A program made the translations under genes and the position numbers. Source: Sphingomonas sp. 28-63-12 (GTDB taxonomy: Bacteria; Pseudomonadota; Alphaproteobacteria; Sphingomonadales; Sphingomonadaceae). From it: DNA of 64,000 nt. This document shows positions 1-64,000 of this stretch, one piece after another. The stretch's first letter is position 1, and the number at the start of each line of letters is the position of its first letter. Location: the NCBI GenBank assembly GCA_002281535.1, contig NCGD01000017.1:93015-157014 (forward strand), given 5' to 3'. A model generated the notes under the pieces. It ran no database searches. It saw nothing but the letters and a program-made list of their open reading frames with translations, and had not been told where the DNA came from.

Positions 1-288
1 GGCATCGGCTTCGGCAAGGGGCTGGCCGACAATCTGGCGCTGCTGAACGGACTCGCCATGTTTCACGGGCTCGGCTGCCCGATCATGCTGGGCGCGAGCC
101 GCAAGCGGATGATCGGCGCGCTGTCGAACGAAGCGCCGGTGGGGGAGCGGCTCGGCGGGTCGCTGGCGCTGGCGCTGAAGGGGGCCGAAGCGGGCGTGCA
201 CTTGTTGCGTGTGCATGATGTGGCCGAGACGGTGCAGGCGCTGCGCGTGTGGCGCGGATTCAAGGATCAGGCGCTGGTCGGGCGTTAA
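1..288 (+). CDS. folP: Dihydropteroate synthase, C-terminal part (cut by window edge)
   Basis: The reading frame is open from base 1, so only the last 95 residues are seen. They begin GIGFGKG and contain the SRK loop (GASRKRMIG) and the closing RVHDV..T..AL signature of dihydropteroate synthase. This folate-pathway enzyme condenses p-aminobenzoate with the pterin diphosphate in the cytoplasm. The Lys and Arg of SRK and the Arg-His of RVHDV belong to the family's substrate-binding set. The stop codon overlaps the start of the next gene by one base (TAATG), so the two are probably co-transcribed. An ATG at 58 is internal, because the family match extends upstream of it. Confidence 0.93.
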   Translation, partial: GIGFGKGLADNLALLNGLAMFHGLGCPIMLGASRKRMIGALSNEAPVGERLGGSLALALKGAEAGVHLLRVHDVAETVQALRVWRGFKDQALVGR

Positions 289-599
289 TGGGGGCGGCGA
301 TGCTGGTGGTGATCGGGACGATTCGCCTGGCGGCAGGCAGCATCAATCGCGCACGCCCGGCGATGGCCCAGATGGTGGCGGCCAGCCGGGCCGAGGATGG
401 CTGCATCGGCTATAGCTATGCCGAGGATATCGTCGACGCCGGCCTGATTCGCGTGACAGAACTGTGGCGCGATCAGGCGGCGCTCGATCGGCATTTCACC
501 CTGCCGCATCTCGCCGTTTGGCGGGCAGCGTGGCCGGTGTTGGGCATCTCCGACCGGCAGTTGCGCGTTTATGAGGTTAGCGCTGCGCGCGAGACCTGA
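288..599 (+). CDS. Antibiotic biosynthesis monooxygenase (ABM)-family protein
   Basis: About 100 residues with the ABM ferredoxin-like barrel pattern: a first strand LVVIGTIRL, then RAEDGCIGYSYAED, a strand ending TELWRDQAALDRHF, and a helix HLAVWRAAWPVL. Small ABM proteins act as dimeric cofactor-free monooxygenases or as accessory proteins on quinone-like substrates; the substrate here cannot be told. The ATG at 288 shares a base with the folP stop; ATG 300 is an alternative start four codons on. The coupling to folP suggests one transcript but does not prove a folate role. Confidence 0.72.
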   Translation: MGAAMLVVIGTIRLAAGSINRARPAMAQMVAASRAEDGCIGYSYAEDIVDAGLIRVTELWRDQAALDRHFTLPHLAVWRAAWPVLGISDRQLRVYEVSAARET

Positions 600-603
600 T
601 CGC

Positions 604-2031
604 TCAGGCCGCCGCGTTATCGATCCCAAGCTCGCCCAGCTTGCGGTAGAGCGTTGATCGCCCGATCCCCAGCCGGCGGGCGACCTCGGTCATGCGGCCG
701 CGATAATGGCCGATGGCGAGGCGGATGACATCGGCTTCGATCTCCTCGAGCGCGCGCATATTGCCGTCGGGGCGAAACAGCGTGACGCCGCCGCTGGCGG
801 GGGTTGCCGAGGTCGTGCTCGATCCGGCAAGCCGCTTGGCGCCGAGCGCAGCGATCTGCGGAAAGTCGTTGCGGTTAAGCGCATTGGCGTCGCACAGCAC
901 GGCGGCGCGGAACAGCGCGTTCTGGAGCTGGCGGACATTGCCCGGCCAATCATAATTGACCAGCAATTGCAGCGCATCGTCGGTGATGCCGATCGGCCGG
1001 AGTCCCGGCTGCTGCGCGATGCGAGCGAGCAGATGGCGGGCAAGCGCGGGGATATCGCCGGTGCGTTCGCGCAGCGGCGGGATCGTGACCTGGACGACGT
1101 TGAGCCGGTAATAGAGATCTTCGCGGAAGCGCCCGCCCTCAACCTCATCGAGCAGCCTTTTGTTGGTGGCCGCGATCACGCGGACATCGACTTCGCGGGT
1201 ATGGCGCGCGCCGATCGGCTGGATTTCGCCCGATTGCAGGACGCGCAGCAATTTGACCTGCGCGTCGAGCGGCATCTCGCCGACCTCGTCGAGGAAGATC
1301 GTGCCGCCATCGGCTTCCATGAAGCGCCCCAGCTTGCGTTCGAAGGCGCCGGTGAATGCGCCCTTTTCATGGCCGAACAGTTCCGATTCGACCAGATTGG
1401 CGGGGATTGCGCCGCAGTTAACCGTGATCATCGCCTTTTTGGCGCGCGGGCTGGCGGCATGGATCGCTTCTGCAACCACTTCCTTGCCGACGCCGCTTTC
1501 ACCTTCGAGCAGCACGGCGACGCGGGCGCGGGCGGCCTTGGCGGCGATGGCGAGCGCGGCGCGGAACATCGGTTCCGACCCGACAATCTCGTCAAAGGCG
1601 AGCAGCGCCGGGATCTTCTCGGTCAGCGGGCGGAGTTCGCCGGCGCTGGTGCTGGCGACCGCCGCTTCGAGTGCGCAGAGCAAGCGTTCAGGCGCGAGCG
1701 GCTTGACCAGAAAATCGGTTGCCCCCGCGCGCATCGCAGCGACGGCATGCGCCACCGAACCATTGGCGGTGAGCATCAGGATCGGTAGCGACGGGCGCCG
1801 CAACCGCAATTCGGTGATCAGCGCGGCGGCATCAGCCTCCGGCGCCCAATGATCGAGCAGGATGGCATCGAGCTGCATCCCGTCCTGCGTGCCGAGCGTC
1901 GCGATCGCCATTTCGCCGTCGCAGGCAAAGACCGAGCGCCACCCGCCCCGGGCGGCAAGCGCCGCTACCAGCCGGCGCTGGGCCGGCTCGTCATCGATCA
2001 ACATCAGCAGGCGCTGGCCATTGCGCGTCAT
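604..2031 (-). CDS. Sigma-54-dependent response regulator (NtrC family)
   Basis: 475 residues with three domains in the usual order. The receiver (about 1-125) has acidic residues DDE at 13-15, phospho-acceptor Asp60, Thr88 and Lys110. The AAA+ domain (about 145-380) has Walker A GESGVGKE at 177-184, an intact GAFTGA loop at 224-229 for sigma-54 contact, and Walker B FLDEV near 246. A Fis-type helix-turn-helix ends the protein ([20 protein letters not shown]). It should activate sigma-54 promoters after phosphorylation. No histidine kinase is adjacent, so the partner lies elsewhere. The phospho-acceptor motif LLDHWAP is unusual, but the Asp itself is present. Convergent with the gene ending at 599. 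Confidence 0.93.
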
Positions 2032-2172
2032 ATAGCCGTCCCCAATCGTCCCTGTTTCAGCCGGTAACCTTAACGACAGGGGGTAAAGGCGGGCTTAAAG
2101 CCGGGGCTTGAGGTGTGAGCGGCCCCCGGTTAAGGGCAGAGCGAGTATTTTTTGGCTGTGGGGTGAAGGCTA

Positions 2173-2298
2173 ATGACCGGTAACGGTGACATCGAGACGC
2201 AGCAGGCGACCTATGGCAAGGTGATGGGCCTGATGAAATGGGGCGCTATCGCGTCGTTCGCGCTTGCGGCTTTCGTCGTCTGGCTGATCGCGGGCTGA
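2173..2298 (+). CDS. aa3-type cytochrome c oxidase subunit IV-like small membrane protein
   Basis: A 41-residue protein: a short polar N-terminus (MTGNGDIETQQATYGKVMG) and then one hydrophobic helix (ASFALAAFVVWLIAG). This size and pattern match the bacterial aa3-type oxidase subunit IV family, short single-span proteins. GAAGG at 2165-2169 provides a ribosome-binding site. The stop lies 7 bases before the pntAA GTG start, so it is very likely in the transhydrogenase operon. No other oxidase gene is in the window. The family assignment is from pattern and context only, since so short a protein carries little signal. Confidence 0.72.
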   Translation: MTGNGDIETQQATYGKVMGLMKWGAIASFALAAFVVWLIAG

Positions 2299-2305
2299 CC
2301 CGGCG

Positions 2306-3427
2306 GTGAAGATTGCCCTTTTGAAGGAGCAGGCCGCCGGCGAAAACCGTGTCGCCGGAACGCCGGAAACGGTCAAGAAATTCATCGCGCTTGGCGCGAC
2401 CGTGGCGGTCGAGGCCGGCGCCGGTGCCGGTGCGACGATTGCCGATGCGCAATATGCCGATGCCGGGGCGACGCTGGGATCGCGCGCAGAGACGCTTGCC
2501 GGTGCAGCGATCGTGCTGGGCGTGCAAGGGCCCGATCCGGCGAGCCTCGCCGGTGCCGCGCCCGGGGCCTGGATCGTCGCCAGCCTCAACCCGTTTGGCG
2601 AACGCGCCCGTGTCGATGGCTATGCGGCGGCAGGCTATGAAGCACTGGCCATGGAATTCATGCCGCGAATCACGCGCGCTCAATCGATGGATATATTGTC
2701 GTCCCAGTCGAATCTGGCCGGATACAAGGCGGTGCTCGACGCGGCGGCGGAATATGGCCGCGCCTTCCCGATGATGATGACGGCGGCGGGCACAGTATCT
2801 GCCGCGCGTGTCTTCGTCATGGGCGTGGGCGTTGCGGGCCTGCAGGCGATCGCGACCGCGCGACGGCTCGGCGCGCAGGTTTCGGCGACCGATGTCCGCT
2901 CGGCGACCAAGGAGCAGATCCAGTCGCTCGGCGCTAAACCGATCTTTGTCGAGAATGTCAAAGGCATCGAGGGTGAAGGCGCGGGCGGCTATGCCGGCGA
3001 GATGAGCCCCGAATATCAGGCGGCACAGGCCGAACTGGTCTCCGCTCATATCGCCAAGCAGGATATCGTTATCACCACGGCGCTGATTCCGGGGCGGCCG
3101 GCACCGCGCCTGATCAGCGATGCGCAAATTGCCTCAATGCGGCCGGGGTCGGTGATCATCGACCTTGCCGTCGAAAGCGGCGGCAATGTCGAAGGCGCGG
3201 TTGCCGGTGAAGTGGTGACGGTGCACGGTGTCAAGATCGTCGGCCACCGCAATGTTGCCGGGCGGCTGGCGGCGGATGCCTCGGCATTGTTCGGGCGCAA
3301 CCTGTTCAACTTCCTGTCTGCCTTTTGGGACAAGGAAGCCGGCAAGCCGGTGCTCGACGAAGAGATTGGCGACGCCATCCGGCTGACCCAGGGCGGCAAG
3401 GTCGTCAACGCACGGCTCTTGGGCTGA
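2306..3427 (+). CDS. pntAA: NAD(P) transhydrogenase subunit alpha, part 1 (NAD(H)-binding domain I)
   Basis: 373 residues beginning VKIALLKEQAAGENRVAGTPETVKKF, as expected for the soluble alanine dehydrogenase/PntA NAD-binding domain. The nucleotide-binding turn reads VMGVGVAGLQAIATARRLGAQV and the mobile-loop region includes ALIPGRPAPRLI. Domain I binds NAD(H) and hands hydride to the NADP(H) domain of PntB while protons cross the membrane. The start is GTG at 2306. In this split arrangement, common in Alphaproteobacteria, the membrane part is the next gene. Operon order: small subunit, pntAA, pntAB, pntB. Confidence 0.96.
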   Translation: MKIALLKEQAAGENRVAGTPETVKKFIALGATVAVEAGAGAGATIADAQYADAGATLGSRAETLAGAAIVLGVQGPDPASLAGAAPGAWIVASLNPFGERARVDGYAAAGYEALAMEFMPRITRAQSMDILSSQSNLAGYKAVLDAAAEYGRAFPMMMTAAGTVSAARVFVMGVGVAGLQAIATARRLGAQVSATDVRSATKEQIQSLGAKPIFVENVKGIEGEGAGGYAGEMSPEYQAAQAELVSAHIAKQDIVITTALIPGRPAPRLISDAQIASMRPGSVIIDLAVESGGNVEGAVAGEVVTVHGVKIVGHRNVAGRLAADASALFGRNLFNFLSAFWDKEAGKPVLDEEIGDAIRLTQGGKVVNARLLG

Positions 3428-3443
3428 TATCAGGGGACTATCG

Positions 3444-3755
3444 ATGGACTTTGTCTCAACCCTTTCGATCTTCGTGATGGCGTGTTTCGTGGGCTATTAT
3501 GTCGTCTGGTCGGTCACGCCGGCGCTGCACACGCCGCTGATGGCGGTGACCAATGCTATTTCGAGCGTGATCATCGTCGGGGCACTGATTGCGAGCGCCG
3601 CGATTGGCCTGGGCGGTACTGGGGCGGCATCCAAATGGCTGGGGCTGCTCGCGGTGGTGCTGGCGAGCGTCAACATTTTCGGCGGTTTTGCGGTCACGGC
3701 GCGGATGCTGGCGATGTACAAGAAAAAAGAACGGCCGGCTGCGGCCAAGCATTGA
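3444..3755 (+). CDS. pntAB: NAD(P) transhydrogenase subunit alpha, part 2 (membrane segment)
   Basis: 103 residues with about three to four membrane spans (LSIFVMACFVGYYVVWSV; ISSVIIVGALIASAAIGLGG; LGLLAVVLASVNIFGGFAVTARML) and the family ending FAVTARMLAMYKKKE. It is the small membrane-domain subunit of the proton-translocating transhydrogenase. It follows pntAA after 16 bases and precedes pntB, from which it is separated by a palindromic repeat. Confidence 0.95.
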   Translation: MDFVSTLSIFVMACFVGYYVVWSVTPALHTPLMAVTNAISSVIIVGALIASAAIGLGGTGAASKWLGLLAVVLASVNIFGGFAVTARMLAMYKKKERPAAAKH

Positions 3756-3770
3756 ACGAGCAATTTACTA

Positions 3771-3851
3771 CGTCGCCCCGGCGCACGCCGGGGTCTCGTG
3801 CCGCAAGCGCGGCGCGCGTGGAGGGAGACCCCGGCTTTTGCCGGGGTGACG
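3771..3851. repeat. Palindromic intergenic element (REP-like, two hairpins)
   Basis: Two GC-rich hairpins stand in inverted orientation: CCCCGGC-gcac-GCCGGGG near 3776-3793 and ACCCCGGC-tttt-GCCGGGGT near 3827-3846. Outer bases (CGTC and GACG) extend the symmetry. It fills most of the pntAB-pntB gap, where it may act as an mRNA-stabilising or attenuating structure. I recall elements of this form as common between sphingomonad genes. Confidence 0.75.
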
Positions 3852-3873
3852 CAGAAGCAGGACTGGGGACAGA

Positions 3874-5307
3874 ATGGAACATATAGCGGGTAATCCCTGG
3901 GCATCTTTGGCCTATCTGGTCGCGGGTGTTTGCTTCATCCTGGCGCTGCGCGGGCTGTCCAGCCCGGCAACCAGCCAGCGCGGCAACCGCATGGGCATTA
4001 TCGGCATGGCGATTGCTGTGGTGACGACGCTGGTGACGCATGTGCCGCAGCTTGACGCAACTGCGCTCGATACCGTCACGGTCGTTGAAATTCTGGCCGC
4101 GATCGGCATCGGCGCCGCGATCGGCATTGTCACTGCGCGCCGCATTGCGATGACCGACATGCCGCAGCTCGTGGCCGCTTTCCACTCGTTGGTGGGCCTC
4201 GCTGCGGTGCTGGTGGGCGCTGCGGCGTATCTCAATCCCGACGCCTTCGGCATCGCCGAGGCGGGCGAGATTTTCACCCAGAGCCGAATCGAACTCGGCC
4301 TCGGCGTTGCAATCGGCGCGATCACCTTCTCGGGCTCGGTGATTGCCTTTGCCAAGTTGAACGGCAATATGAGCGGCAAGCCGATTATCCTGCCCGCCCG
4401 CCACATCATCAACCTCGGCACGCTGGCGGCGATCCTGGGGCTGGTGGGCTATTTCCTGACCGATCAGAGCCCCTGGGTGTTCTTCACCATCACGGTGCTC
4501 AGCTTCATCATCGGCTTCCTGCTGATCATCCCGATCGGCGGCGCGGACATGCCGGTCGTGGTGTCGATGCTCAACAGCTATTCGGGCTGGGCCGCCGCGG
4601 CGATGGGCTTCACGCTGCACAATACTGCGATGATCATCACCGGCGCGCTGGTCGGCTCGTCGGGCGCGATCCTCTCCTACATCATGTGCAAGGCGATGAA
4701 CCGCAGCTTCATCAGCGTGATCGCGGGCGGCTTCGGCGCGGTCGCCGATGCCGGCGGCGGCGAGGCGAAGGAACAGCGCCCATGGAAACGCGGATCGGCT
4801 GAGGATGCGGCCTTCCTGATGGGCCAGGCCGAACAGGTCATTATCGTTCCCGGCTATGGCATGGCGGTGGCGCAGGCCCAGCATGTCCTGCGCGAGATGA
4901 CCGACAAATTGCGCGAGCACGGCGTGAAGGTGAAGTTCGCGATCCATCCGGTCGCTGGCCGCATGCCGGGGCATATGAACGTGCTGCTCGCCGAGGCCAA
5001 TGTGCCCTATGACGATGTGTTCGAGCTGGAGGACATCAACAGCGAATTCGCGCAGACCGATGTCGCCTTTGTCATCGGCGCGAACGACGTGACCAACCCG
5101 GCCGCCAAGACCGACAAGACATCGCCGATCTACGGCATGCCGGTGCTCGACGTCGAAAAGGCCAAGACCGTGTTGTTCATCAAGCGATCAATGGGCGGTG
5201 TCGGCTATGCCGGTGTCGACAATGATGTGTTCTACATGGATAATACCATGATGCTGCTCGCCGATGCCAAGAAGATGGTCGAGGATATCGTCAAGGCACT
5301 CGATTGA
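3874..5307 (+). CDS. pntB: NAD(P) transhydrogenase subunit beta
   Basis: 477 residues. The N-terminal half is a run of membrane helices (for example LAYLVAGVCFILALRGLSS and VFFTITVLSFIIGFLLIIPIGGADMPVVVSML). The C-terminal half is the NADP(H)-binding domain III with the fingerprint IIVPGYGMAVAQAQHVLREM, followed by VKFAIHPVAGRMPGHMNVLLAEANVPYD and VIGANDVTNPAA. It completes the proton-coupled transhydrogenase that makes NADPH from NADH at the expense of the proton gradient. Length and motifs are normal. Confidence 0.97.
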   Translation: MEHIAGNPWASLAYLVAGVCFILALRGLSSPATSQRGNRMGIIGMAIAVVTTLVTHVPQLDATALDTVTVVEILAAIGIGAAIGIVTARRIAMTDMPQLVAAFHSLVGLAAVLVGAAAYLNPDAFGIAEAGEIFTQSRIELGLGVAIGAITFSGSVIAFAKLNGNMSGKPIILPARHIINLGTLAAILGLVGYFLTDQSPWVFFTITVLSFIIGFLLIIPIGGADMPVVVSMLNSYSGWAAAAMGFTLHNTAMIITGALVGSSGAILSYIMCKAMNRSFISVIAGGFGAVADAGGGEAKEQRPWKRGSAEDAAFLMGQAEQVIIVPGYGMAVAQAQHVLREMTDKLREHGVKVKFAIHPVAGRMPGHMNVLLAEANVPYDDVFELEDINSEFAQTDVAFVIGANDVTNPAAKTDKTSPIYGMPVLDVEKAKTVLFIKRSMGGVGYAGVDNDVFYMDNTMMLLADAKKMVEDIVKALD

Positions 5308-5496
5308 TTAGGGGACTGGCTGGGGCCCCGGTTGGGCAAGTAGCGACCCCAGCCGGGCGCGATGCCCGGTAATTGTCTCCATTTTGGCGGCATTCCCCGC
5401 TGCTATTGAGCGCAAACCCGCCATTTTGGCGCGTTCTGTGCGCAGTTTTCCGCTGCAGCTTCGTAAGACGGGCTGCAGAACGAGCGGAGAACGGGC

Positions 5497-6444
5497 GTGG
5501 AGGAAGCCGGCACAGGCTGGGAGTTTAAGGTGCTGCCCAAGATCCTGCTGATTGCTGATGATGGCCTTGGCGCGCGCGAGGGCGAATCGGCACTGGCGCT
5601 AGCCGGCGCGCGCGCGGTTGGCCCGGTGGCGATGGCCGTGGCGCCAGCGGCGCTTGCCCATGCCGATTCTATCGATGGCGTGCTCATCGAAGCGGCCGGC
5701 AGCGACGACGGCGCGCTGACACTGGCGCTCGACGCCGCCGCGATCCTGGTCGCCGGCAGCACCTTGCCCGTGGTGATCGTATTGGAAGATAGCCAGATCG
5801 ATCAGGTCGCCTCCCGGTTGCTTACCGGCCGGGTCCAGCTTTTATGCTCCCCGACCCTCGCCGAACGAGTGACGGCGCTGGTGATCGCGCTGACCGGCAA
5901 GATCGGCAATCGGGTGCGGGAGAGCGGCGACAGCCATGATCGCGATGCGGAGCGCTTCAACCAGCTCAATGCCGAAGTTGCGCGCATTGCCGAAACGCTG
6001 GCGCGGCTCGCCAAAGCCGATCCCAGTAGCGCCCGGCCGATGCTGCTCGGCGACCGGACGACGGGCTATCGCGGGCCGGGTGCGGGCGACGGCGCGGGCA
6101 TCTCCCCTGGCGACGTCCGCCAGGTGATCCGGGGGCGGCGGCTGCGCGACCAATATTTTGGTACCGGGCTGTTCGAAGACCCGGCCTGGGACATGCTGCT
6201 CGATCTGTTCGCTGCCGACCTGGAGCGGGCACGCGTCTCGGTATCGAGCCTGTGCATCGCCGCCGCTGTTGCCCCGACCACTGCGCTGCGCTGGATCAGC
6301 CGGATGACCGAAGCGGGGCTGTTCGAGCGCGAGGCGGACCCGTTCGACCGGCGGCGCGCCTTCATGCAGTTGTCCACTCAGGCGCGCGACGGGATGCGCG
6401 ATTATTGGCTGTCAGTGAAGCGTGCGGGGGGCGTGATCGGGTGA
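5497..6444 (+). CDS. MarR-like winged-helix DNA-binding protein with receiver-like N-terminus
   Basis: 315 residues. The C-terminal ~100 form a winged helix of the MarR type: ARVSVSSLCIAAAVAPTTALRWISRMTEAGLFEREADPFDRRRAFMQLS, ending in a typical wing. The N-terminal ~130 residues (ILLIADDGLGAREG; LPVVIVLEDSQIDQ; SRLLTGRVQLLCSPTL) look like a degenerate alpha/beta receiver fold without a clear phosphorylation site. A predicted coiled segment links them (RFNQLNAEVARIAETLARLAK). The start is GTG 5497; a downstream GTG at 5530 is an alternative. Target genes are unknown. Confidence 0.7.
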   Translation: MEEAGTGWEFKVLPKILLIADDGLGAREGESALALAGARAVGPVAMAVAPAALAHADSIDGVLIEAAGSDDGALTLALDAAAILVAGSTLPVVIVLEDSQIDQVASRLLTGRVQLLCSPTLAERVTALVIALTGKIGNRVRESGDSHDRDAERFNQLNAEVARIAETLARLAKADPSSARPMLLGDRTTGYRGPGAGDGAGISPGDVRQVIRGRRLRDQYFGTGLFEDPAWDMLLDLFAADLERARVSVSSLCIAAAVAPTTALRWISRMTEAGLFEREADPFDRRRAFMQLSTQARDGMRDYWLSVKRAGGVIG

Positions 6445-6531
6445 TTCGGCGGTTCAGCAGGCGATCAGTGCGTGACGGGGCTTGCGAAATATCGCGGGCT
6501 TTGGCACGGGAACGTCTGGCCGTGATGGGGC

Positions 6532-6607
6532 GGGCGATTAGCTCAGTTGGTAGAGCGTCTCGTTTACACCGAGAATGTCGGCGGTTCGAGCCCGTCATCG
6601 CCCACCA
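6532..6607 (+). tRNA. tRNA-Val(TAC)
   Basis: A complete cloverleaf: acceptor GGGCGAT pairs with ATCGCCC, D arm GCTC/GAGC, anticodon stem TCTCG/CGAGA around loop TTTACAC (anticodon TAC), T arm GGCGG-TTCGAGC-CCGTC with one G-T pair. The discriminator is A and the CCA tail is encoded in the DNA. Confidence 0.96.
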
Positions 6608-6660
6608 TCGCCGCGCGCGGGCGGGCCAGAATCGATTTCAGTTGGCTTGAGCCAGCGCTT

Positions 6661-6740
6661 CCATCCCAGCGAAAGCTGGGGTCCAGGGCCGCCGGGCACG
6701 GCGCTTGGGAGTGTGGGCTCCCGCTTTCGCCGGAGAGCGA
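6661..6740. repeat. Palindromic intergenic element downstream of tRNA-Val
   Basis: It starts with the hairpin CCCAGC-gaaa-GCTGGG (about 6665-6680) and has a second GAAAGCGGGAG-like half near 6710-6735 in inverse orientation. The layout resembles the 3771-3851 element (two hairpins pointing at each other) but the sequence is different, so it is a second, weaker family member. No gene lies between the tRNA and the convergent XRE gene. Confidence 0.55.
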
Positions 6741-6760
6741 TCCATCAACGAAAAACGAGT

Positions 6761-7345
6761 CTAAAGCGCGCGGATCAGCCGGACCGCACGGGCGATCCAG
6801 GCGGGATCGGATATAATTTGCTGCCGGTGGCCGGCACCAGGCGGCAATAAATGCACTTTGCCTGGGGTGCCGTCCGCGCCAGGGGCTTCGCGGCCGATCA
6901 GGCGACCGAACACAAAGCGGCCGGCGGCGCGCGGCACCAGAATGTCGCGATTCAGCGCCTGGGTGAAATCGTCGGGGGCCAATGTTTCGCACCAGATCTC
7001 GTCACCCGCCCGGTAATCGCCAAGGCTTGCACTGACGGTGACGGCGACCAATCCAGGTGTTGGCTGTGGTGGCGCGAGCATGGCGGGTCGGCGCGGTGCG
7101 TGCGCGCCATTGGCGTCGAGGATGGCGGCGACGGCAATGTCGCTGCGTTCGGGCAGTTTGACGAGATCTGCTGCCGTCACGCCAAGCGCTGCGGCAATCC
7201 GATTGAGCCAGCCGACCGACACCGTGCGCGTGCCGGTTTCGAGGCGGCCGATCGTCTGGGCGGTGGTCGGCGGCAGGCAGGCGCGCGCGACATCGTCAAG
7301 CGTCATCCCTTTGGCCCGGCGAATTTCGCGGATTGCGGTGATCAT
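6761..7345 (-). CDS. XRE-family helix-turn-helix regulator with S24-like C-terminal region
   Basis: 194 residues from the ATG at 7345 (an in-frame ATG at 7366 would add 7). N-terminal HTH: ITAIREIRRAKGMTLDDVARACLPPTTAQTIGRLETGTRTVSVGWLNRIAAALGV. The rest (LVAVTVSASLGDYRAGDEIWCE, NRDILVPRAAGRFVFGRLIGREA, KVHLLPPG) has the strand order of S24-type repressor C-termini, but I cannot place a catalytic Ser/Lys pair. It may repress itself from the AAACCGGTTT palindrome just upstream. Divergent from the DUF6456 gene. Confidence 0.75.
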   Translation of the reverse strand: MITAIREIRRAKGMTLDDVARACLPPTTAQTIGRLETGTRTVSVGWLNRIAAALGVTAADLVKLPERSDIAVAAILDANGAHAPRRPAMLAPPQPTPGLVAVTVSASLGDYRAGDEIWCETLAPDDFTQALNRDILVPRAAGRFVFGRLIGREAPGADGTPGKVHLLPPGAGHRQQIISDPAWIARAVRLIRAL

Positions 7346-7364
7346 TGCACCCTCATTGATAACC

Positions 7365-7374
7365 AAACCGGTTT
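7365..7374. promoter_or_regulatory. Possible operator, palindrome AAACCGGTTT
   Basis: A perfect 10-bp palindrome immediately upstream of the XRE start and inside the 90-bp divergent gap to the DUF6456 gene. Position suggests an autoregulatory site, but a 10-mer palindrome can arise by chance. Confidence 0.3.
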
Positions 7375-7435
7375 TTTCTTTCCTACAAAATATCCCTTAT
7401 GGCAAGGCGTGGCGTGACTCGAAGGAGAAGGGCCG

Positions 7436-7924
7436 ATGGCGATGCGGGAATGGGTTGAGCGCGAGATCGACACTGACGGGGTTGTCTCCAACCGGTCCGT
7501 CGTGACCCGGCGGCGGCGTAGCGTGACCGTCAACCTCGCTGAATCGCCGCTATCCTGGTTGCGCGCGCGCGGGATGGTCGATGCGCGCCAGTTCGAGGCC
7601 GGGGAACGGTTGCGGGCCGATTATGAACGGGCATCGCTTGGACCGCACGTGACGATGCGCTGGGAATCGAGCCCGGTGGCGCGGGGACGGCGCGGCGCCA
7701 GCGACGCAATCGACCCGACGCTGGCGCAACTTGCGGCGAAGCGGCGGTTCGACGCCGCAATGGCCGCGGCCGGCACTGGCTTAAGCGATGTGGCATGGCG
7801 CGTGATCTGTGCTGGGGATGCGCTGCCGATGGTCGAAAAGGCGTTGGGCTGGCCGGCACGGGCGGGCAAATTGGTGCTGTGCCTGGCGCTGGACCGGATC
7901 GCGGCGCATTATCAACTGCCGTGA
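7436..7924 (+). CDS. DUF6456 domain protein
   Basis: 162 residues matching the alphaproteobacterial DUF6456 pattern: an N-terminal basic stretch, then SPLSWLRARGMVDARQFEAGERLRADYERASLGPHVTMRW, and the closing VEKALGWPARAGKLVLCLALDRIAAHY. Its function is not established; the fold looks like a phage-type or cell-cycle DNA-binding accessory protein. An AAGGAGAAG box lies 8-16 bases upstream of the ATG. Divergent from the XRE gene, so possibly under its control. Confidence 0.8.
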   Translation: MAMREWVEREIDTDGVVSNRSVVTRRRRSVTVNLAESPLSWLRARGMVDARQFEAGERLRADYERASLGPHVTMRWESSPVARGRRGASDAIDPTLAQLAAKRRFDAAMAAAGTGLSDVAWRVICAGDALPMVEKALGWPARAGKLVLCLALDRIAAHYQLP

Positions 7925-8047
7925 TAACCGAGCTGATTTTCACCCTCCTGGATCGCCAGGAAAGACAGTAGCGATCTGCAACTGAACGCGCTAAAGACGA
8001 CGCCGATCAAGGCCAATATTGCTGGCCGGCAGAAGAGGAGAGTCGCC

Positions 8048-8710
8048 GTGATCGTCTATGGTTCGACCATTTCGCCCTTTGTTCGCAAGGTGATGGCATT
8101 TGCCGCTGAAAAAGGTCTGACGCTGCGCGTCGAAGCTGCCGGACTTGGCCAGGGTGGGCCTGACTTTGTCGAGGCCAGCCCATTTGGCAAGATCCCGGGC
8201 TTTCGCGATCCCGGCGCGGACGGCGGCATGGATTTCTGCATTTCAGATTCGACGGCGATTTGTGCCTATCTCGAAGCGAAATATCCCGAACCCAACATGA
8301 TTCCGGTGGCGCCGATCGCGCGGGCACGGACGGTGTGGTTCGAGGAATATGCCGACACGATCTTCTTCGCGAGTGCGGCCAAGATTTTCGCCAACCGCGT
8401 GCTGCTGCCCAAGATCCTCAAGCGCCCATTTGACGAGGCGATTGCTGCCGCTGCCGAAAGCGTCGAGCTGCCGCCGCTGCTCGATTATCTGGAGCGGGTG
8501 ATCCCGGCGAGCGGATTTTTGGTCGAGGACCGGATCACGCTGGCCGATATCGCCGTGTGCAGCCCGTTCGTGAACCTGGCGCATACCGAAATGGTGATCG
8601 ATCCGGTACGCTGGCCGATCACCGCTGCCTATGTCGCGGCGGTCTTGGCGCGGCCGAGCTTTGCGCCGATGGTGGCGGCAGAACGCGCGATCGTCGCGGC
8701 GATGGGCTGA
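8048..8710 (+). CDS. Glutathione S-transferase family protein
   Basis: 220 residues. The thioredoxin-like N-terminal domain starts IVYGSTISPFVRKVMAFAAEKG (Ser in the activating position) and continues ASPFGKIPGF and the glutathione-binding ISDSTAICAYLEAKYP. The helical C-terminal domain contains the N-capping box ITLADIAVCSPF. It probably conjugates or reduces an electrophile using glutathione; the substrate is unknown. GTG start at 8048 with AGAGGAGAG upstream. A VOC protein follows 29 bases later. Confidence 0.9.
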   Translation: MIVYGSTISPFVRKVMAFAAEKGLTLRVEAAGLGQGGPDFVEASPFGKIPGFRDPGADGGMDFCISDSTAICAYLEAKYPEPNMIPVAPIARARTVWFEEYADTIFFASAAKIFANRVLLPKILKRPFDEAIAAAAESVELPPLLDYLERVIPASGFLVEDRITLADIAVCSPFVNLAHTEMVIDPVRWPITAAYVAAVLARPSFAPMVAAERAIVAAMG

Positions 8711-8739
8711 CCACATTTTCGACCTGAGAGGAAATTTCC

Positions 8740-9132
8740 ATGCTGAATTATGCAACCGTTGGATCGAACGATCTGCCCAAGGCTATGGCATTTTACGATA
8801 CGCTGCTCGAGACGATCGGGATGAAGACATTTTTCAATCACCCCAGCGGCGGACGGCTCTATGGCCGCCCGGGCAAGAGCCTGTTCGGCGTACTTGGGCC
8901 CTATGATGGCAATGAGGCGACAATCGGCAACGGCACATTGGCAGGATTTGGCCTCGACAGCCGAGAAGCGGTCGCCGCGTTCCACGCCAAGGCGCTTGAC
9001 CTGGGTGCGACCAATGAGGGCGATCCCGGCCCGCGCGGTGGTGACGACTCGCCGGCCTATTTTGCGTATTTCCGCGATCCAGATGGCAATAAGCTGTGCG
9101 CCTATCATTTCCTCATGCCAGCGGTCGGCTGA
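8740..9132 (+). CDS. VOC (glyoxalase/bleomycin-resistance) family protein
   Basis: 130 residues with the paired beta-alpha-beta-beta-beta pattern: MLNYATVGSNDLPKAMAFYDTLLETIGM, then FAYFRDPDGNKLCAYHFLMP. One module has the DPDGN turn typical of metal-binding glyoxalase-fold proteins. An AGAGGAAA ribosome-binding site precedes the ATG. The reaction is unknown; with a GST upstream it may belong to glutathione-linked detoxification. Confidence 0.88.
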   Translation: MLNYATVGSNDLPKAMAFYDTLLETIGMKTFFNHPSGGRLYGRPGKSLFGVLGPYDGNEATIGNGTLAGFGLDSREAVAAFHAKALDLGATNEGDPGPRGGDDSPAYFAYFRDPDGNKLCAYHFLMPAVG

Positions 9133-9162
9133 TTGGCGCTGGCGGCGATAAGCAGCGGACCG

Positions 9163-10107
9163 ATGCGCTTCGAGATCGTGAAATGCCATGGGTCGGGCAA
9201 CGACTTCCCGCTGATCGACGCGCGCGCCCTGACATTGACCGACGACCAATGGTCGATCGTCGCGCGCGCGCTGGCCGACCGGTCGGGACCGGTTGGCGGT
9301 GACGGTTTACTGCTGATCGAAAATAGGACCGATACGGACCTATTTTCGATGCGGATGATGAATGTTGACGGGTCGGAGGCGGAGACGTGCCTGAACGGGC
9401 TGCGGTGCGTAGCGCGGGCGGGGTTTGAGGCGCTGGGGGTGAACGAAGCGACGGTGGGGCTGAAGACCAGCCGCGCCGACGTCCGGCTCGACCCACCGCT
9501 CGCGCCGGGCGTGGTGACGGTGCGCGAAACGGTGGGCCCCGCCGATCTCGACGTCTCCCGCTGGCCGCTGGCGGGCGCCAGCCGGATCGTCGAGGCGGCG
9601 ATACCGGCGCTGGTGAGCGCCCGACTGTTCACCGCCATCGCCATGCCCAATCCGCATCTGGTGAGCTTTGTCGACGCCGTCGACGATGCCGAGCTGAGCG
9701 CGGTCGGCGCCTTGTGCGAGGACGCCCCGGCCTGGCTGCCGAATCGCGCCAATGTCTCCTTCATCGAGCAGCGCGGCGCCGACCTGTTCGTGCGGACCTT
9801 CGAGCGCGGCGTCGGGCTGACCAATAGCTGTGGCAGCGCGATGGCCGCATCGACCTTTGCCGCCTGTCTGACCGGGCGGCTGGCCTTCGATACGGCGCTG
9901 CGTGTGTTCAACCGCGGCGGAATGGTGCGGGCGATGGCGACGTCGGCGGGGATGGTGACGCTGTCGGGCAACGCGACATTCGAATGGCGCGGATCGGTGG
10001 CGGTGGACCTGGTAACGGGCCAGGCCAGCGACCTGATCATCACCGAGCGGCGGGACGACGAGATTGCCGCCTGGGCAGCGGTGATCGCCGGGCTGGCCGC
10101 CGGCTGA
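9163..10107 (+). CDS. Diaminopimelate epimerase-like protein with altered active-site Glu
   Basis: 314 residues from ATG 9163 (RFEIVKCHGSGNDF, the DapF start pattern). TTG 9133 is an alternative that I do not favour. It keeps the family Asn residues (GNDF, NVDGSEAE, MPNPHLVSF, NRANVSFIE) and both catalytic cysteines: ETCLNGLRC for the first and TNSCGS for the second. In true DapF the second motif reads GAGET..CGTG; here it is GVGLTNSCGSAM, so the conserved Glu that holds the substrate alpha-carboxylate/amine is Leu and CGTG is CGSA. It may be a divergent DapF or a related racemase/epimerase with another substrate. Confidence 0.72.
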   Translation: MRFEIVKCHGSGNDFPLIDARALTLTDDQWSIVARALADRSGPVGGDGLLLIENRTDTDLFSMRMMNVDGSEAETCLNGLRCVARAGFEALGVNEATVGLKTSRADVRLDPPLAPGVVTVRETVGPADLDVSRWPLAGASRIVEAAIPALVSARLFTAIAMPNPHLVSFVDAVDDAELSAVGALCEDAPAWLPNRANVSFIEQRGADLFVRTFERGVGLTNSCGSAMAASTFAACLTGRLAFDTALRVFNRGGMVRAMATSAGMVTLSGNATFEWRGSVAVDLVTGQASDLIITERRDDEIAAWAAVIAGLAAG

Positions 10108-10289
10108 GCGCGGTTTACCGCAGCGATCGTGATGGCTTGCTGTCCCCGCAGGGACGCCTGATCCCGCCGGTTGGTTATCCTGGCGTTGGCGAGTGGACTG
10201 CCCCGTATGAGTGCCGGTGTTGCGCTTCTGACACGCTGTGAGCCCGATAACTGCCGGGCTATAAGATATCCCAAATAGGTTAAAATGGC

Positions 10290-10318
10290 TTGACATCGTC
10301 ACGCTGTTTCGGTACATA
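10290..10318 (+). promoter_or_regulatory. Sigma-70-like promoter
   Basis: TTGACA at 10290-10295 and TACATA at 10313-10318 with a 17-base spacer, in a locally AT-richer gap of about 300 bases between the dapF-like gene and the small HTH gene at 10415. The rest of that gap shows no gene. The match is close to consensus, which is rare in this GC-rich window. Confidence 0.55.
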
Positions 10319-10414
10319 TCAGGAACGCTGAGGAATTGCGAGTCGGGGCGGTCGGGCGAAAGCCGGGCTGCCCCTTTGCATTGGCGGCGAGCGGCGCAAG
10401 CGCGGAGGATGGGT

Positions 10415-10660
10415 GTGCCGAGTAAAACCCACAAGCGGCCGGCAACCCCGACGGTGACTCGCCCGACCGCGTTTACCGGGCGCAAATGGGTGCGCTGGAC
10501 CGCCAAGAAAAAGGCGGCGTTCCTCGATCATCTGGCCGCGACCTGCAATGTGAAGGAATCGGCGGCAGTGATCGGTGTCGATCCCGGCAGCGTCTATGCG
10601 CTGCGTCGGCATGATCTGGCGTTTTCCGCAGCCTGGCTGGATGCGCTCGAGGCCGGTTAG
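10415..10660 (+). CDS. Small phage/GTA-like helix-turn-helix protein (terminase small-subunit-like)
   Basis: 81 residues from GTG 10415, chosen because GGAGG at 10404-10408 is 6 bases upstream; ATG 10409 touches the same box. The N-terminus is basic. The C-terminal part WTAKKKAAFLDHLAATCNVKESAAVIGVDPGSVYALRRHDLAFSAAW fits the small-terminase type HTH (N.. .AA...G.....Y.LR..D..FA.AW) of gene transfer agents and phages. No large terminase or capsid genes are near. Confidence 0.55.
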   Translation: MPSKTHKRPATPTVTRPTAFTGRKWVRWTAKKKAAFLDHLAATCNVKESAAVIGVDPGSVYALRRHDLAFSAAWLDALEAG

Positions 10661-10806
10661 CCGAACGGTCGATACCGCTGTCTCCTCCTACGTCATCGCT
10701 GGCGACGAGGCGGCGAACGGGACGGTGATCGCGGTTCGGCAGCGTGGCGCGGTCGGCGAATCACCCGCAGCGCACATTAGCTTGGTAGGAACCGAAGGAG
10801 GACCGG

Positions 10807-11310
10807 ATGAGGGATGATTTAACGCCCAGATTGGCGCTGCCGCTGCTGCAACCTGGCCAGGCACAAAAGGAATTGTACCATAATGAAGCGCTGGTGCTGA
10901 TCGATCTGGCGATACAGGCAAGCGTGAATCGCGTCGGCGAGAACACCCCGCCGGAAGCGCCGACGGCGGGCGCGAGCTGGATCGTCGGGAGCGCGCCAAC
11001 CGGTGCCTGGGTCGGTGCCGCAAGCCATCTCGCGAGCTGGACGGCAGGGGGCTGGCGCTTCGTCGCGCCGTTCGATGGCATGACCGCCTGGAGCCTCGAA
11101 CATACGGCACAAGCACGATTTGCGGCGGGAATATGGACGATTGGCGAGGCGCGCTGCGCGTCCGTCATGATCGATGGCGTCCAAGTGGTCGGGCCACGGC
11201 GGCCTGCGATTGCGCCACCGGCCGGCGGGGCGGTCATCGACAGCGAAGCTCGGCTGAGTATCGAGGCGATGCTGGCGGCGCTGATTGCTCATGGCCTGAT
11301 CGCTGGCTAG
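10807..11310 (+). CDS. DUF2793 protein (GTA/phage tail-associated)
   Basis: 167 residues with the DUF2793 signature LALPLLQPGQAQKELYHNEALVLIDLAIQASV, SWIVGSAPTGAWVGAASHLASWTAGGWRFVAPFDGMTAW. In alphaproteobacteria this family sits at the tail end of gene-transfer-agent-like clusters. Here it stands alone with the small HTH gene. GAAGGAGGA gives a strong ribosome-binding site. No signal peptide. Confidence 0.82.
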   Translation: MRDDLTPRLALPLLQPGQAQKELYHNEALVLIDLAIQASVNRVGENTPPEAPTAGASWIVGSAPTGAWVGAASHLASWTAGGWRFVAPFDGMTAWSLEHTAQARFAAGIWTIGEARCASVMIDGVQVVGPRRPAIAPPAGGAVIDSEARLSIEAMLAALIAHGLIAG

Positions 11311-11431
11311 GCCGATCCGACAGCAATTGTGGCCTTTTCATCACACTTGCGGGTATTTGCATGCTTGCGTGGAAACTAAGCTTTGAGTAGGGAGTTGGGG
11401 CTGTCCGTAGTGACACTCAAGAAAGGGGATT

Positions 11432-12562
11432 ATGATGCGGAAGCTAGCCGTTTCACTGGCACTTGCCTCCACCGCGCTTGCCACGCCTGCATTTGCTCGC
11501 GATAACTCGTGGTATGTTGGCGTCGATGCCGGCGGTATGATCGTCGAAAATATCAAGTTCGATATTGGCGGCGTTCCGAATGCTGCAAATGTTCACAGCT
11601 ATATCGGCTACGACGTCGATGGTAATATCGGCTATGATTTCGGTAGCTTCCGGGTTGAAGCCGAAGTCGCCTATCGTCGGGCTGCAGCTGATCGTTACGA
11701 CTCGACGCAGCCTACACCTTATTACAACGACCGCGGCGCGCTGGTTCGCACGCCGGCCGGCAGCTACAGCAACTTCGGTGGCTCGACCTCCGCGCTGAGC
11801 TTCATGGTCAACGGCTTGCTCGATTTCGGCTCGGATGATGGTCTTCAGGGCTTCGTCGGTGGCGGTGTCGGCGTCGCACGCGTCAAGGCGTCCAAGTATC
11901 GCTTCAACAACAATGGCTCGACCCTCGACGATTCGGACACGGGCTTCGCCTATCAGGGCCTCGCCGGCGTTCGTATGCCGATCACCAGCCATATTGATGC
12001 TTCGCTGAAGTATCGCTATTTCGTGGCGATCAAGAAGGCGTTTGTCGACGTTTCCGGCCGCACCTATAGCGGCCAGATCAAGACGCACAGCCTGCTCGCT
12101 GGTCTGACCTACAACTTCGGTGAACCGGCTGCACCGCCGCCACCACCGCCACCGCCACCGCCGCCTCCTCCACCCCCGCCGCCGCCTCCGCCGCCGCCGG
12201 TGGAAGTGGTTTGCTCGCCTGGTCCATTCATCGTGTTCTTCGAATGGGATAAGTCGACGATCACGCCGGAAGCAGCTGGCATTCTCGATAACGCCATCAC
12301 GGCTTATCAGAATTGCGGCAATGCACAGGTTATGCTCGCAGGTCACGCTGACCGTTCGGGTACGGCCACGTACAATATCGGCCTGTCGCAGCGTCGCGCT
12401 GATGCGGTGAAGGCATATATGTCGTCGCATGCAATTCCAGAGGGTGTCATCACGACCCAGGCGTTCGGCGAAGGCCGTCCGCTGGTCGAAACCGCCGACG
12501 GTGTTCGCGAACTGCAGAACCGCCGCGTGGAAGTGACTTATGGTCCGGGTTCGGGCCAGTAA
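11432..12562 (+). CDS. OmpA-family outer-membrane protein with polyproline linker
   Basis: 376 residues. Signal peptide MMRKLAVSLALASTALATPAFA, then an N-terminal beta-barrel domain of the OmpA/OMP_b-brl type (NSWYVGVDAGGMIVENI to AGLTYNFGEPAA). Next comes a run of about 22 consecutive prolines (codons at 12134-12199) and a C-terminal OmpA peptidoglycan-binding domain (FIVFFEWDKSTITPEAAGILDNA, LAGHADRSGTATYNIGLSQRRADAVKAYM, NRRVEVTYG). It should anchor the outer membrane to the wall. A strong ribosome-binding site (AGAAAGGGG) precedes the start and a rho-independent terminator follows, so it is a single-gene unit. Confidence 0.93.
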   Translation: MMRKLAVSLALASTALATPAFARDNSWYVGVDAGGMIVENIKFDIGGVPNAANVHSYIGYDVDGNIGYDFGSFRVEAEVAYRRAAADRYDSTQPTPYYNDRGALVRTPAGSYSNFGGSTSALSFMVNGLLDFGSDDGLQGFVGGGVGVARVKASKYRFNNNGSTLDDSDTGFAYQGLAGVRMPITSHIDASLKYRYFVAIKKAFVDVSGRTYSGQIKTHSLLAGLTYNFGEPAAPPPPPPPPPPPPPPPPPPPPPPVEVVCSPGPFIVFFEWDKSTITPEAAGILDNAITAYQNCGNAQVMLAGHADRSGTATYNIGLSQRRADAVKAYMSSHAIPEGVITTQAFGEGRPLVETADGVRELQNRRVEVTYGPGSGQ

Positions 12563-12587
12563 GTCTCGATCCTAACGGATTAAAATT

Positions 12588-12622
12588 GGGGAGGTCGGCC
12601 ATGTGCCGGCCTCCCTTTTTTT
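12588..12622 (+). terminator. Rho-independent terminator after the ompA-like gene
   Basis: Stem GGGAGGTCGGC / GCCGGCCTCCC (one G-T pair) with a 5-base loop (CATGT), followed directly by seven T residues. Confidence 0.92.
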
Positions 12623-12826
12623 GTGCCTTTTGCTTCCGGGGTGTTTGAGGCGGCAGACTGGATGGCTGCGATCGGAATCGCCGATACAGATCCAGCGACC
12701 TTGCGGCAGACCGGTCCCGCCCTACCGCCGGCGCCGACCTTGCGGTGAGACCTGCGGACGCTTTCTCGTGGCTTTTCTGTTCAAAACCGCCGGCACCCGC
12801 GACGGCGAGCGCTGTGCCCTTGATGG

Positions 12827-13558
12827 TCAGCCGGTCGGCATCTCACCGGACAACGCCGCCGCCAGCCAGGCCGGCATCAGCGCGTCGCCCAGCGCCTCAA
12901 CCCGACGTAGCTCGACCATTAGGCCCAGTTCTTCATAGCAGATCCGCGTCCGATCTCCGGCCGCCGCCAGCGGCGCCACGACCAGCCGGCGATTGACCTT
13001 GGCGCGGTGGTGCATCCGGGCAGTATTTTCCTGCCCGACATAGCAGCCTTTGGTGAAGCTGACGCCGCCGAGTTCGCGGGCATTGCATTCGAGCCACAAA
13101 GTTTCGCCGCTGCCGAGTTCGGCGATGCCCTCGACCACCCCATAGGACAAGCGATGGGCCAGCCAGCCATCAACCGGCGGCGCCGACGGGCCGATCCACC
13201 GATAACCGAGCGCCGCCAATCGTGGATCGGCGACGCCCCGCCCCGGATCCGTCGACCAATGAACGGCCAGATCAACCGGCTCAATCGTGATAGCCCGGCG
13301 CAATCGATATAGCGCAAGCCGCCGGGCGAGCGCCGCAGCCTGGGATGCCTCGCAATCGATCAGCACCGCATCCCCATCGGGCCAGAGCAGAAAATCAAAC
13401 AATGTCTTGCCCTGCGGTGTCAGCAGGCCGCTCCACAGCGGCGTTGAGCCGAGCGCTGACAGATCCTGGGTCACCAGCCCCTGCAGAAATCCACGAACAT
13501 CGTCGCCCGTCAGGCGAAGGAGGGCGCGATCGGCGAGCATGGTGGCGTGCTGGGTCAT
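12827..13558 (-). CDS. YgfZ/CAF17-like folate-binding protein
   Basis: 243 residues of the GcvT-like fold with the family signature KGCYVGQE (in VSFTKGCYVGQENTARMHHRAKVNRRLV). YgfZ/Iba57 proteins bind tetrahydrofolate and support assembly or repair of certain iron-sulfur enzymes. The start TQHATMLADRALLRLTGDDVRGFLQGLVTQDL is typical (folate-domain beginning). No iron-sulfur genes are next to it. The 265-base gap to the ompA-like gene holds only the terminator. Confidence 0.9.
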   Translation of the reverse strand: MTQHATMLADRALLRLTGDDVRGFLQGLVTQDLSALGSTPLWSGLLTPQGKTLFDFLLWPDGDAVLIDCEASQAAALARRLALYRLRRAITIEPVDLAVHWSTDPGRGVADPRLAALGYRWIGPSAPPVDGWLAHRLSYGVVEGIAELGSGETLWLECNARELGGVSFTKGCYVGQENTARMHHRAKVNRRLVVAPLAAAGDRTRICYEELGLMVELRRVEALGDALMPAWLAAALSGEMPTG

Positions 13559-13681
13559 TCCCCTGAATTAGGGCTGTCGTAGCGGATTGAAAGAGCGCAC
13601 GGCGATTCGCGCACCCCTATTCTGCTCACGAACAACTGATGCGCTGTGGCGTGTCGTCGGCCCTTGCGGCCGCTCAGTCCC

Positions 13682-14449
13682 TCAAAACGGCAGCCAGCGC
13701 TGCTTTTTGCGGAACTTCATATAGCCGATATTGACGCCTGCACGGACGCCAATGCCGAGCCGGATGGGGATGAGAACGATGTCCCCGCGCCGCAAATAGG
13801 TCGCCGAAAAGCCACCGACGAAATACAAATGGCCCTCGCCCTCGGGGAAGCGCCGGTAGAGATCCTCGGTGTCATACAGATTATAGACCAGCACGAAGAC
13901 CTTGGAGGCGTTGCCGCCCAGATCGAAGCCGATTGACGGACCGGTCCAGAAGACCGGGCGTTCGCCCTCGATTCGGTGCGATAGCGTGCCCGAGCCATAG
14001 CGAAGGCCAACCACGACAGCACCCGACGCTTCGCGGCCGGCGATATAGGCATTGGGCTCGCCCTGATCCTTCAGGATCCGTTCGAGAATCCCGCCAAGGC
14101 CTTCGGCGCCCTTGCCGAAGACGCGTTCGCCGGCACTGAACAGGTCGTTGCGCTGATAGGTCGTGCCGGCAGCAGCCGTTGGCGTTGCCCCCTGGCCGGC
14201 GGGCGGGGGTGATGCGACTGCTGCATTTACACCAGTGTCTGGCTCAGCAGGCACCAGCTCGCCTCGGGGATCATCGTCAGCGCGTGACACGGATGGTGAG
14301 GGCGGTGTGGTCTGCGCCGGCGGCCTGCTCGACAAATCGCTGTCGATCGCCTGATTGGGATCGATGGTGCGGACCTGGGCGGAAACCGGGGTGATGCCCG
14401 TCAAGCCCAGCGCCAGCGCCAGCCCGATTAGCTTCCATCTGTTGTGCAC
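13682..14449 (-). CDS. DUF1134 / EipA-family envelope protein
   Basis: 255 residues from GTG 14449, chosen because GGAAGG lies 7 bases upstream and because a signal peptide then begins at once (VHNRWKLIGLALALGLTGITPVSA); an in-frame start at 14506 would bury it. A Pro/Ala-rich linker follows. The C-terminal domain is DUF1134-like: GAGGLGGILERILKDQGEPNAYI-type start, GSGTLSHRIEG, FWTGPSIGFDLGGNASKVFVLVYNL, and LRRGDIVLIPIRLGIGVRAGVNIGYMKF. In Brucella the family member EipA is a periplasmic protein needed for envelope integrity; the same role here is inferred. Confidence 0.82.
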   Translation of the reverse strand: MHNRWKLIGLALALGLTGITPVSAQVRTIDPNQAIDSDLSSRPPAQTTPPSPSVSRADDDPRGELVPAEPDTGVNAAVASPPPAGQGATPTAAAGTTYQRNDLFSAGERVFGKGAEGLGGILERILKDQGEPNAYIAGREASGAVVVGLRYGSGTLSHRIEGERPVFWTGPSIGFDLGGNASKVFVLVYNLYDTEDLYRRFPEGEGHLYFVGGFSATYLRRGDIVLIPIRLGIGVRAGVNIGYMKFRKKQRWLPF

Positions 14450-14621
14450 TAATCGACCTTCCACCTGCTGCGCCTGAGGGTGGATAGCGACGCCGGCGAT
14501 GACCATGCAATGAACAGGCGGTGATCCGAGTCGGATTTGCGCCCGGTCGCATGAATTGGGGTGTACGACGACGGTTGAACACTGGCGCTTGCCCGTCTAT
14601 AGCCGCCGCTTGCCGCCAGCT

Positions 14622-14716
14622 GGAGACGTGGGTGAGTGGCTGAAACCAGCGGTTTGCTAAACCGCCGTACCGGGTTTACTGGTACCGAGGGTTCCCATAC
14701 CCATCCACGTCCACCA
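14622..14716 (+). pseudogene. tRNA-Ser(GCT)-like, degenerate at its 3' part
   Basis: The 5' two-thirds is a good tRNA-Ser: GGAGACG acceptor strand, D arm, anticodon stem GCGGT/ACCGC around TTGCTAA (anticodon GCT), and a long variable arm GTACC/GGTAC. After the T-stem GAGGGTTC the sequence departs from what is needed: the expected GAATCCCTC-CGTCTCC is replaced by CCATACCCATCCACGTCC. So neither the T stem nor the acceptor stem pairs properly, although ACCA follows. It may be a pseudogene or one end of an integrated element whose crossover lies at GGGTTC. Confidence 0.7.
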
Positions 14717-14781
14717 CCCCTCTGGAGGTTCGTAATCGCGATACCTCCGGCCGGAAATCGTGGTATTTTGGGAGACCAAAA

Positions 14782-15549
14782 ATGCTCAGCGATGCGAAGG
14801 TTCGCGCCGCTAAGGCGCGGGATCGATCCGACAAGATTTCCAATACCAACCGGCTCTTTCTGCTCGTCACGCCCAGCGGCGGCAAGCTGTAGCGCCGGAA
14901 CTATTATTACGACGGCAAGCAGAAGAGCATGGCGTTTGGTGCCTATCCGCTCGTCTCGTTGGCCACCGCCCGCGAGAAGGGGAACGAAGCCTATACTGTC
15001 CTCTGCGAAGGGCGGGACCCCGCGGTATTGAAGCGGCTCAAGGTCGAGGTGAACATCAAATCTGGCCGACAGACATTCAAGGGCACCGCGCGTGCCTGGC
15101 ACGAGAATTCGCGGCCGCAATGCGCAAAAGTCCATGCCGCGGATATCATCCGAAGCCTTGAGCGCGACGTTTCCCCGTCGATCGGGACCCGGCAGATCGG
15201 CCAACTTACCCCGCCGCTGGGGCTCGGCGTCTTGCGCGCGATCGAGGCCGCGGGTCCGATCGCGACCGCCAAGCTGGTCCGGCAGCGAATTTCCGCCGTA
15301 TTCGTCTATGTTATTGCCGAAGGCATCGCGCAGACTGATCGGGCCGAGAAGCGCGGCGCAATACGTAAGCGGCTCCACAACGGGCGCCAGTCCGCGATCG
15401 TCGATCTCGTGCCGCTGCGAACGATGATCATCACGGCGGGAGTGTATTATGCCCGCACGATCACGCGGCTGGCAATGCGTTTCCTGGTGCTGACCGCGGT
15501 GTGCCCAAGCGGACTACGCGGTGCAGTATGGGCTGGCCGGAAGTGCTGA
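14782..15549 (+). pseudogene. Broken P4-type tyrosine integrase
   Basis: The frame opens MLSDAKVRAAKARDRSDKISNTNRLFLLVTPSGGKL, typical of the arm-binding DUF4102 domain. It meets an in-frame TAG at 14890-14892 where the family normally has Trp (GGKLW), so TGG to TAG is the simplest event. The same frame then continues (KQKSMAFGAYPLVSLATARE; core-binding TARAWHEN to QRISAVFVYVIAEGIAQTD). At the first catalytic box the usual TAVRPGELR reads TAVCPSGLR, losing the catalytic Arg, and the protein ends soon after at about 60% of normal length. The 180 bases after it show no gene. Confidence 0.85.
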
Positions 15550-15729
15550 TATGCGCGCCGGGCGTTGGCGCTTATTTGCCCTTGGGCATCCCGCCAGCGG
15601 GGGACCCGGCGGCGCTGGGGCATCGTTGCACTTGTTGTCGGCACGGCGCTGACTCTCGGGATCACCATAATGGTTGGTAGAGGCGGCTGCGCACCCGCCT
15701 GATTCTGTTCGCTCGTAGCGCGGCAGAAA

Positions 15730-16266
15730 CTACCGGCCAACCAGCGCGGCAACCCCGAAAAATGGATCGGGATTGTAGAGTGCTTGCCAGATCGACAGAT
15801 AGAGCCCTGCAAAGGCCCCCCAGCAGGTCAGCGGCACCATCAGCCATGCCGATTGGCGGTCGTGACGCCACAGTAACAACACCTCGGCTAGCGCCAGGGC
15901 GAAGATCAGCAGGGTCAACAGACCGCCGAGGATCGGGCTCGACGCGCCGAAAAAGGCGGCGGGAAAAACAAGGAAATCCAGCCAGAACGCAGTCTGCAGG
16001 CCGATATGCAGAGATCGCCGTGGCAATGCTGCGGCGTTGAGGATCCGCAACCCTGCCCAGATGGTGCAGATGTTGAGGAACATCCATACGATCGGAAAGA
16101 CAAAACCCGGCGGGCGCAGCGGTGGCACCAGAAAGCCGGGGAATAATTCTTCGCGCCAGCCGATCATCAGACCAGGCAGGTTGACGACCAGCAGAAACAG
16201 CGCACCGATCCACCAGGCAAAGCGGGCGCGGTGTGGGGTAGCGCGCGCGCCTGTTGTCGATATCAT
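15730..16266 (-). CDS. TspO/MBR-family membrane protein
   Basis: 178 residues with about five membrane spans. The TspO-like line is visible: LVPPLRPPGFVFPIVWMFLNICTIWAGLRIL, FWLDFLVFPAAFFGASSP, ALALAEVLLLWRH, and WLMVPLTCWGAFAGLYLSIWQALYNPD. TspO proteins bind tetrapyrroles and related ligands and modulate stress or photosynthesis genes. The divergence from classical TspO (few Trp, extra N-terminal segment) makes this a distant member. Divergent from a TetR gene, with a candidate operator between them. Confidence 0.78.
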   Translation of the reverse strand: MISTTGARATPHRARFAWWIGALFLLVVNLPGLMIGWREELFPGFLVPPLRPPGFVFPIVWMFLNICTIWAGLRILNAAALPRRSLHIGLQTAFWLDFLVFPAAFFGASSPILGGLLTLLIFALALAEVLLLWRHDRQSAWLMVPLTCWGAFAGLYLSIWQALYNPDPFFGVAALVGR

Positions 16267-16290
16267 GATAGCCTCTTAGATGACATTAAC

Positions 16291-16306
16291 TGGTACATAC
16301 GTACCA
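16291..16306. promoter_or_regulatory. Candidate TetR operator, TGGTAC-N4-GTACCA
   Basis: An inverted repeat with 6-bp perfect arms and spacer ATAC, lying between the divergent tspO-like and tetR genes. The position is what a self-regulating TetR protein would use. Confidence 0.6.
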
Positions 16307-16374
16307 CGATATATGGTCAAGTCAACCTGTCCCGATCGGATAGATCGGACTGAAACGATGGAAACGATACGACA

Positions 16375-17019
16375 ATGGGGCGCGCCATCGGGGCAGTCGG
16401 CAAAAACCACGCAGCGAAGCGGCTTGAGCTATTGGCGCGCCTGACGACCAGGCTAACCGAGGCCGAGGCGATGCACGCCTCCTATCGCGAGCTTGCAGCG
16501 TCGGCGGGCGTGTCGCTGTCGACTCTGCAGCATTATTTCGGCAAACGCGACGATATCGTGGCCGCAGTGCTGCAACAGGCGCATCAAGATGCCGCCCCCT
16601 ATATCGCCGCATTGGCAACGCCGCAGGCGACGCTTGACGCCACGGTCCACCTCGCGCTGGCCCAATTGAATCTTGGCTTTACCGCATTTGGCGTCGGCGC
16701 GATTCATGCACTTGCGCTGGTCGAGGGCCTGCGCAACGCGGTAATCGGGCCGGTCACGGTCGACGCCGTGCTCGAGCCGTCGATCGCCGCGCTAGCCACC
16801 AGCCTGGCGGGCCACCAGCAGCGCGGCGAGATGCGGCCGGACATTGCGCCGCGCCACGCCGCGATCATGCTGATCGCGCCGCCATTGCTGTTGCTCCTGC
16901 ACCAGCACGAACTGGGTGGCGCACGCGACCATCCGGTCGAGATCGACGCGTTCCTTACCGCCCATGCCAGCACATTTCTGCGCGCGCATGCTGCAACGCC
17001 TGCCACATCGGGAGATTGA
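16375..17019 (+). CDS. TetR-family transcriptional regulator
   Basis: 214 residues. The N-terminal HTH LLARLTTRLTEAEAMHASYRELAASAGVSLSTLQHYFGKRDDIVAAVL has the TetR pattern, and the C-terminal helices carry a PAS-free ligand domain rich in Ala and Leu. It probably represses the divergent tspO-like gene and itself through the palindrome at 16291. The ligand is unknown. Confidence 0.88.
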   Translation: MGRAIGAVGKNHAAKRLELLARLTTRLTEAEAMHASYRELAASAGVSLSTLQHYFGKRDDIVAAVLQQAHQDAAPYIAALATPQATLDATVHLALAQLNLGFTAFGVGAIHALALVEGLRNAVIGPVTVDAVLEPSIAALATSLAGHQQRGEMRPDIAPRHAAIMLIAPPLLLLLHQHELGGARDHPVEIDAFLTAHASTFLRAHAATPATSGD

Positions 17020-17032
17020 TCTGGCCGCCCAG

Positions 17033-18217
17033 TCAGGGGCGCTGCGCGATCGCCAGGTCGCCGGCTATTGCCATGATCGCACGCGCGCGCTGGTGCGCCA
17101 CTGCGCCGGCGGCGTTGATCGAGACGACGAAGCCGGCCTTTGCGGCCGGGCACCAAAAGGCTGCCGTCCCCCAATGGCCTTTATGCCCCCAGCACCGCGT
17201 CTTGCCGACCGCGATTGGTTCTATGCCAAGGCCATAGCCGATGCCTTCCTCGGGGGGCACCGGCCGGGTAGCCGGCGCCAGCATTAGCGCCAGCGTCTTG
17301 GGGCTATCGAAGACGCGTCCATCGAGCAGAGCCTGGAAGAAGGTCATGACGTCGCCAGCAGTGGCGACGAGACCGCCACCACCATGGATGTCGAAACTGG
17401 GGTTGATTGCGGCGGTGTCGACCCCATCCTGATAGGCATGCGCCCGGTTGGATGGGATTGCCGTGACGATGCCGTCGGGCACCGGCTCCCAATAGCTGTG
17501 ATTGATCCCCAGTCGCGCAAAGCCGATCAGGGCCGGTACGGCGTCGCCCAATGACTGGCCGGTGCTGCGCTCTATAATCTCGCCGATCAGCACATAGCCG
17601 GCATCACTATAGGCATAACTGGTATCGGGTGCGGCCAGCGGCGGGCCGTCTTCCATCGTCATCGCGATCTGTTCGGCCGGCGTCCAGCGATGGCCAGGGT
17701 CACTACCAACCGCCGTGTAATATGCGGCGGTCGTCGCATAATCGCGCAGCCCGGCGCGGTGAGTCAGCAAATTGGCAATCGTGATCCCGTCCGGATCATA
17801 GCCACCGCGCCGCAGCAGCGCAATCATTGGCGGGGACAGCCGATCAGCGATGCGATCGCCGAGATTGAGCCGGTGCTGCTCGACCAGCCGCAGCAGCGCG
17901 GCCGCGACATAGGTTTTGGTCACGCTGGCAATCCGGAATTCGTCGGCCGTGGCCAGCGCCGAGCCGCCCTTCGCGCGAACCCCAATAACATGAGTCCAGT
18001 CGGGCTTGCCGGCATGGCGGACCAGCACGATCGCGCCCGGCACTTCGGGGCTGTTCGTCGCAACCGAATCGATTCGATCGGTCGCGGTGGTTGCTGGATG
18101 CGCATAAGCGCCAATCGAGGCGGACGCCGCCGCAACCGACAGCAGCAGCCACCGAACGCCGGGGGCCAGCATTCCTTGGCCAGCCTGTCGCTGATAGGCA
18201 TTTTGCCGCTTGGTCAT
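17033..18217 (-). CDS. Serine hydrolase, class C beta-lactamase family (exported)
   Basis: 394 residues with an N-terminal export signal (VRWLLLSVAAASASIGAYA). Catalytic motifs: SxxK as SVTK (FRIASVTKTYVAAALL), the Tyr motif as YSD in YAYSDAGY, and the third box HKG in WGHKGHWGTA. The family covers beta-lactamases, D,D-peptidases, D-aminopeptidases and esterases; sequence alone does not say which. ATG 18217 is preferred because GGAG lies 8 bases upstream. Its promoter region holds the TATGA-N8-TCATA motif that also occurs upstream of the MaoC operon, so the TetR gene behind it probably controls both. Confidence 0.86.
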   Translation of the reverse strand: MTKRQNAYQRQAGQGMLAPGVRWLLLSVAAASASIGAYAHPATTATDRIDSVATNSPEVPGAIVLVRHAGKPDWTHVIGVRAKGGSALATADEFRIASVTKTYVAAALLRLVEQHRLNLGDRIADRLSPPMIALLRRGGYDPDGITIANLLTHRAGLRDYATTAAYYTAVGSDPGHRWTPAEQIAMTMEDGPPLAAPDTSYAYSDAGYVLIGEIIERSTGQSLGDAVPALIGFARLGINHSYWEPVPDGIVTAIPSNRAHAYQDGVDTAAINPSFDIHGGGGLVATAGDVMTFFQALLDGRVFDSPKTLALMLAPATRPVPPEEGIGYGLGIEPIAVGKTRCWGHKGHWGTAAFWCPAAKAGFVVSINAAGAVAHQRARAIMAIAGDLAIAQRP

Positions 18218-18240
18218 CTGGCTCGCTCCACTCCGAAATT

Positions 18241-18258
18241 TATGAACTCCACGTCATA
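18241..18258. promoter_or_regulatory. Candidate operator copy 1, TATGA-N8-TCATA
   Basis: Inverted repeat TATGA ... TCATA with spacer ACTCCACG, in the leader of the serine-hydrolase gene. The shared core TATGAA-N5-CGTCATAA recurs at 19110-19127. Confidence 0.6.
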
Positions 18259-18304
18259 ATTAAATATCGGCCGCGGGGATGCAAGCGCGTTCAAGATCGG
18301 GAAA

Positions 18305-19024
18305 TCAGCCCGCAGGCAGGAAATCCAGCGCCAACGGGGCTTCGGAGGGATCGGGGGAGGCGCCGTAGAGCAGCCGATACCACAGGACCGACAGCGTCTG
18401 GGCCAGGCGTTCACGACTGCGGGCCATGTCGCGCAAGTCGGCATTGTCATAGGAGACAATGCTCAGCAGCATCGAATCGATCATTGCCTGTGCGGCATGA
18501 GCGGTGATGATCCGGGCGGCGTCACTGCGCATGTCATCAGGCGCGCGGTGTGCCATGCCGACGGCGATGCGCCGGGCGACGAGACTGTTCATGTCGAGCC
18601 AGATGGCGCGCGCATCGGGCAGTTGATCGAGGATCTGAACGACCGCCCGGATCATGCCACCACTGTCGAGCATGATGTCGATATAGCGCCTAAGCGTATG
18701 TAAAACAGCGGCGAAATCACCAGCGGGTGCGCGCTCGGCGTAGATGGTGCCGATCGCCTCCTTGCACGCGGTGCGGAAGAGTTCGATGGCCAGCTCGTCC
18801 TTGTCGCGGAAATAAATGTAGAAAACCCCGCTCGACAGCCCGGCCTGAGCGGCCACATCGCTGACCCGTATGGCGTGATAGCCGTCTCGTTCAAGCAGGA
18901 TCCGACCGCTATCGAGCAGCCGCTGGCGCGTCCGCTCGCCCTTTGACAGCCCAGCATCGGGATTGTCGGTGGCCAGCCTACCGGGGGCAATGGCCTTGCG
19001 TCGTCCTTTGGTCAACGTCGCCAA
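18305..19024 (-). CDS. TetR-family transcriptional regulator
   Basis: 239 residues with a basic leader and a clear TetR HTH (KGERTRQRLLDSGRILLERDGYHAIRVSDVAAQAGLSSGVFYIYFRDKDELAIELF). It is transcribed toward the serine-hydrolase gene and divergently from the MaoC-MFS-acyl-CoA synthetase-AstA operon. The 18-bp motif TATGA-N8-TCATA occurs on both sides of it, in front of both targets. That makes it the likely repressor of both. TetR proteins of this size often sense acyl-CoA or lipophilic compounds, which would suit an operon with an acyl-CoA ligase. Confidence 0.9.
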   Translation of the reverse strand: MATLTKGRRKAIAPGRLATDNPDAGLSKGERTRQRLLDSGRILLERDGYHAIRVSDVAAQAGLSSGVFYIYFRDKDELAIELFRTACKEAIGTIYAERAPAGDFAAVLHTLRRYIDIMLDSGGMIRAVVQILDQLPDARAIWLDMNSLVARRIAVGMAHRAPDDMRSDAARIITAHAAQAMIDSMLLSIVSYDNADLRDMARSRERLAQTLSVLWYRLLYGASPDPSEAPLALDFLPAG

Positions 19025-19109
19025 GGAGGTCCTTTCTGAAGCTCGTTGCGGCAGCTTACCGGAAGTTGGCGGCGAAGTTCAACGCCTACTCTTGCGGCAG
19101 CATAAAAAA

Positions 19110-19127
19110 TATGAATATGGCGTCATA
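19110..19127. promoter_or_regulatory. Candidate operator copy 2, TATGA-N8-TCATA
   Basis: Inverted repeat with spacer ATATGGCG between the tetR gene and the MaoC-like gene. It shares TATGAA and CGTCATAA with the copy at 18241 at identical spacing. Confidence 0.6.
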
Positions 19128-19152
19128 AAGATAGTATAAAGCGGAGCACTTG

Positions 19153-19635
19153 ATGGACGCCGGAATTCCTTTTGCAATCGGCGCGCCGATTGGGCCATCG
19201 GCCTGGGTGCAGCTGACCCAGGCGATGATCGATCGCTTTGGCGAAGTGACGCTCGATCCCGATCCGATGCACATCGATCCCGATTGGGCGCGGGCGCACA
19301 GCCCGTTCGGCGGGACGATCGCCTATGGCTTTCAAACGATGTCAATGCTCACCCATCTGCTTTACAGCGCCGCCGGCGAGGCCAAGAAGGACGATCCCGC
19401 CCGCTTCGGATCGTTCATCAACTATGGCATGAATCGGGTCAGGCTGATCAACCCGGTGCCTGCTGACAGCCGGATTCGCGCGACCTTCACCCCGGCCTCA
19501 ACCCGCAGCGATGACCGTGGCCGCCAGATCGTGGTGTTCGACTGCGTCGTCGAGCGCGAGAATAGCGATCGTCCGGCGCTGGTAGGGGAATGGGTGTCGC
19601 TGTGGCTTCCGCCCGAAAGCAAGGTCGGCCAGTGA
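19153..19635 (+). CDS. MaoC-like (hotdog) dehydratase
   Basis: 160 residues with the hydratase-2 motif: WVQLTQAMIDRFGEVTLDPDPMHIDPDWARAHSPFGGTIAYGFQTMSML, where Asp and His of D....H.D. are the catalytic pair in (R)-specific enoyl-CoA hydratases. Start ATG 19153; a TTG directly before it is less likely. It overlaps the MFS gene by 4 bases (GTGA), so translation is coupled. With the acyl-CoA ligase downstream this suggests CoA-thioester chemistry. Confidence 0.86.
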   Translation: MDAGIPFAIGAPIGPSAWVQLTQAMIDRFGEVTLDPDPMHIDPDWARAHSPFGGTIAYGFQTMSMLTHLLYSAAGEAKKDDPARFGSFINYGMNRVRLINPVPADSRIRATFTPASTRSDDRGRQIVVFDCVVERENSDRPALVGEWVSLWLPPESKVGQ

Positions 19636-20903
19636 GTCGTTCGCGCGACCTGCAATATGCCCTTGGGGGCGCGGCCAGCGGACTGGCCTCGACCGTGCCG
19701 AGCGCGCTGCTGCTCTATTTCAGCACATCGGTGCTCGGGCTGGCGCCGGCGATCGTCGCGCTCATCCTGTTGCTGCCCAAGTTGCTCGCGATCATCGGTG
19801 ATCCGCTTTGTGGCCAGTTGTTTGATCGCCTCGGTCAACGCCCGACGGCGCGGGCGATGCTGCTGGCGGCGGGCGGTACCGTAATGATCGCCGGGCTGGC
19901 CTTGGTGTTTGCGCCGCCCGTGCTGGCAACGCTAGAAGCGACCGCATGGTGGCTCGCGATCGCCTATCTGGTGTTTTGCGGCGGCTATTCGGCTTTCTCG
20001 GTGGCGCATATCGCGGGGCCGGCGGTTCTTTCCCGCAGCGCGGTGCACCGCGCCCGGTTGGTGGGCTGGCGCATGACGTCGGTGTTAATCGGCATCCTGA
20101 TTGGTGCCGCGGGGGCGCCTTTGATCGTATCGGCAAGCGGCGGCGGGCGCTTTGGCTATGCCGTGATGGCCTTTGTGTCGGGTTGCGTGATCGCCCTGCT
20201 GATGATCGGCCCGGCGCGCGTTTATGAGCGCCGCCGTTTTGCATCATCACCGCGATCCGATGTCACAGCGCCGCTATGGGCGGCATTCGGCGTTCCCGAC
20301 TTTCGCAGGCTGGCGATGGGCTATGCCTTGATGATGGCGGCCGTGTCGGCCTTGACCGCAGCCACTCCTTATTGGGTGATCCAGCGCGGCGGCGAAGGCG
20401 ATGTCGGCGTGTTGCTCGGACTGTTGTTGCTGACGAGTATCGCCACGGCACCGTTGTGGAGCCTGATCTGTCGATGGCGCGGCGAACGCTTCGGCTATCG
20501 GTTGATGTTGTCGGGGTATCTGGGGCTGCCGGTGCTGCTCGGCTATGTGCTGGCAACGGGCGGCGCATGGCTGGGGCTGACAATCAGCTATGTCGGGCTG
20601 GGCGCTGCCTTTGGCGGGCTGCAGGTCGTGTCGTTTACGATGCTCGCCGGCCTGTCGAGCGCCGCCACGGTCGCTGCCGGCCAGCCGATGGACGGTGTCA
20701 TCACCGGCGGCTGGACCGCGATGGAAAAGCTCGGGCTGGCGGTTGGCCCCGCGCTTGCGGCTGGATTGCTGGCGTTGACGGGCGGGCAAGCCGATCTGAC
20801 CTTCAGCTTTGGCATTGCCGGCCTGCTCGCGCTCGCGGCTGGCATCGGCTGGGTGATTGAGTTGGGCCCGGTTTCACGCCACTCGCGCAGGATCATGGCA
20901 TGA
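19632..20903 (+). CDS. MFS transporter
   Basis: 423 residues, about 12 membrane spans, starting at GTG 19632 inside the stop of the MaoC gene. The loop between helices 2 and 3 reads GDPLCGQLFDRLGQRPTARAML, close to the GPH (glycoside-pentoside-hexuronide) cation symporter pattern. Its stop overlaps the next start (ATGA). It probably imports the substrate that the downstream ligase activates, though export cannot be excluded. Confidence 0.84.
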   Translation: MSRSRDLQYALGGAASGLASTVPSALLLYFSTSVLGLAPAIVALILLLPKLLAIIGDPLCGQLFDRLGQRPTARAMLLAAGGTVMIAGLALVFAPPVLATLEATAWWLAIAYLVFCGGYSAFSVAHIAGPAVLSRSAVHRARLVGWRMTSVLIGILIGAAGAPLIVSASGGGRFGYAVMAFVSGCVIALLMIGPARVYERRRFASSPRSDVTAPLWAAFGVPDFRRLAMGYALMMAAVSALTAATPYWVIQRGGEGDVGVLLGLLLLTSIATAPLWSLICRWRGERFGYRLMLSGYLGLPVLLGYVLATGGAWLGLTISYVGLGAAFGGLQVVSFTMLAGLSSAATVAAGQPMDGVITGGWTAMEKLGLAVGPALAAGLLALTGGQADLTFSFGIAGLLALAAGIGWVIELGPVSRHSRRIMA

Positions 20904-22462
20904 CCGCGCAGCTCGATCCCGATCGTGCCTATCGACTGCACGATCTGGTGGCGCATTACGCTGTTGTCACGCCGCTGGCGGAAGCGTTGGTGCTCGGCGA
21001 CCGCCGGTTCGACTATGCCGGGCAGGCGGCTGCGATCGATGCCCTTGCTGCGGCAATGATCGCCGCCGGGGTCGCCCGGGGGGACCGCGTTGCTGCACTT
21101 GAGCCGCCAGGGATCGATGCCTGGTTGAGCTTCTTGGCCTGCGCCTCGATCGGGGCGATCTGGGTCGGTCTCAACCCGCGCTATCGCTGGACCGAATTGC
21201 GCCATGTGCTTGGCGATGCTGATCCGACATTGGTGTTCGTTCGGCACGGCTACGCCGATGCGATTGATCCATATGGGCCTGAACTGGCGGGCAAGCCGCT
21301 GGTATGGACTGGCAGTGGCCGGACAGTGTCGCGCGGCTTATTGCTCGATGACTTTCTGGCGATTGGCCGAGCTATAGCGCCGGGCATGCTGGCCGCGCGC
21401 CGCGCCGCGGTTGCGCCGCGCGACGCTTGTCTGCTGGTCTATACATCGGGCTCGACCGGCACGCCCAAGGGCGCGCTGCTACACCATGAGGGGATTGTTG
21501 CCTTCGCGCTGCACCAGAATGCAATGTGGCCGGTCGATCCGTTTCGCGTGCTCAACTATCTGCCTGTCAATCATATCGGCTGTATTGTCGATATCGGCGC
21601 GGCGGCACTGGCGGCCGGCGGAGCCATGGTATTTCTTGAACAATTCGATCCGGCGACTTCGCTGGGGCTCATGGCCGCCGAACGGATATCAGTCTGGGGA
21701 TCGGTCCCAAGCGTCTTCCGCATGCAACTTGACGACCCGAGCTTCGTGACGACCAATCTGTCGGCGGTGCAGCTGATCGTCTGGGGAGGGGCGGCGATGG
21801 GGATCGACCTGATCGACACGCTGGCGCGGTTCTGCCCCCGGCTCGCCACCAATTACGGCATGACCGAAACGTCGAGCGCGATTACGGCACTGGCGCCGAC
21901 CGATGACCGCGAGCTGCTCGCCGGATCGGTGGGCGAACCATTGTCTGGTGTCGAGGTCAGGCTGGCCGGCGAAGCAGGACCAGTCGAACAGCCTGAAGTG
22001 CCGGGGGAGGTGCTGACCCGGTCGCGGCTCAATTTCCTTGGCTATTGGCGCAATCCGGCAGCGACGGCGGCTGCTTTTGATGCAGACGGCTATTTCCGCA
22101 CCGGCGATGTCGGCATGTGGCGCGAGGATGGCCGGCTGGCATTGGTCGGGCGGACCAAGGAGATGTTTAAATCGGGCGGCTATAATGTCTATCCGCTTGA
22201 AATCGAGCAGGTGATCGAGGCGCATCCAGCGGTGGCGATGGTGGCCGTGGTCGGCAAGCCCGATCCGCTCTGGCAGGAGGTCGGCTGCGCCTTTGTCATG
22301 CCGCGAGACACCGTTACCGTTGATGGGCTGCTTGACTGGTGCCGCACACGGCTGGCGAATTACAAGATCCCCAAGCAGGTGGTGATCGTCGAGATGATGC
22401 CGCTGTTGCCGATCGGCAAGATCGACAAGGCAGCGCTCAAACGCCGCGCCGCCTTGTGCTAG
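20900..22462 (+). CDS. AMP-dependent acyl-CoA synthetase/ligase
   Basis: 520 residues of the adenylate-forming family. Motifs in order: P-loop LLVYTSGSTGTPKGALLHH, the acceptor-site NYGMTETSSAI, the hinge region GYFRTGDVGMWREDGRLALVGRTKEMFKSGGYNVYPLEIE, and the C-terminal catalytic Lys in LLPIGKIDKAALKRR. It activates a carboxylic acid to acyl-AMP and then acyl-CoA. Substrate unknown; medium-chain or aromatic acids are typical for this length. Third gene of the MaoC operon. Confidence 0.92.
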   Translation: MTAQLDPDRAYRLHDLVAHYAVVTPLAEALVLGDRRFDYAGQAAAIDALAAAMIAAGVARGDRVAALEPPGIDAWLSFLACASIGAIWVGLNPRYRWTELRHVLGDADPTLVFVRHGYADAIDPYGPELAGKPLVWTGSGRTVSRGLLLDDFLAIGRAIAPGMLAARRAAVAPRDACLLVYTSGSTGTPKGALLHHEGIVAFALHQNAMWPVDPFRVLNYLPVNHIGCIVDIGAAALAAGGAMVFLEQFDPATSLGLMAAERISVWGSVPSVFRMQLDDPSFVTTNLSAVQLIVWGGAAMGIDLIDTLARFCPRLATNYGMTETSSAITALAPTDDRELLAGSVGEPLSGVEVRLAGEAGPVEQPEVPGEVLTRSRLNFLGYWRNPAATAAAFDADGYFRTGDVGMWREDGRLALVGRTKEMFKSGGYNVYPLEIEQVIEAHPAVAMVAVVGKPDPLWQEVGCAFVMPRDTVTVDGLLDWCRTRLANYKIPKQVVIVEMMPLLPIGKIDKAALKRRAALC

Positions 22463-22475
22463 GATAGCAGCCATC

Positions 22476-23519
22476 ATGTCTGTCCAGTCTGAGCCGGTTG
22501 CCCGGGCCGCTATTCGCGTGCGTCTGACTGTGCCTGGCGACGCGGCGGCGGTGCTTGCGCTCGCGCGCAAGGCTGGCAGCGGCTTTACCAGCCTGCCCGC
22601 GGACCCCGACGCCGTCGCCGCCCGCATTGCAGCCTCGCAGTACGCCGCGACATCATCGCTGCCAACCAGCGACGGCCAATATTGGTTTGTCGCCGAGCAG
22701 ATTTCGAGCGGCGCCATTCTCGGTTGCGCGGCGATTTTTGCGCAGACCGGCCAACCCTGGCCCTTTTACAGCTTTCGCCGCAGCGTGCTGCATCACGCTT
22801 GTCCCGAGCTCAATATCGCGACCCAGGTGGGCCTCCTGACGATGGTCAATGATCTCGGCGGGTCGACCGAAGTTGGTGGCTTGCTGGTCGATCCGGCGGC
22901 GCGCGGGATGCAGGTGGGGGCGCTGCTGGCGCGAGCGCGCTATATGTTCATGGCGGCATCGCCTGATCGCTTTGCGCACCGCGTCTTCGCCGAAATGCGG
23001 GGCTGGCAGGATGAATCGGGCACATCGCCCTTCTGGGAATCGCTCAGCGGTCGCTTCATCCCGATGCGTTTTGCCGAGGCTGATGCTTATGGCGGCATCC
23101 ACGGCAACCGCTTCATCGCTGATCTGCTGCCCAAGCTGCCCATCTATGAAACGATGCTGACCGAACAAGCCCGCGCCGCGATTGGCAGGCCGCACCGCGA
23201 CAGCGCGCGCGCGGTGGCGCTGCTCGAACAAGAGGGGTTCCGCCATGACGGGCTGGTCGATGTGTTCGACGCCGGGCCGTGCATGACCTGCGCCTTTGCC
23301 GATATCGCCACGATTCGCGATCGCCGGGTTGGCCTTGCTAAAGCGGGTGGCGACGATGTGCCAGCGATGCTGATCGCGTGCGGGGCGCTGGTCGATTTCA
23401 TGGCGACGATCGCGCCGGGCAGGATCGACGGGCGCGATATCGATATTGCCGCGTGCCATCTCGCCACGATCGGCGCCGTAGCAGGTGACGAGATCGCTGC
23501 ATCGCCGTGGCAGCGTTGA
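22476..23519 (+). CDS. astA: Arginine N-succinyltransferase-like protein
   Basis: 347 residues matching the AstA/AruG line: IRVRLTVPGDAAAVLALARKAGSGFTSLP, FYSFRRSVLHHACPELNI, LTMVNDLGGSTEVGGLLVDPAARG, FMAASPDRFAHRVFAEMRGWQDESGTSPFWESL, FIADLLPKLPIYETML and LEQEGFRHDGLVDVFDAGPCM. AstA transfers succinyl from succinyl-CoA to arginine as the first step of the AST pathway. None of astB-astE is present, and the gene follows an acyl-CoA ligase by 13 bases. It may therefore acylate another amine in the operon's own pathway; that is inference. Confidence 0.82.
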   Translation: MSVQSEPVARAAIRVRLTVPGDAAAVLALARKAGSGFTSLPADPDAVAARIAASQYAATSSLPTSDGQYWFVAEQISSGAILGCAAIFAQTGQPWPFYSFRRSVLHHACPELNIATQVGLLTMVNDLGGSTEVGGLLVDPAARGMQVGALLARARYMFMAASPDRFAHRVFAEMRGWQDESGTSPFWESLSGRFIPMRFAEADAYGGIHGNRFIADLLPKLPIYETMLTEQARAAIGRPHRDSARAVALLEQEGFRHDGLVDVFDAGPCMTCAFADIATIRDRRVGLAKAGGDDVPAMLIACGALVDFMATIAPGRIDGRDIDIAACHLATIGAVAGDEIAASPWQR

Positions 23520-23522
23520 GGA

Positions 23523-25820
23523 TCAGTGGCGTCCATCGGTGTTCAGCACCAGCGTGGATTCGATATGGTGCCGGAGATCCTCGAAACTGAGCCAGTTCGG
23601 GCGCAGCTTGCGATCGGAAAGCAGTTGGAACTGATCCATGCCGTGGCGCGAGGCCGGGTCTTCGCTGATGCCATAAGCGAGCGCCGAATAGCTGCTGCCG
23701 CTACCATAATCGACGACATAGAGCCGGGTTTGCGCGAACAGTGTGTATTTGCGGCCATCGGCATCGGGCTGCGGCGAAAAGCCGTTGAGCATCAGCGTCT
23801 GTTCCGACGAACTGAACCCCAGGCCGCCGATATCCGCCCAGAACCGGTCGGGCAGGTCGAAGCCGGCCAGGAACGCTGCGCCATTGGCCGGGAGCGAGTG
23901 GCCCGGCGTGCCCAGCCGATAGAGCGCGCCATAGCCATGATCAATTCCCCCCAGCACCTTGACCAGATTGTCGCGTACGCTGGCCAAACATTCTACCAGC
24001 AGGGCGGTATCCGGCGCGGATAGCGCTTCACCGTGATCGATCGCAATGACGATCCGGTCGACATCGGCGGGATGAGTGAGCGCGAGCATCTGTCGAAACT
24101 CAGCGAAGTAAAGCGCGGCCCGGGAGTCGCGATTGAAGTCGCCATTGAACTCGCCAAGTGCGGCGAGCATTTTGACCAGATCGGCCGGTGCGTCGGTCGG
24201 CAGGTCGTTGGCCAGTCGTGCGAATACCGGCTGCCAGCGATCGGTGCCGACAAGATGGGTATCGAGCGCGACCTTGACGGCGTCATCGATCGTGAAACCA
24301 GTCGATCCCGCAAGCAATTCAAGCGCGCGGCGCTGGCGCGTGTTATTGCGCTGATAGACGTTGAACCCGAAATAACGCGGATAGCGTGCCCAACGGCGAT
24401 CGTCATCGTCGGGCCAGAAGCTGGGCGGCGGGATATTCGAGAGCGAGAAATATTGCTGCGGGGGCCGCTCGACAAAGGGCAGGTCGCGGAGCGGGTGGAT
24501 GCCGCGCCATAATGTGGCGCTGCTGTTGCCCGGCGACGGGGCGGCCGGATCGGCGGTACCGTCTCGGAGCGGCTGGCGCGCGGGCCTGAGCCAGAACGAT
24601 CCCTCGTCAGGCGTGGAGACCAGATAATTGTCCCAGGCATACCAGTTGTTACCGGCGAACCCGGCCTTCAGCCCCGCGAGCGTGCGCTGAACCGCCAGAT
24701 TGCGTTCGGGATCGAGCGACAGACCCTGACGGCCGGCCATCGCCCAGCTCCAAGCATAGGCGGTGTTGCCTTGGCGCGCCATGACGGGGGTACGGACGCC
24801 ATTATGGTGGGTCAGCTCGACATCGTAAGCGATGGGCGTTTCGCCGCGGACGGGAATCTCATAATGCTCCACCGTCATGCGGCGGCGCGTGCCGTCGAAG
24901 CGATAGGCGCGGGGATCATCAGGCTCGGTGGTCACGGCGTAGCAGGTCGCATTGACGTCGTCCGACGTCGTCGCCCCCCACGCGGCATGCGGGGTGAATC
25001 CCTCGCCGTAAATCTGCGAGGGCAGGGTGAAGTTGAGATAGTCGAGCGCGCCCGCTTTGAGGTGAACGGCATAATAGCTCGGCCCGAGCGTGAACGGGTC
25101 CCAATGCGGATCGCTCAGGTGGATCGTTTTGCCACTGGCGGTATGGCGGCCCCAGACCGACCAGAGATTGGACTGGCTCGGCGTGGCTGCGGCCGGCGTC
25201 TCTGCGCCATGACATCCGCGCGCCGATTGCGCTTCGCCGGCGCGCCACGCCATCAGCAGGGCTGGTTCGATTTGATCCGGGCGCAGCCCCCAGGCTGGGC
25301 GCTCGGCGGGATGCTCGATCAGATAGTGACGAAACCCGGCGACGAATGCGGACAGATTGGCCCGATTTTGCGGGCTGAGCCTGGCAAAATTGGCGCGGGC
25401 AGCCGGCAGCCAGGCCATCGCGCGGGCAAGCTTGTCTGAAGCGATCGGATCGGTGATGAAATGCGAGGCCCAGGAGCGTTCGACCTGGCCGATAAAGCTG
25501 TCATCAAAGCCATTGGCGCGGGTGACCACCTTGCGACCGAAGGTGGCTGCAAGGTCGCCCCGGATCATTACCCAGTGGAGCATCGTCTGACGCATCCGAT
25601 CATGCGCCAGCGCATAACCGAAACCGAAAAAGCCATCGGCTTCGCGGGCGGCATAGACATGCGGCATGCCATAGTCGTCGCGGATGATGGTCACCTTGCC
25701 ATTGGTGAGGCGCGGTGGTGCCCCGTCGGCGTTCGAGCGGGGCGCCGCGACGGCAAGGCTGCTGCTGCAGACGATGATGGCGGTCCAGCCGGCAACCCCG
25801 CGCATACTGGCATTTGGCAT
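23523..25820 (-). CDS. Penicillin acylase-family Ntn hydrolase (copy 1)
   Basis: 765 residues with a secretion signal (GWTAIIVCSSSLAVAAP). The small-chain region has the family line VTIIRDDYGMPHVYAAREADGFFGFGYALAHDRMRQ. The precursor is expected to cleave itself before Ser217 in PSQSNLWSVWGRHTASGKTIHLSDPHW, making Ser the N-terminal nucleophile; an Asn-containing NNWYAWDN further on fits the oxyanion residue. Members hydrolyse amides such as penicillins, N-acyl amino acids and acyl-homoserine lactones. The substrate here is unknown. Tail-to-tail with astA (3-base gap) and divergent from the tautomerase gene across a TGTGATCACA palindrome. Confidence 0.92.
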   Translation of the reverse strand: MPNASMRGVAGWTAIIVCSSSLAVAAPRSNADGAPPRLTNGKVTIIRDDYGMPHVYAAREADGFFGFGYALAHDRMRQTMLHWVMIRGDLAATFGRKVVTRANGFDDSFIGQVERSWASHFITDPIASDKLARAMAWLPAARANFARLSPQNRANLSAFVAGFRHYLIEHPAERPAWGLRPDQIEPALLMAWRAGEAQSARGCHGAETPAAATPSQSNLWSVWGRHTASGKTIHLSDPHWDPFTLGPSYYAVHLKAGALDYLNFTLPSQIYGEGFTPHAAWGATTSDDVNATCYAVTTEPDDPRAYRFDGTRRRMTVEHYEIPVRGETPIAYDVELTHHNGVRTPVMARQGNTAYAWSWAMAGRQGLSLDPERNLAVQRTLAGLKAGFAGNNWYAWDNYLVSTPDEGSFWLRPARQPLRDGTADPAAPSPGNSSATLWRGIHPLRDLPFVERPPQQYFSLSNIPPPSFWPDDDDRRWARYPRYFGFNVYQRNNTRQRRALELLAGSTGFTIDDAVKVALDTHLVGTDRWQPVFARLANDLPTDAPADLVKMLAALGEFNGDFNRDSRAALYFAEFRQMLALTHPADVDRIVIAIDHGEALSAPDTALLVECLASVRDNLVKVLGGIDHGYGALYRLGTPGHSLPANGAAFLAGFDLPDRFWADIGGLGFSSSEQTLMLNGFSPQPDADGRKYTLFAQTRLYVVDYGSGSSYSALAYGISEDPASRHGMDQFQLLSDRKLRPNWLSFEDLRHHIESTLVLNTDGRH

Positions 25821-25897
25821 CGTCGCTTGCTCTCCCCATGTCAGCCGGGGGCGCCGCGCCCCGCCACCATGATCTCGTCGTCATCGTAACGAATGTT

Positions 25898-25913
25898 ACT
25901 TGTGATCACAAGT
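25898..25913. promoter_or_regulatory. Perfect 16-bp palindrome ACTTGTGATCACAAGT
   Basis: It lies in the 187-bp divergent gap between acylase copy 1 and the tautomerase/D-threonine-aldolase-like genes. Its central 10 bases TGTGATCACA are identical to those of the palindrome at 45554-45567, which is directly downstream of a GntR gene. Probable operator of that regulator or a close relative. Confidence 0.65.
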
Positions 25914-26007
25914 ATTGAGACCTATGCAATCCCGATCGCATGCCGGTGGTGTCGGGGAGCCGTCGTCGCCATGATGCGACGACTGGGTCGACGAAACGGA
26001 GTTTGCC

Positions 26008-26460
26008 ATGCCCCTTCTCCAGATCCGGCTGACGCCGGGCTGCTTTGACAACGCCCAGCGGGATCGTTTTGTCGCGGCAGTTTCTGCCGCTGCGGCAGCG
26101 GCGGAATCGCTAGCCGATACGCCGGTCGCGCGGCTGCGGACGGTGGCGCTGGTCGAGCAACTCGCGCCTGGTCATTTCTATCTGGGCGGACAATCGGGCG
26201 ATCAGCTGGCGCGTGGGGCCTTCGTCCTGTGGCAAGTCAGCGCGGGGGTGCTCGACGGTGCCCGCAAGGCACGCTTTGCCGCCGCTTTGCAGGCCGCCGC
26301 CGACGCCGAAGGCGGCGATGATCCGCGCACGTTGATTACCTCCTGCGTGATCGACGAGGTGCCCGAGGGACAATGGGCACAGAACGGCACGATCCGGCGG
26401 CTGCCCGAAGCGGCAGCGCTGGCCGGCTTCACCCATCTTGCCGATATCGCCCTGCCATGA
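26008..26460 (+). CDS. Tautomerase-fold protein (duplicated 4-oxalocrotonate-tautomerase type)
   Basis: 150 residues starting Met-Pro (MPLLQIRLTPGCFDNAQRDRFVAAVSAAAA), so the amino-terminal Pro nucleophile of the tautomerase superfamily would be exposed after Met removal. A second half (GAFVLWQVSAGVLDGARKARFAAALQAAADAEG) repeats the beta-alpha pattern but lacks its own Pro start, as in fused two-module members. Reaction unknown: tautomerisation or hydrolytic dehalogenation are family options. Its stop overlaps the next gene's ATG. Confidence 0.68.
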   Translation: MPLLQIRLTPGCFDNAQRDRFVAAVSAAAAAAESLADTPVARLRTVALVEQLAPGHFYLGGQSGDQLARGAFVLWQVSAGVLDGARKARFAAALQAAADAEGGDDPRTLITSCVIDEVPEGQWAQNGTIRRLPEAAALAGFTHLADIALP

Positions 26461-27593
26461 GCCCGACCGAAGCGCAGGCCCGCGCGCTGATCGGCGAGCC
26501 GCGATCGCGATGGCGGCTGCCAACGCCCGCGCTGATCCTCGATCTCGATCGGCTCGAGGCCAATATTCGCCAGTTGGGCAAGTTGACCGCCGGCCATCCG
26601 GTCCAGCTGCGCCCCCACGCCAAGTCGCACAAATCGAGCCTGATCGCGGCGGCCCAGATTGCTGCCGGTGCGGTCGGGATCTGCTGCGCCAAGCTTGGCG
26701 AGGCCGAGGCATTAGCGGCGGCAGGGATCGGCGATATCCTGGTGACATCGCCGATTGCGAGCGATGATGTCGCCTGGCGGGCGGCAGCGCTGGCGCATGA
26801 TTGCCGGGCGCTCGCGGTGGTCGTCGATCATGAGATCGGTCTCACCGCATTGATTGCCGCCGCAGAGGCCCAAGGGGTGGCGATCGACGTGCTGATCGAC
26901 GTCGATGTCGGGCTTGGCCGAACCGGCGTATCGAGCGCCGCCGCCGCGCTGGCGCTCGCAAGGGTGATCGCGCAATCGCCGATGTTGCGGCTGCGCGGGG
27001 TGCAGGGCTATGGCGGCCATTGGCAGCATCTTCGGGGCGCGGACGCGCGGCTTGATGCCGTGCGGGCGGGCATGGATCGATTGACTGACATCGTCTTTGC
27101 CTTGCGGCTGGCCGGTCATCCGTGCCCGGTGATCAGCGGCGGCGGGACCGGGACGCTCGCCGCCGATCTCGCGATTGGCGTGCTGACCGAGCTTCAGCCC
27201 GGCTCCTATATCTTCATGGACGCCCAATATACCGATGCTCTCGCCGCCGATTCGGTGTTTTCGACCAGCCTGTTCGTCCAGGCCCAGGTGGTCAGCGTCA
27301 ACGCGCCGGCCTGGGTCACGGTCGATGCCGGGCTAAAGGCTTTCGCCGCCGACGGGCCGATGCCGCGTGCTGTTGGGCCGCTTTTCGGCGATACCAGCTA
27401 TCTCTTTTTTGGCGATGAGCATGGGATGGTATCGCGTCCGCAAGGGGACTTTAGCACTCGCCCGGGCGAGCGGATCGAATTCGTCACCCCGCACTGCGAT
27501 CCGACCGTCGATCGCTATGATTTTTTTCATATTGTCCGGGGCGACACGCTGGTAGCCATCGAACCGATCGATGCCGCGCGCCGATCGCAGTGA
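26457..27593 (+). CDS. D-threonine aldolase / D-serine dehydratase-like PLP enzyme
   Basis: 378 residues from ATG 26457 (4-base overlap with the tautomerase gene). Alanine-racemase-type N-terminal barrel with the PLP lysine in the HAKSHK box (PVQLRPHAKSHKSSLI) and the conserved TPALILDLDRLEANI start. C-terminal region with the metal-binding HCD motif (FVTPHCDPTVDRYDFFHIVRGD) seen in D-threonine aldolases and eukaryote-type D-serine dehydratases. It should cleave or dehydrate a beta-hydroxy-D-amino acid. This is direct support for D-amino acid chemistry in the region. Confidence 0.88.
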   Translation: MSPTEAQARALIGEPRSRWRLPTPALILDLDRLEANIRQLGKLTAGHPVQLRPHAKSHKSSLIAAAQIAAGAVGICCAKLGEAEALAAAGIGDILVTSPIASDDVAWRAAALAHDCRALAVVVDHEIGLTALIAAAEAQGVAIDVLIDVDVGLGRTGVSSAAAALALARVIAQSPMLRLRGVQGYGGHWQHLRGADARLDAVRAGMDRLTDIVFALRLAGHPCPVISGGGTGTLAADLAIGVLTELQPGSYIFMDAQYTDALAADSVFSTSLFVQAQVVSVNAPAWVTVDAGLKAFAADGPMPRAVGPLFGDTSYLFFGDEHGMVSRPQGDFSTRPGERIEFVTPHCDPTVDRYDFFHIVRGDTLVAIEPIDAARRSQ

Positions 27594-27616
27594 GGCGTGG
27601 CCAACACATGACGCGA

Positions 27617-29245
27617 TCAGCCGCGCGGCGCAAACCGCCGGGCAGCACCGCGCTTGTCGCGGAGGTCGCGCAGAATTTCATGCGCGGCATTGTGCCCCGG
27701 CATGCCGGTCACGCCGCCGCCGGGGTGGGTGCCGGACCCACACATATAGAGTCCAGCGACCGGGCTGCGATAATCAGCATAACCCAGTGCCGGGCGCGCG
27801 CTATAGAGCTGATCCAGCGACAGCGCGCCGTGGAAGATATCGCCGCCGACCAGCGCCAGCTTGCGCTCAAGATCGAGCGGCGACAGGATCATCCGGCCTT
27901 CGATCGCACCTTTGAAATTGGGGGCGTAGTTGGCGACGGTATCGATCACCAGATCGGCGACTTTTTCACGGTGATCGTCCCAGCTCGATCCGTCGGGCAG
28001 GGTCGGGGCGAATTGCTGGCAGAACAGGCTGGCGACATGCTTGCCGGGCGGGGCAAGGCTGTCATCGAGCACGCTTGGCACGTGCATCTCGATCGCCGGC
28101 CGCGCCGACCAGCCATCGCGCCGGGCGTCGCTATAGGCCGTGTCGAGATAGTCGAGCGAGGGCGCAATAACGATGCTGGCGCCGTGGTGCTCGGCGGCGC
28201 CGTTGCTCGGCAGGCACGAGAAATTGGGCAATTCGCTGAGCGCGACATTCATCCGAAAGGTGCCGGATCCGCAGCGCCAGCCTTCCATCCGCTCGATCAG
28301 CCGGGGCGGCAGATGCGCGTCATCGACGAGCTTGCCGAACAGCAGCTTGGGATTGACGTTCGAAATGACGGTTTTGGCATCGATCTGCTGGCCATTATCG
28401 AGGATGATGCCCTGTGCCCGGCCGCGGATGATTTTCACCTCGCGCACCGCCGCTTCGGTATGGATCGTCACCCCGGCGGCGATGCAGGCGCGGCCCATCG
28501 CGCGGGTAATCGCGCCCATCCCGCCAATCGCATGACCCCAGGCGCCGCGAATGCCGTTGACCTCGCCAAAAACATGGTGGAGCAGCACATAGGCAGAGCC
28601 CGGGTGATAGGGGCTGGCATAATTGCCGATCACCGAATCGAAGCCGAGCAGGCCTTTCAGCGCGTCGGTCTCGAACCATTGGTCGAGAATGTCGCCGGCC
28701 GAGCGGCCGAACATTTCGAGCAGGTCGCTTTGCGCCTGGATGCCGAGCTTGCGGGCGCGGTTGCCGAGCGTGATTGCGCCGATCAGGTCACTGATGCCGC
28801 CATTCACTTCGGGCGGGGTTTCCAGCAGAATCGAGCGGACGAAATCGACCATCGCGTCGAGCCGGTGGTGGAATTCGGGCAGCCGTTCGGCATCGCGCGC
28901 CGACCAGCGTGCCACTTCGCGGGCCGAGCGATCGGCGTCGCGATCGAGGATCAGATAACGCTGGTCGTCGACCGGCGAGAAATAGGACAGCGGCCGCAGC
29001 ACGATGCGCAGCCCGTGTTCGGCGAGCCGCAGATCGGCCATCACCTTGGGGTTGAGCAGGCTGACCGAATAGCTCGCCACCGAATTGCGAAAGCCGGGAT
29101 GAAATTCCTCGGTGATCGCCGCGCCGCCGACGATTTCGCGGCGTTCGAATATGCCGACGCGGAAGCCGGCACGCGCGAGATAATAAGCGCAGACCAGCCC
29201 ATTATGGCCGCCACCGATGATCACTGCATCATAATCGACCGCCAT
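27617..29245 (-). CDS. FAD-dependent oxidoreductase, phytoene-desaturase/PYROXD2-like
   Basis: 542 residues. The N-terminal FAD fingerprint is YDAVIIGGGHNGLVCAYYLARAGFRVGIFERREIVGGAA, followed by family-specific FHPGFRNSVASYSVSLLNPKV. C-terminal LYMCGSGTHPGGGVTGMPGHNAAHEILRDL closes the FAD site. This subgroup is close to PYROXD2 and carotenoid desaturases, with poorly known substrates. Converges with the D-threonine-aldolase-like gene (23 bp gap) and diverges from the LuxR gene. It might oxidise an amine or a dehydrogenated intermediate of the local pathway; unproven. Confidence 0.85.
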   Translation of the reverse strand: MAVDYDAVIIGGGHNGLVCAYYLARAGFRVGIFERREIVGGAAITEEFHPGFRNSVASYSVSLLNPKVMADLRLAEHGLRIVLRPLSYFSPVDDQRYLILDRDADRSAREVARWSARDAERLPEFHHRLDAMVDFVRSILLETPPEVNGGISDLIGAITLGNRARKLGIQAQSDLLEMFGRSAGDILDQWFETDALKGLLGFDSVIGNYASPYHPGSAYVLLHHVFGEVNGIRGAWGHAIGGMGAITRAMGRACIAAGVTIHTEAAVREVKIIRGRAQGIILDNGQQIDAKTVISNVNPKLLFGKLVDDAHLPPRLIERMEGWRCGSGTFRMNVALSELPNFSCLPSNGAAEHHGASIVIAPSLDYLDTAYSDARRDGWSARPAIEMHVPSVLDDSLAPPGKHVASLFCQQFAPTLPDGSSWDDHREKVADLVIDTVANYAPNFKGAIEGRMILSPLDLERKLALVGGDIFHGALSLDQLYSARPALGYADYRSPVAGLYMCGSGTHPGGGVTGMPGHNAAHEILRDLRDKRGAARRFAPRG

Positions 29246-29322
29246 GTGCTTTCCCCCTCCAGTGCCTGTTCGCGGGATAGCGAGCGCCGGGCGGGGCGAA
29301 AATACCCCCAGGGGAGGAGGCG

Positions 29323-30135
29323 TTGAGTGCTATCCATGCCTCCATCGCCACATTGGCGATCCCGATCATCCAGCAGGTTGCAACGCCGCATTTCTATCGC
29401 GCGCTGGCGAGCGGTTTGCGGGCTGCGTTCGATGGCGATGGGGTCACAATTCTTCATCATCAGCGGCACCGCCTGCCACGGATTATTTTCGATGACTTTG
29501 CGCCAGAGGCGCGCGCTGGGCTCGCCCGCTATGTCCACTCGACGCATCGCCATGACCCGTTTGTGGCGGCGCTGGACTGGCGCAAGCCAGCCTGGGTGTA
29601 CCGGTTGGGTGCATTGCCGCGCTTTTCAGTCGCCGGCGGGGCTGGGTTGTTGATCGACCCGCGCGAGGAGATTGGCTATCGCACGGTCGGCTGGCCATGT
29701 CGGCAATCGGAAATCGGCGCGGCCATCCCCGTCGGCAGCAACGACCTGCTGCAGATCGCGCTTTACCGGCAGGGCGCCTTCGAGGGCGAAGTCGTGCAGG
29801 CGCTTGCCGCCTGTTTGCCGATGCTCAGCGCAGCAATCGGCCGGCACCGCGGCTGGTGTGCGCCGGGATTGCCTTCTGCCCGGGCGGCCGGGCTGACGCG
29901 CCGCGAACGCCAGGTCATCGCGCAGGTACTTCGCGGCAATTCGTCAACGGCAATCGCCGAATTGCTGGGAATCTCGTGCCTGACGGTGAAAGCGCATCGC
30001 AAGAATGCCTACCGCAAGCTGGGGGTAGACACACTTGCCGGACTGTTCGCGCTGTTCAGTGGCCCCGGCGATACCGAACGATCGTTGCTCCACCCCCGCG
30101 ACCCAGGAAGAGACGATGCAGTACAGCCCCTTTGA
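29323..30135 (+). CDS. LuxR-family transcriptional regulator
   Basis: 270 residues from TTG 29323; the choice rests on GGGGAGGAGG ending 2 bases upstream. The C-terminal HTH is a clear LuxR/GerE type: LTRRERQVIAQVLRGNSSTAIAELLGISCLTVKAHRKNAYRKLGVDTLAGLFALF. The N-terminal ~190 residues resemble neither a receiver nor the usual autoinducer domain in any way I can see; they may bind a metabolite. Its end overlaps the next gene by 20 bases, so the regulator and enzyme are translated from one message. No luxI is present. Confidence 0.86.
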   Translation: MSAIHASIATLAIPIIQQVATPHFYRALASGLRAAFDGDGVTILHHQRHRLPRIIFDDFAPEARAGLARYVHSTHRHDPFVAALDWRKPAWVYRLGALPRFSVAGGAGLLIDPREEIGYRTVGWPCRQSEIGAAIPVGSNDLLQIALYRQGAFEGEVVQALAACLPMLSAAIGRHRGWCAPGLPSARAAGLTRRERQVIAQVLRGNSSTAIAELLGISCLTVKAHRKNAYRKLGVDTLAGLFALFSGPGDTERSLLHPRDPGRDDAVQPL

Positions 30136-31081
30136 TTCGGTAATCGATGCAATCGGATCAACCCCGCTTGTCCGGTTGGATCGGCTTGTCGCCGCGCATG
30201 GCCTGAAGGGCACGATCCTGGCCAAACTCGATTATCTCAATCCGGGATCGTCGAAAAAGGACCGGGCGGCGCGCGCGATCATTGAGGCGGCCGAACGAGA
30301 GGGTGAGTTGCAGCCGGGCCAGACCGTGGTTGAGCTGACATCGGGCAATATGGGGACCGGGCTGGCGATCGTCTGCGCAGTGAAGGGCTATCGCTTCGTC
30401 GCGGTGATGTCGAAGGGCAATTCGCCCGAGCGCGCGCGAATGATGCGGGCGCTTGGCGCCGAAGTCGTGCTGGTCGATCAGCAGCCGGGATCGGTGCCGG
30501 GGCAGGTGTCGGGCGATGATCTGGCGCTGGTCGAGGCCGAAGCGGTCCGGCTGACCCGCGAACGCAGCGCCTTCCGCGCCGACCAGTTTCACCGTGAAGC
30601 GAGCTGGCGCGGGCATTTTGAAACGACCGGGCCCGAACTCTGGACGCAGAGCGGCGGTGCAATTGATGCCTTTGCCGATTTCCTCGGCTCGGGTGGCACC
30701 TATGCGGGGGTGACGCTTGCGCTAAAGGCTCGCGACCCGGCAATTGCCTGTTATGTCGTCGAGCCGGTCGGGGCGGCGGTGGTGGCGGGCGAGGGGGTGA
30801 CCGCGCCGGACCATCCGATTCAGGGCGGGGGCTATGCGATGCCCGATCTGGCGCTGCTGCGCGGCGTGCCGATCAATGGCTTTGTCCAGGTCACGGGCGC
30901 GGACGCGATGGGCACCGCGCGCCGGCTCGCCGCGATCGAGGGGATTTTCGGCGGCTTTTCGGGCGGCGCCAATGTCGCCGCTGCTTTGCAGCTGCTTGCC
31001 GGACCGCTGAGCGGCACGACGATCGCGGTGCTGATCTGCGATTCGGGAATGAAATATCTCTCGACGGATTTGTGGGGCTGA
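30116..31081 (+). CDS. Cysteine synthase-family PLP enzyme
   Basis: 321 residues of the beta-family. IGSTPLVRLDRL starts the fold, the PLP lysine lies in NPGSSKKDRAA, the Asn/substrate loop is TSGNMGTGLAIV, and the phosphate-binding loop is GSGGTYAG. True CysK has TSGNTGIAL, so the loop is changed in the substrate-binding position (Met for Thr). The enzyme may use another beta-substituted amino acid, or act as a desulfhydrase or a D-/diamino-acid synthase. ATG 30116 has AGGAAGAG upstream. Overlap with the LuxR gene argues for dedicated control. Confidence 0.85.
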   Translation: MQYSPFDSVIDAIGSTPLVRLDRLVAAHGLKGTILAKLDYLNPGSSKKDRAARAIIEAAEREGELQPGQTVVELTSGNMGTGLAIVCAVKGYRFVAVMSKGNSPERARMMRALGAEVVLVDQQPGSVPGQVSGDDLALVEAEAVRLTRERSAFRADQFHREASWRGHFETTGPELWTQSGGAIDAFADFLGSGGTYAGVTLALKARDPAIACYVVEPVGAAVVAGEGVTAPDHPIQGGGYAMPDLALLRGVPINGFVQVTGADAMGTARRLAAIEGIFGGFSGGANVAAALQLLAGPLSGTTIAVLICDSGMKYLSTDLWG

Positions 31082-31177
31082 GCCCATGGCGGCGCTGCAC
31101 CGACTACTGACGGTCGCTCCACACTGGCTCCACGCAATGTCTTCAGCTTCGGCCCATCAACAGCCGGAGTATCAACT

Positions 31178-31630
31178 ATGTATAAGCTGCCAAAATATTT
31201 CCTGATCCTTGCCACGCTCGCGTCGAGCGCGACCGCTGCTTCTGCGGCTGCGACGCCCGTTGTGCCCGGCCAAGTCTGGGCGCTTGACGATGCGCGCGGG
31301 CCGATCGTCAAATTCACCGACTGCGATGGCAAATTATGCGCCTCGCTGGTGGCGCTTGGCCCCGATGAGGTGTCGCCTCGCGACATCCGCAACCCCAATC
31401 CGGCGTTGCGCAACCGGGTGGTGTGTGGGCTCAACATCATCACCGGGCTGACCCGATCGAGCAAGGGCCTGATCGGCGGCACCATCTATGATCCGCAGAC
31501 CGGGCAAAGCCACCCGATGCGGATCGACGATCGCACCGCGCGGCCCAAAATCCTGATCCCCTTTGGTCCGTTCTCGGCATCGATGGCAATGCTGGCGCCC
31601 GCTGGTGCGATGGGAAAATGCCCGGCCTGA
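31178..31630 (+). CDS. DUF2147 periplasmic protein
   Basis: 150 residues with a signal peptide (YKLPKYFLILATLASSATAASA). The mature part matches DUF2147: GQVWALDDARGPIVKFTDCDGKLCASLVAL ... LIGGTIYDPQTGQSHPMRIDD. Two or three Cys pairs (DCDGKLC, VVCGL, MGKCPA) suggest disulfide bonding in the periplasm. Function unknown. A perfect 13-bp stem follows its stop. Confidence 0.78.
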   Translation: MYKLPKYFLILATLASSATAASAAATPVVPGQVWALDDARGPIVKFTDCDGKLCASLVALGPDEVSPRDIRNPNPALRNRVVCGLNIITGLTRSSKGLIGGTIYDPQTGQSHPMRIDDRTARPKILIPFGPFSASMAMLAPAGAMGKCPA

Positions 31631-31647
31631 ACTGCGCCGGACCGGTC

Positions 31648-31688
31648 GCTTTGGGGAGCGCGTGATGATCGGCGTCGCTCCCCAAAGC
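31648..31688. terminator. Strong 13-bp perfect hairpin after the DUF2147 gene
   Basis: GCTTTGGGGAGCG at 31648-31660 and its exact complement at 31676-31688, loop of 15 bases. No T-run follows immediately, so it may end transcription with help from Rho, or protect the upstream message. Confidence 0.55.
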
Positions 31689-31697
31689 TCTGTCGGA

Positions 31698-31722
31698 AAT
31701 TATTATAGCCATAATGATAATG
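31698..31722 (+). promoter_or_regulatory. 25-bp AT-rich motif, copy A
   Basis: AATTATTA, six variable bases (TAGCCA), then TAATGATAATG; an imperfect inverted repeat (ATTATTA / TAATGAT) 40 bases before the serine-hydrolase start. Copies with the same 5' AATTATTA and TAAT at the same spacing lie at 37056-37080 and 51661-51685 (both on the other strand). A second palindrome, AATGATG-cgg-CATCATT (31719-31735), overlaps its 3' end. The TAATGATAAT portion also resembles a Fur box. Confidence 0.5.
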
Positions 31723-31761
31723 ATGCGGCATCATTGCTGCGCGTGAATGGGGGAAGGCGAT

Positions 31762-33621
31762 ATGAAAAGGCTGGCGGCAGCGATCGGGGCAGTCTGGTTG
31801 GTGATAGGCGCGGGAATCGCCGCGCCACCGCCACCCGCCGACCGCGCGCCGCCTGAATCCATGCCAGCACTGATCGATGGCATGATTGCGTCGCAACTGG
31901 CGGAACATCATATCGCCGGCGCGACCGTCTCGGTCGTGCAGGACGGCAAGCTGATCTTCGCCAAGGGCTATGGATTTGCCGATATCGACAAGCGCGTGCC
32001 GGTGGTCGCCGATCGCACGCTGTTCCGGATTGGATCGATCAGCAAGGTATTCACGACGATCGGCACGATGCAGCTCGCCGAAGCCGGCAAGGTCAAACTC
32101 GACGCCGATGTCAGCCGCTATCTCGATTTCAGCTTTCCGCGCGTTTCCAAGGCACCGCTCACGCTCGCTCATTTGATGACGCATACTGCTGGCTTTGCCG
32201 AGAGCCTCAATGGCCTGCTCGTCCAGTCACCCAAGAACGTGCTGCCGATCGGCGACATGATCAAGCGGACGCTGCCGCCGCTGGTGCGCGCGCCCGGCAC
32301 CGCGCCGAGCTACTCCAATCACGGCATTGCGCTCGAAGGCTATATCATCGAGCGCGCCGCGGGCGAGCCGTTCGACGATTATATGGACCGCCACGTTTTC
32401 ACCCCGCTTGGCATGCTGCATTCGAGCTTTCGGGAGCCGTTGCCGCCCGCGCTTGCTGCCAACCTTTCGCACGGACACCGCGAAGAAAATGGCCGGCTGG
32501 TGCCGCAGCCTTTCGAACTTACCAATATCGCGCCCGCCGGATCGATCAGCGCCACCGCCACCGACATGGCGCGCTTCATGATCGCCAACCTCCAGCTCGG
32601 CACGATCGACGCCGCGCAAATCCTGCGCCCCGAGACGGCAAAGACGATGCAGGCCTGCCATTATCGCACCGATCCGCGCGCAGCCTGCATGGCATATGGC
32701 TTTTACCACCAGAAAATGGCCGGGCATGACGTGATCGCGCATGACGGCGGCACCAATTTGTTCCTGAGCAACATGGTGCTGGTGCCTGACGAGCAGTTCG
32801 GCGTGTTCGTTTCCTATAACTCACCCGGCGGCGGCAAGGTGCTTGATGAACTCCCGCGTGCGTTGATCGCGCAGCGCTTCGGAACGATTGCGCCGCCTAC
32901 GGTGAAGGCGACCAATTTTGGCGACGATATCGCTGATTATGCCGGTGCCTATCGAACCACACGCCGAATGGCGCAGGGTTGGCTGAAGATTTTGGGCTTG
33001 CCGACCAGCGATATCTCCGTGGCCGGCCCGTACATGCTGAAATTCGGCGATCGGCGCTGGCGGCAAGCAGGGCCAGGGTTCTTTCGCGATGCCTCGGCGA
33101 TGCCGAGCGACGATTCGCTGATCTTCCACCGCGATGCCGCCGGCAAGGTCGATGCCTTTTATCTCGGCAATTTGCCGCCGGTGAAGCTCGAGCGCATAGC
33201 CGATTACAGCAGCCTGGGCGTCGCGCAGGCGATTTTGGTCGGCTTTACGCTGGCCGCGCTGCTGTTCGTGATCTGGGCAATGGTCGCGCGCCGCCGCTGG
33301 TGGGCGTCGCCGCTGCGCGGGGCGGTCATGGCGGTTTTGGCGAGCATCGCCTTCACGCTGGCCGGCGCCATCACCTTGGTTGTCGTCGCCAGCGATCTTG
33401 AATCGGCCGGCTATGGCCCGCCCCCGGCGGCGCAGGCGATGATCGCACTGTTCGATCTGGGCGCTTTGGCCTGGAGCGGGGCAGTCATCTTGATGGTGCG
33501 CGGTTGGCGGGTGTCCGTCCTGGGTTGGCGCAGTCGTGCGGTGATGATCACCGCGCTCGCCACGGCACTGCCGCTGTTCGCCTTGCTCGGCGGCTGGGAC
33601 CTGCTCGGCGTCGCCCGCTGA
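31762..33621 (+). CDS. Membrane-tethered serine hydrolase, class C beta-lactamase family (tandem copy 1)
   Basis: 619 residues from ATG 31762; the in-frame ATG at 31747 is rejected because the ribosome-binding site GGGGAAGG overlaps it. Signal peptide, then the hydrolase domain with Ser92 in SISK (FRIGSISKVF), YSN in APSYSNHG and HDG in IAHDGGTN. After about residue 400 comes a lipocalin-like stretch and then three to four membrane helices (LVGFTLAALLFVIWAMV; VLASIAFTLAGAITLVVV; MITALATALPLFALLGG). So the active site faces the periplasm while the tail sits in the inner membrane. Substrate unknown; D-peptidase or esterase. Confidence 0.86.
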   Translation: MKRLAAAIGAVWLVIGAGIAAPPPPADRAPPESMPALIDGMIASQLAEHHIAGATVSVVQDGKLIFAKGYGFADIDKRVPVVADRTLFRIGSISKVFTTIGTMQLAEAGKVKLDADVSRYLDFSFPRVSKAPLTLAHLMTHTAGFAESLNGLLVQSPKNVLPIGDMIKRTLPPLVRAPGTAPSYSNHGIALEGYIIERAAGEPFDDYMDRHVFTPLGMLHSSFREPLPPALAANLSHGHREENGRLVPQPFELTNIAPAGSISATATDMARFMIANLQLGTIDAAQILRPETAKTMQACHYRTDPRAACMAYGFYHQKMAGHDVIAHDGGTNLFLSNMVLVPDEQFGVFVSYNSPGGGKVLDELPRALIAQRFGTIAPPTVKATNFGDDIADYAGAYRTTRRMAQGWLKILGLPTSDISVAGPYMLKFGDRRWRQAGPGFFRDASAMPSDDSLIFHRDAAGKVDAFYLGNLPPVKLERIADYSSLGVAQAILVGFTLAALLFVIWAMVARRRWWASPLRGAVMAVLASIAFTLAGAITLVVVASDLESAGYGPPPAAQAMIALFDLGALAWSGAVILMVRGWRVSVLGWRSRAVMITALATALPLFALLGGWDLLGVAR

Positions 33622-33652
33622 GCGCTTCATTCTCGAATTTGGGGACAAGATC

Positions 33653-35509
33653 ATGAAGAACTGGCTGGTGCGATGGGGGATCATCGCTGGAGCGTCGGCG
33701 GGGCTTGCCGTCGCGGCGAGCGCGGCACCCGCGGCGATCGACGGCAGGGACCTCACCGCGTTTGTCGATGGCGTGATGGACGCGCGGATGCGCCAGGATC
33801 ACCTCGCCGGCGCGGCCGTCGTCGTGGTGGCGGATGGCAAGGTGATCGTCTCGCGCGGCTATGGCTATGCCGATGTCGCCCGGCGGGTGCCGGTCGATCC
33901 GGCAACAACGATGTTCCGCATCGCCTCAGTCACCAAGCTCTTCACGGCCACCGCTGCGATGCAACAGGCCGAGCAGGGTAAGCTCCCACTCACCGTCGAT
34001 ATCGGCCGGTATCTCGATTTCCCAGTCCGCCGCGTTTCGAACCAGCCGGTCACCATGGCCAATCTGCTGACCCACACCGCCGGCTTCGAGGAGGGCGTGT
34101 TCGGCATGTTCGTCCACCCGAATGAGGCGCGCCCGCTCGGCGCGGTGCTCAAGGCGACGCTGCCGGCGCTGGTTCGCGCGCCGGGGCAACAATCCGCCTA
34201 TTCGAACCACGGCATGGGGCTGGCCGGCTATCTGGTCGAGCGTGCCTCGGGCGAACGCTATCAGGATTATCTGGCGCGCCATATCTTCGCCCCGCTCGGC
34301 ATGACGCACAGCACCGCCGAGGAGCCCGTGCCGGCGCGCTTCGCCGCCAATGTCGCCAAGGGGTATAGCTTTGCCGAAGGAACGTTGCGCGAAGCGCCGC
34401 AGGAAATCGTCAATGTCGCGCCTGCCGGCGCGATCAGCGCCTCGGCCGGTGACATGGGACGCTTCATGCTGGCGCAGCTCGATGGCGGCCGGCTTGGTGC
34501 GGCGACGATTCTTAGCCCATCATCGACGGCCGATATGCAACGCTGTCATTTCCGCGCCGATCCGCGCACTGGCTGCATGGGCTATGGCTTTTACGAACAG
34601 CGGATCGCCGGGCAGCGCGCGATCGCGCATGGCGGCGATATCAATTACGCGCATAGCGAACTGGTGCTGGTGCCCGACCGGCGAATCGGCATTTTCGTCG
34701 CCTATAATAGCGCCGAGGCGGAGGGCGCGCGCGACGATTTCGCGCGGCAGCTGCTCGGCCATCTGTTTCCTGCTCCACCGCGCCTTGCCGACTATGCGGG
34801 GCCTGAGACAGCCGATGATTATGCCGGCGCCTATCTGATGAACCGCCGTCCGTATTCGACGATGTTCGCCGCGCTCGGCCTCGGCCTGCAGCTATCCGCC
34901 GAGGCGACCGACAAGCGCCATCTAATGCTGTTCGACAAGAGCTGGCGACAGGTGGGGCCGGGCGTCTTTGCCGCCGATGCGCCGGGAGGCGATGACACGC
35001 GGCTGATCTTTCGTCGCAACGCCCAGGGCAAGGTCACGGGGGCGATGATCAGCGCCTATCCCTATGCCCAATCGGAACGGATCGGCTGGATCGATACGAT
35101 GCCGGCGGCGGCGTTTGCCGTGGCCGGTTGGGCGATCTTTGGCAGCCTGCTTGCAGCGCTGGGCTGGCGGCATCGCCGCACGCCGGGTGGCGCACGCCGG
35201 GCGATCGGGTTGCTGGTGGCCAGCGCCGGGCTGGTGCTTGCCGGGATCGGCTGCATCGCATCGCGGCTGATCTTCGCGCCCGAGGGGCCATATGGTGCCG
35301 GCTATACGATGCCGCCGGCCTTTGTGGCCGGGGTTGTGCTGCTCAACTTGGCGGTGGTCGCGCTGGTAATTGGCGCGGTGCTGGTGGCGCTGGGCTGGCG
35401 CAGTTTTGCGCGACGCCGCCACAGCCTGGTCGTGATCGGATATATTGTGACTGGCGGGACGTTGCTGGCGCTGCTGGCGCGCTGGCAGCTGGTCGGGTTC
35501 GCCTTTTAG
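33653..35509 (+). CDS. Membrane-tethered serine hydrolase, class C beta-lactamase family (tandem copy 2)
   Basis: 618 residues and the same plan as the gene 31 bases upstream. Ser92 again in SVTK (FRIASVTKLF), YSN in QSAYSNHG, HGG in AHGGDINY, then a C-terminal membrane section (AFAVAGWAIFGSLLAALGW; AIGLLVASAGLVLAGIG; FVAGVVLLNLAVVALVIGAVLVAL; VVIGYIVTGGTLLALLARW). The two are tandem paralogues. ATG 33653 follows TTTGGGGACAAGATC. A bidirectional hairpin follows its stop. Confidence 0.86.
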   Translation: MKNWLVRWGIIAGASAGLAVAASAAPAAIDGRDLTAFVDGVMDARMRQDHLAGAAVVVVADGKVIVSRGYGYADVARRVPVDPATTMFRIASVTKLFTATAAMQQAEQGKLPLTVDIGRYLDFPVRRVSNQPVTMANLLTHTAGFEEGVFGMFVHPNEARPLGAVLKATLPALVRAPGQQSAYSNHGMGLAGYLVERASGERYQDYLARHIFAPLGMTHSTAEEPVPARFAANVAKGYSFAEGTLREAPQEIVNVAPAGAISASAGDMGRFMLAQLDGGRLGAATILSPSSTADMQRCHFRADPRTGCMGYGFYEQRIAGQRAIAHGGDINYAHSELVLVPDRRIGIFVAYNSAEAEGARDDFARQLLGHLFPAPPRLADYAGPETADDYAGAYLMNRRPYSTMFAALGLGLQLSAEATDKRHLMLFDKSWRQVGPGVFAADAPGGDDTRLIFRRNAQGKVTGAMISAYPYAQSERIGWIDTMPAAAFAVAGWAIFGSLLAALGWRHRRTPGGARRAIGLLVASAGLVLAGIGCIASRLIFAPEGPYGAGYTMPPAFVAGVVLLNLAVVALVIGAVLVALGWRSFARRRHSLVVIGYIVTGGTLLALLARWQLVGFAF

Positions 35510-35522
35510 CCGATGCCGGTTG

Positions 35523-35547
35523 GCCCCTCCCTTAAAAGGGGAGGGGC
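35523..35547. terminator. Hairpin between convergent genes
   Basis: GCCCCTCCC / GGGAGGGGC stem with a 7-base loop (TTAAAAG), located between the convergent hydrolase and permease genes. It probably ends transcription from both sides. Similar CCCCTCCC-TTAAAA-GGGG hairpins are frequent in sphingomonad intergenic DNA (from memory). Confidence 0.65.
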
Positions 35548-35571
35548 TTGTCGGAACGGGCGCGACCGCCG

Positions 35572-37014
35572 CTAACGCCGGCCCGCCAGCCGCGAATGGC
35601 GGCGGCCATAACCGGCATAGATCACGCCGCCGATCGCCATCCACACCACCAGCCTGATCCAGGTCGCCCCGGGCAGGCTGACCATCATGTACAGGCAAAT
35701 CCCGATGCCGACTGCCGCTACCGGATACAGCCAGGGGGCACGGAAGCTGCGCGGCAACGCCGGTGACAGACGGCGCAGCACCACCACCCCGCCGCAGACG
35801 ATGACAAAGGCGAGCAGGGTCCCGATCGACACCAGTTCACCGAGCATCTCGATTGGCAACACGCCCGCTACCAGCGCCGCGCCGATACCGACGAACCAGG
35901 TCGAAAAGACGGGTGTGCCGGTGTGCTCATCGACGCGGGCGAAGCGCGCCGGCAACAGCCCGTCATGCGCCATGATGTAGAAGATGCGCACCTGACCATA
36001 GAGCGTCATCAGGATCGCCGAGGCGAGCCCGAGCACCGCGCCGATCCCGATCACTGGCCGCAGCCAGGCGAGCGACGGCCCGACCTGCGCGATCGCTGCA
36101 TAGACCGGCGAGGCGACGCCAAGCGTTTGATAGGGAGCGATGCCGGTCAGCACCAGGCACATCGCCACATACAGGATCGTGCAGATTGCCAGCGCCGCGA
36201 GGATCCCGCGCGGAATGTCGCGCCCTGGGTTGCGGGCCTCCTGCGCGCTGGTCGAGACCATGTCGAAACCGATATAGGCAAAAAACACCACCCCGGCCGC
36301 GCGGACCACGCCGCTCCAGCCAAAGCTGCCGAAATCGCCGGTATTGGCGGGCACGAACGGGTGCCAGTTGGCGGTGTTGATGTGCATCGCGCCAAAGCCG
36401 ATCACCAGCAGGATCACGACCAGTTTGATCGTCACGACCAGCGCATTGACGATCGCCGAAGATTTGACGCCGCGGTGCAACACGCCGGTCAGCGCAAGGA
36501 TCGACAGCATTGCCGGCAGGTTGACGATGGCCCCGCTCCAGCGCCAGCCGCCCTGACCATCGCCGTTAAGCGGTGGCTGGACGAGGAGCGCGGGCAGATG
36601 CACGCCGAAGTCACCGAGCAGCGAAACCAGATAAGCCGACCAGCCGACCGCGACGGTCGAGGCGGAAAACAGATATTCGAGCACGAGCGTCCAGCCGATC
36701 GTCCAGGCAGCGATCTCCCCCAGCGTGACATAGGTATAGGTATAGGCGCTGCCGGCGACCGGGATCATCGACGCCAACTCCGCATAGCAGAGCGCGGTGC
36801 ACAGACAGGCGATGGCGGCGATCAGGAAGGAGAGGGTGACGGCGGGGCCGGCATAATTGGCCGCGGCGGTGCCGGTCAGCACGAAAATCCCTGCGCCGAT
36901 CGTCCCGCCGACGCCCATCAGCGTCAGATCCCAAAAGCCGAGATGGCGGTGCAGCCGGCTTTCCGCCAGCGTGCCGCCAATGTCGGCCAGCGTCTTCTTC
37001 GACCATAACCCCAT
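35572..37014 (-). CDS. APC-superfamily amino acid permease (cationic amino acid transporter type)
   Basis: 480 residues from ATG 37014, chosen because GGGAGGA lies 9 bases upstream; an in-frame ATG at 37086 is unlikely. About 12-13 membrane spans with the family start LHRHLGFWDLTLMGVGGTIGAGIFVLTGTAAANYAGPAVTLSFLIAAIACLCTALCYAELASMIPVAGSAYTYTY. This CAT/YfnA-type subfamily takes up amino acids by proton symport. Given its neighbours it may import amino acids released by the periplasmic hydrolases. Divergent from a TetR gene across AT-rich motif C. Confidence 0.92.
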   Translation of the reverse strand: MGLWSKKTLADIGGTLAESRLHRHLGFWDLTLMGVGGTIGAGIFVLTGTAAANYAGPAVTLSFLIAAIACLCTALCYAELASMIPVAGSAYTYTYVTLGEIAAWTIGWTLVLEYLFSASTVAVGWSAYLVSLLGDFGVHLPALLVQPPLNGDGQGGWRWSGAIVNLPAMLSILALTGVLHRGVKSSAIVNALVVTIKLVVILLVIGFGAMHINTANWHPFVPANTGDFGSFGWSGVVRAAGVVFFAYIGFDMVSTSAQEARNPGRDIPRGILAALAICTILYVAMCLVLTGIAPYQTLGVASPVYAAIAQVGPSLAWLRPVIGIGAVLGLASAILMTLYGQVRIFYIMAHDGLLPARFARVDEHTGTPVFSTWFVGIGAALVAGVLPIEMLGELVSIGTLLAFVIVCGGVVVLRRLSPALPRSFRAPWLYPVAAVGIGICLYMMVSLPGATWIRLVVWMAIGGVIYAGYGRRHSRLAGRR

Positions 37015-37055
37015 GCCGCTATTCCTCCCTGCCGGCAGGCCTGATGATCGCCGGT

Positions 37056-37080
37056 CAATAACATTACGATGATAATAATT
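37056..37080 (-). promoter_or_regulatory. 25-bp AT-rich motif, copy C
   Basis: Read on the minus strand: AATTATTA, six bases (TCATCG), TAATGTTATTG. It lies 42 bases upstream of the permease ATG, in the divergent gap with the TetR gene at 37178. It matches copy A at 19 of 25 positions. Directly beyond it is the half-palindrome CTTGTGAT (about 37079-37086), resembling half of the 25898 operator. Confidence 0.5.
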
Positions 37081-37177
37081 AATCACAAGCCGGCGATGGG
37101 CAATTGCCGCTCGCCGCCGCCCCGCCGCCGCGTTAGGCTTAGCGAGGGACCGATACTGGCCGGGACGAAGACGGTAG

Positions 37178-37792
37178 ATGGCAAGAAAGCAAAGCGACCA
37201 TGATCAGTGGCGCATCGATATTGCCGAGGCTGCGTGCAAGGTGATCCTTGAAAACGGGCTCGAAGGCACGCGGCTCAAGGAAATCGCCGCCGCGATGGGC
37301 TATAGCGTCGGCGTCCTCCAATATTATTTCACCAGTAAGGACGAGCTGCTCCTGTTCGCCAAGAACCGGCTGTTCGACGCCAAGTTCGATCGGATGCGCG
37401 CGGCAGCGGCGCGGCGGCGCGGGATTGATCGGCTGCACGCGATGGCGATGGAGTTGATGCCGTTTTCGGACGAGGACCGCGCGATGTTCCTGCTGCTGTC
37501 GGTGTTTCGCGGCCAGGCGGTCGGCAACCCGGTGCTGACCGCGCGCCAGACCGAGCGCGACGCCACCGGCAGCGCGCTATTCGCCGAGGAGATCGTGGCG
37601 CTGCAGTCCAGCGGCCATGTCCGTGCCGATATCGACCCAGGGCAGCAGGCCGTGGCGCTGGTCGGCTTGCTGGAGGGGATGGCGCTGCAGGCCACCGCGC
37701 TGGCGGCAATGGGCCGCACCGCGACCAGCAAATTGGTGCGGCATTATCTGAGCGTGATCCTCGCTGCGCCAAAGGCAGGGACCCCGGATTAG
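37178..37792 (+). CDS. TetR-family transcriptional regulator
   Basis: 204 residues with a standard TetR HTH (WRIDIAEAACKVILENGLEGTRLKEIAAAMGYSVGVLQYYFTSKDELLLFA), close to the BetI/PsrA sort that uses the LQYYF turn. It is divergent from the permease and converges with the hydrolase-VanX gene (6-bp gap). It is the best local candidate to bind motif C and so, by extension, motifs A and B. Confidence 0.88.
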   Translation: MARKQSDHDQWRIDIAEAACKVILENGLEGTRLKEIAAAMGYSVGVLQYYFTSKDELLLFAKNRLFDAKFDRMRAAAARRRGIDRLHAMAMELMPFSDEDRAMFLLLSVFRGQAVGNPVLTARQTERDATGSALFAEEIVALQSSGHVRADIDPGQQAVALVGLLEGMALQATALAAMGRTATSKLVRHYLSVILAAPKAGTPD

Positions 37793-37798
37793 CCCGCG

Positions 37799-40147
37799 CT
37801 ATTCCTGCAGCTCGACATTGCCGATCGGGTATGCGCGCCAGTCGCGATAGTCGAAATGCCACCATTCATAGGGGTAGACGTCGAAATCGCCCGCCTGCAT
37901 CGCGCTACGCAGCATGTCGCGCAGCCAGCGCTGGTGATCAGTGCCGCCGCGATAGGTGGCGTAGGAGCGGCTGCTGCTTTCATCATAGCCGCCCGGCATC
38001 TGCACCACCGCACCGGTCGCCAGGTGCACGATCGACAGATCGACCGCCGCGCCGCGATTATGCCGCGATCCCTGGGCTGGATCGGCGACGAAGATCCGGC
38101 CTTCGGGCGGGGTCGCGTCCCAGAACATCTTGGTGACATACCAGGGTCGATAGCCATCATGGATGATCAGCCCATAGCCACGGCTGCGGAGCAGCTGGTT
38201 GACCTTAGCGAGCGAGGTCGCGGCCGGCCGTTGGAGCATCGCGACGGGGGCAGAATACACCGGCGCACCGATGAAATTATGGGTACCTGCATAGCGGATA
38301 TCGAGCGCGATGCTCGGGTCGATCGCGCGCAAGGCGATCAGGTCGGACGGTCGGAATTTGCCTGTTTCAACCGGCGGGCTGGCGGCCAGTGCGATCTGGC
38401 GGGCGCCTGCCACTTGCGCGATGCGCGCGGCTCGTTCCGCATCGGTCAGCGACGGCGTTTCCTCGCTGTCCGCGCGGCGTGGAAAGACGATGCCATTGAG
38501 CGAGATCGATGCGCCCTTGCCGCCGGAATCGCGCGAAAAGGCAAGCGTTTCGAGCGGATAGAGCAGGCTGTCCTTGCCAAAGGCCCAGTGATCGGCATCG
38601 ACTGGGGTCATCGCCGCGCTGTCATACCATTCGATCGTGATATAGGGTTTGCCGTCGCGCTGATGGACGCGGATCCAGTTATGATCCCAGCCATAATCGC
38701 CGACCAGCTTGGCAAGATCGGCGCCGGCTGCAGCCGGCTCGTGCCATTCGGTTCGGGTGAAGGTGCGATTGCCGTCCCGGATGAAGCGGCCTTGCGGATC
38801 GATCACGAGATCGTCGCCGCCCTCCAGAAAGTCGACGATCTCCAGCCGATCGCCGCGCTGTTGAATCTCGCCGCCATAGCCGGGCATGTCGACAAACAGA
38901 TGTCCGTCGATGTAGCGCAGCGCCGCGCTGCCGGTTTCATCGGCATAAAAGCCTTCGAGCAGCCGCCCGGCAGCCGCAGCGACCGGTGCGCCACGCGGCG
39001 GCAAGGATGGCGGCGCCGCCCCATCCAGCACGGCCTTGGTCAGCTTGAGCGCATAGCCGCTGACGCGAAACGGCGCAGCGCCACTGTCGACCGTGCCGAA
39101 TACGGCGACGCCAAATCCTGCGCTCGGCACCAATTGAAAATCGGTGGTGAAGCCATAGACCGCCCCGCCATGGCCGACGACCTTGAGACCGCCGCGCTCG
39201 CCGAGGCCAAAGCCAAGGCCGAAGGTTCGCGCGCCATCCTTGGCATATTGCGGGCGCTGCATTTCAGCGAGGCTGGCCGCACGCAGGACTTTGGCGCTGC
39301 CCGATTGGTCCTGCAACAGCGTGATGCCGAAGCGGGCGAGATCGTCGACCGGCGCGACGAGGCTGCCCGCCGCCTTCAGCCCCAGGTCGAATTGCGGGGC
39401 CGCCGTACGCGGGCCGCCGACTTCGGCGATTTCCGCATAAGCGAGCGGGCCTTTGCGCGCGGCGAGGCTGAAACTGCTGTGCGCCATACCGGCCGGTCGG
39501 AAGATCATCGCCGCGACGAGATCGTCATAGTTGCGACCCGTCACGCGTTCGAGCACGCGGCCGAGCACGGCAATGCCGGCATTGGAATATTTGGTAACCG
39601 TGCCGGGCGCGGCGACCAAGGTCGTCTCGTTGAGGCTGGCAACGACCTTGGCCGACCCCGGATCGCCTTTGGCGAAATAGGAACCGACCGGCGGCTCGCG
39701 CACCAGCCCGCTGCGGTGCGTCATCAGTTGTCGGATCGTGATCGGCGCGCCGAACGGATTATGCGGGTGGAATTCGGGCAGATAGGCCTGCACCGGGGCG
39801 TCGAGATCGATGCGGTGCTTTTCGACCAGCTGCATGATCATGATATCGGTGAACAACTTGCTTACTGATCCGGCGCGATAGACCGTGTCGGGCGTTGCCG
39901 GTCGCTTGCCGGCTGCATCGGCGCTGCCAACCGTTCCCGACCAGATGATGCCATCGGCATCAAACACCGCCGCCGCCATTGACGGCTGACCGCTATCGGC
40001 GCGTTCCGCTTCAAGGGCGGTGGTCATCGCTTTGGCGATGCTGGCGCGCTGGGCCTCGGTCACCCTGGCAAAGGCTGGGGTGACCGATAGGGCAATGGCA
40101 GCAGTGATCGCAGTTGCGATTGCAGGGCGCCAGCACGTCAGTTTCAT
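37799..40147 (-). CDS. Fusion: serine hydrolase (class C beta-lactamase family) + VanX-type D-Ala-D-Ala dipeptidase
   Basis: 782 residues with a signal peptide (AIATAITAAIALSVTPAFA). The first ~500 residues are a serine hydrolase with SVSK (VYRAGSVSKLFTDIM), YSN (TKYSNAGIAVL) and HGG (VVGHGGAVYGF). The last ~185 are a peptidase M15D/VanX domain: LRAIDPSIALDIRYAGTHNFIGAPVY, GYRPW, zinc ligands His and Asp in SRHNRGAAVDLSI, and Glu and His in YEWWHFDYRDW. Both active sites look complete. The pair could act in turn on D-amino-acid peptides in the periplasm. Last gene of the operon led by the BKACE gene, 16 bases after the TonB receptor. Confidence 0.92.
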   Translation of the reverse strand: MKLTCWRPAIATAITAAIALSVTPAFARVTEAQRASIAKAMTTALEAERADSGQPSMAAAVFDADGIIWSGTVGSADAAGKRPATPDTVYRAGSVSKLFTDIMIMQLVEKHRIDLDAPVQAYLPEFHPHNPFGAPITIRQLMTHRSGLVREPPVGSYFAKGDPGSAKVVASLNETTLVAAPGTVTKYSNAGIAVLGRVLERVTGRNYDDLVAAMIFRPAGMAHSSFSLAARKGPLAYAEIAEVGGPRTAAPQFDLGLKAAGSLVAPVDDLARFGITLLQDQSGSAKVLRAASLAEMQRPQYAKDGARTFGLGFGLGERGGLKVVGHGGAVYGFTTDFQLVPSAGFGVAVFGTVDSGAAPFRVSGYALKLTKAVLDGAAPPSLPPRGAPVAAAAGRLLEGFYADETGSAALRYIDGHLFVDMPGYGGEIQQRGDRLEIVDFLEGGDDLVIDPQGRFIRDGNRTFTRTEWHEPAAAGADLAKLVGDYGWDHNWIRVHQRDGKPYITIEWYDSAAMTPVDADHWAFGKDSLLYPLETLAFSRDSGGKGASISLNGIVFPRRADSEETPSLTDAERAARIAQVAGARQIALAASPPVETGKFRPSDLIALRAIDPSIALDIRYAGTHNFIGAPVYSAPVAMLQRPAATSLAKVNQLLRSRGYGLIIHDGYRPWYVTKMFWDATPPEGRIFVADPAQGSRHNRGAAVDLSIVHLATGAVVQMPGGYDESSSRSYATYRGGTDHQRWLRDMLRSAMQAGDFDVYPYEWWHFDYRDWRAYPIGNVELQE

Positions 40148-40163
40148 CGTCGTGGTTCCTCGC

Positions 40164-42437
40164 TCAGAATTTGCCCTTGAAGGCCAGGCCGACAGTGCGC
40201 GGCGGATTATACAGCAACCGATCGATCCCGCGCGTTTCGCGACCGAGTTCGGCGCGCTCGTCGGTCAAGTTGTTAACGAACACCGCGATCTCCGCCCGGT
40301 TGATCCGCACCCCGGCGCGCAGGCCGCCGAGGTCATAGGCACCCAGCTCAATGCCCTGATTGGCATTGGTCACGCGCCGTCCGACATGGCTGTAGGTCGC
40401 CTGGGCAAAGCCGGTCCATCCCCCCGACAATTGCCATTCATAATTGGCCTGCACATTGGCGGTAAAGCGGGGGATGTTGGGCAAGGGATCGCCCTTGTCG
40501 ACATCGAGCAGCGGCTCGGCCCTGTCGAATACCGCGCGCTGGATGCCGATCGACGAGGTCAGGTCGAACCCCTTGAAAGGCCGCGCCTGCATTTCGAGCT
40601 CGAGCCCCTCGGTATGCGCTTGGCCGACATTGGCGGTGTAGCTGAAATTGCCATCGGGCGTGCCAATGGGCACCTGCACATTGGGCCATTTGATATAATA
40701 AGCGGCCCCGTTCAGGATAAGATGATTGTCGAACCAGGCGGTCTTCCAGCCGAGTTCGAACTGCTGGACCCGATCAGGCGCATAGGCCGGCGGCGTGGGC
40801 TGTCCCGGGATAGCAGCATTGGGGCCACCAGGCCGATAGCCAGTCGAGACGGTGCCATAGAGCAGGACATCGTCGGTCGCCTTCCACGAAATCAGCCCGC
40901 GATAGGTAATGCCGGTCTTGGTGCTGATACCGGCATCGGTCGTACCGATAAAGACATCGTCGAAGCTGTTCTGCAGGTTGAACAGGCCCTTGGTCAGGCT
41001 GCCAAATTCACGACGGATGTCATATCGGCGCAACCCGCCGGTCAGCTGGAGCCGATCAGTAACCTTCCAACTCAGTTCGCCGAAAAAGGAATATTCTTCC
41101 TGCTTGTTGAAGGCATCATAGCTGAACAAATTGTCGGCGGGCGCCAGTGGGCCGAGATATTGCGCGATGTTCGGCGCGCCGAGCAACTGCAGGGCCGAAA
41201 TCTTGCCCTTGTTGTAGAAGCCGCCGATGATCCAGCCGATTGGCCCATCGCCCGACGAGGCGAGCCGGACTTCCTGGGTGAACGAATATTCGTTGGAATC
41301 CTGCCGCAGCGGTACCGATGTGACGTTGGTTAGCACGCGGCCGTCGCCAAGCCCGGCGCCGCCATCGGCTTCGCTGGCGTTGAAGAATTGCAGCGTGCCG
41401 AACAACTGCCGGGTGAAATCGACCGAGTCGATTCCGTCTGCCCAGGCATAGGAGGTCGATGAAATCAGCGACGACCAGCCAAAATCATAATTGATCGTCA
41501 GGTTGCCCTGCTGCGCGCGGTACGCTGGCCCTTCGTTGAAGGTGCGAGCCTGGCGTAGTCCGCGGGCGACCAGCCCGATATCGGGATCGACATCTTCCGA
41601 GGTCACCCCGTCGAAGCTGCTATCCTGCAAATAATAGGTACCCGTCACCGTTAACCGATCACTGGGTGCCCAGCGCAAAGCCGCGCGGCCGCCATAAATA
41701 TCGCGATCGCCGACATTTTTCGCGATCCGATCGCCGAGCGAGAAATTGCCGGCTGCGTCCTTGAGCAGCTGATAATTATCAACGAAGCCGGTGACATGTT
41801 CCTTATAGGCCACAACGCGGAGCGCCAGCCGATCGTCGACCAGCGGGATGTTGACCGCCAGGTTGACGTCGTAATTGACGCCACCATGGCTGGTGCCCGA
41901 GACTTTGCTTTCGAACACCGCGCCCAATTTGTTGAACTCGGGCCGGGCCGTGATCGTGCGGATCGTGCCGCCCATCGAGCTTGTGCCATACAGCGTTCCT
42001 TGTGGCCCGCGTAGCACCTCGACCCGGTCGACATCGAACAGCCGCAGGTCGTAATTATACGAACCCAGCTGCTGGACGGGCGTTTCGTCGATATAGAAAG
42101 CCGTCACCGGCAGGCCGCTATTGGCGGAAATGCCGCGGACGACGAAATTCTGTCGGCCGCCGCCAATGTCGGTATAGCTCAGCCCCGGCGTTGCATAGAC
42201 GATGTCTTCTTTCGATCGGGCGCCGCGTTCGTACAGCGTATCGGCTGATATGGCGGTTACGCTCTGGGCGAGATCCTGGAGTTTCACTTCACGTCGCGAG
42301 GCGGTGACGACGATGTCGCTGTCGCTGTCGGTCTGCGGTGCTGGCGGGTCGGTTGGTGCGGACTGCGCCATCGCGGTGCCGGCATTGAGCGCAATCGCTG
42401 CGACGGCCCCCAATAAATGTAACTTGCTCCCCATCAT
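40164..42437 (-). CDS. TonB-dependent receptor
   Basis: 757 residues. Signal peptide ending NAGTAMAQ, a plug domain with a TonB-box-like DIVVTASRREVKLQDLAQSVTAIS and the plug line VEVLRGPQGTLYGTSSMGGTIRTITA, then a 22-strand barrel ending with aromatic F (TVGLAFKGKF). It imports a large ligand through the outer membrane. Thirty bases after dgcA and 16 before the hydrolase-VanX gene, it is clearly part of the same operon, so the ligand is likely the substrate those enzymes take apart. Confidence 0.95.
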   Translation of the reverse strand: MMGSKLHLLGAVAAIALNAGTAMAQSAPTDPPAPQTDSDSDIVVTASRREVKLQDLAQSVTAISADTLYERGARSKEDIVYATPGLSYTDIGGGRQNFVVRGISANSGLPVTAFYIDETPVQQLGSYNYDLRLFDVDRVEVLRGPQGTLYGTSSMGGTIRTITARPEFNKLGAVFESKVSGTSHGGVNYDVNLAVNIPLVDDRLALRVVAYKEHVTGFVDNYQLLKDAAGNFSLGDRIAKNVGDRDIYGGRAALRWAPSDRLTVTGTYYLQDSSFDGVTSEDVDPDIGLVARGLRQARTFNEGPAYRAQQGNLTINYDFGWSSLISSTSYAWADGIDSVDFTRQLFGTLQFFNASEADGGAGLGDGRVLTNVTSVPLRQDSNEYSFTQEVRLASSGDGPIGWIIGGFYNKGKISALQLLGAPNIAQYLGPLAPADNLFSYDAFNKQEEYSFFGELSWKVTDRLQLTGGLRRYDIRREFGSLTKGLFNLQNSFDDVFIGTTDAGISTKTGITYRGLISWKATDDVLLYGTVSTGYRPGGPNAAIPGQPTPPAYAPDRVQQFELGWKTAWFDNHLILNGAAYYIKWPNVQVPIGTPDGNFSYTANVGQAHTEGLELEMQARPFKGFDLTSSIGIQRAVFDRAEPLLDVDKGDPLPNIPRFTANVQANYEWQLSGGWTGFAQATYSHVGRRVTNANQGIELGAYDLGGLRAGVRINRAEIAVFVNNLTDERAELGRETRGIDRLLYNPPRTVGLAFKGKF

Positions 42438-42466
42438 TTCCCTCCCTTGTCAAAAAAGGCGCCTGC

Positions 42467-43450
42467 TCATCCCCAAAGCGCCGGTTCCGGAAATTCCATG
42501 GCCCCGTGCTTATATTTCAGGCCGTGGAGACGATCGTTGGTGTGGAGCAGTGGGCCGTCGAGATCGACGAACCCTGCCTGCTGGGCAATGATCGCCGCAG
42601 GGGCCATTGCCAAAGAAGTGCCGGCCATGCAGCCGATCATGATGCCAAGCTGGTGCTGCCGCGCTGCGGCGGCCACGGCGAGCGCCTCGGTCAGACCGCC
42701 GGTCTTGTCGAGCTTGATATTGACGAAATGATAGAGTCCCGCGAGCGCCGCGACTGAGGCGCGATCGGTGCAGGATTCGTCCGCCGCCAGCGGGACTGCG
42801 TGGCGATAGGCGCGCAATGCGCCATCATTGCCCTTGGCGAGTGGCTGTTCGATCAGCGCAACGCCCAGCGTCGCCAGTTCGGGTGCAAGCGCGTCGAGCT
42901 GGGCAAAGCTCCAGGCCTGGTTGGCATCGACGATCAGCCGAGCCGCGGGGCAGATGTCATGAACGATCCGGATCAGCTCGATATGGCTGTCACCGTCGAC
43001 CTTTATCTTGATCAGCGGCCAGTCCGTCATCGTCAGGGCCTTCGCCCAGACCTCGTCGGGCGTCCCGATGCCGATCGTCGATGCGGTAGTCACGGGCAGC
43101 GCGTTGGTGAGCCCGGCGGTTTGCCAGGCGGGGACTCCGCTGGCTTTGGCCTCAAGGTCCCACAGCGCGCAATCGAGCGCGTTGCGCGCGCCGCCAGCAG
43201 GGAGCACATCGAGCAGGGCGGTGCGATCCAGCCCTGTCGGCAGGGTGCCGCCAAAGGCCTCGATCTGCGCGACCATGTCACCGATCAGATCGCCGTCATA
43301 ATCGACCCCCGCTGCTTCGCCGCGCCCGATATGGCCAGTTGCATCGCGCAGTTCGACGACGATGACGTCGAGCGCATCGGCGACCCCGCGCGCAATGCGA
43401 AACGGGGTTTGATAGTCCCAGCTTTCGGTGGTGACGCTGCAGCTGATCAT
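42467..43450 (-). CDS. dgcA: Enolase-superfamily epimerase, DgcA type (N-acetyl-D-glutamate racemase / dipeptide epimerase)
   Basis: 327 residues of the mandelate-racemase/dipeptide-epimerase fold: N-terminal capping domain (SWDYQTPFRIARG), then ARNALDCALWDLEAKASGVP, catalytic Lys in LIKIKVDGD, metal ligands Asp in LIVDANQAW, Glu in LIEQPL, Asp in ADESC, second Lys in NIKLDKTGGL. Its ATG overlaps the dgcN stop (ATGA). DgcA has been described as the racemase that turns N-acetyl-D-glutamate into the L form after DgcN acetylates D-glutamate. The pairing supports that role over a generic L-Ala-D/L-Glu epimerase, which remains possible. Confidence 0.85.
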   Translation of the reverse strand: MISCSVTTESWDYQTPFRIARGVADALDVIVVELRDATGHIGRGEAAGVDYDGDLIGDMVAQIEAFGGTLPTGLDRTALLDVLPAGGARNALDCALWDLEAKASGVPAWQTAGLTNALPVTTASTIGIGTPDEVWAKALTMTDWPLIKIKVDGDSHIELIRIVHDICPAARLIVDANQAWSFAQLDALAPELATLGVALIEQPLAKGNDGALRAYRHAVPLAADESCTDRASVAALAGLYHFVNIKLDKTGGLTEALAVAAAARQHQLGIMIGCMAGTSLAMAPAAIIAQQAGFVDLDGPLLHTNDRLHGLKYKHGAMEFPEPALWG

Positions 43451-44466
43451 GACATCGCCTCCGTCGCGGTGGCGAGCATTGTGTCGGCGAGGATATCGGC
43501 GCCGGTGCGGATTGGATCGAATACCGGCAGGCCATATCGATCGGCATAATCGCCCATGATTGCAAAGGCGGTATCAGCGGGGAATTTTGCGGTGTTGAGG
43601 CTGATCCCGACAAAACGCGCAGCCGGATTGGTCAGCCAAGCCGCCTCCCGGTAGCGCGCCATCGCGACTGCCAGATCGACGATTGGAAAATCGGGATAGC
43701 CCTCGATATGCCGCCGCGCCGGATCGTGGCACAGCACCAGCGCATCGGGTTGCGAGCCGTGGAGCAACCCTAATGTCACTGCCGCATAGGCCGGGTGGAA
43801 CAAGGCGCCCTGGCCCTCGATCACGTCCCAGTGATCGGCGGCGGCATCGGGCGACAACGCCTCAGCCGCACCGGCGACAAAATCGGAAACAACCGCGTCA
43901 ATCGGTATCCCGCTGCCTGCGATCATGATCCCGGTTTGGCCGGTGCCGCGAAAATCGGCGGCGATCCCGCGCGCCTTCAGCGATTTGGTGATCGCCAGCG
44001 CGGTGTATTTCTTGCCCAGCGCGCAATCGGTACCAACTGTCAGCAGCCGCTGGCCGCTGCGCTTTCGCCCGGTGCCGACGGCAAATCGCGTGCCCGGATG
44101 GCGAATGTCGTGCAGCGTCACGCCGTGATGTGCGGCGTGGACCGCCAGTCCGGGAACATCGCTCAGCCGCTGATGCATGCCGCTGACGATATCGAGCCCG
44201 GCCTCGACCGCGGCGAATAGGCTGGGGTACCATGTCTCGGGCAGCGCGCCGCCGAACGAGGCAACCCCGATCACCAAAGAGCCGATGCCGGCTGCGCGCG
44301 CCTCGGCCGCGTTCATCTCGGGCACGCCGAGATCGATCGCCGCCCCCGCCAGTCGCATTTGCCCCACAACATCATTGGGGCACCAATCGCGCAAGCCGAA
44401 GGCGGTTTTCGCCAAGGTCGATGAATCGGCATCGGCCAGAAAGACGAGATAGGGCTTGCGGAGCAT
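43447..44466 (-). CDS. dgcN: DUF1611 protein, DgcN-type D-glutamate N-acetyltransferase
   Basis: 339 residues from ATG 44466, where AAAGGAC lies just upstream and the protein begins LRKPYLVFLADADSSTLAKTAFGLRDWCP as in the family; TTG/ATG starts near 44574-44577 would add a low-quality extension. The P-loop-like LLTVGTDCALGKKYTALAITKSLKARG and DFRGTGQTGIMIAGSGIPIDAVVSDFVAGAAE are DUF1611 signatures. DgcN is reported to acetylate D-glutamate, with DgcA acting next. Gene order and coupling fit a D-glutamate (or D-amino acid) route. Confidence 0.85.
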   Translation of the reverse strand: MLRKPYLVFLADADSSTLAKTAFGLRDWCPNDVVGQMRLAGAAIDLGVPEMNAAEARAAGIGSLVIGVASFGGALPETWYPSLFAAVEAGLDIVSGMHQRLSDVPGLAVHAAHHGVTLHDIRHPGTRFAVGTGRKRSGQRLLTVGTDCALGKKYTALAITKSLKARGIAADFRGTGQTGIMIAGSGIPIDAVVSDFVAGAAEALSPDAAADHWDVIEGQGALFHPAYAAVTLGLLHGSQPDALVLCHDPARRHIEGYPDFPIVDLAVAMARYREAAWLTNPAARFVGISLNTAKFPADTAFAIMGDYADRYGLPVFDPIRTGADILADTMLATATEAMS

Positions 44467-44573
44467 GATTGTCCTTTTGGGTTCGTTGGAGACGGTCGAC
44501 GGGGTGACAGCCTCATCGCCGCGACCATGATCGGGGGTGGCGGGCTGGGCCATGAAGGGCAGGCGCGCGCGCA

Positions 44574-45509
44574 TCAAAAGCCGACCGCGTCGCCGCCCTT
44601 CAGATCAAGCATCGCGCGCGCCTCGGCAGGGGTGGCGATGCTCATGCCCAGCCGCTCGATAATTTCGCGGATTCGCGTGACCTGTTCGGCATTGCTGACC
44701 GCGAGCCGGCCGCGATCGATATAAAGGCTATCCTCGAGCCCGACGCGGACATTACCGCCCATCACTGCAGACATCGTCAGCATCGGCATCTGGTGCTTCC
44801 CGACCGCGATGCACGACATCAGATAATCGTCACCGAACAATTTGTCGGCGGTCTGGCGTAGATGCGTCAGATGATCCGGATCGGCGCCGATCCCCCCCAT
44901 GACCCCCAGAATGAACTGGATGAAATAGGGCGGCTTTAGCCGGCCCTCGCGGACGAAATGCGCGAGCGTGTAGAGATGGCCGACATCATAGCATTCGAAT
45001 TCAAAGCGGGTGCCGTATGCGTCGCCGACCTCGCTAATGATGCGGTCGATCATTCGGAAAGTATTGGGATAAATCAGGTCATCGGTCTGGGCGAGATAGG
45101 GCTGTTCCCAGTCATGCTGCCATTCGGTGTAGCGATTGGCGAGGTGGAAGATGCCGAAATTCATCGTCCCCATATTGAGCGACACCAGCTCTGGCTGGGT
45201 CCGGTGTGCGGGTGCCAGTCGATCCTCCAGAGGCATCCCCAGCCCGCCGCCGGTAGTGACGTTGATCACTGCATCGGTCGATTGCTTGATACGCGGGAGG
45301 AACGCCATGAAGGTGTCGGGGTTCTGGCTCGGCTTGCCGGTTGCCGGGTCGCGGGCGTGGAGGTGAAGAATGGCCGCGCCGGCTTCGGCGGCGGCAATTG
45401 ACTGATCGGCGATTTGGTCGGGCGTGATCGGCAAATGCGGCGACATGGTCGGCGTGTGGACGCCCCCCGTGACCGCGCAGGTAATGATAACCTTGTCCGA
45501 CTGCCGCAT
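44574..45509 (-). CDS. Beta-keto acid cleavage enzyme (BKACE, DUF849 family)
   Basis: 311 residues beginning DKVIITCAVTGGVHTPTMSPHLPITPDQIADQSIAAAEAGAAILHLHARDP, with the metal-binding HLH pair and the family VINVTTGGG and LEDSLYIDRGRLAVSNAEQVTRIREIIERLG ends. BKACE enzymes condense a beta-keto acid with acetyl-CoA to give acetoacetate and a new acyl-CoA; the founding member acts on 3-keto-5-aminohexanoate in lysine fermentation. First gene of the operon to dgcN, dgcA, the receptor and hydrolase-VanX; a perfect palindrome lies 45 bases upstream of its start. Confidence 0.93.
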   Translation of the reverse strand: MRQSDKVIITCAVTGGVHTPTMSPHLPITPDQIADQSIAAAEAGAAILHLHARDPATGKPSQNPDTFMAFLPRIKQSTDAVINVTTGGGLGMPLEDRLAPAHRTQPELVSLNMGTMNFGIFHLANRYTEWQHDWEQPYLAQTDDLIYPNTFRMIDRIISEVGDAYGTRFEFECYDVGHLYTLAHFVREGRLKPPYFIQFILGVMGGIGADPDHLTHLRQTADKLFGDDYLMSCIAVGKHQMPMLTMSAVMGGNVRVGLEDSLYIDRGRLAVSNAEQVTRIREIIERLGMSIATPAEARAMLDLKGGDAVGF

Positions 45510-45553
45510 GATCCACCCAAAAACTGGCGACTCCTCAATCGGCCGCTCTTTGT

Positions 45554-45567
45554 TGTGTGATCACACA
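45554..45567. promoter_or_regulatory. Perfect 14-bp palindrome TGTGTGATCACACA
   Basis: It sits between the GntR stop and the BKACE start, 45 bases upstream of that start. The inner TGTGATCACA is identical to the palindrome at 25898-25913. Half-sites of the same sequence recur in the MFS/acylase gap at 47701. Most simply it is the operator of the adjacent GntR protein. Confidence 0.68.
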
Positions 45568-45584
45568 TGACTGTTTGATGAAAG

Positions 45585-46301
45585 TCAATGCATTTCGGCG
45601 ACGAGCTCCTTTGGTGCGGTTTCACCGGTCCGCTCACCAACCCTGGCGCGGAACAGCCGCGCCGCGTTGGCGATGAGCAGCCGGATCGACTCGCGCGCCG
45701 CGATCGCGTTGTTCGCGGCCATCGCCTCGATGACATCGTCGTGCATCGCAAATTCGCTGTTGAGTGCCGACCGGTCCATGCTGTCGATGAACAGATTGAG
45801 ATAGGGGCCCGATTGCAGCCACAATGTATCGATCATCATCAGCAGGATTTCACTGTCGCAGGCCGCATAGACCGCGGCGTGGAATTGCTGGTTCATCGCC
45901 AGCACCTCCGCAAAATTGCCGGCCTTGAGCGCCTTGTGGATCCCGTCATTGGCTTCTCGAATTGAGACGAGCCCGGCCTTGTCGCAACGTTCGGCGGCGC
46001 GGGCCGCCGCTTCGGGCTCAAGCATCTGGCGGATCCGGTAGAGTTCGTCGAAGGTCCTAAGCTGCATCAATGGCACGCGGACGCTGCGGCTGTTGGGCAT
46101 TTCCAGCGCGCGCTCGGACACGAGCCGCCGCACCGCTTCGCGCGCCGGCATTAAGCTGGTGCCCAGTGCCTCGGCAACACCGCGCAGCGTTACCGCTTCG
46201 CCTGGCTTGTATGCGCCGGTCATCAGCGCCTTGCGCAGTTCCTGATAGGCGCGCTCGTGGAGCGTCGTCACATCGATGCGTTGCAATTTGGCCATGGTCA
46301 T
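45585..46301 (-). CDS. GntR-family regulator, FadR/FCD subfamily
   Basis: 238 residues from ATG 46301 (upstream ATGs at 46385 would run into the MFS gene). Winged helix at the N-terminus (LHERAYQELRKALMTGAYKPGEAVTLRGVAEALGTSLMPAREAVRRLVSERALEMPNSRSVRVP) and an FCD ligand domain with metal-type residues (RIRQMLEPEAAARAAE ... HAAVYAAC ... MHDDVIEAM). Members sense organic acids and bind palindromes. Lying between the MFS gene and the BKACE operon, each with TGTGTGAT-type sites, it is the expected local regulator. Confidence 0.92.
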   Translation of the reverse strand: MTMAKLQRIDVTTLHERAYQELRKALMTGAYKPGEAVTLRGVAEALGTSLMPAREAVRRLVSERALEMPNSRSVRVPLMQLRTFDELYRIRQMLEPEAAARAAERCDKAGLVSIREANDGIHKALKAGNFAEVLAMNQQFHAAVYAACDSEILLMMIDTLWLQSGPYLNLFIDSMDRSALNSEFAMHDDVIEAMAANNAIAARESIRLLIANAARLFRARVGERTGETAPKELVAEMH

Positions 46302-46341
46302 GATTGTTGCCCGTTCCTGTCCTGTTTCATTTTCGCTCAAT

Positions 46342-47655
46342 TCAATTGCCGAGCTTGCGCGCTCGATCAGCATAGGGCTTGGCAAACAGCCAAGTCACTA
46401 GCGCGCCGATTACCAAGCCGGGCATACAGACCAGTGCCACCGCATCGATCACCGCTTCGGGGCGCCCGAATAGCTGATCGGTGACCAGCGCGATGCTGCT
46501 CGGCCCCGCACCGATCCCGATCAGATTGGCGACCAGCAAGAACAGCGACGCCGTCCGCGCCCGGCTGTCGGGTTCAGTGATCGCCTGCAGGGCGACCGGC
46601 GCCAGCACGCCGACCGAGCCGGTTGCAAAGGTCATTGCACCGAGCAGCAGGATCACAGCGGCAGCGCTGTCGACCACCACCAGCGACCCCACCGCGATTG
46701 CGCCGATCACGCAGCTGGCCGCCAGCATCGGCAGCAATTGGTCGACCCCACCGCGCCGGCGCGCGCGATCGCCCAACCAGCCGAACAGCACGGTGCCGGC
46801 AATCCCGAGCACCACTTGGGTGCCGCCAAGCCATGTCCCGGCCGAAACAGCATCCCAGTGATAGACCCGGGTCAGCACCGCTGGCCCCCAGGCGCCGGCG
46901 CCGTAGAGCGTCAGGTTCATCAGAGGCACGGCGATGAACAGCGGCGCAAAGGCGCCCCGTTCCCGCCAAAGCGCGACGATCAGCGACTTCAGTGTGTCAT
47001 TACCTGCTGTTCGGGGTCCTGGCGACACGGGTGGCTCGATGATTCGGCTGATCGGCAGGGCGGTCAGCAAGGTCAGGCCGCCGAGCAGCAACAGCGCTAC
47101 GCGCCATGGGGCGAGGGCACCGCCCGTGCCGGCCAGATCGATCACGGCGGCACCAGCCAGCAGCGCGATTCCGGCGCCGGCGGCACCGCCAACCACAAAC
47201 ACGCTCATCGCCCGCGATCGCTGCTGCGGAGGGTATAGATCAGTCACCAGCGCATATGCAGTCGGCGTCAACGCGGCCTCACCGAGCCCCACACCCATTC
47301 GCCCGATGAAGAACTGGATAAAGCCGGTCGCCAGCCCGCAGCCTGCAGTCATCGAGCCCCAGATCACGATTCCCGCGATCAAAACCCCCTTGCGCGACCA
47401 GCGATCCGCCAGCCAGGCGATGGGAACACCGGCGGTTGTATAAACAATCGCAAAGGCGAACCCGATCAACAGGCTGACCTGCGTATCAGTGATCCCGAGA
47501 TCGGCTCGGATCGGATCGATCAGCAACGCGGGGATCATCCGGTCGATGAAGGACAACAGATAGGCGCCGGCAAGGATGACCAGGGTCAGATGCGCGCCTG
47601 GCAGGGCCGCGCCCGTCTCTTGGGATGGCCGCGTGCCGATGATGGGTCCCGTCAT
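46342..47655 (-). CDS. MFS transporter
   Basis: 437 residues, 12 predicted spans. Helix 1-4 pattern LVILAGAYLLSFIDRMIPALLIDPIRADLGITDTQVSLLIGFAFAIVYTTAGVPIAWLADRWSRKGVLIAG, the Spns/ACS-type layout common in proteobacterial organic-anion and glycoside importers. Forty bases upstream of the GntR gene and divergent from acylase copy 2. Probably takes the periplasmic breakdown product through the inner membrane. Confidence 0.9.
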   Translation of the reverse strand: MTGPIIGTRPSQETGAALPGAHLTLVILAGAYLLSFIDRMIPALLIDPIRADLGITDTQVSLLIGFAFAIVYTTAGVPIAWLADRWSRKGVLIAGIVIWGSMTAGCGLATGFIQFFIGRMGVGLGEAALTPTAYALVTDLYPPQQRSRAMSVFVVGGAAGAGIALLAGAAVIDLAGTGGALAPWRVALLLLGGLTLLTALPISRIIEPPVSPGPRTAGNDTLKSLIVALWRERGAFAPLFIAVPLMNLTLYGAGAWGPAVLTRVYHWDAVSAGTWLGGTQVVLGIAGTVLFGWLGDRARRRGGVDQLLPMLAASCVIGAIAVGSLVVVDSAAAVILLLGAMTFATGSVGVLAPVALQAITEPDSRARTASLFLLVANLIGIGAGPSSIALVTDQLFGRPEAVIDAVALVCMPGLVIGALVTWLFAKPYADRARKLGN

Positions 47656-47700
47656 TCAAGCTCCTGTTACGCCGGGTTGCAGCGAAAGAAGTGACGGTTT

Positions 47701-47718
47701 AATCACACATCACACATT
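47701..47718. promoter_or_regulatory. TCACACA direct half-site repeat in the MFS/acylase divergent gap
   Basis: AATCACACATCACACATT holds two TCACACA half-sites eight bases apart; on the minus strand it reads AATGTGTGATGTGTGATT. It is 45 bases upstream of the MFS start and 66 upstream of acylase copy 2. The half-site equals one arm of the perfect palindrome at 45554. Confidence 0.55.
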
Positions 47719-47783
47719 GGTGCCAGAGGCGTTGCAGGTGGTGCACCGTCGATCGGGTGCGAAAGCAGTTCGGGGAGGACAGC

Positions 47784-50033
47784 ATGCGGAACAAGTTCGA
47801 TATCGCGGCGATCATGCTGTTTATCCCGGCCTTAGCGGCGGCAACACCAGCGGCTGCGGGCCCTGTGGCCCGCGCGCCGGCAGGGTCGGTCAATCTCTAT
47901 CGCGACATCAATGGCGCGCCGCATCTCTATGCCGATCGTGAGGCGGATGCCTATTGGGGGCTTGGCTATGCGATGGCGGAGGACCGGCTGAGCGGCATCT
48001 TGCTCTTCTATCTGGCCCTGCGCGGCGATCTCGCGGCGACCTTCGGCGCCGGGCCGTTAGGTGATAAATCCGGGGTCGTCGGGGCCGATAGCGGCGTTGT
48101 CGATGACACCGTCGCCTTTGACAAGCAAATGCGCCAAATGCGGCATCTCGCCGATGCGCGGACCAATTTCGCAACGCTGCCCCGCGCTGTGCGCGCCGAT
48201 ATGACCGCCTACATTGCAGGGATAAAACGCTACATGGCGGATCATCCAGAAAAGGTGCCAGTCTGGGCGCCGCCGCTTGAGGCAGCTCTGCCGCTCGCCG
48301 CCGGGAGCTTCCTTAATCTCGGCGCGGTCGGCAGCGATATTGGCGTTTGCAATGCCGTCCTTGCCAAGGCGGGCGTCACCGCCCTGGCGAGTTCGATCGG
48401 GCGGGCCACCGGCATGAGTGGATCCAATATTTGGGCGCTAGCACCCAACCGGACCGCCGATAAGGCCACGGTCTTCGAATCGGACTCGCACAGCCCGATC
48501 GCCCTGTTCGGGAGCTTTTTCTACGGCGCGCGGATCAACAGCCCGACAATGAATGCCTGGTTGCTTGACATGACCGGTATGCCGATGGGTCTCAAGGGCC
48601 ATAACGCGCATTTCGCCTGGGGCTGGTCAGAAGGCCCGCGCCGCCCGTCCGATTGCGTCGCGGTACACACCGAAGCCGGTGCGCCGCTGCGCTACCGGGT
48701 CGATGGCAAGAGGCGCCGCATGGTGTCGATCCCCTATCGTATCATGGTCAAGGGCGCGCCCGCGATCACGGGGAGGTTTGATTATGTATGGCACAACGGC
48801 GTGCTTTCACCGATCGCGGGGCGCGTCGGCCAAACCGCCTATGCGGTCAGCTCGACCTATATGGGTCGAGCTGGCCGCGCCCATGTCGCCTATCGCGGGC
48901 TGCTGACTGCGCGGCGCTGGGCTGACATCGATGTTGCGGTGGCCCGGCAGGAGCTTTATCCCGCCAATCTCATCATTGCCGGGGCTGATGGATCGATCCG
49001 TTATATCCGGCCGGGGCGCAATCCGGCGCGCGCGACCGTTCCGCCGATCGGCCAACCCGTCGACGGTAATCGCGGCACAAGCGCCTGGCAGGGAATCAGG
49101 CCGATCGGCGCTGCCGTGCAGCTGCGCGATCCGAGCGAAGGCTATCTGACAAACGAAAATGTCAGCCCCGACATGATGTTTGCTGCGCAGCATCTGCGGC
49201 CCGGCGACTATCCTGCTGATTTCGGTTTTGATCCGGGCCAGACCGACACCCGCCAACGGCGAGCGATCGAATTGCTCGGCGGCGACCGGGTGATCGACTG
49301 GCGTGACACGCTCGATATTGTGTTCGATGACAAGGTGTTCGGCAGCGAGCGGTGGAACCACGAACTTGACCAGGCCGTGCGCGAAGCGGCCGAGCCGAGT
49401 CAACCGGATGCGGCGCGGTTCATTGCGGCGCTGATCGCGTTTGACGGGCATTTTTCGCCCGAATCGTCGGCGGCGCTGTATGTCGCGCAGTGGCGTGATG
49501 AAGTGCGTGAGGCCGATCCAAAAGTGGCGTTGGCGATCGAACGCGCGCTGGCAACAGATACCCCGCTTGATGCAGCACAGCGCGCCGTATTGCTTACCGC
49601 AGCGCGCCGGGCAGCAGCGCGACAAGCGGCAGGTCTGAGCGGCTTCAATCGACGCTTCGGCGATGTCTATCGTGTCGGCCGTTCCGCGCCCGGTGCGCCG
49701 ACGCGGGGAATGACGCTGCTTGCCTTGCCCGGCGACCGCGAAGAAGTCACCGAATTCGGGTCGTTGTGGTCGTCCATTTATGGCCCGGCCGATGCGGCGG
49801 GGCGGCATTATTCCTATTCGGGCAGTCGAATGCCGTTCCTCGTGCAGTTCACCAGGCCGATCCGCTCGTATAGTCTGCCAGTCTGGGGAATCAGTGATAA
49901 CCCGGACTCGCCCCATTACAGCGATGGATCACCCCTCGTCGCAAAGGGCGAGATGCGGTCCAATTATTTTGAACCCGCGCAGCTGGCGGGCGCGATCCGA
50001 TCGGTGCGGACATTGCGCACGGGCGTGCGCTAA
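47784..50033 (+). CDS. Penicillin acylase-family Ntn hydrolase (copy 2)
   Basis: 749 residues from ATG 47784 (GGGGAGGACAGC directly upstream; ATG 47757 lies before this box). Signal peptide FDIAAIMLFIPALAAATPAAAG. Family line VNLYRDINGAPHLYADREADAYWGLGYAMAEDRLSG. The self-cleavage site is at Ser214 in GSNIWALAPNRTAD. It differs clearly from copy 1, so it is not a recent duplicate. Its stop overlaps the next start (TAATG). Divergent from the MFS gene. Confidence 0.92.
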   Translation: MRNKFDIAAIMLFIPALAAATPAAAGPVARAPAGSVNLYRDINGAPHLYADREADAYWGLGYAMAEDRLSGILLFYLALRGDLAATFGAGPLGDKSGVVGADSGVVDDTVAFDKQMRQMRHLADARTNFATLPRAVRADMTAYIAGIKRYMADHPEKVPVWAPPLEAALPLAAGSFLNLGAVGSDIGVCNAVLAKAGVTALASSIGRATGMSGSNIWALAPNRTADKATVFESDSHSPIALFGSFFYGARINSPTMNAWLLDMTGMPMGLKGHNAHFAWGWSEGPRRPSDCVAVHTEAGAPLRYRVDGKRRRMVSIPYRIMVKGAPAITGRFDYVWHNGVLSPIAGRVGQTAYAVSSTYMGRAGRAHVAYRGLLTARRWADIDVAVARQELYPANLIIAGADGSIRYIRPGRNPARATVPPIGQPVDGNRGTSAWQGIRPIGAAVQLRDPSEGYLTNENVSPDMMFAAQHLRPGDYPADFGFDPGQTDTRQRRAIELLGGDRVIDWRDTLDIVFDDKVFGSERWNHELDQAVREAAEPSQPDAARFIAALIAFDGHFSPESSAALYVAQWRDEVREADPKVALAIERALATDTPLDAAQRAVLLTAARRAAARQAAGLSGFNRRFGDVYRVGRSAPGAPTRGMTLLALPGDREEVTEFGSLWSSIYGPADAAGRHYSYSGSRMPFLVQFTRPIRSYSLPVWGISDNPDSPHYSDGSPLVAKGEMRSNYFEPAQLAGAIRSVRTLRTGVR

Positions 50034-51667
50034 TGACCGCCACGATCGATCCGCCGACCCAAGGACAATTCCTGCCGCGCGAGCAGGGTTTCGACGTGAC
50101 CAATCGCGATTTCTACGAGGTGCCGATCGACGACTCCTCGCTGGCGCAGGGATGGTGCTATACGGACCAGCTTTCCTATCGCCCTGGCGACGTAATCGCG
50201 GTCCATGCGGCCGGCAATACGGGGTGGATCGACCTTGCAGTCATCCGCGACGGCATCCGCCCGTTGGTGGTCCACGAACTGAAAGGCGTGGCCGTCATTT
50301 GGGCATCGCTGCCGGCGGATTTTCACGCCACCGGCTGTGGTTGGCCTGTCGCCGTCCGTTGGACCTTGCCCGACGATATCGCCAGCGGCTTTTATATCGT
50401 TCGGCTGAGCGGTGTCGATGCGAATGGAGTTGAGTGCCATCATGAACATGGCTTCGTGGTGCGGTCCGGGGAGGGGGCGCGGGCACCGATATTGCTATTG
50501 GCCGCCACTGCGACCTGGATTGCCTATAATGACTGGGGCGGGACCAATGCCTATTACGCACCGACCAGACCAGATGGGCTGGCCTTCGGCGCACGGCTGA
50601 CGATCCACCGGCCCTTCGCGCGCGGCTTTGTCAGCCTGCCGGTCGGGGCGCCGCGCAAGCCGCACGCAGCGGTGCCGCCGCTAGGCGGAATCCCGCGTTA
50701 CCCGCCGATCGAATTCGCTTATGCCCGTGGGTACAGCAAATGGTACGCCAATGCTGGTTGGGCGAGCTATGAGCGGCACTTCGGCTGCTGGGCCGAGCGC
50801 GAGGGCTATGCGGTTGATTATGCGACCCAGCATGATCTTGATGCCGACCCGGCGTTGCTCGATGGCTATGCCTGTGTGGTGGTTGTCGGCCATGATGAAT
50901 ATTGGTCGGCACCGATGCGCGATGCGCTGGATATATATGTCGAGCGCGGCGGTCGGTTCGCGCGCTTCGGCGGGAATATCGCCTGGCAGATTCGGTTGGA
51001 AGACGATGGTACCACCCAGATTTGCTACAAAACATCCGCTGCTACGCATGATCCCGTCGCGGGTACTGCGGCAGCGGCAACGCTGACGACCGTCTGGGAC
51101 GCGCCCGAGCTTGGTCGACCGGCGGCGGCGAGTTTCGGGGTAACGTCCAGCTATGGCATTTACGCGGGTGTCGGCGGGCAGGTTGCGCGCGGGCCGGCAG
51201 GCTTTACCGTGTATCGGCCCGATCATTGGGCCTTTGCCGGGACTGAGCTTGGTTATGGCGATGTGCTCGGCGGGGCGGCACGGATATTCGGCTATGAGGT
51301 CGATGGCCTCGATTACATGGTCCGTGATGGCATCCCGCACCCGACCGGACGAGACGGGGCACCCGACGGCGTCCAGATCATCGCCATGTCGCTCGCGGCC
51401 AACCGCGAGGTCGTGCCGGTTCGGCCGGGCGCGATTAGCTATTACGGCGATACCGCGCCGTTCTTGGCCCAGCTTCGCGACGCTTCCGCAGACCCTGACC
51501 GTATCGCGTCCGCAGCGCGCGGATCGGGCATGATCGTTCATTTCGAGCGCGGCGCAGGCGAGGTGTTCTGCGCGGGATCGAGCGAGTGGGTGGCGGGGCT
51601 GGAGGCTGGGGATCGGCAAACCGAAGCCGTCACCCGCAATGTGCTCGATCGATTCATCGCCAAATAA
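50033..51667 (+). CDS. N,N-dimethylformamidase large-subunit-like protein
   Basis: 544 residues. The C-terminal region fits the DMFase beta-subunit domain: ATATWIAYNDWGGTNAYYAP, YANAGWASYERHFGCWAEREGYAVDYATQHDLDADPALLDGYACVVVVGHDEYWSAPMRDALDIYVERGGRFARFGGNIAWQIRLE. In DMFase the catalytic mononuclear iron is held by two Tyr and one Glu; several candidates are visible (for example HDEYW). The N-terminal part carries a beta-sandwich-like domain. The small subunit of DMFase is not next to it. Start coupled to acylase copy 2, so both likely serve one amide-cleaving route. Confidence 0.82.
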   Translation: MTATIDPPTQGQFLPREQGFDVTNRDFYEVPIDDSSLAQGWCYTDQLSYRPGDVIAVHAAGNTGWIDLAVIRDGIRPLVVHELKGVAVIWASLPADFHATGCGWPVAVRWTLPDDIASGFYIVRLSGVDANGVECHHEHGFVVRSGEGARAPILLLAATATWIAYNDWGGTNAYYAPTRPDGLAFGARLTIHRPFARGFVSLPVGAPRKPHAAVPPLGGIPRYPPIEFAYARGYSKWYANAGWASYERHFGCWAEREGYAVDYATQHDLDADPALLDGYACVVVVGHDEYWSAPMRDALDIYVERGGRFARFGGNIAWQIRLEDDGTTQICYKTSAATHDPVAGTAAAATLTTVWDAPELGRPAAASFGVTSSYGIYAGVGGQVARGPAGFTVYRPDHWAFAGTELGYGDVLGGAARIFGYEVDGLDYMVRDGIPHPTGRDGAPDGVQIIAMSLAANREVVPVRPGAISYYGDTAPFLAQLRDASADPDRIASAARGSGMIVHFERGAGEVFCAGSSEWVAGLEAGDRQTEAVTRNVLDRFIAK

Positions 51668-51685
51668 ATTATAGCGGTAATAATT
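51661..51685 (-). promoter_or_regulatory. 25-bp AT-rich motif, copy B
   Basis: Read on the minus strand: AATTATTA, six bases (CCGCTA), TAATTTATTTG. It overlaps the stop codon of the DMFase-like gene and lies 43 bases before the Gfo/Idh/MocA start. It resembles copies A and C less strongly in its last third. Confidence 0.42.
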
Positions 51686-51728
51686 ATGGCCTGATAGGCC
51701 GGGAGTCCGCAAAGCTTCAGAGGCGCTA

Positions 51729-52805
51729 ATGATTATCGACGACAGTGCAGCGAACGATCGAGCAATCCGGTTGGGATTGATTGGTCTCGGCGGCGTGGGC
51801 GCGCTTCACTTCGCAGCCTATCAGCAGTCGTTGCGGGTCAACGTGGTCGCCGCTGCCGATGTCGATCGGTCACGAGCCGCTCTGCTCGCTGGAACGCCAA
51901 CCGCGTTTCACGATGACTACCGCTCGTTATTGGCGCGCGATGATCTCGATGCGGTCTGTATCCTGACGCCCGCCGCAACGCATGAAACCATCGCCATCGA
52001 CTGCGCGGCTTCGGGTCGTCCGATGCTCTGCGAAAAGCCACTTGCCGTGGACCTCGATGCGGTCGACCGGATGATCGCCGCGTGCAGCGCCGCCAAAGTG
52101 ATGTTGTTCTACGGTGCCTCCTATCGCTACTTGCCTGCGATCATGACGGCGCGGGCGATGATCGCTGCGGGGGCTATTGGCGACGTGCTGGTAATGCGCG
52201 AGCAGGTGATCGGCGGGGCGGGCCTGGCGCAGTATCGCGAACTCGGGCCGTTGCATTATCCACCTGGCGGACCAGGCGGATCGGGCCTCGGGCTGATGGA
52301 CCACGGTATCCATCTGATCGACGTGTTCGGCTGGATGTGCGGCGCGCCGGTCATCGCGTCGAGCGGCGCCGGCAATATCGCCGGCGCGCTGCCGCGCCCA
52401 GAATGGCTGAGCATGACGTTCGCCAATGGTGCTTTAGGGCTGCTGACCTATCATGAGGGCAGCTTTGGCACCGAATTGCCGGCCGAGGGGCTGTTCACCA
52501 ACGGCGCTGGATGGGACGCTAATGGTTTTGTCGCGGCCGGTGATTGGTCGGCCACTCCGGGGGTCATCCATGTCCATGGTACCACCGGCGCGCTGCGGAT
52601 CGCCCATTATGCCAACCAGTTGATTCATTTCGACGCCGAGGGCCCGCACCAGATCGCGCTGACCGGGCGGCCGAGCCCGCTCCACTTCGCAACGCAGATC
52701 GACGCCTTTGCCGATGCGCTGATGGGGAAGGGGGGTGAAATCTCCGCCAGCGTGGGCCGGCGAGCACTTCGCATTGCCCTGACTGCCTATCCGGATAATG
52801 CGTGA
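51729..52805 (+). CDS. Gfo/Idh/MocA-family oxidoreductase
   Basis: 358 residues. Rossmann start IRLGLIGLGGVGALHFAAYQQSLRVNVVAAADVD, the family EKP motif (RPMLCEKPLAVDLDAVDRMI), then the C-terminal substrate domain (GGSGLGLMDHGIHLIDVFGWMCG). Members oxidise sugar, inositol or sugar-amide carbons with NAD(P). It follows the acylase/DMFase-like pair by 61 bases and may belong to the same unit or to motif B. Substrate not predictable. Confidence 0.9.
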   Translation: MIIDDSAANDRAIRLGLIGLGGVGALHFAAYQQSLRVNVVAAADVDRSRAALLAGTPTAFHDDYRSLLARDDLDAVCILTPAATHETIAIDCAASGRPMLCEKPLAVDLDAVDRMIAACSAAKVMLFYGASYRYLPAIMTARAMIAAGAIGDVLVMREQVIGGAGLAQYRELGPLHYPPGGPGGSGLGLMDHGIHLIDVFGWMCGAPVIASSGAGNIAGALPRPEWLSMTFANGALGLLTYHEGSFGTELPAEGLFTNGAGWDANGFVAAGDWSATPGVIHVHGTTGALRIAHYANQLIHFDAEGPHQIALTGRPSPLHFATQIDAFADALMGKGGEISASVGRRALRIALTAYPDNA

Positions 52806-52872
52806 AGTCGCAGGCTACGCCTGTAGACCGAAAACGGGGCCGCCTCTTCAAAGACGCGCCCCGTCCGTTCGA

Positions 52873-53481
52873 TCAGAAGCGCAAAGACCCACCGATCGAA
52901 AATGCATTCGCCTTGTAGCCCTTGTCATAGGGCGTGCGGTTATATTCGGCCCGCAGCGACAGCGAGCGGCTGACGAGCACCTCCGCCCCGGCGCCATAGC
53001 TGAAGGCGCGCTCGGTCTGACGGGTCGTCGCCGTCGCGCCATTGGCGGCGGCGGGCGCGGTCCGGCGATCACTTTGCAGCCAGCGATAGCCACCCCGGCC
53101 ATATAGCAGCAAGCCGTCGACCGCGACCAAGCCGGCGCGAGCCGATACGTCATACGTCAGGCCGGGGTCGAGGACGTACTGTCCGCGCGTCCCCGTCTGG
53201 CGAACAGATTTGCCGCCGCCGCCGATGCCGGCCTCGGCGCCAATCACGACATTGCCGAGTTGGACATCATAGCCGGCATGGGCGCGATAGCCGACACCAT
53301 TGCGCGCGTTGCGGTCGGTAGTCCCGATCACGCCCGGATCATTGCGCAGGCTGTTGCGGGTCCGGCTGATATCCACACCAATATGGGCACCGGTGAACGT
53401 GTTCGCATCGTCCTGGGCATGAGCGAGGGTAGGAACGACCATCAGCAATGCAGTCCCAGCGAACAACAACGTCTTCATCAT
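52873..53481 (-). CDS. Outer-membrane beta-barrel protein (OMP_b-brl type)
   Basis: 202 residues. Signal peptide MMKTLLFAGTALLMVVPTLAHAQ and then alternating strands (FTGAHIGVDISRTRN; GVGYRAHAGYDVQLGNVVIGAEAGIGGGG; YGRGGYRWLQSD; FSYGAGAEVLVSRSLSLRAEYNRTPY; AFSIGGSLRF) ending in Phe, the pattern of an eight-stranded barrel. Porin-like or surface protein; ligand unknown. Separate gene, with the histidine kinase gene ending 80 bases upstream of its start. Confidence 0.86.
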   Translation of the reverse strand: MMKTLLFAGTALLMVVPTLAHAQDDANTFTGAHIGVDISRTRNSLRNDPGVIGTTDRNARNGVGYRAHAGYDVQLGNVVIGAEAGIGGGGKSVRQTGTRGQYVLDPGLTYDVSARAGLVAVDGLLLYGRGGYRWLQSDRRTAPAAANGATATTRQTERAFSYGAGAEVLVSRSLSLRAEYNRTPYDKGYKANAFSIGGSLRF

Positions 53482-53561
53482 AAAACCTCCTGGGAAAATA
53501 ATCTCGTCGGCGGAAATGCCGTTCGATGATGCCGCTCTGGAGGTCGTGCGTGGAGGCGGTG

Positions 53562-54761
53562 TCAGTTGATTGTGGAGACTGTGTCGAGCTGCTGGGCAAT
53601 GCTCGGGAGCAGCATCTCGAATGCCGCACCACCGCCGGGCCGACGGGTCAGGGTCACGCTGCCATGATGCGCTTCCGCGATCGCGCGGACGACCGCCAGG
53701 CCCAATCCCGAGCCGCCATTGGCTCGCCCGCGCGATTGTTCGCCTCGCCAGAATCGCTCGAAGGCGCGTTCGGTGGCTTCAGCCGACAGACTTTTGCCGT
53801 GGTCAAGAACGAGCAGGTAACTGCCGTGCGGACCGATTCCGGTTTCAATCGCCAATGTGCCAGTGTTGGCGGCATAGCGCTCGACGTTGGTCAGCACTGC
53901 GCCAAGTGCCTGGCGAAGCCGGGCCGCGTCGCCCATCGCCGGGGCGGACTTTAGATTGGCATCGACGGTAACGCCGGCGGCCAGAAGATCGGGGGCCATC
54001 GCCGCAATCGTCGGCAAAAAGACTTCGGCCAGATCGATCGGCGCCAGGTCCAGCATCAGCTGGCCCGAGCTGACCAGGCTCATTGTGCGCAAATCGTCCA
54101 CGATCCGCGACAGCGAATCGATTTGTTTGATAAGGCTGCCGATCTGATCCGGCCCTGCGTCGAATACCCCGTCTTGAATGCCGTGGAGCCGCCCCGCCAG
54201 CACGGTCAGCGGCGTCCGCAATTCGTGTGCGATTGCGGCAGTGCTATCCTTGAGCTCACGATCGGCGCTTTGGAGGGCTGACGCCATGGCATTAAAATCT
54301 TCAATAAGCTGAATTTCTTCGATCGATGCCAACCGCGCAAGCGGCGCGCGCGCGGAAAGATCGCCCTTTGTCACCGCGCGGGCGGCTTCTGCTAGGGCAT
54401 TGAGACCGCTGCCAAATTGCCGAAGCATGATCGACCCGGCAACAAACGCGCCGATCACGGCGGTGAGGACGAACATGAGCAGCGCGATGTAAGACCGGGT
54501 AGCATAGACGTCATTTGCCGATCGCTGGGACTCTATCAGCGCAAGCAAATCATCGGTGTTAGGCTTCCTGCCGAAGACCAACGCATCGGCCGCCCGGCGC
54601 GCCGGGGGCGGCAATGCATTTAAGAGCCGCTGCTCTTGATAATAGTCGAATAACAGGGATTCGGTGATGATGATTGCCGAACAGGCCAAAATGGACGCGG
54701 CCGCGACCGCGGCGATCTGGGTCGATAATCGCCAACGCCGATCCTTGCGATTGAAGATCAT
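53562..54761 (-). CDS. Sensor histidine kinase (OmpR/EnvZ-type partner)
   Basis: 399 residues from ATG 54761, overlapping the regulator stop (ATGA). Two membrane helices (STQIAAVAAASILACSAIIIT; SYIALLMFVLTAVIGAFVAGSIML) frame a short periplasmic loop (~70 residues). HAMP follows (LNALAEAARAVTKGDLSARA), then the H-box IAHELRTPLTVLAG, N-box VLTNVERYAANTG, and the ATP lid GGSGLGLAVVRAIAEAH. Complete kinase. With the short sensor loop it probably reads membrane or small-ligand signals. Confidence 0.94.
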   Translation of the reverse strand: MIFNRKDRRWRLSTQIAAVAAASILACSAIIITESLLFDYYQEQRLLNALPPPARRAADALVFGRKPNTDDLLALIESQRSANDVYATRSYIALLMFVLTAVIGAFVAGSIMLRQFGSGLNALAEAARAVTKGDLSARAPLARLASIEEIQLIEDFNAMASALQSADRELKDSTAAIAHELRTPLTVLAGRLHGIQDGVFDAGPDQIGSLIKQIDSLSRIVDDLRTMSLVSSGQLMLDLAPIDLAEVFLPTIAAMAPDLLAAGVTVDANLKSAPAMGDAARLRQALGAVLTNVERYAANTGTLAIETGIGPHGSYLLVLDHGKSLSAEATERAFERFWRGEQSRGRANGGSGLGLAVVRAIAEAHHGSVTLTRRPGGGAAFEMLLPSIAQQLDTVSTIN

Positions 54762-55450
54762 TGCGGCGCCAACCGATAACCGACGCCGCGGACGCCGCAG
54801 CAAAGTCCCGCAGCACCGGCAGTCTCCAGCTTGCGGCGTAACTTGCTGACATGGCTGTCGACCGTCCGCTCCAGCGCTTCGCCCTCCGGCAGGCAGGCGT
54901 CGAGCAGTTCGGCACGCGAAAACACGCGTGACGGTTGGCGGGTCAAGTGCGCGAGCAGCCTAAACTCGGTGAGCGTGAGGTCCAGCGCAACCGTCTTGTC
55001 ATTGGACTGAACATGGACCGCATAGCCTTCCGGATCGATCGCCAGCGGCCCCCAGCGGATCTGCCGATCGGTTATATCGTCATTGCGGACCCGCCGGAGC
55101 ACGGCCTTTATCCGAGCCACCACTTCAAGCGGATTGAACGGCTTCACAACATAATCATCAGCGCCGATCCTAAGCGCGGAGAGCTTGTCGAGGTCGTCCA
55201 TCCGCGCCGTCGCCATGATGACGGGTGTCATGCCGCGGCGGCGGATCTCGGCGAGCACCTCGAACCCATCCAGCTTGGGCATCTGTACATCGAGCAGCAC
55301 CAGATCGGGGCGTAGCGATCGATGATGCATCAGTGCGATCTCGCCGTCGTTGGCGCAGATCGTGCGAAAGCCGTCGCGATCGAGATAAGCGGTCAGAATT
55401 TGCGCGATATCGGCATCATCTTCGGCAATCAGGATCAGCGCGTTGTCCAT
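54758..55450 (-). CDS. OmpR-family response regulator
   Basis: 230 residues. Receiver with acidic pair in AEDDAD, phospho-acceptor in LLLDVQMPKLDGF, Thr in MATARMD, Lys in VVKPFNPLEVV; C-terminal winged helix (LDLTLTEFRLLAHLTRQPSRVFSRAELLDACLPEGEALERTVDSHVSKLRRKL). Coupled with the kinase gene. Upstream neighbour is tdh on the same strand, 135 bases away. Confidence 0.95.
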   Translation of the reverse strand: MDNALILIAEDDADIAQILTAYLDRDGFRTICANDGEIALMHHRSLRPDLVLLDVQMPKLDGFEVLAEIRRRGMTPVIMATARMDDLDKLSALRIGADDYVVKPFNPLEVVARIKAVLRRVRNDDITDRQIRWGPLAIDPEGYAVHVQSNDKTVALDLTLTEFRLLAHLTRQPSRVFSRAELLDACLPEGEALERTVDSHVSKLRRKLETAGAAGLCCGVRGVGYRLAPQ

Positions 55451-55585
55451 CGATCAACTCCTTGGCGGGCGGAATGACTTTTTGAACTCACATCGTCACC
55501 TGTCTGCATCGATGCTGCGTTGCGGAAGTGTGGAGATTGTGTCGAGCATTGCCAACAGCAGCGCAGGTCGATCGCACCGCTTCTG

Positions 55586-56626
55586 CTACCAGCTGAGCAC
55601 GACCTTGCCCGACTGGCCGCTGCGCATCGCATCGAATCCGTCCTGGAACCGGTCATGCGGCAGGCGGTGGGTGATGATCGGATCGAGATCCAACCCGCCT
55701 TCGAGCAGCCCTAGCATCCGCCGCCACGTCCCGAACATTTCACGCCCATAAACGCCGCGCACGGTAATCGCCTTCAGGATGATGCTGCCCCAGTCGAACT
55801 GCATCGCGCCATCGGGGATGCCAAGCAGGGCGAGATTGCCGCCCATCGCCAGCGTATCCACCGCCTGAAGCAGAGCAGGGGCAGCGCCCGACATTTCGAG
55901 CGCGACATCGAAGCCGTTCTCGATACCTTCGTGATGCATCACGTCGCGCAGGTCTTCGGTCGCGACGTTGACGGCGCGGACATCGGCAAGCTTGCCCGCG
56001 AGTGTGAGGCGATAATCATTGACGTCAGTGAGGATCACGCGGCGCGCGCCTGCCCGGCGCGCGACGGCGGCCGCCATGATGCCGATCGGACCCGCGCCGG
56101 TGACCAGCACGTCCTGACCCATCAGATTGAACTGTTCCGCCGTATGGACAGCATTGCCGAACGGATCGAGCAGCGCCGCGACGTCGAGGCTGACATTGTC
56201 GGGCAACGCCACGACGTTGAACGCGGGGATGCAGAGATATTCGGCAAAGGCGCCCTGCCGGTTGACGCCGACGCCTTTGGTGCCGGGATCGAGATGGAAG
56301 CGGCCTGCGCGAGCGGCGGCGGAATTAAAGTCGATGAGATGCCCCTCGCCCGACACGCGCTGGCCAACTTTCAGCGGGCGCGTCACGCGGCTACCAATTT
56401 CGACGATCTCGCCGCCGAATTCATGGCCGACGATCATCGGCACGGGGATGGTGCGCGCGGCCCAGCTGTCCCAGTTGTAGATGTGGATGTCGGTGCCGCA
56501 GATTGCGGTCCGCTTGACGCGGATCAGCACGTCGTCGGGGCCGGTTTCGGGGATCGGCGCGCGATCGGCCCAGATTCCGGTTTCGGGCTTCAGCTTGGCG
56601 AGCGCTGCCATGGTGTTTGCGGTCAT
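55586..56626 (-). CDS. tdh: L-threonine 3-dehydrogenase
   Basis: 346 residues of the zinc alcohol dehydrogenase family. Catalytic site [11 protein letters not shown] and [15 protein letters not shown] site [35 protein letters not shown]; typical end [15 protein letters not shown]. It oxidises L-threonine to 2-amino-3-ketobutyrate, which Kbl then splits. In E. coli Tdh a second, structural zinc is held by four Cys in CGHC..C..... .C; here that stretch reads [15 protein letters not shown], so all four are replaced. Overlaps kbl by 4 bases. Confidence 0.95.
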
Positions 56627-57825
56627 TGCACGACTCCCAGCTCGCGGCCGACCTTGATGAAGGCAGCAACCGCTTTATCGATGTGATGGTCTTCGAGCCC
56701 GGCGCTCATCTGGACGCGAATGCGCGCCAAGCCGCGGGGGACGACCGGGAAGGAGAAGGCGGTGACATAAATGCCCTCTTCCAGCAGACGCGCCGCCATG
56801 CGCTGGGCAAGGGCCGCATCGTCGAGCATCACCGGGATGATCGGGTGGTTGCCCTCCAGCAGGCGGAACCCCGCCGCCGTCATCGCAGTGCGGAAGCGCG
56901 CAGCATTGGCGGCGAGCTTAGCGCGCAGCCGATCGCCCTCATTGCTGTTCGAGATCGCGATCGCGGCCAGTGCCGCGCCGCAGATGGATGGCGCAAGCGC
57001 GTTGGAGAACAGATAGGGCCGTGCCCGTTGGCGGAGCAGGTCGATCACCGGCTGGCGCGCGGCGACGAAACCGCCCATCGCCCCGCCCAACGCCTTGCCA
57101 TAGGTGCCGGTCAGGATATCGATCCGCCCTTCCACCCCGCAATGCGCCGCTGACCCGCGCCCGCGCTCGCCCAGCACGCCAGTCGCATGGCAATCGTCGA
57201 CCATCACCAGCGCGCCGTGGATGTCCGCCAGATCGGTGACGGCAGACAGATTGGCGACATAGCCGTCCATGGAAAACGCGCCGTCGGTGGCGATCAGGAT
57301 GTGCTTTGCGCCGTCGGCCCGCGCTTTCGTCAATTGCCGGTCGAGATCGGCCATGTCGCTATTGGCGAACCGATAGCGCTTGGCCTTGCACAGCCGCACC
57401 CCATCGATGATCGACGCGTGGTTAAGGCTGTCGGAGACGATCGCGTCGTTTTCCCCGAGCAATGGTTCGAACACGCCGCCATTCGCGTCGAAGGCTGCCG
57501 CGAACAGGATCGAATCCTCGAATCCCAGATAGTCGGCGGTCGCCCGTTCCAGTTGCTTGTGGATGCCCTGCGTGCCGCAGATGAAGCGTACCGACGCAAG
57601 ACCTGCGCCCCATTGTTCGACCGCCTCAATCGCAGCCGCCTTGACGCGGCGATCATTGGCGAGACCGAGATAATTGTTCGCGCACAGATTGATCGCCGGG
57701 CCCGCGGGCGTCGCGATGTCAGCGGCCTGGGGCGTCGACAACACGCGTTCGGGCTTGAGCAATCCCTCGTCACGGAGCGCGCAAAGCGCCGCTGTCACGT
57801 CATCAAAGAATTGCGAATCAGCCAT
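56623..57825 (-). CDS. kbl: Glycine C-acetyltransferase (2-amino-3-ketobutyrate CoA ligase)
   Basis: 400 residues from ATG 57825 (GGAGG five bases upstream; GTG 57831 is not favoured). PLP enzyme of the alpha-oxoamine synthase family: [48 protein letters not shown] lysine in [16 protein letters not shown]. It converts aminoketobutyrate plus CoA to glycine and acetyl-CoA. The two-gene unit with tdh is the standard threonine-degradation operon. Confidence 0.96.
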
Positions 57826-57884
57826 GAGCACCTCCAGAGCGAGGTGGCTACGACATAGTGGAATTTATGTCTAGTATCCAGGAA

Positions 57885-58448
57885 TTAGCGTAGTGCGACG
57901 ACAAGTAGCGCCCGCGCGGCACCGGGGCCGCGATTACGGATGACGTGGGAAACATCAGCCGCGTATCGCGCCGTTTCGCCATTCTCGACCGGGACCACGC
58001 GGCCGAACGTCTCGACCGAAAGCGCGCCTTCCAGGACGGTCAGATGCTCACGCGTGCCGGCAGCATGAGCGTCTGAAAGGAGCTCGCCATCGGGTTCGAT
58101 CACCAGCTCATACCATTCGGTCGTCCCCGCCATTTGAACGGGACTCAATATGCGCAAAACGCACCGCCCATCGCTGGTCCGAATTTCCGGCGTGTAGTGG
58201 CTCGCGACGATATCGATGGGTTCCTCATGCGTCGATTTCGCGTCGATCAGCTCGGACAGGTCGATGTGGAGCGCCCGCGTGATGTTCCACAACGTCGAAA
58301 AGGTCGGGTTGGCCTGACCCCGCTCGATTTGCGATAGCATCGATCGCGAGACGCCCGACGTCGCCGCCAGCTGGTCCAGCGTCAGATGTCGCAGCTTGCG
58401 GTGATGCTGGATGATCGGGCCGAGCGTCGGCGGGGCGGGTGATCGCAT
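57885..58448 (-). CDS. XRE-type regulator with cupin domain
   Basis: 187 residues: an N-terminal HTH (LGPIIQHHRKLRHLTLDQLAATSGVSRSMLSQIERGQANPTFSTLWNITRALHIDLSELID) and a C-terminal cupin barrel (WYELVIEPDGELLSDAHAAGTREHLTVLEGALSVETFGRVVPVENGETARYAADVSHVIRNRG). Located 59 bases upstream of kbl on the same strand, so it probably governs threonine breakdown. This PuuR-like class usually senses amino or amine metabolites. Confidence 0.92.
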   Translation of the reverse strand: MRSPAPPTLGPIIQHHRKLRHLTLDQLAATSGVSRSMLSQIERGQANPTFSTLWNITRALHIDLSELIDAKSTHEEPIDIVASHYTPEIRTSDGRCVLRILSPVQMAGTTEWYELVIEPDGELLSDAHAAGTREHLTVLEGALSVETFGRVVPVENGETARYAADVSHVIRNRGPGAARALLVVALR

Positions 58449-59404
58449 GGTCGATCTCTAGCCTATTTGGTCAAAACCACAAATCAAACCAAGACGTCGT
58501 CCGTAATGCCTGACGGCTTATCCTTAGGGGCCCCGACATGGTGTGGTCCGCAAAAAAATGGAAAATTGCAAAGTCTGAAGAATGATATGGCGAAGGCGCC
58601 TGGCCATAAAAAAATTATATATCAATATTATATACCATCAATGTGGTTTCCTCCGTCTCGACCGGGGCTACGCTTTTAGCGGTGCGCGCCCGTCCGCTGG
58701 ACTTTGCCAAAGCTATGAAAGTCTGAAAGCGCAGATTGCCCAAGGGGGAGGCTGGAATTAGCGCCTGCCCGTGCCAGCGCCAATCGCCATGGTGAGGATT
58801 ATCTAACCCACCATCACAGGGAAGCGCCAATTGGACCATATCTTGTCACTCTCTCCCCCGCCGACCTGATCTGCACCGCCGCCCCGTCACTCCGCCAAGG
58901 TGCGCAGACAGAGCGGCGGTGGCACTTTTGCTGCTCAGCGGCAGCGCGCTCTGCGTCACGATCGTGCGACGATACGAACCAGCCAAAGGCGGCCATGCGG
59001 ATCCGCCTCCAGTGCACCTCACCGAATGCACTGAGCGCTGCAGCCGATCGTGGCGCTTCGTACACCGCCGATAATCGATGAGAAAGCGTGGCGGCCCTGT
59101 CTGATTGGCGGGGGCGGCGTTGAAGGCCGGGTCAATCGATCGGCCGTATGCAGGCTGTTCGCTTGCCGAACCAAGCCATCCTGACCGTACGGGCAGCCAC
59201 CACGTATCAATAAATCCGCGTCGGATACAAAACATGTTGCTACGAGAAAGTATATTACTATTATATCGACAAGAGAATCGTCATTAAATAGTCATTAAAG
59301 ATATCAGAGAGGCAATATAATTTTTTGCAAATGTGATTGGTATATGAAGTGACTTTAGATTGTCGATATTATGTGCATCAATTAAGTAAAGAATAGGAGA
59401 ATTG
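58449..59404. other. Gene-poor stretch upstream of the RTX gene
   Basis: I see no convincing gene; the open frames here have no recognisable pattern and lack ribosome-binding sites. Near the XRE gene there is TTTGGT-caaa-ACCACAAA, a weak palindrome. A short AT-rich patch lies at about 58600-58640. From about 59215 the DNA turns strongly AT-rich (TATATTACTATTATATCG; AATATAATTTTTTGCAAATG), which probably holds the promoter of the large downstream gene. Confidence 0.5.
59280..59301 (+). repeat. Tandem 11-bp direct repeat GTCATTAAAKA
   Basis: Two adjoining copies, GTCATTAAATA and GTCATTAAAGA, one helical turn apart and about 104 bases before the RTX start. It could be a regulator binding site that places two protomers on one face of the DNA. 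Confidence 0.45.
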
Positions 59405-62400
59405 ATGGTTGATTCAGCGCAGTCCAGTGATCTGACCAATTCTGTCAATTATCTGTTGCACAATATTCTCGGATTAGGTGACACAAGTAAAATTGTTGAA
59501 GTTAGTACATCGCCTGCTCTGAATAAGGCCGGGATGATTACGATTGATGTCAAATTTGTGCTGGGATCTTGGCCAAAAGATCTCGCCGATTTTATCAAAG
59601 ATTTTCCCGGGCTGAAGCTGTTTTCGATCGACGTCGATCCGGCGAAACTAACCAAGGATCGCAACTACGTCATCGATGTCGAGAAGGACATCCAGGACAA
59701 GCTGAAGGGCTTTGTTACCGCATATGTCGGCAAAGCGGCCGAGGGCATAACGGGCCCGGAGCGCGCGATCGCGACCACCGCGACGACGGCGCTCGAAGAC
59801 CTGCTGTCGAGCAAGATCGTCGAGCCGCTGTCGGGCTTGCTGTCGAACAGTCTCCTTGCGCTGGACCTGCCGAATCGAGGCGATGTTACCAAGATTCTCG
59901 GGGACGCGTTCGACACGCTCAATGCGGAATATTTCAAATCCTTTCTTCCCGGTCTCTCCAAGACCTATGCCAAGCTCGGCTTGAGCGAGATCCTCACCAC
60001 GTTGACGTCTGGCGCCACGCCGGACTGGGCCAAGGTGATCCATGATCTGGGCAATGGCGTGCTGGGCCCCGTGCTCGACAATATCGTCGACAATTATTTT
60101 CTTGCCCCGGGCGGGACCGCTATCAACCTGCTCAACGGCGTCAAATTCACGGAATCGCTCGGGAATGCGATTGCGGACTTGCTGGTGGATTTCAACAAGC
60201 TCGATAAGAAAATCGTCGACGACATTCTGGGCATCGATGGGCATGGCTATCTGGAGATGCAGGTCAGCCAGCTTCTCAATTCCGGAATCAATAATTTCGT
60301 GAAAGAGGGCTTTGTCGATGCGGTGAAGTTTCTGTCGGGCGATTTTGATGCGCTCAATCTGGGGCATCTGTTTGACCAGTTCACCGGCCAGTTTAGCATT
60401 GCGTCGATCCAGAACATTCTGAGCGGTTTCCTGGCCAATTATTCGGGCACCAAGCTGGCCGAGCTGTTCGTCACGATTGACAGCCTTCCCGAGGCGCTGG
60501 TCAGCCAATTGGGCTCGACCATTGCGTCGAGTGCGTTCGGTGATGCCCTCGGGTCGATCGGGTTCGATGCCTTTGCGGGCATTTTTGGCGAGGTCGCGGC
60601 AAATGCCATCGGCGCGAGCATTTTCAACGGGCTCGGCGCGCTGCTCGGCGCCGGGGTTGGTGCTATTGTTGGGTCGGTGGTCTTCGACTTTATCGACGGG
60701 CTGTTCGACGGGGCGATCTCCGGCTTCATCGGCGATGTCATCGACTGGTTCAAAAATGAGAGTCCGCAGGCCTTTTACGGGGTCTCCTTTCATCCCGAGA
60801 CCAACAGCTTCGAATATGTTCCCAATTCGTCTTACCATAAGGACGACGATGGGTCGAAAATTCTCAATGCTGTCACGCAGATGGCCAAAGCATTCCAGGC
60901 CAAGGTCAATGATGTCATCGGCTTTGTCGGCCAGCCTGCAACGGTTGACCCGGCGTTCGATTATATCACTGCCGCTTGGGGCAAGAAACATCTGGGTGAG
61001 CGATTCAATTTCTTTAAGGAAGGCCAGGAAAGCGACAAAATCGCCTATACCAAGGATGCCGAGGCTGCCGTCACCTCGGCAATTGGCGCCGTGCTCCGGC
61101 ACATTGATTTCCATACGGGCAACCAGATCATCGCCAAGGCCTATGAGGAATGGAAGGCCGATATCGGCATCACCAGCGCTGATGCCGCCTTCGTTTCCAC
61201 CGATTCTTTCGTGCTGCTGCAAAATCTGATCGGTCTCGCGCGTTTTGCCAACGACTATCGCCAGGATCCGGACAAGTTCGATGCGCTGATTGCTGGCGAC
61301 GCTGCGATCGGCGTCACGATCCTGCAGCAATATCTTGTCGCCGATTCCCATGGCTTCAATGGCCCGACAACGTTGCACGGTACCGAACTGAAGCTTGAGG
61401 AAATCGGCTCTGCTGCGGCGGGCGACACCATCTATCTTGACGGGCCGGCATGGCGCGCAAAGGCGCGGGGCGGGGACGACACAATCTATATCGGTGCCGC
61501 GCACAAGCAGGAGGTTGATGGCGGTACCGGGAACGACACGATTGTCCTGACCAAGGCCATTGGCGCGTATAGCTTCGTCGTCACCGATCGCGCCGCCAAG
61601 CAGGTGCTGCTCACCGACGCGGCCGCTGGCATCGCCATAGCGGTCAGCGCGGTGGAGCTGTTCAATTTCAACGGCATGACTCTGACTTTTGAGCAAGCCT
61701 TTCCCAACCACCTGCCGGTCATCACCTCCAACGGCGGCGGCGCCTTAGCGGCGGTGAGCATCGCCGAGAATGGCGTCATCGTCACGACCGTTGCAGCCAC
61801 CGACGCTGATGGCGACCCGCGCACCTTTGCAATTGCTGGCGGGGCGGACTCCGCCCTGTTTCGCATCGACGGGGCAACGGGCGCACTTCGCTTTGCGGCG
61901 GCGCCGAATTTCGAAGCCCCGGGCGACGCCGACAGGAACAATGTCTATGACGTGTCGGTATCGGTCAGCGACGGGTGGGGCAGTGTTACCCAGGCTATTG
62001 CTGTTCGCGTCACCAACGTCATCGAAAGTGCGCGCGAAGGCAATGTCATCATCGGCACCGCCGGGGACGACGTCATTGGGGCCGGGAGCGCGCCGACCGG
62101 CGAACCTTTTGCGACCGTCCGCGACGATGTGATCTTTGGGAATGCGGGCGACGACACGGCTTATGGCGGCGATGGTGCCGATCGCCTGTTCGGCGGCCCC
62201 GGTAACGACCTGCTTGGCGGTGATGGCGGTGACGACATTCTGGAGGGCGAGGACGGGAACGACAAGCTATATGGCGGCGCCGGCGACGACATCCTGCGTG
62301 GCGGACCCGGCCGGGACCTGCTGCTTGGAGACGCTGGTGACGACACGCTCGATGGCGGTGCCGACGACGATTCCCTCTTTGGCTTTGATGGCAATGATCA

Positions 62401-63694
62401 GCTTGCCGGTGGCGACGGGAAAGACAACCTCTACGGCGAATCAGGCGACGACGTGTTAACCGGCGGAGCGGGTGTCGACATCCTGACAGGCGGCCCCGGT
62501 GCCGACCGGTTCAGGGACACCGCAGCCGGACTGAGCGGCGACACGATCGCCGATTTTGGCCCGGGTGACCGAATCATCATTACTGATGCCGTTGTCGCCG
62601 GCTTCCGCTATGGACTGAGCGGCAATATGCTGACGTTCACCGGTGGGTCGTTGACCCTCAGCACGCTGCCCACAGGCTATAATCTTGGCGCGAAGCCCGC
62701 CGCTGGTGGCGGTGTTGAGCTTGCCTGGTCCTCTCCCTTCGTCGTCGCTGCGCGCGGGGCAGATTTCAACGGCGACGGTCGAGACGACATCTTGTGGCGC
62801 CATAGCTCGGGTGCCTTTAGCGACTGGCTTGGCCAAGCCAATGGCGGCTTTTCGCCTAATGATGGCGCTGCGTACACGCCTGCGCCGAGCAACTGGAAGA
62901 TCGTCGCCACTGGCGATTTCAATGGTGATCACCGTGCCGACATCCTGTGGCGAAGCGACTCCGGCGCGCTGAGCGACTGGCTGGGCAAGGCCAATGGTGG
63001 GTTCACGCCCAATGATGCCGCCGCATATTCCCAAGTGCCGACCAGCTGGACGGTGACGGCGACGGGCGACTTCAACGGCGACGGGCGTGACGATATCCTG
63101 TGGCGCAACGATGATGGCACGATCAGCAACTGGCTCGGGCGCGCCGATGGCGGATTTTCCCCGAACGATGGCAAGGCCCTGTCGCACGTGCCAACCACTT
63201 GGCAGATCGCTGCCGTCGGCGACTTCGATGGCGATGGGCGCAGCGACATCCTATGGCGCAATGTTGGCGGGACGATCAGCAATTGGCTCGGCAGGGCCGA
63301 TGGCGGTTTCACCGTCAACGATGCAGCAGCGAGTGCGGCGGTACCGACCAACTGGCACGTCATCGGTACCGGCGATTTCAATGGGGATGGGCGCAGCGAC
63401 ATCCTGTGGCGCAATGACGATGGTACTTTCAGCGATTGGCTGGGCCGGCCAGATGGCGGATTTTCTCCCAATGATGCAGCCGCGCTCAACCATGTCGGGA
63501 TCGGCTGGCAAGTTGTGGGAACCGGCGATTTTAACGGCGATGGGCGCGACGACCTTTTGTGGCGCAACAGCGACGGAGCCATGAGTGACTGGCTGGCCCG
63601 TGCCGACGGCGGCTTCTCCCCCAACGACGCCAATGCGTTTACCGCCGTCCCGCCGGCCTGGCAGGTGCAGCCGACGATCGAACTGGTGATCTGA
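59405..63694 (+). CDS. Large RTX / FG-GAP repeat protein with unrecognised N-terminal half
   Basis: 1,429 residues from ATG 59405 (AGGAG five bases upstream; the TTG before it is not needed). No signal peptide. Residues 1-~640: no family I recognise, with a Gly-rich hydrophobic stretch at about 376-452. About 771-872: a cadherin-like domain (AVSIAENGVIVTTVAATDADGDPRTFAI). About 912-1039: RTX nonapeptides (GGDGADRLFGGPGNDLLGGDGGDDILEGEDGNDKLYGG), which bind calcium in the GGxGxDxUx way. About 1116-1424: six FG-GAP/VCBS repeats of 51 residues (GDFNGDGRDDILWR). This design fits a type I-secreted surface or cleaving protein. No transporter genes are near. Confidence 0.88.
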   Translation: MVDSAQSSDLTNSVNYLLHNILGLGDTSKIVEVSTSPALNKAGMITIDVKFVLGSWPKDLADFIKDFPGLKLFSIDVDPAKLTKDRNYVIDVEKDIQDKLKGFVTAYVGKAAEGITGPERAIATTATTALEDLLSSKIVEPLSGLLSNSLLALDLPNRGDVTKILGDAFDTLNAEYFKSFLPGLSKTYAKLGLSEILTTLTSGATPDWAKVIHDLGNGVLGPVLDNIVDNYFLAPGGTAINLLNGVKFTESLGNAIADLLVDFNKLDKKIVDDILGIDGHGYLEMQVSQLLNSGINNFVKEGFVDAVKFLSGDFDALNLGHLFDQFTGQFSIASIQNILSGFLANYSGTKLAELFVTIDSLPEALVSQLGSTIASSAFGDALGSIGFDAFAGIFGEVAANAIGASIFNGLGALLGAGVGAIVGSVVFDFIDGLFDGAISGFIGDVIDWFKNESPQAFYGVSFHPETNSFEYVPNSSYHKDDDGSKILNAVTQMAKAFQAKVNDVIGFVGQPATVDPAFDYITAAWGKKHLGERFNFFKEGQESDKIAYTKDAEAAVTSAIGAVLRHIDFHTGNQIIAKAYEEWKADIGITSADAAFVSTDSFVLLQNLIGLARFANDYRQDPDKFDALIAGDAAIGVTILQQYLVADSHGFNGPTTLHGTELKLEEIGSAAAGDTIYLDGPAWRAKARGGDDTIYIGAAHKQEVDGGTGNDTIVLTKAIGAYSFVVTDRAAKQVLLTDAAAGIAIAVSAVELFNFNGMTLTFEQAFPNHLPVITSNGGGALAAVSIAENGVIVTTVAATDADGDPRTFAIAGGADSALFRIDGATGALRFAAAPNFEAPGDADRNNVYDVSVSVSDGWGSVTQAIAVRVTNVIESAREGNVIIGTAGDDVIGAGSAPTGEPFATVRDDVIFGNAGDDTAYGGDGADRLFGGPGNDLLGGDGGDDILEGEDGNDKLYGGAGDDILRGGPGRDLLLGDAGDDTLDGGADDDSLFGFDGNDQLAGGDGKDNLYGESGDDVLTGGAGVDILTGGPGADRFRDTAAGLSGDTIADFGPGDRIIITDAVVAGFRYGLSGNMLTFTGGSLTLSTLPTGYNLGAKPAAGGGVELAWSSPFVVAARGADFNGDGRDDILWRHSSGAFSDWLGQANGGFSPNDGAAYTPAPSNWKIVATGDFNGDHRADILWRSDSGALSDWLGKANGGFTPNDAAAYSQVPTSWTVTATGDFNGDGRDDILWRNDDGTISNWLGRADGGFSPNDGKALSHVPTTWQIAAVGDFDGDGRSDILWRNVGGTISNWLGRADGGFTVNDAAASAAVPTNWHVIGTGDFNGDGRSDILWRNDDGTFSDWLGRPDGGFSPNDAAALNHVGIGWQVVGTGDFNGDGRDDLLWRNSDGAMSDWLARADGGFSPNDANAFTAVPPAWQVQPTIELVI

Positions 63695-64000
63695 CGATTG
63701 AGGGACGGAGTCGCGGCAATTGGCAGGCGTTACGTCTGGCTTGCCCGGGCCAGGATGTTGTTGATGTCTACCGGTTGGGTCCACGACATCAGCGAGCTGA
63801 TGGCCCCGGTGTCAAACAGGTATCCAGCTATATGGCACCGATTGATCACATCGCTGACACTGAACCGCAATTCTATCTATTGTTAAATATCGAACAATAG
63901 ATTTTACCTAATTAAATATAATGCGATAAACATTTAAATATAAGTAATTAATTTTACAATAAATAATATGCACCTCGGTACATAATCTGGCAATTCTAAT
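63695..64000. other. Intergenic tail after the RTX gene, AT-rich at the window end
   Basis: No gene is supported here. From about 63880 to the end the sequence becomes strongly AT-rich (ATTAAATATAATGCGATAAAC), mirroring the AT-rich DNA before the RTX gene. It may be the promoter region of the next gene or the edge of an acquired segment. I see no obvious terminator hairpin directly after the RTX stop. Confidence 0.5.

What the first reader, a model, noticed from the sequence alone, without database searches (positions are those of the whole stretch)
23523..52805. Clustered arsenal for taking apart amide-linked, probably D-amino-acid-containing molecules
Seen: two penicillin-acylase-family hydrolases, a VanX fusion, two tandem serine hydrolases (a further one lies at 17 kb), a D-threonine-aldolase-like enzyme, dgcN-dgcA, a DMFase-like protein, a TonB receptor, an APC permease and an MFS transporter, all within 30 kb. 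Known: each family acts on amide or peptide bonds, D-amino acids or their uptake. Inference: the set forms one nutrient-scavenging or antibiotic-catabolising system for compounds such as lipopeptides, beta-lactams or wall fragments. I know of no described pathway with this combination.
Basis: partly seen in the sequence, partly recalled or inferred. Interest (0 to 1): 0.7.

Follow-up and report, generated by a model that had tools for sequence, protein, structure and literature searches.

The report
D-amino-acid peptide scavenging gene island
This stretch of a probable Sphingomonas genome is a patchwork of nutrient-scavenging genes whose core belongs to a gene neighbourhood, repeated in many related bacteria, that probably imports and dismantles peptides containing D-glutamate and D-alanine, most likely leftovers of other bacteria's cell walls.

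Summary
The genes named are real; one frame is not (27590-29326 lies antisense to a FAD oxidoreductase gene). The reading as one pathway is partly supported. The centre (31.7-47.7 kb) is a local form of a recurrent neighbourhood: dgcN, dgcA and PF00144 serine hydrolases, often with a TonB receptor, an M19 dipeptidase and a deacylase-like amidohydrolase. A related serine hydrolase lies near dgcN in 38 of the 80 best named loci (23 of 26 Sphingomonadales copies with adequate flanks) and 6 of 20 held-out loci, against 0 of 20 control stretches. Serine hydrolase-VanX fusions lie within 15 kb of dgcN in 5 of 7 other genomes, which points to peptidoglycan stem peptides. BKACE and its MFS transporter have a different recurrent context; BKACE-dgcN linkage is not significant (2 of 80). 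The other flanking genes show little linkage to dgcN; acylase relatives occur in 4 of 20 distant dgcN loci (p = 0.053). Here BKACE, dgcN, dgcA, TonB receptor and fusion still form one tight operon. The window lacks several usual partners and its own DgcN type mostly stands without hydrolases. Beta-lactam catabolism is unlikely; lipopeptide breakdown is a live minority reading. No activity was tested.

The parts
31747..33621 (+). PF00144 serine hydrolase A, export-like N-terminus and four C-terminal hydrophobic segments
   Evidence: Pfam 224 bits; SISK/YSN motifs and hydrophobic segments; its nine best relatives among held loci are all in dgcN loci, which make up 160 of the 240 held
33653..35509 (+). 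PF00144 serine hydrolase B, 42% identical to A, 31 bp downstream of it
   Evidence: Pfam 222 bits; gap; nine best relatives in dgcN loci (same caveat)
35572..37086 (-). APC amino-acid permease
   Evidence: Pfam; two relatives among held loci, 51% beside dgcN in L005 and 29% in L168
37178..37792 (+). TetR/BetI-type regulator
   Evidence: Pfam
37799..40147 (-). Fusion with export-like N-terminus: PF00144 serine hydrolase + VanX/DdpX-type M15 dipeptidase
   Evidence: Pfam PF00144 217.6 bits, PF01427 102.1 bits; motifs SVSK, YSN, SRHNRGAAVD, EWWH; alignment to VanX 1r44; only M15 match in the draft genome
40164..42437 (-). TonB-dependent receptor
   Evidence: Pfam; closest relative among held loci (36%) is in L018, which also holds a serine hydrolase-VanX fusion and dgcN
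42467..43450 (-). dgcA, N-acetyl-D-Glu racemase / L-Ala-D/L-Glu epimerase family
   Evidence: NCBIfam NF042940 407.6 bits, cut-off 400; PDB relatives 4gfi and 1jpd, an L-Ala-D/L-Glu epimerase
43447..44577 (-). dgcN (DUF1611), N-acetyltransferase family
   Evidence: NCBIfam NF041892 449 bits, cut-off 480; PDB relative 7xrj, deposited under another name; GTDCALGKK P-loop-like motif
44574..45509 (-). BKACE, beta-keto acid cleavage enzyme
   Evidence: NCBIfam NF053538 519.7 bits, cut-off 430
45585..46385 (-). GntR/FCD regulator
   Evidence: Pfam
46342..47655 (-). MFS transporter, first gene of the minus-strand run
   Evidence: Pfam; its five best relatives among held loci are in BKACE loci
47757..50033 (+). 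Penicillin-amidase-family acylase 2 (flanking, divergent module)
   Evidence: Pfam 281 bits; no match at E <= 1e-40 in 384 other genomes of the class sample, two candidates scored per genome
50033..51667 (+). DMFA2_C amidase-like protein (flanking module)
   Evidence: Pfam 240 bits; 16 of 385 class genomes counting its own; BKACE nearby in 4 of 16 fetched contexts
51729..52805 (+). Gfo/Idh/MocA oxidoreductase (flanking module)
   Evidence: Pfam
17033..25820 (.). Flanking module: serine hydrolase, TetR, MFS_2, AMP-dependent ligase, AstA-like, penicillin-amidase-family acylase 1
   Evidence: Pfam; serine hydrolase, acylase, TonB, TetR, MFS_2 and ligase also stand together in L083
26373..31630 (.). 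No demonstrated link: D-threonine-aldolase-like, FAD oxidoreductase, LuxR, PALP, DUF2147
   Evidence: Pfam; few or no relatives near dgcN

Best explanation
A composite catabolic island. Its core, 31.7-47.7 kb, is a local form of a recurrent locus for using peptides that contain D-Glu, most likely peptidoglycan stem peptides. Inferred mechanism: (1) the TonB receptor brings peptides into the periplasm; (2) the exported serine hydrolases A and B and the hydrolase half of the fusion cleave bonds next to D-residues, and the VanX half splits D-Ala-D-Ala; (3) the APC and MFS carriers import the products; (4) DgcN N-acetylates D-Glu, DgcA racemises it to N-acetyl-L-Glu and a deacetylase encoded elsewhere gives L-Glu. 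Step 4 is the published pathway for the family, transferred by homology. Steps 1-3 are inferred from families, export-like N-termini, intact motifs and conserved neighbourhood. The flanks (acylase 1 with AMP-ligase; acylase 2 with DMFA2 and Gfo/Idh; BKACE with MFS and GntR) look like other amide- or acid-handling modules; only the BKACE one has joined the same operon.
For: Run MFS>GntR>BKACE>dgcN>dgcA>TonB>fusion with gaps -44, 75, -4, -4, 29, 16 bp. Serine hydrolase near dgcN: 38/80 named loci, 6/20 held-out loci, 0/20 control stretches, 2/17 BKACE/DMFA2 loci (Fisher 1.7e-5 and 0.010 against control). dgcA 58/80 and 15/20 against 0/20. Deacylase-like amidohydrolase 25/80, M19 25/80, YkvI-like membrane protein 31/80, against 0, 1 and 0 of 20. 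On a FastTree tree of DgcN the serine hydrolase trait changes at least 18 times over 128 copies with flanks, so linkage is not one inheritance. Fusion within 15 kb of dgcN in 5 of 7 other genomes, stand-alone VanX 0 of 8 (p = 0.007). S13 D-Ala-D-Ala carboxypeptidase near 12/20 more distant dgcN genes. VanX active-site residues kept. D-specific or DD-peptidases among the nearest solved structures.
Against: No activity or expression data. TonB linkage to dgcN is not significant (29/80 v 4/20, p = 0.13; 8/20 v 4/20, p = 0.15). On the tree none of the six trait pairs tested reaches 0.05 at the median: SH-TonB 0.07, SH-M19 0.13, SH-YkvI 0.22, SH-dgcA 0.5, SH-deacylase 0.69, SH-SDF 1. The window lacks the deacylase, M19, YkvI-like and XRE partners. 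Its DgcN is nearest to Stagnimonas, Parasphingopyxis, Gemmatimonas and Rhodoferax types; 2 of the 14 best named loci have a serine hydrolase (some are short). S13 is near 0 of 40, 0 of 20 and 0 of 80 of the closer dgcN sets, so that clue comes from another branch. DgcN misses its equivalog cut-off. One of 7 fusions (G148) sits far from any listed dgcN and the G135 contig shows none. PF00144 also holds esterases, and the top structural hit is one.
Confidence: 0.5

Rival explanations
1. Degradation of acylated D-amino-acid peptides (lipopeptides): the acylases remove the acyl group, the AMP-ligase and BKACE deal with the released acid, PF00144 enzymes act as DL-peptidases, and DgcN-DgcA, the D-threonine-aldolase-like enzyme and the nearby Tdh-Kbl pair use released D-Glu, D-(allo-)Thr and Thr.
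For: All these families are within 17-58 kb. Nearest solved structures of the fusion include Lip3 DL-peptidase 9sn1. L083 of another genome has a deacylase-like gene, serine hydrolases, acylase, TonB, TetR, MFS_2 and ligase together. Distant acylase relatives near 4 of 20 more distant dgcN genes.
Against: In the 80 named dgcN loci acylase relatives are in 1, D-threonine-aldolase-like in 0, AMP-ligase relatives in 4 (AMP-ligase 3 of 20 control stretches). D-Ala-D-Ala dipeptidase has no obvious role. The acylases' nearest solved relatives are cephalosporin acylases, with the acyl-homoserine-lactone acylase PvdQ weaker.
Confidence: 0.17
2. No shared substrate: an accretion of unrelated catabolic modules in an accessory region, with dgcN-dgcA used only for free D-Glu.
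For: Different best-relative contexts for the modules; most window genes are unlinked to dgcN elsewhere; 13 of 20 more distant dgcN loci and 3 of 5 named Burkholderiales copies lack the serine hydrolase.
Against: Tight run of genes from MFS to the fusion; repeated fusion-dgcN and serine hydrolase-dgcN proximity.
Confidence: 0.28
3. Beta-lactam catabolism or resistance.
For: PF00144 fold, penicillin-amidase family and a DMFase-like protein in one region; acylases nearest to cephalosporin acylases.
Against: Class C beta-lactamase model scores 60.0, 109.7 and 110.4 against a cut-off of 415; dgcN-dgcA and VanX have no role in it.
Confidence: 0.03

Closest known systems
DgcN-DgcA D-glutamate pathway (ISME J 2023, 17:537-548; paper not held, known here from the reference list and passages of PMC12363236)
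   Same: dgcN and dgcA adjacent and overlapping; DgcA passes its family model, DgcN comes close
   Different: Here in one run with BKACE, a TonB receptor and an exported serine hydrolase-VanX fusion; DgcN below the equivalog cut-off
VanX/DdpX D-Ala-D-Ala dipeptidases (M15)
   Same: M15 domain with metal-ligand and catalytic residues kept (residue roles recalled)
   Different: Fused to a PF00144 domain with an export-like N-terminus; below both NCBIfam equivalog cut-offs
PF00144 D-peptidases (D-aminopeptidase 1ei5, alkaline D-peptidase 4y7p, R61 DD-peptidase, ClbP, Lip3 DL-peptidase)
   Same: Fold match of the fusion's first half and SxxK/YxN motifs
   Different: Serine hydrolases A and B carry four C-terminal hydrophobic segments; the third is fused to VanX; esterases match as well
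BKACE (DUF849) loci
   Same: Passes NF053538; MFS relative as in other BKACE loci
   Different: Placed directly upstream of dgcN; the HyuA-like partner seen in several BKACE loci is not among the window genes scanned
Polysaccharide utilisation loci (recalled)
   Same: TonB receptor, exported hydrolases, importers, catabolic enzymes and regulator clustered; 38 of 90 dgcN-bearing genomes have two or more dgcN match rows
   Different: Hydrolases and catabolic enzymes are for D-amino-acid amides, not glycans

Membership tests
DgcN-DgcA D-glutamate pathway | DgcN equivalog score (NF041892, cut-off 480) | tested here: not met
   449 bits; four other loci tested: 480.2, 496.1 and 506.3 met, 441.3 not met
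DgcN-DgcA D-glutamate pathway | DgcA equivalog score (NF042940, cut-off 400) | tested here: met
   407.6 bits
DgcN-DgcA D-glutamate pathway | Adjacent dgcN and dgcA | tested here: met
   4-bp overlap
DgcN-DgcA D-glutamate pathway | N-acetylation of D-Glu and racemisation | not testable with these tools
   needs enzymes
VanX/DdpX dipeptidase | M15 domain above Pfam cut-off (27) | tested here: met
   102.1 bits
VanX/DdpX dipeptidase | Zn ligands and catalytic residues (SxHxxGxAxD, ExxH, Arg; recalled) | tested here: met
   aligned to 1r44; motifs; invariant in the 6 fusions aligned
VanX/DdpX dipeptidase | Equivalog scores NF033115 (320) or NF007557 (176) | tested here: not met
   84.6 and 127.1 bits
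Class C beta-lactamase | NF033085 cut-off 415 | tested here: not met
   60.0, 109.7, 110.4 bits for the fusion, A and B
BKACE, 3,5-dioxohexanoate type | NF053538 cut-off 430 | tested here: met
   519.7 bits
Penicillin-amidase family | Pfam PF01804 cut-off (21.3) and Ser-Asn at the beta-chain start | tested here: met
   276.7 and 281.3 bits; SNLW/SNIW where solved beta chains begin
PvdQ-type acylase | NF051460 cut-off 950 | tested here: not met
   62.8 and 40.8 bits
Recurrent dgcN-serine hydrolase locus described here | dgcN, dgcA and PF00144 hydrolase within about 10 kb | tested here: met
Recurrent dgcN-serine hydrolase locus described here | Deacylase-like amidohydrolase, M19, YkvI-like or XRE partner | tested here: not met
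   none in the window by the panel search

The most novel reading that the evidence does not exclude
Sphingomonadales and several other orders carry families of 'D-peptide utilisation loci', analogous to polysaccharide utilisation loci, often in several paralogous copies per genome, each tuned to a different D-Glu-containing peptide. The window is one aimed at an acylated D-Glu peptide (a lipopeptide such as those with a 3-hydroxyacyl tail, D-Glu and D-allo-Thr; structure recalled), with acylases, DL-peptidases, D-Glu racemisation, D-Thr cleavage and acid catabolism in one region.
Probability: 0.13. Interest if true: 0.72.

Novelty: new variant of a known kind. Interest (0 to 1): 0.45.

Why it matters
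Peptidoglycan peptides are a large, slowly used pool of D-amino acids, and how aerobic Gram-negative bacteria import and dismantle the peptide part from outside is, to my knowledge, poorly charted. A recurrent, sometimes multi-copy locus that joins exported serine hydrolases (here one fused to a VanX domain), often a TonB receptor, and the DgcN-DgcA pathway gives named genes to test in culturable Sphingomonas, Sphingopyxis and Sphingobium strains. It also suggests that VanX-type domains can serve nutrition rather than antibiotic resistance. I found no description of such a locus in the held papers by the searches (listings; passages of four papers); most subscription journals are not held.

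Tried and rejected
One co-inherited 30-kb system: rejected for the flanks because in the named dgcN loci relatives of BKACE (2 of 80), penicillin acylase (1 of 80), D-threonine-aldolase-like, PALP and DMFA2 (0 of 80) are rare, while BKACE, MFS and DMFA2 have contexts of their own. Against this stands the acylase count in the more distant dgcN set (4 of 20; p = 0.053).

BKACE as a standard partner of dgcN: rejected (2/80 against 1/20 control, p = 0.90). BKACE-DMFA2 linkage (4 of 16 fetched contexts from 14 genomes, three of the four from one genus) is suggestive only (p = 0.11).

My first counts were inflated: the A set (34 of 40 with the serine hydrolase) was partly picked, and some windows shifted, knowing where serine hydrolases lay; L003/L004 and L013/L014 overlap and several genomes give more than one locus. 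I therefore rely on 20 held-out loci (6 of 20; not all remaining hits were fetched) and on the 80 named loci (38 of 80; the best 80 of 590 or more). The tree does include the A set and the window. The control is 20 arbitrary stretches of 15 of the same genomes, not matched for accessory regions.

Microcystin breakdown (mlr-like): considered because MlrB is of the PF00144 type (recalled) and MlrC-like proteins seem to occur in L120 and L153 (by eye). The passages seen of a paper on a microcystin degrader name no DgcN-type route (PMC9144602). No mlr search of this genome was made.

The structure model of the fusion was weak (mean pLDDT 66.6, six sequences; much of the VanX half under 50), so I use the fold search only for the serine hydrolase half. 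No fusion was found in 384 other genomes of the class sample at E <= 1e-90, two candidates scored per genome.

Literature seen: PMC12363236 and PMC10845958, passages including parts of the abstract; PMC9144602 and PMC13046382, passages; the rest search listings only. The DgcN-DgcA primary paper (PMC10030869) is not held. Recalled, from no call: 'D-glutamate deacylase' as a name for PRK09061, the label YkvI, HyuB as the name of a BKACE neighbour, 7xrj being a DgcN, the roles of Lip3 and MlrB, active-site residue roles, the lipopeptide structure and the PUL comparison.

In this check I corrected: the statement that the acylases are mutual best hits (only one direction was searched), the wording on acylase linkage, the missing S13 counts for the closer sets, and the unproven naming of the genus (now).

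Full report
What is there. The window is the last 64 kb of a 157-kb contig of a 3.48-Mb draft genome. The frame 27590-29326(+) has no family match, whereas the opposite frame 27617-29245(-) is a CrtI/CrtO-like FAD oxidoreductase. PF00144 genes are concentrated here: 4 of 13 in the genome, with a simulated probability of 0.0006, or 0.028 if the tandem pair counts as one. The two acylases would not be unusual by position (2 of 5; P = 0.14); acylase 1 is by far the best match of acylase 2 in 150 relatives and 385 class genomes, the reverse not having been searched.

Anatomy. One minus-strand run, MFS > GntR > BKACE > dgcN > dgcA > TonB receptor > serine hydrolase-VanX fusion, has gaps of -44, 75, -4, -4, 29 and 16 bp, which suggests one transcript with coupled translation. 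A divergent run, acylase 2 > DMFA2 > Gfo/Idh, starts 101 bp away. Serine hydrolases A and B (42% identical) lie in tandem next to the APC permease. The fusion, hydrolases A and B and both acylases start with hydrophobic, export-like N-termini; the TonB receptor's looks so by eye but falls under the cut used. A and B also carry four C-terminal hydrophobic segments. Motifs are intact: SxxK/YSN in A, B and the fusion; SRHNRGAAVD and EWWH in the VanX half, which aligns with VanX 1r44 through those sites; GTDCALGKK in DgcN; Ser-Asn in both acylases. The 17-kb serine hydrolase shows SVTK but no YSN/YAN by the same pattern.

Does the set recur? DgcN matches 90 of 150 genomes of the relatives set (own included), 38 of them with two or more match rows, a few of which are split hits. 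I scanned dgcN neighbourhoods with a panel of family members. A serine hydrolase like A/B was found in 34 of 40 loci of a first set (partly chosen with knowledge of such hits), 6 of 20 held-out loci, 7 of 20 more distant dgcN loci, 0 of 20 arbitrary stretches of the same genomes and 2 of 17 BKACE/DMFA2 loci. In the 80 best named loci of a public genome collection it was 38 of 80, and 36 of the 59 dgcN copies with at least 6 kb on both sides: Sphingomonadales 23 of 26, unplaced Alphaproteobacteria 3 of 7, Burkholderiales 2 of 5, Lysobacterales 2 of 3, Cellvibrionales 2 of 2, Nevskiales, Steroidobacterales and Maricaulales 1 of 1 each, unnamed 1 of 3, Rhodospirillales 0 of 4 and six single copies without. 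dgcA was found in 58 of 80, an M19 dipeptidase in 25, a PRK09061-like amidohydrolase in 25 and a YkvI-like membrane protein in 31, against 0, 1, 0 and 0 of 20 control stretches. The M19 and amidohydrolase identities come; no family matched the YkvI-like protein, whose label is recalled. TonB receptors were found in 29 of 80 against 4 of 20, which is not significant. On a FastTree tree of DgcN the serine hydrolase trait changes at least 18 times over 128 copies, so the association was made or lost repeatedly. Its co-variation with TonB receptors is borderline (about 6.7 pairs with, 1.1 against, median p 0.07); for M19, YkvI, dgcA, deacylase and SDF the median p is 0.13, 0.22, 0.5, 0.69 and 1.

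Why peptidoglycan. Serine hydrolase-VanX fusions occur in 7 of the 149 other relatives, and 5 lie within 15 kb of dgcN. A sixth sits with two serine hydrolases and an M19 dipeptidase on a 15.6-kb contig, of which I read 14 kb and saw no dgcN; the seventh has no dgcN near. Eight stand-alone VanX matches have no listed dgcN near, although seven are on other contigs, where a gap could hide it. Independently, a D-Ala-D-Ala carboxypeptidase of family S13 lies near 12 of 20 more distant dgcN genes, but near none of the closer ones (0 of 40, 0 of 20, 0 of 80). D-Glu together with D-Ala-D-Ala is, to established knowledge, the signature of the stem peptide. The draft genome has only this one M15 match.

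What is separate. The closest relatives of the MFS transporter are in BKACE loci (19 of the 240 loci compared were fetched for BKACE or DMFA2), while those of the TonB receptor and of hydrolases A and B are in dgcN loci (160 of the 240, so this is weaker evidence). The operon thus looks like a join of two recurrent modules. Several BKACE loci carry their own TonB receptor, MFS and HyuA-like gene, most of them also a serine hydrolase; the HyuA-like protein tested, from L085, matches the caprolactamase alpha model below its cut-off. DMFA2 occurs in 16 of 385 class genomes including this one, and in 4 of 16 fetched contexts lies beside BKACE with a class III aminotransferase and a transporter. 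The AMP-ligase has a serine hydrolase within about 6 kb in 5 of 10 other places, a lower bound because the serine hydrolase list is truncated. In L083 a deacylase-like gene, serine hydrolases, an acylase, TonB, TetR, MFS_2 and a 54% identical ligase stand together. Distant acylase relatives (about 26% identical) are near 4 of 20 more distant dgcN genes, 0 of 40 and 1 of 20 of the closer sets, 1 of 80 named loci and 0 of 20 controls. These are leads that the flanks too are amide-scavenging modules, but they do not firmly tie them to dgcN.

Conclusion. The core is best explained as uptake and dismantling of D-Glu-containing peptides, probably stem peptides, with L-Glu as the end product of a published pathway (PMC12363236 and PMC10845958 passages). 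Two things weaken this for the window itself: it lacks several usual partners, and its DgcN type mostly stands without a serine hydrolase (2 of the 14 nearest named loci). Membership of the DgcN equivalog is narrowly missed, so the exact substrate may differ.

Noticed in passing
59402-63694 (+): A 1430-aa RTX/FG-GAP repeat protein in a stretch of lower G+C (0.54-0.60) at the contig end.
   Followed up: no
55586-57831 (-): Threonine dehydrogenase (Tdh) and glycine C-acetyltransferase (Kbl) pair; relatives 61-62% identical lie beside dgcN-dgcA in L015 of a low-G+C genome.
   Followed up: partly
22476-23519 (+): AstA-like succinyltransferase under the AstA equivalog cut-off (271.7 against 391), next to an AMP-ligase and convergent with acylase 1, whose distant solved relatives include a D-succinylase.
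   Followed up: no
L225, L228, L229, L231: DMFA2 - class III aminotransferase - BKACE with an ABC transporter and LysR: looks like a route from an N-acyl beta-amino acid to a beta-keto acid (aminotransferase and BKACE models run on L231 only).
   Followed up: partly
L082, L085, L088, L089, L091: BKACE loci with HyuA/HyuB-type (caprolactamase-like) proteins, TonB receptor, SDR and MFS, and in all but L089 a small serine hydrolase (MFS for L082 is on the neighbouring stretch L081).
   Followed up: partly
L041-L060: More distant dgcN loci have a different set: LysR, Na+/dicarboxylate-type symporter, deacylase-like amidohydrolase and S13 D-Ala-D-Ala carboxypeptidase.
   Followed up: partly
L004 12547-13653, and relatives in 31 of 80 named loci: An orphan membrane protein with the stretch YATGRELVEFF, without any Pfam or NCBIfam match, sits near dgcN in many loci; a candidate transporter.
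   Followed up: no
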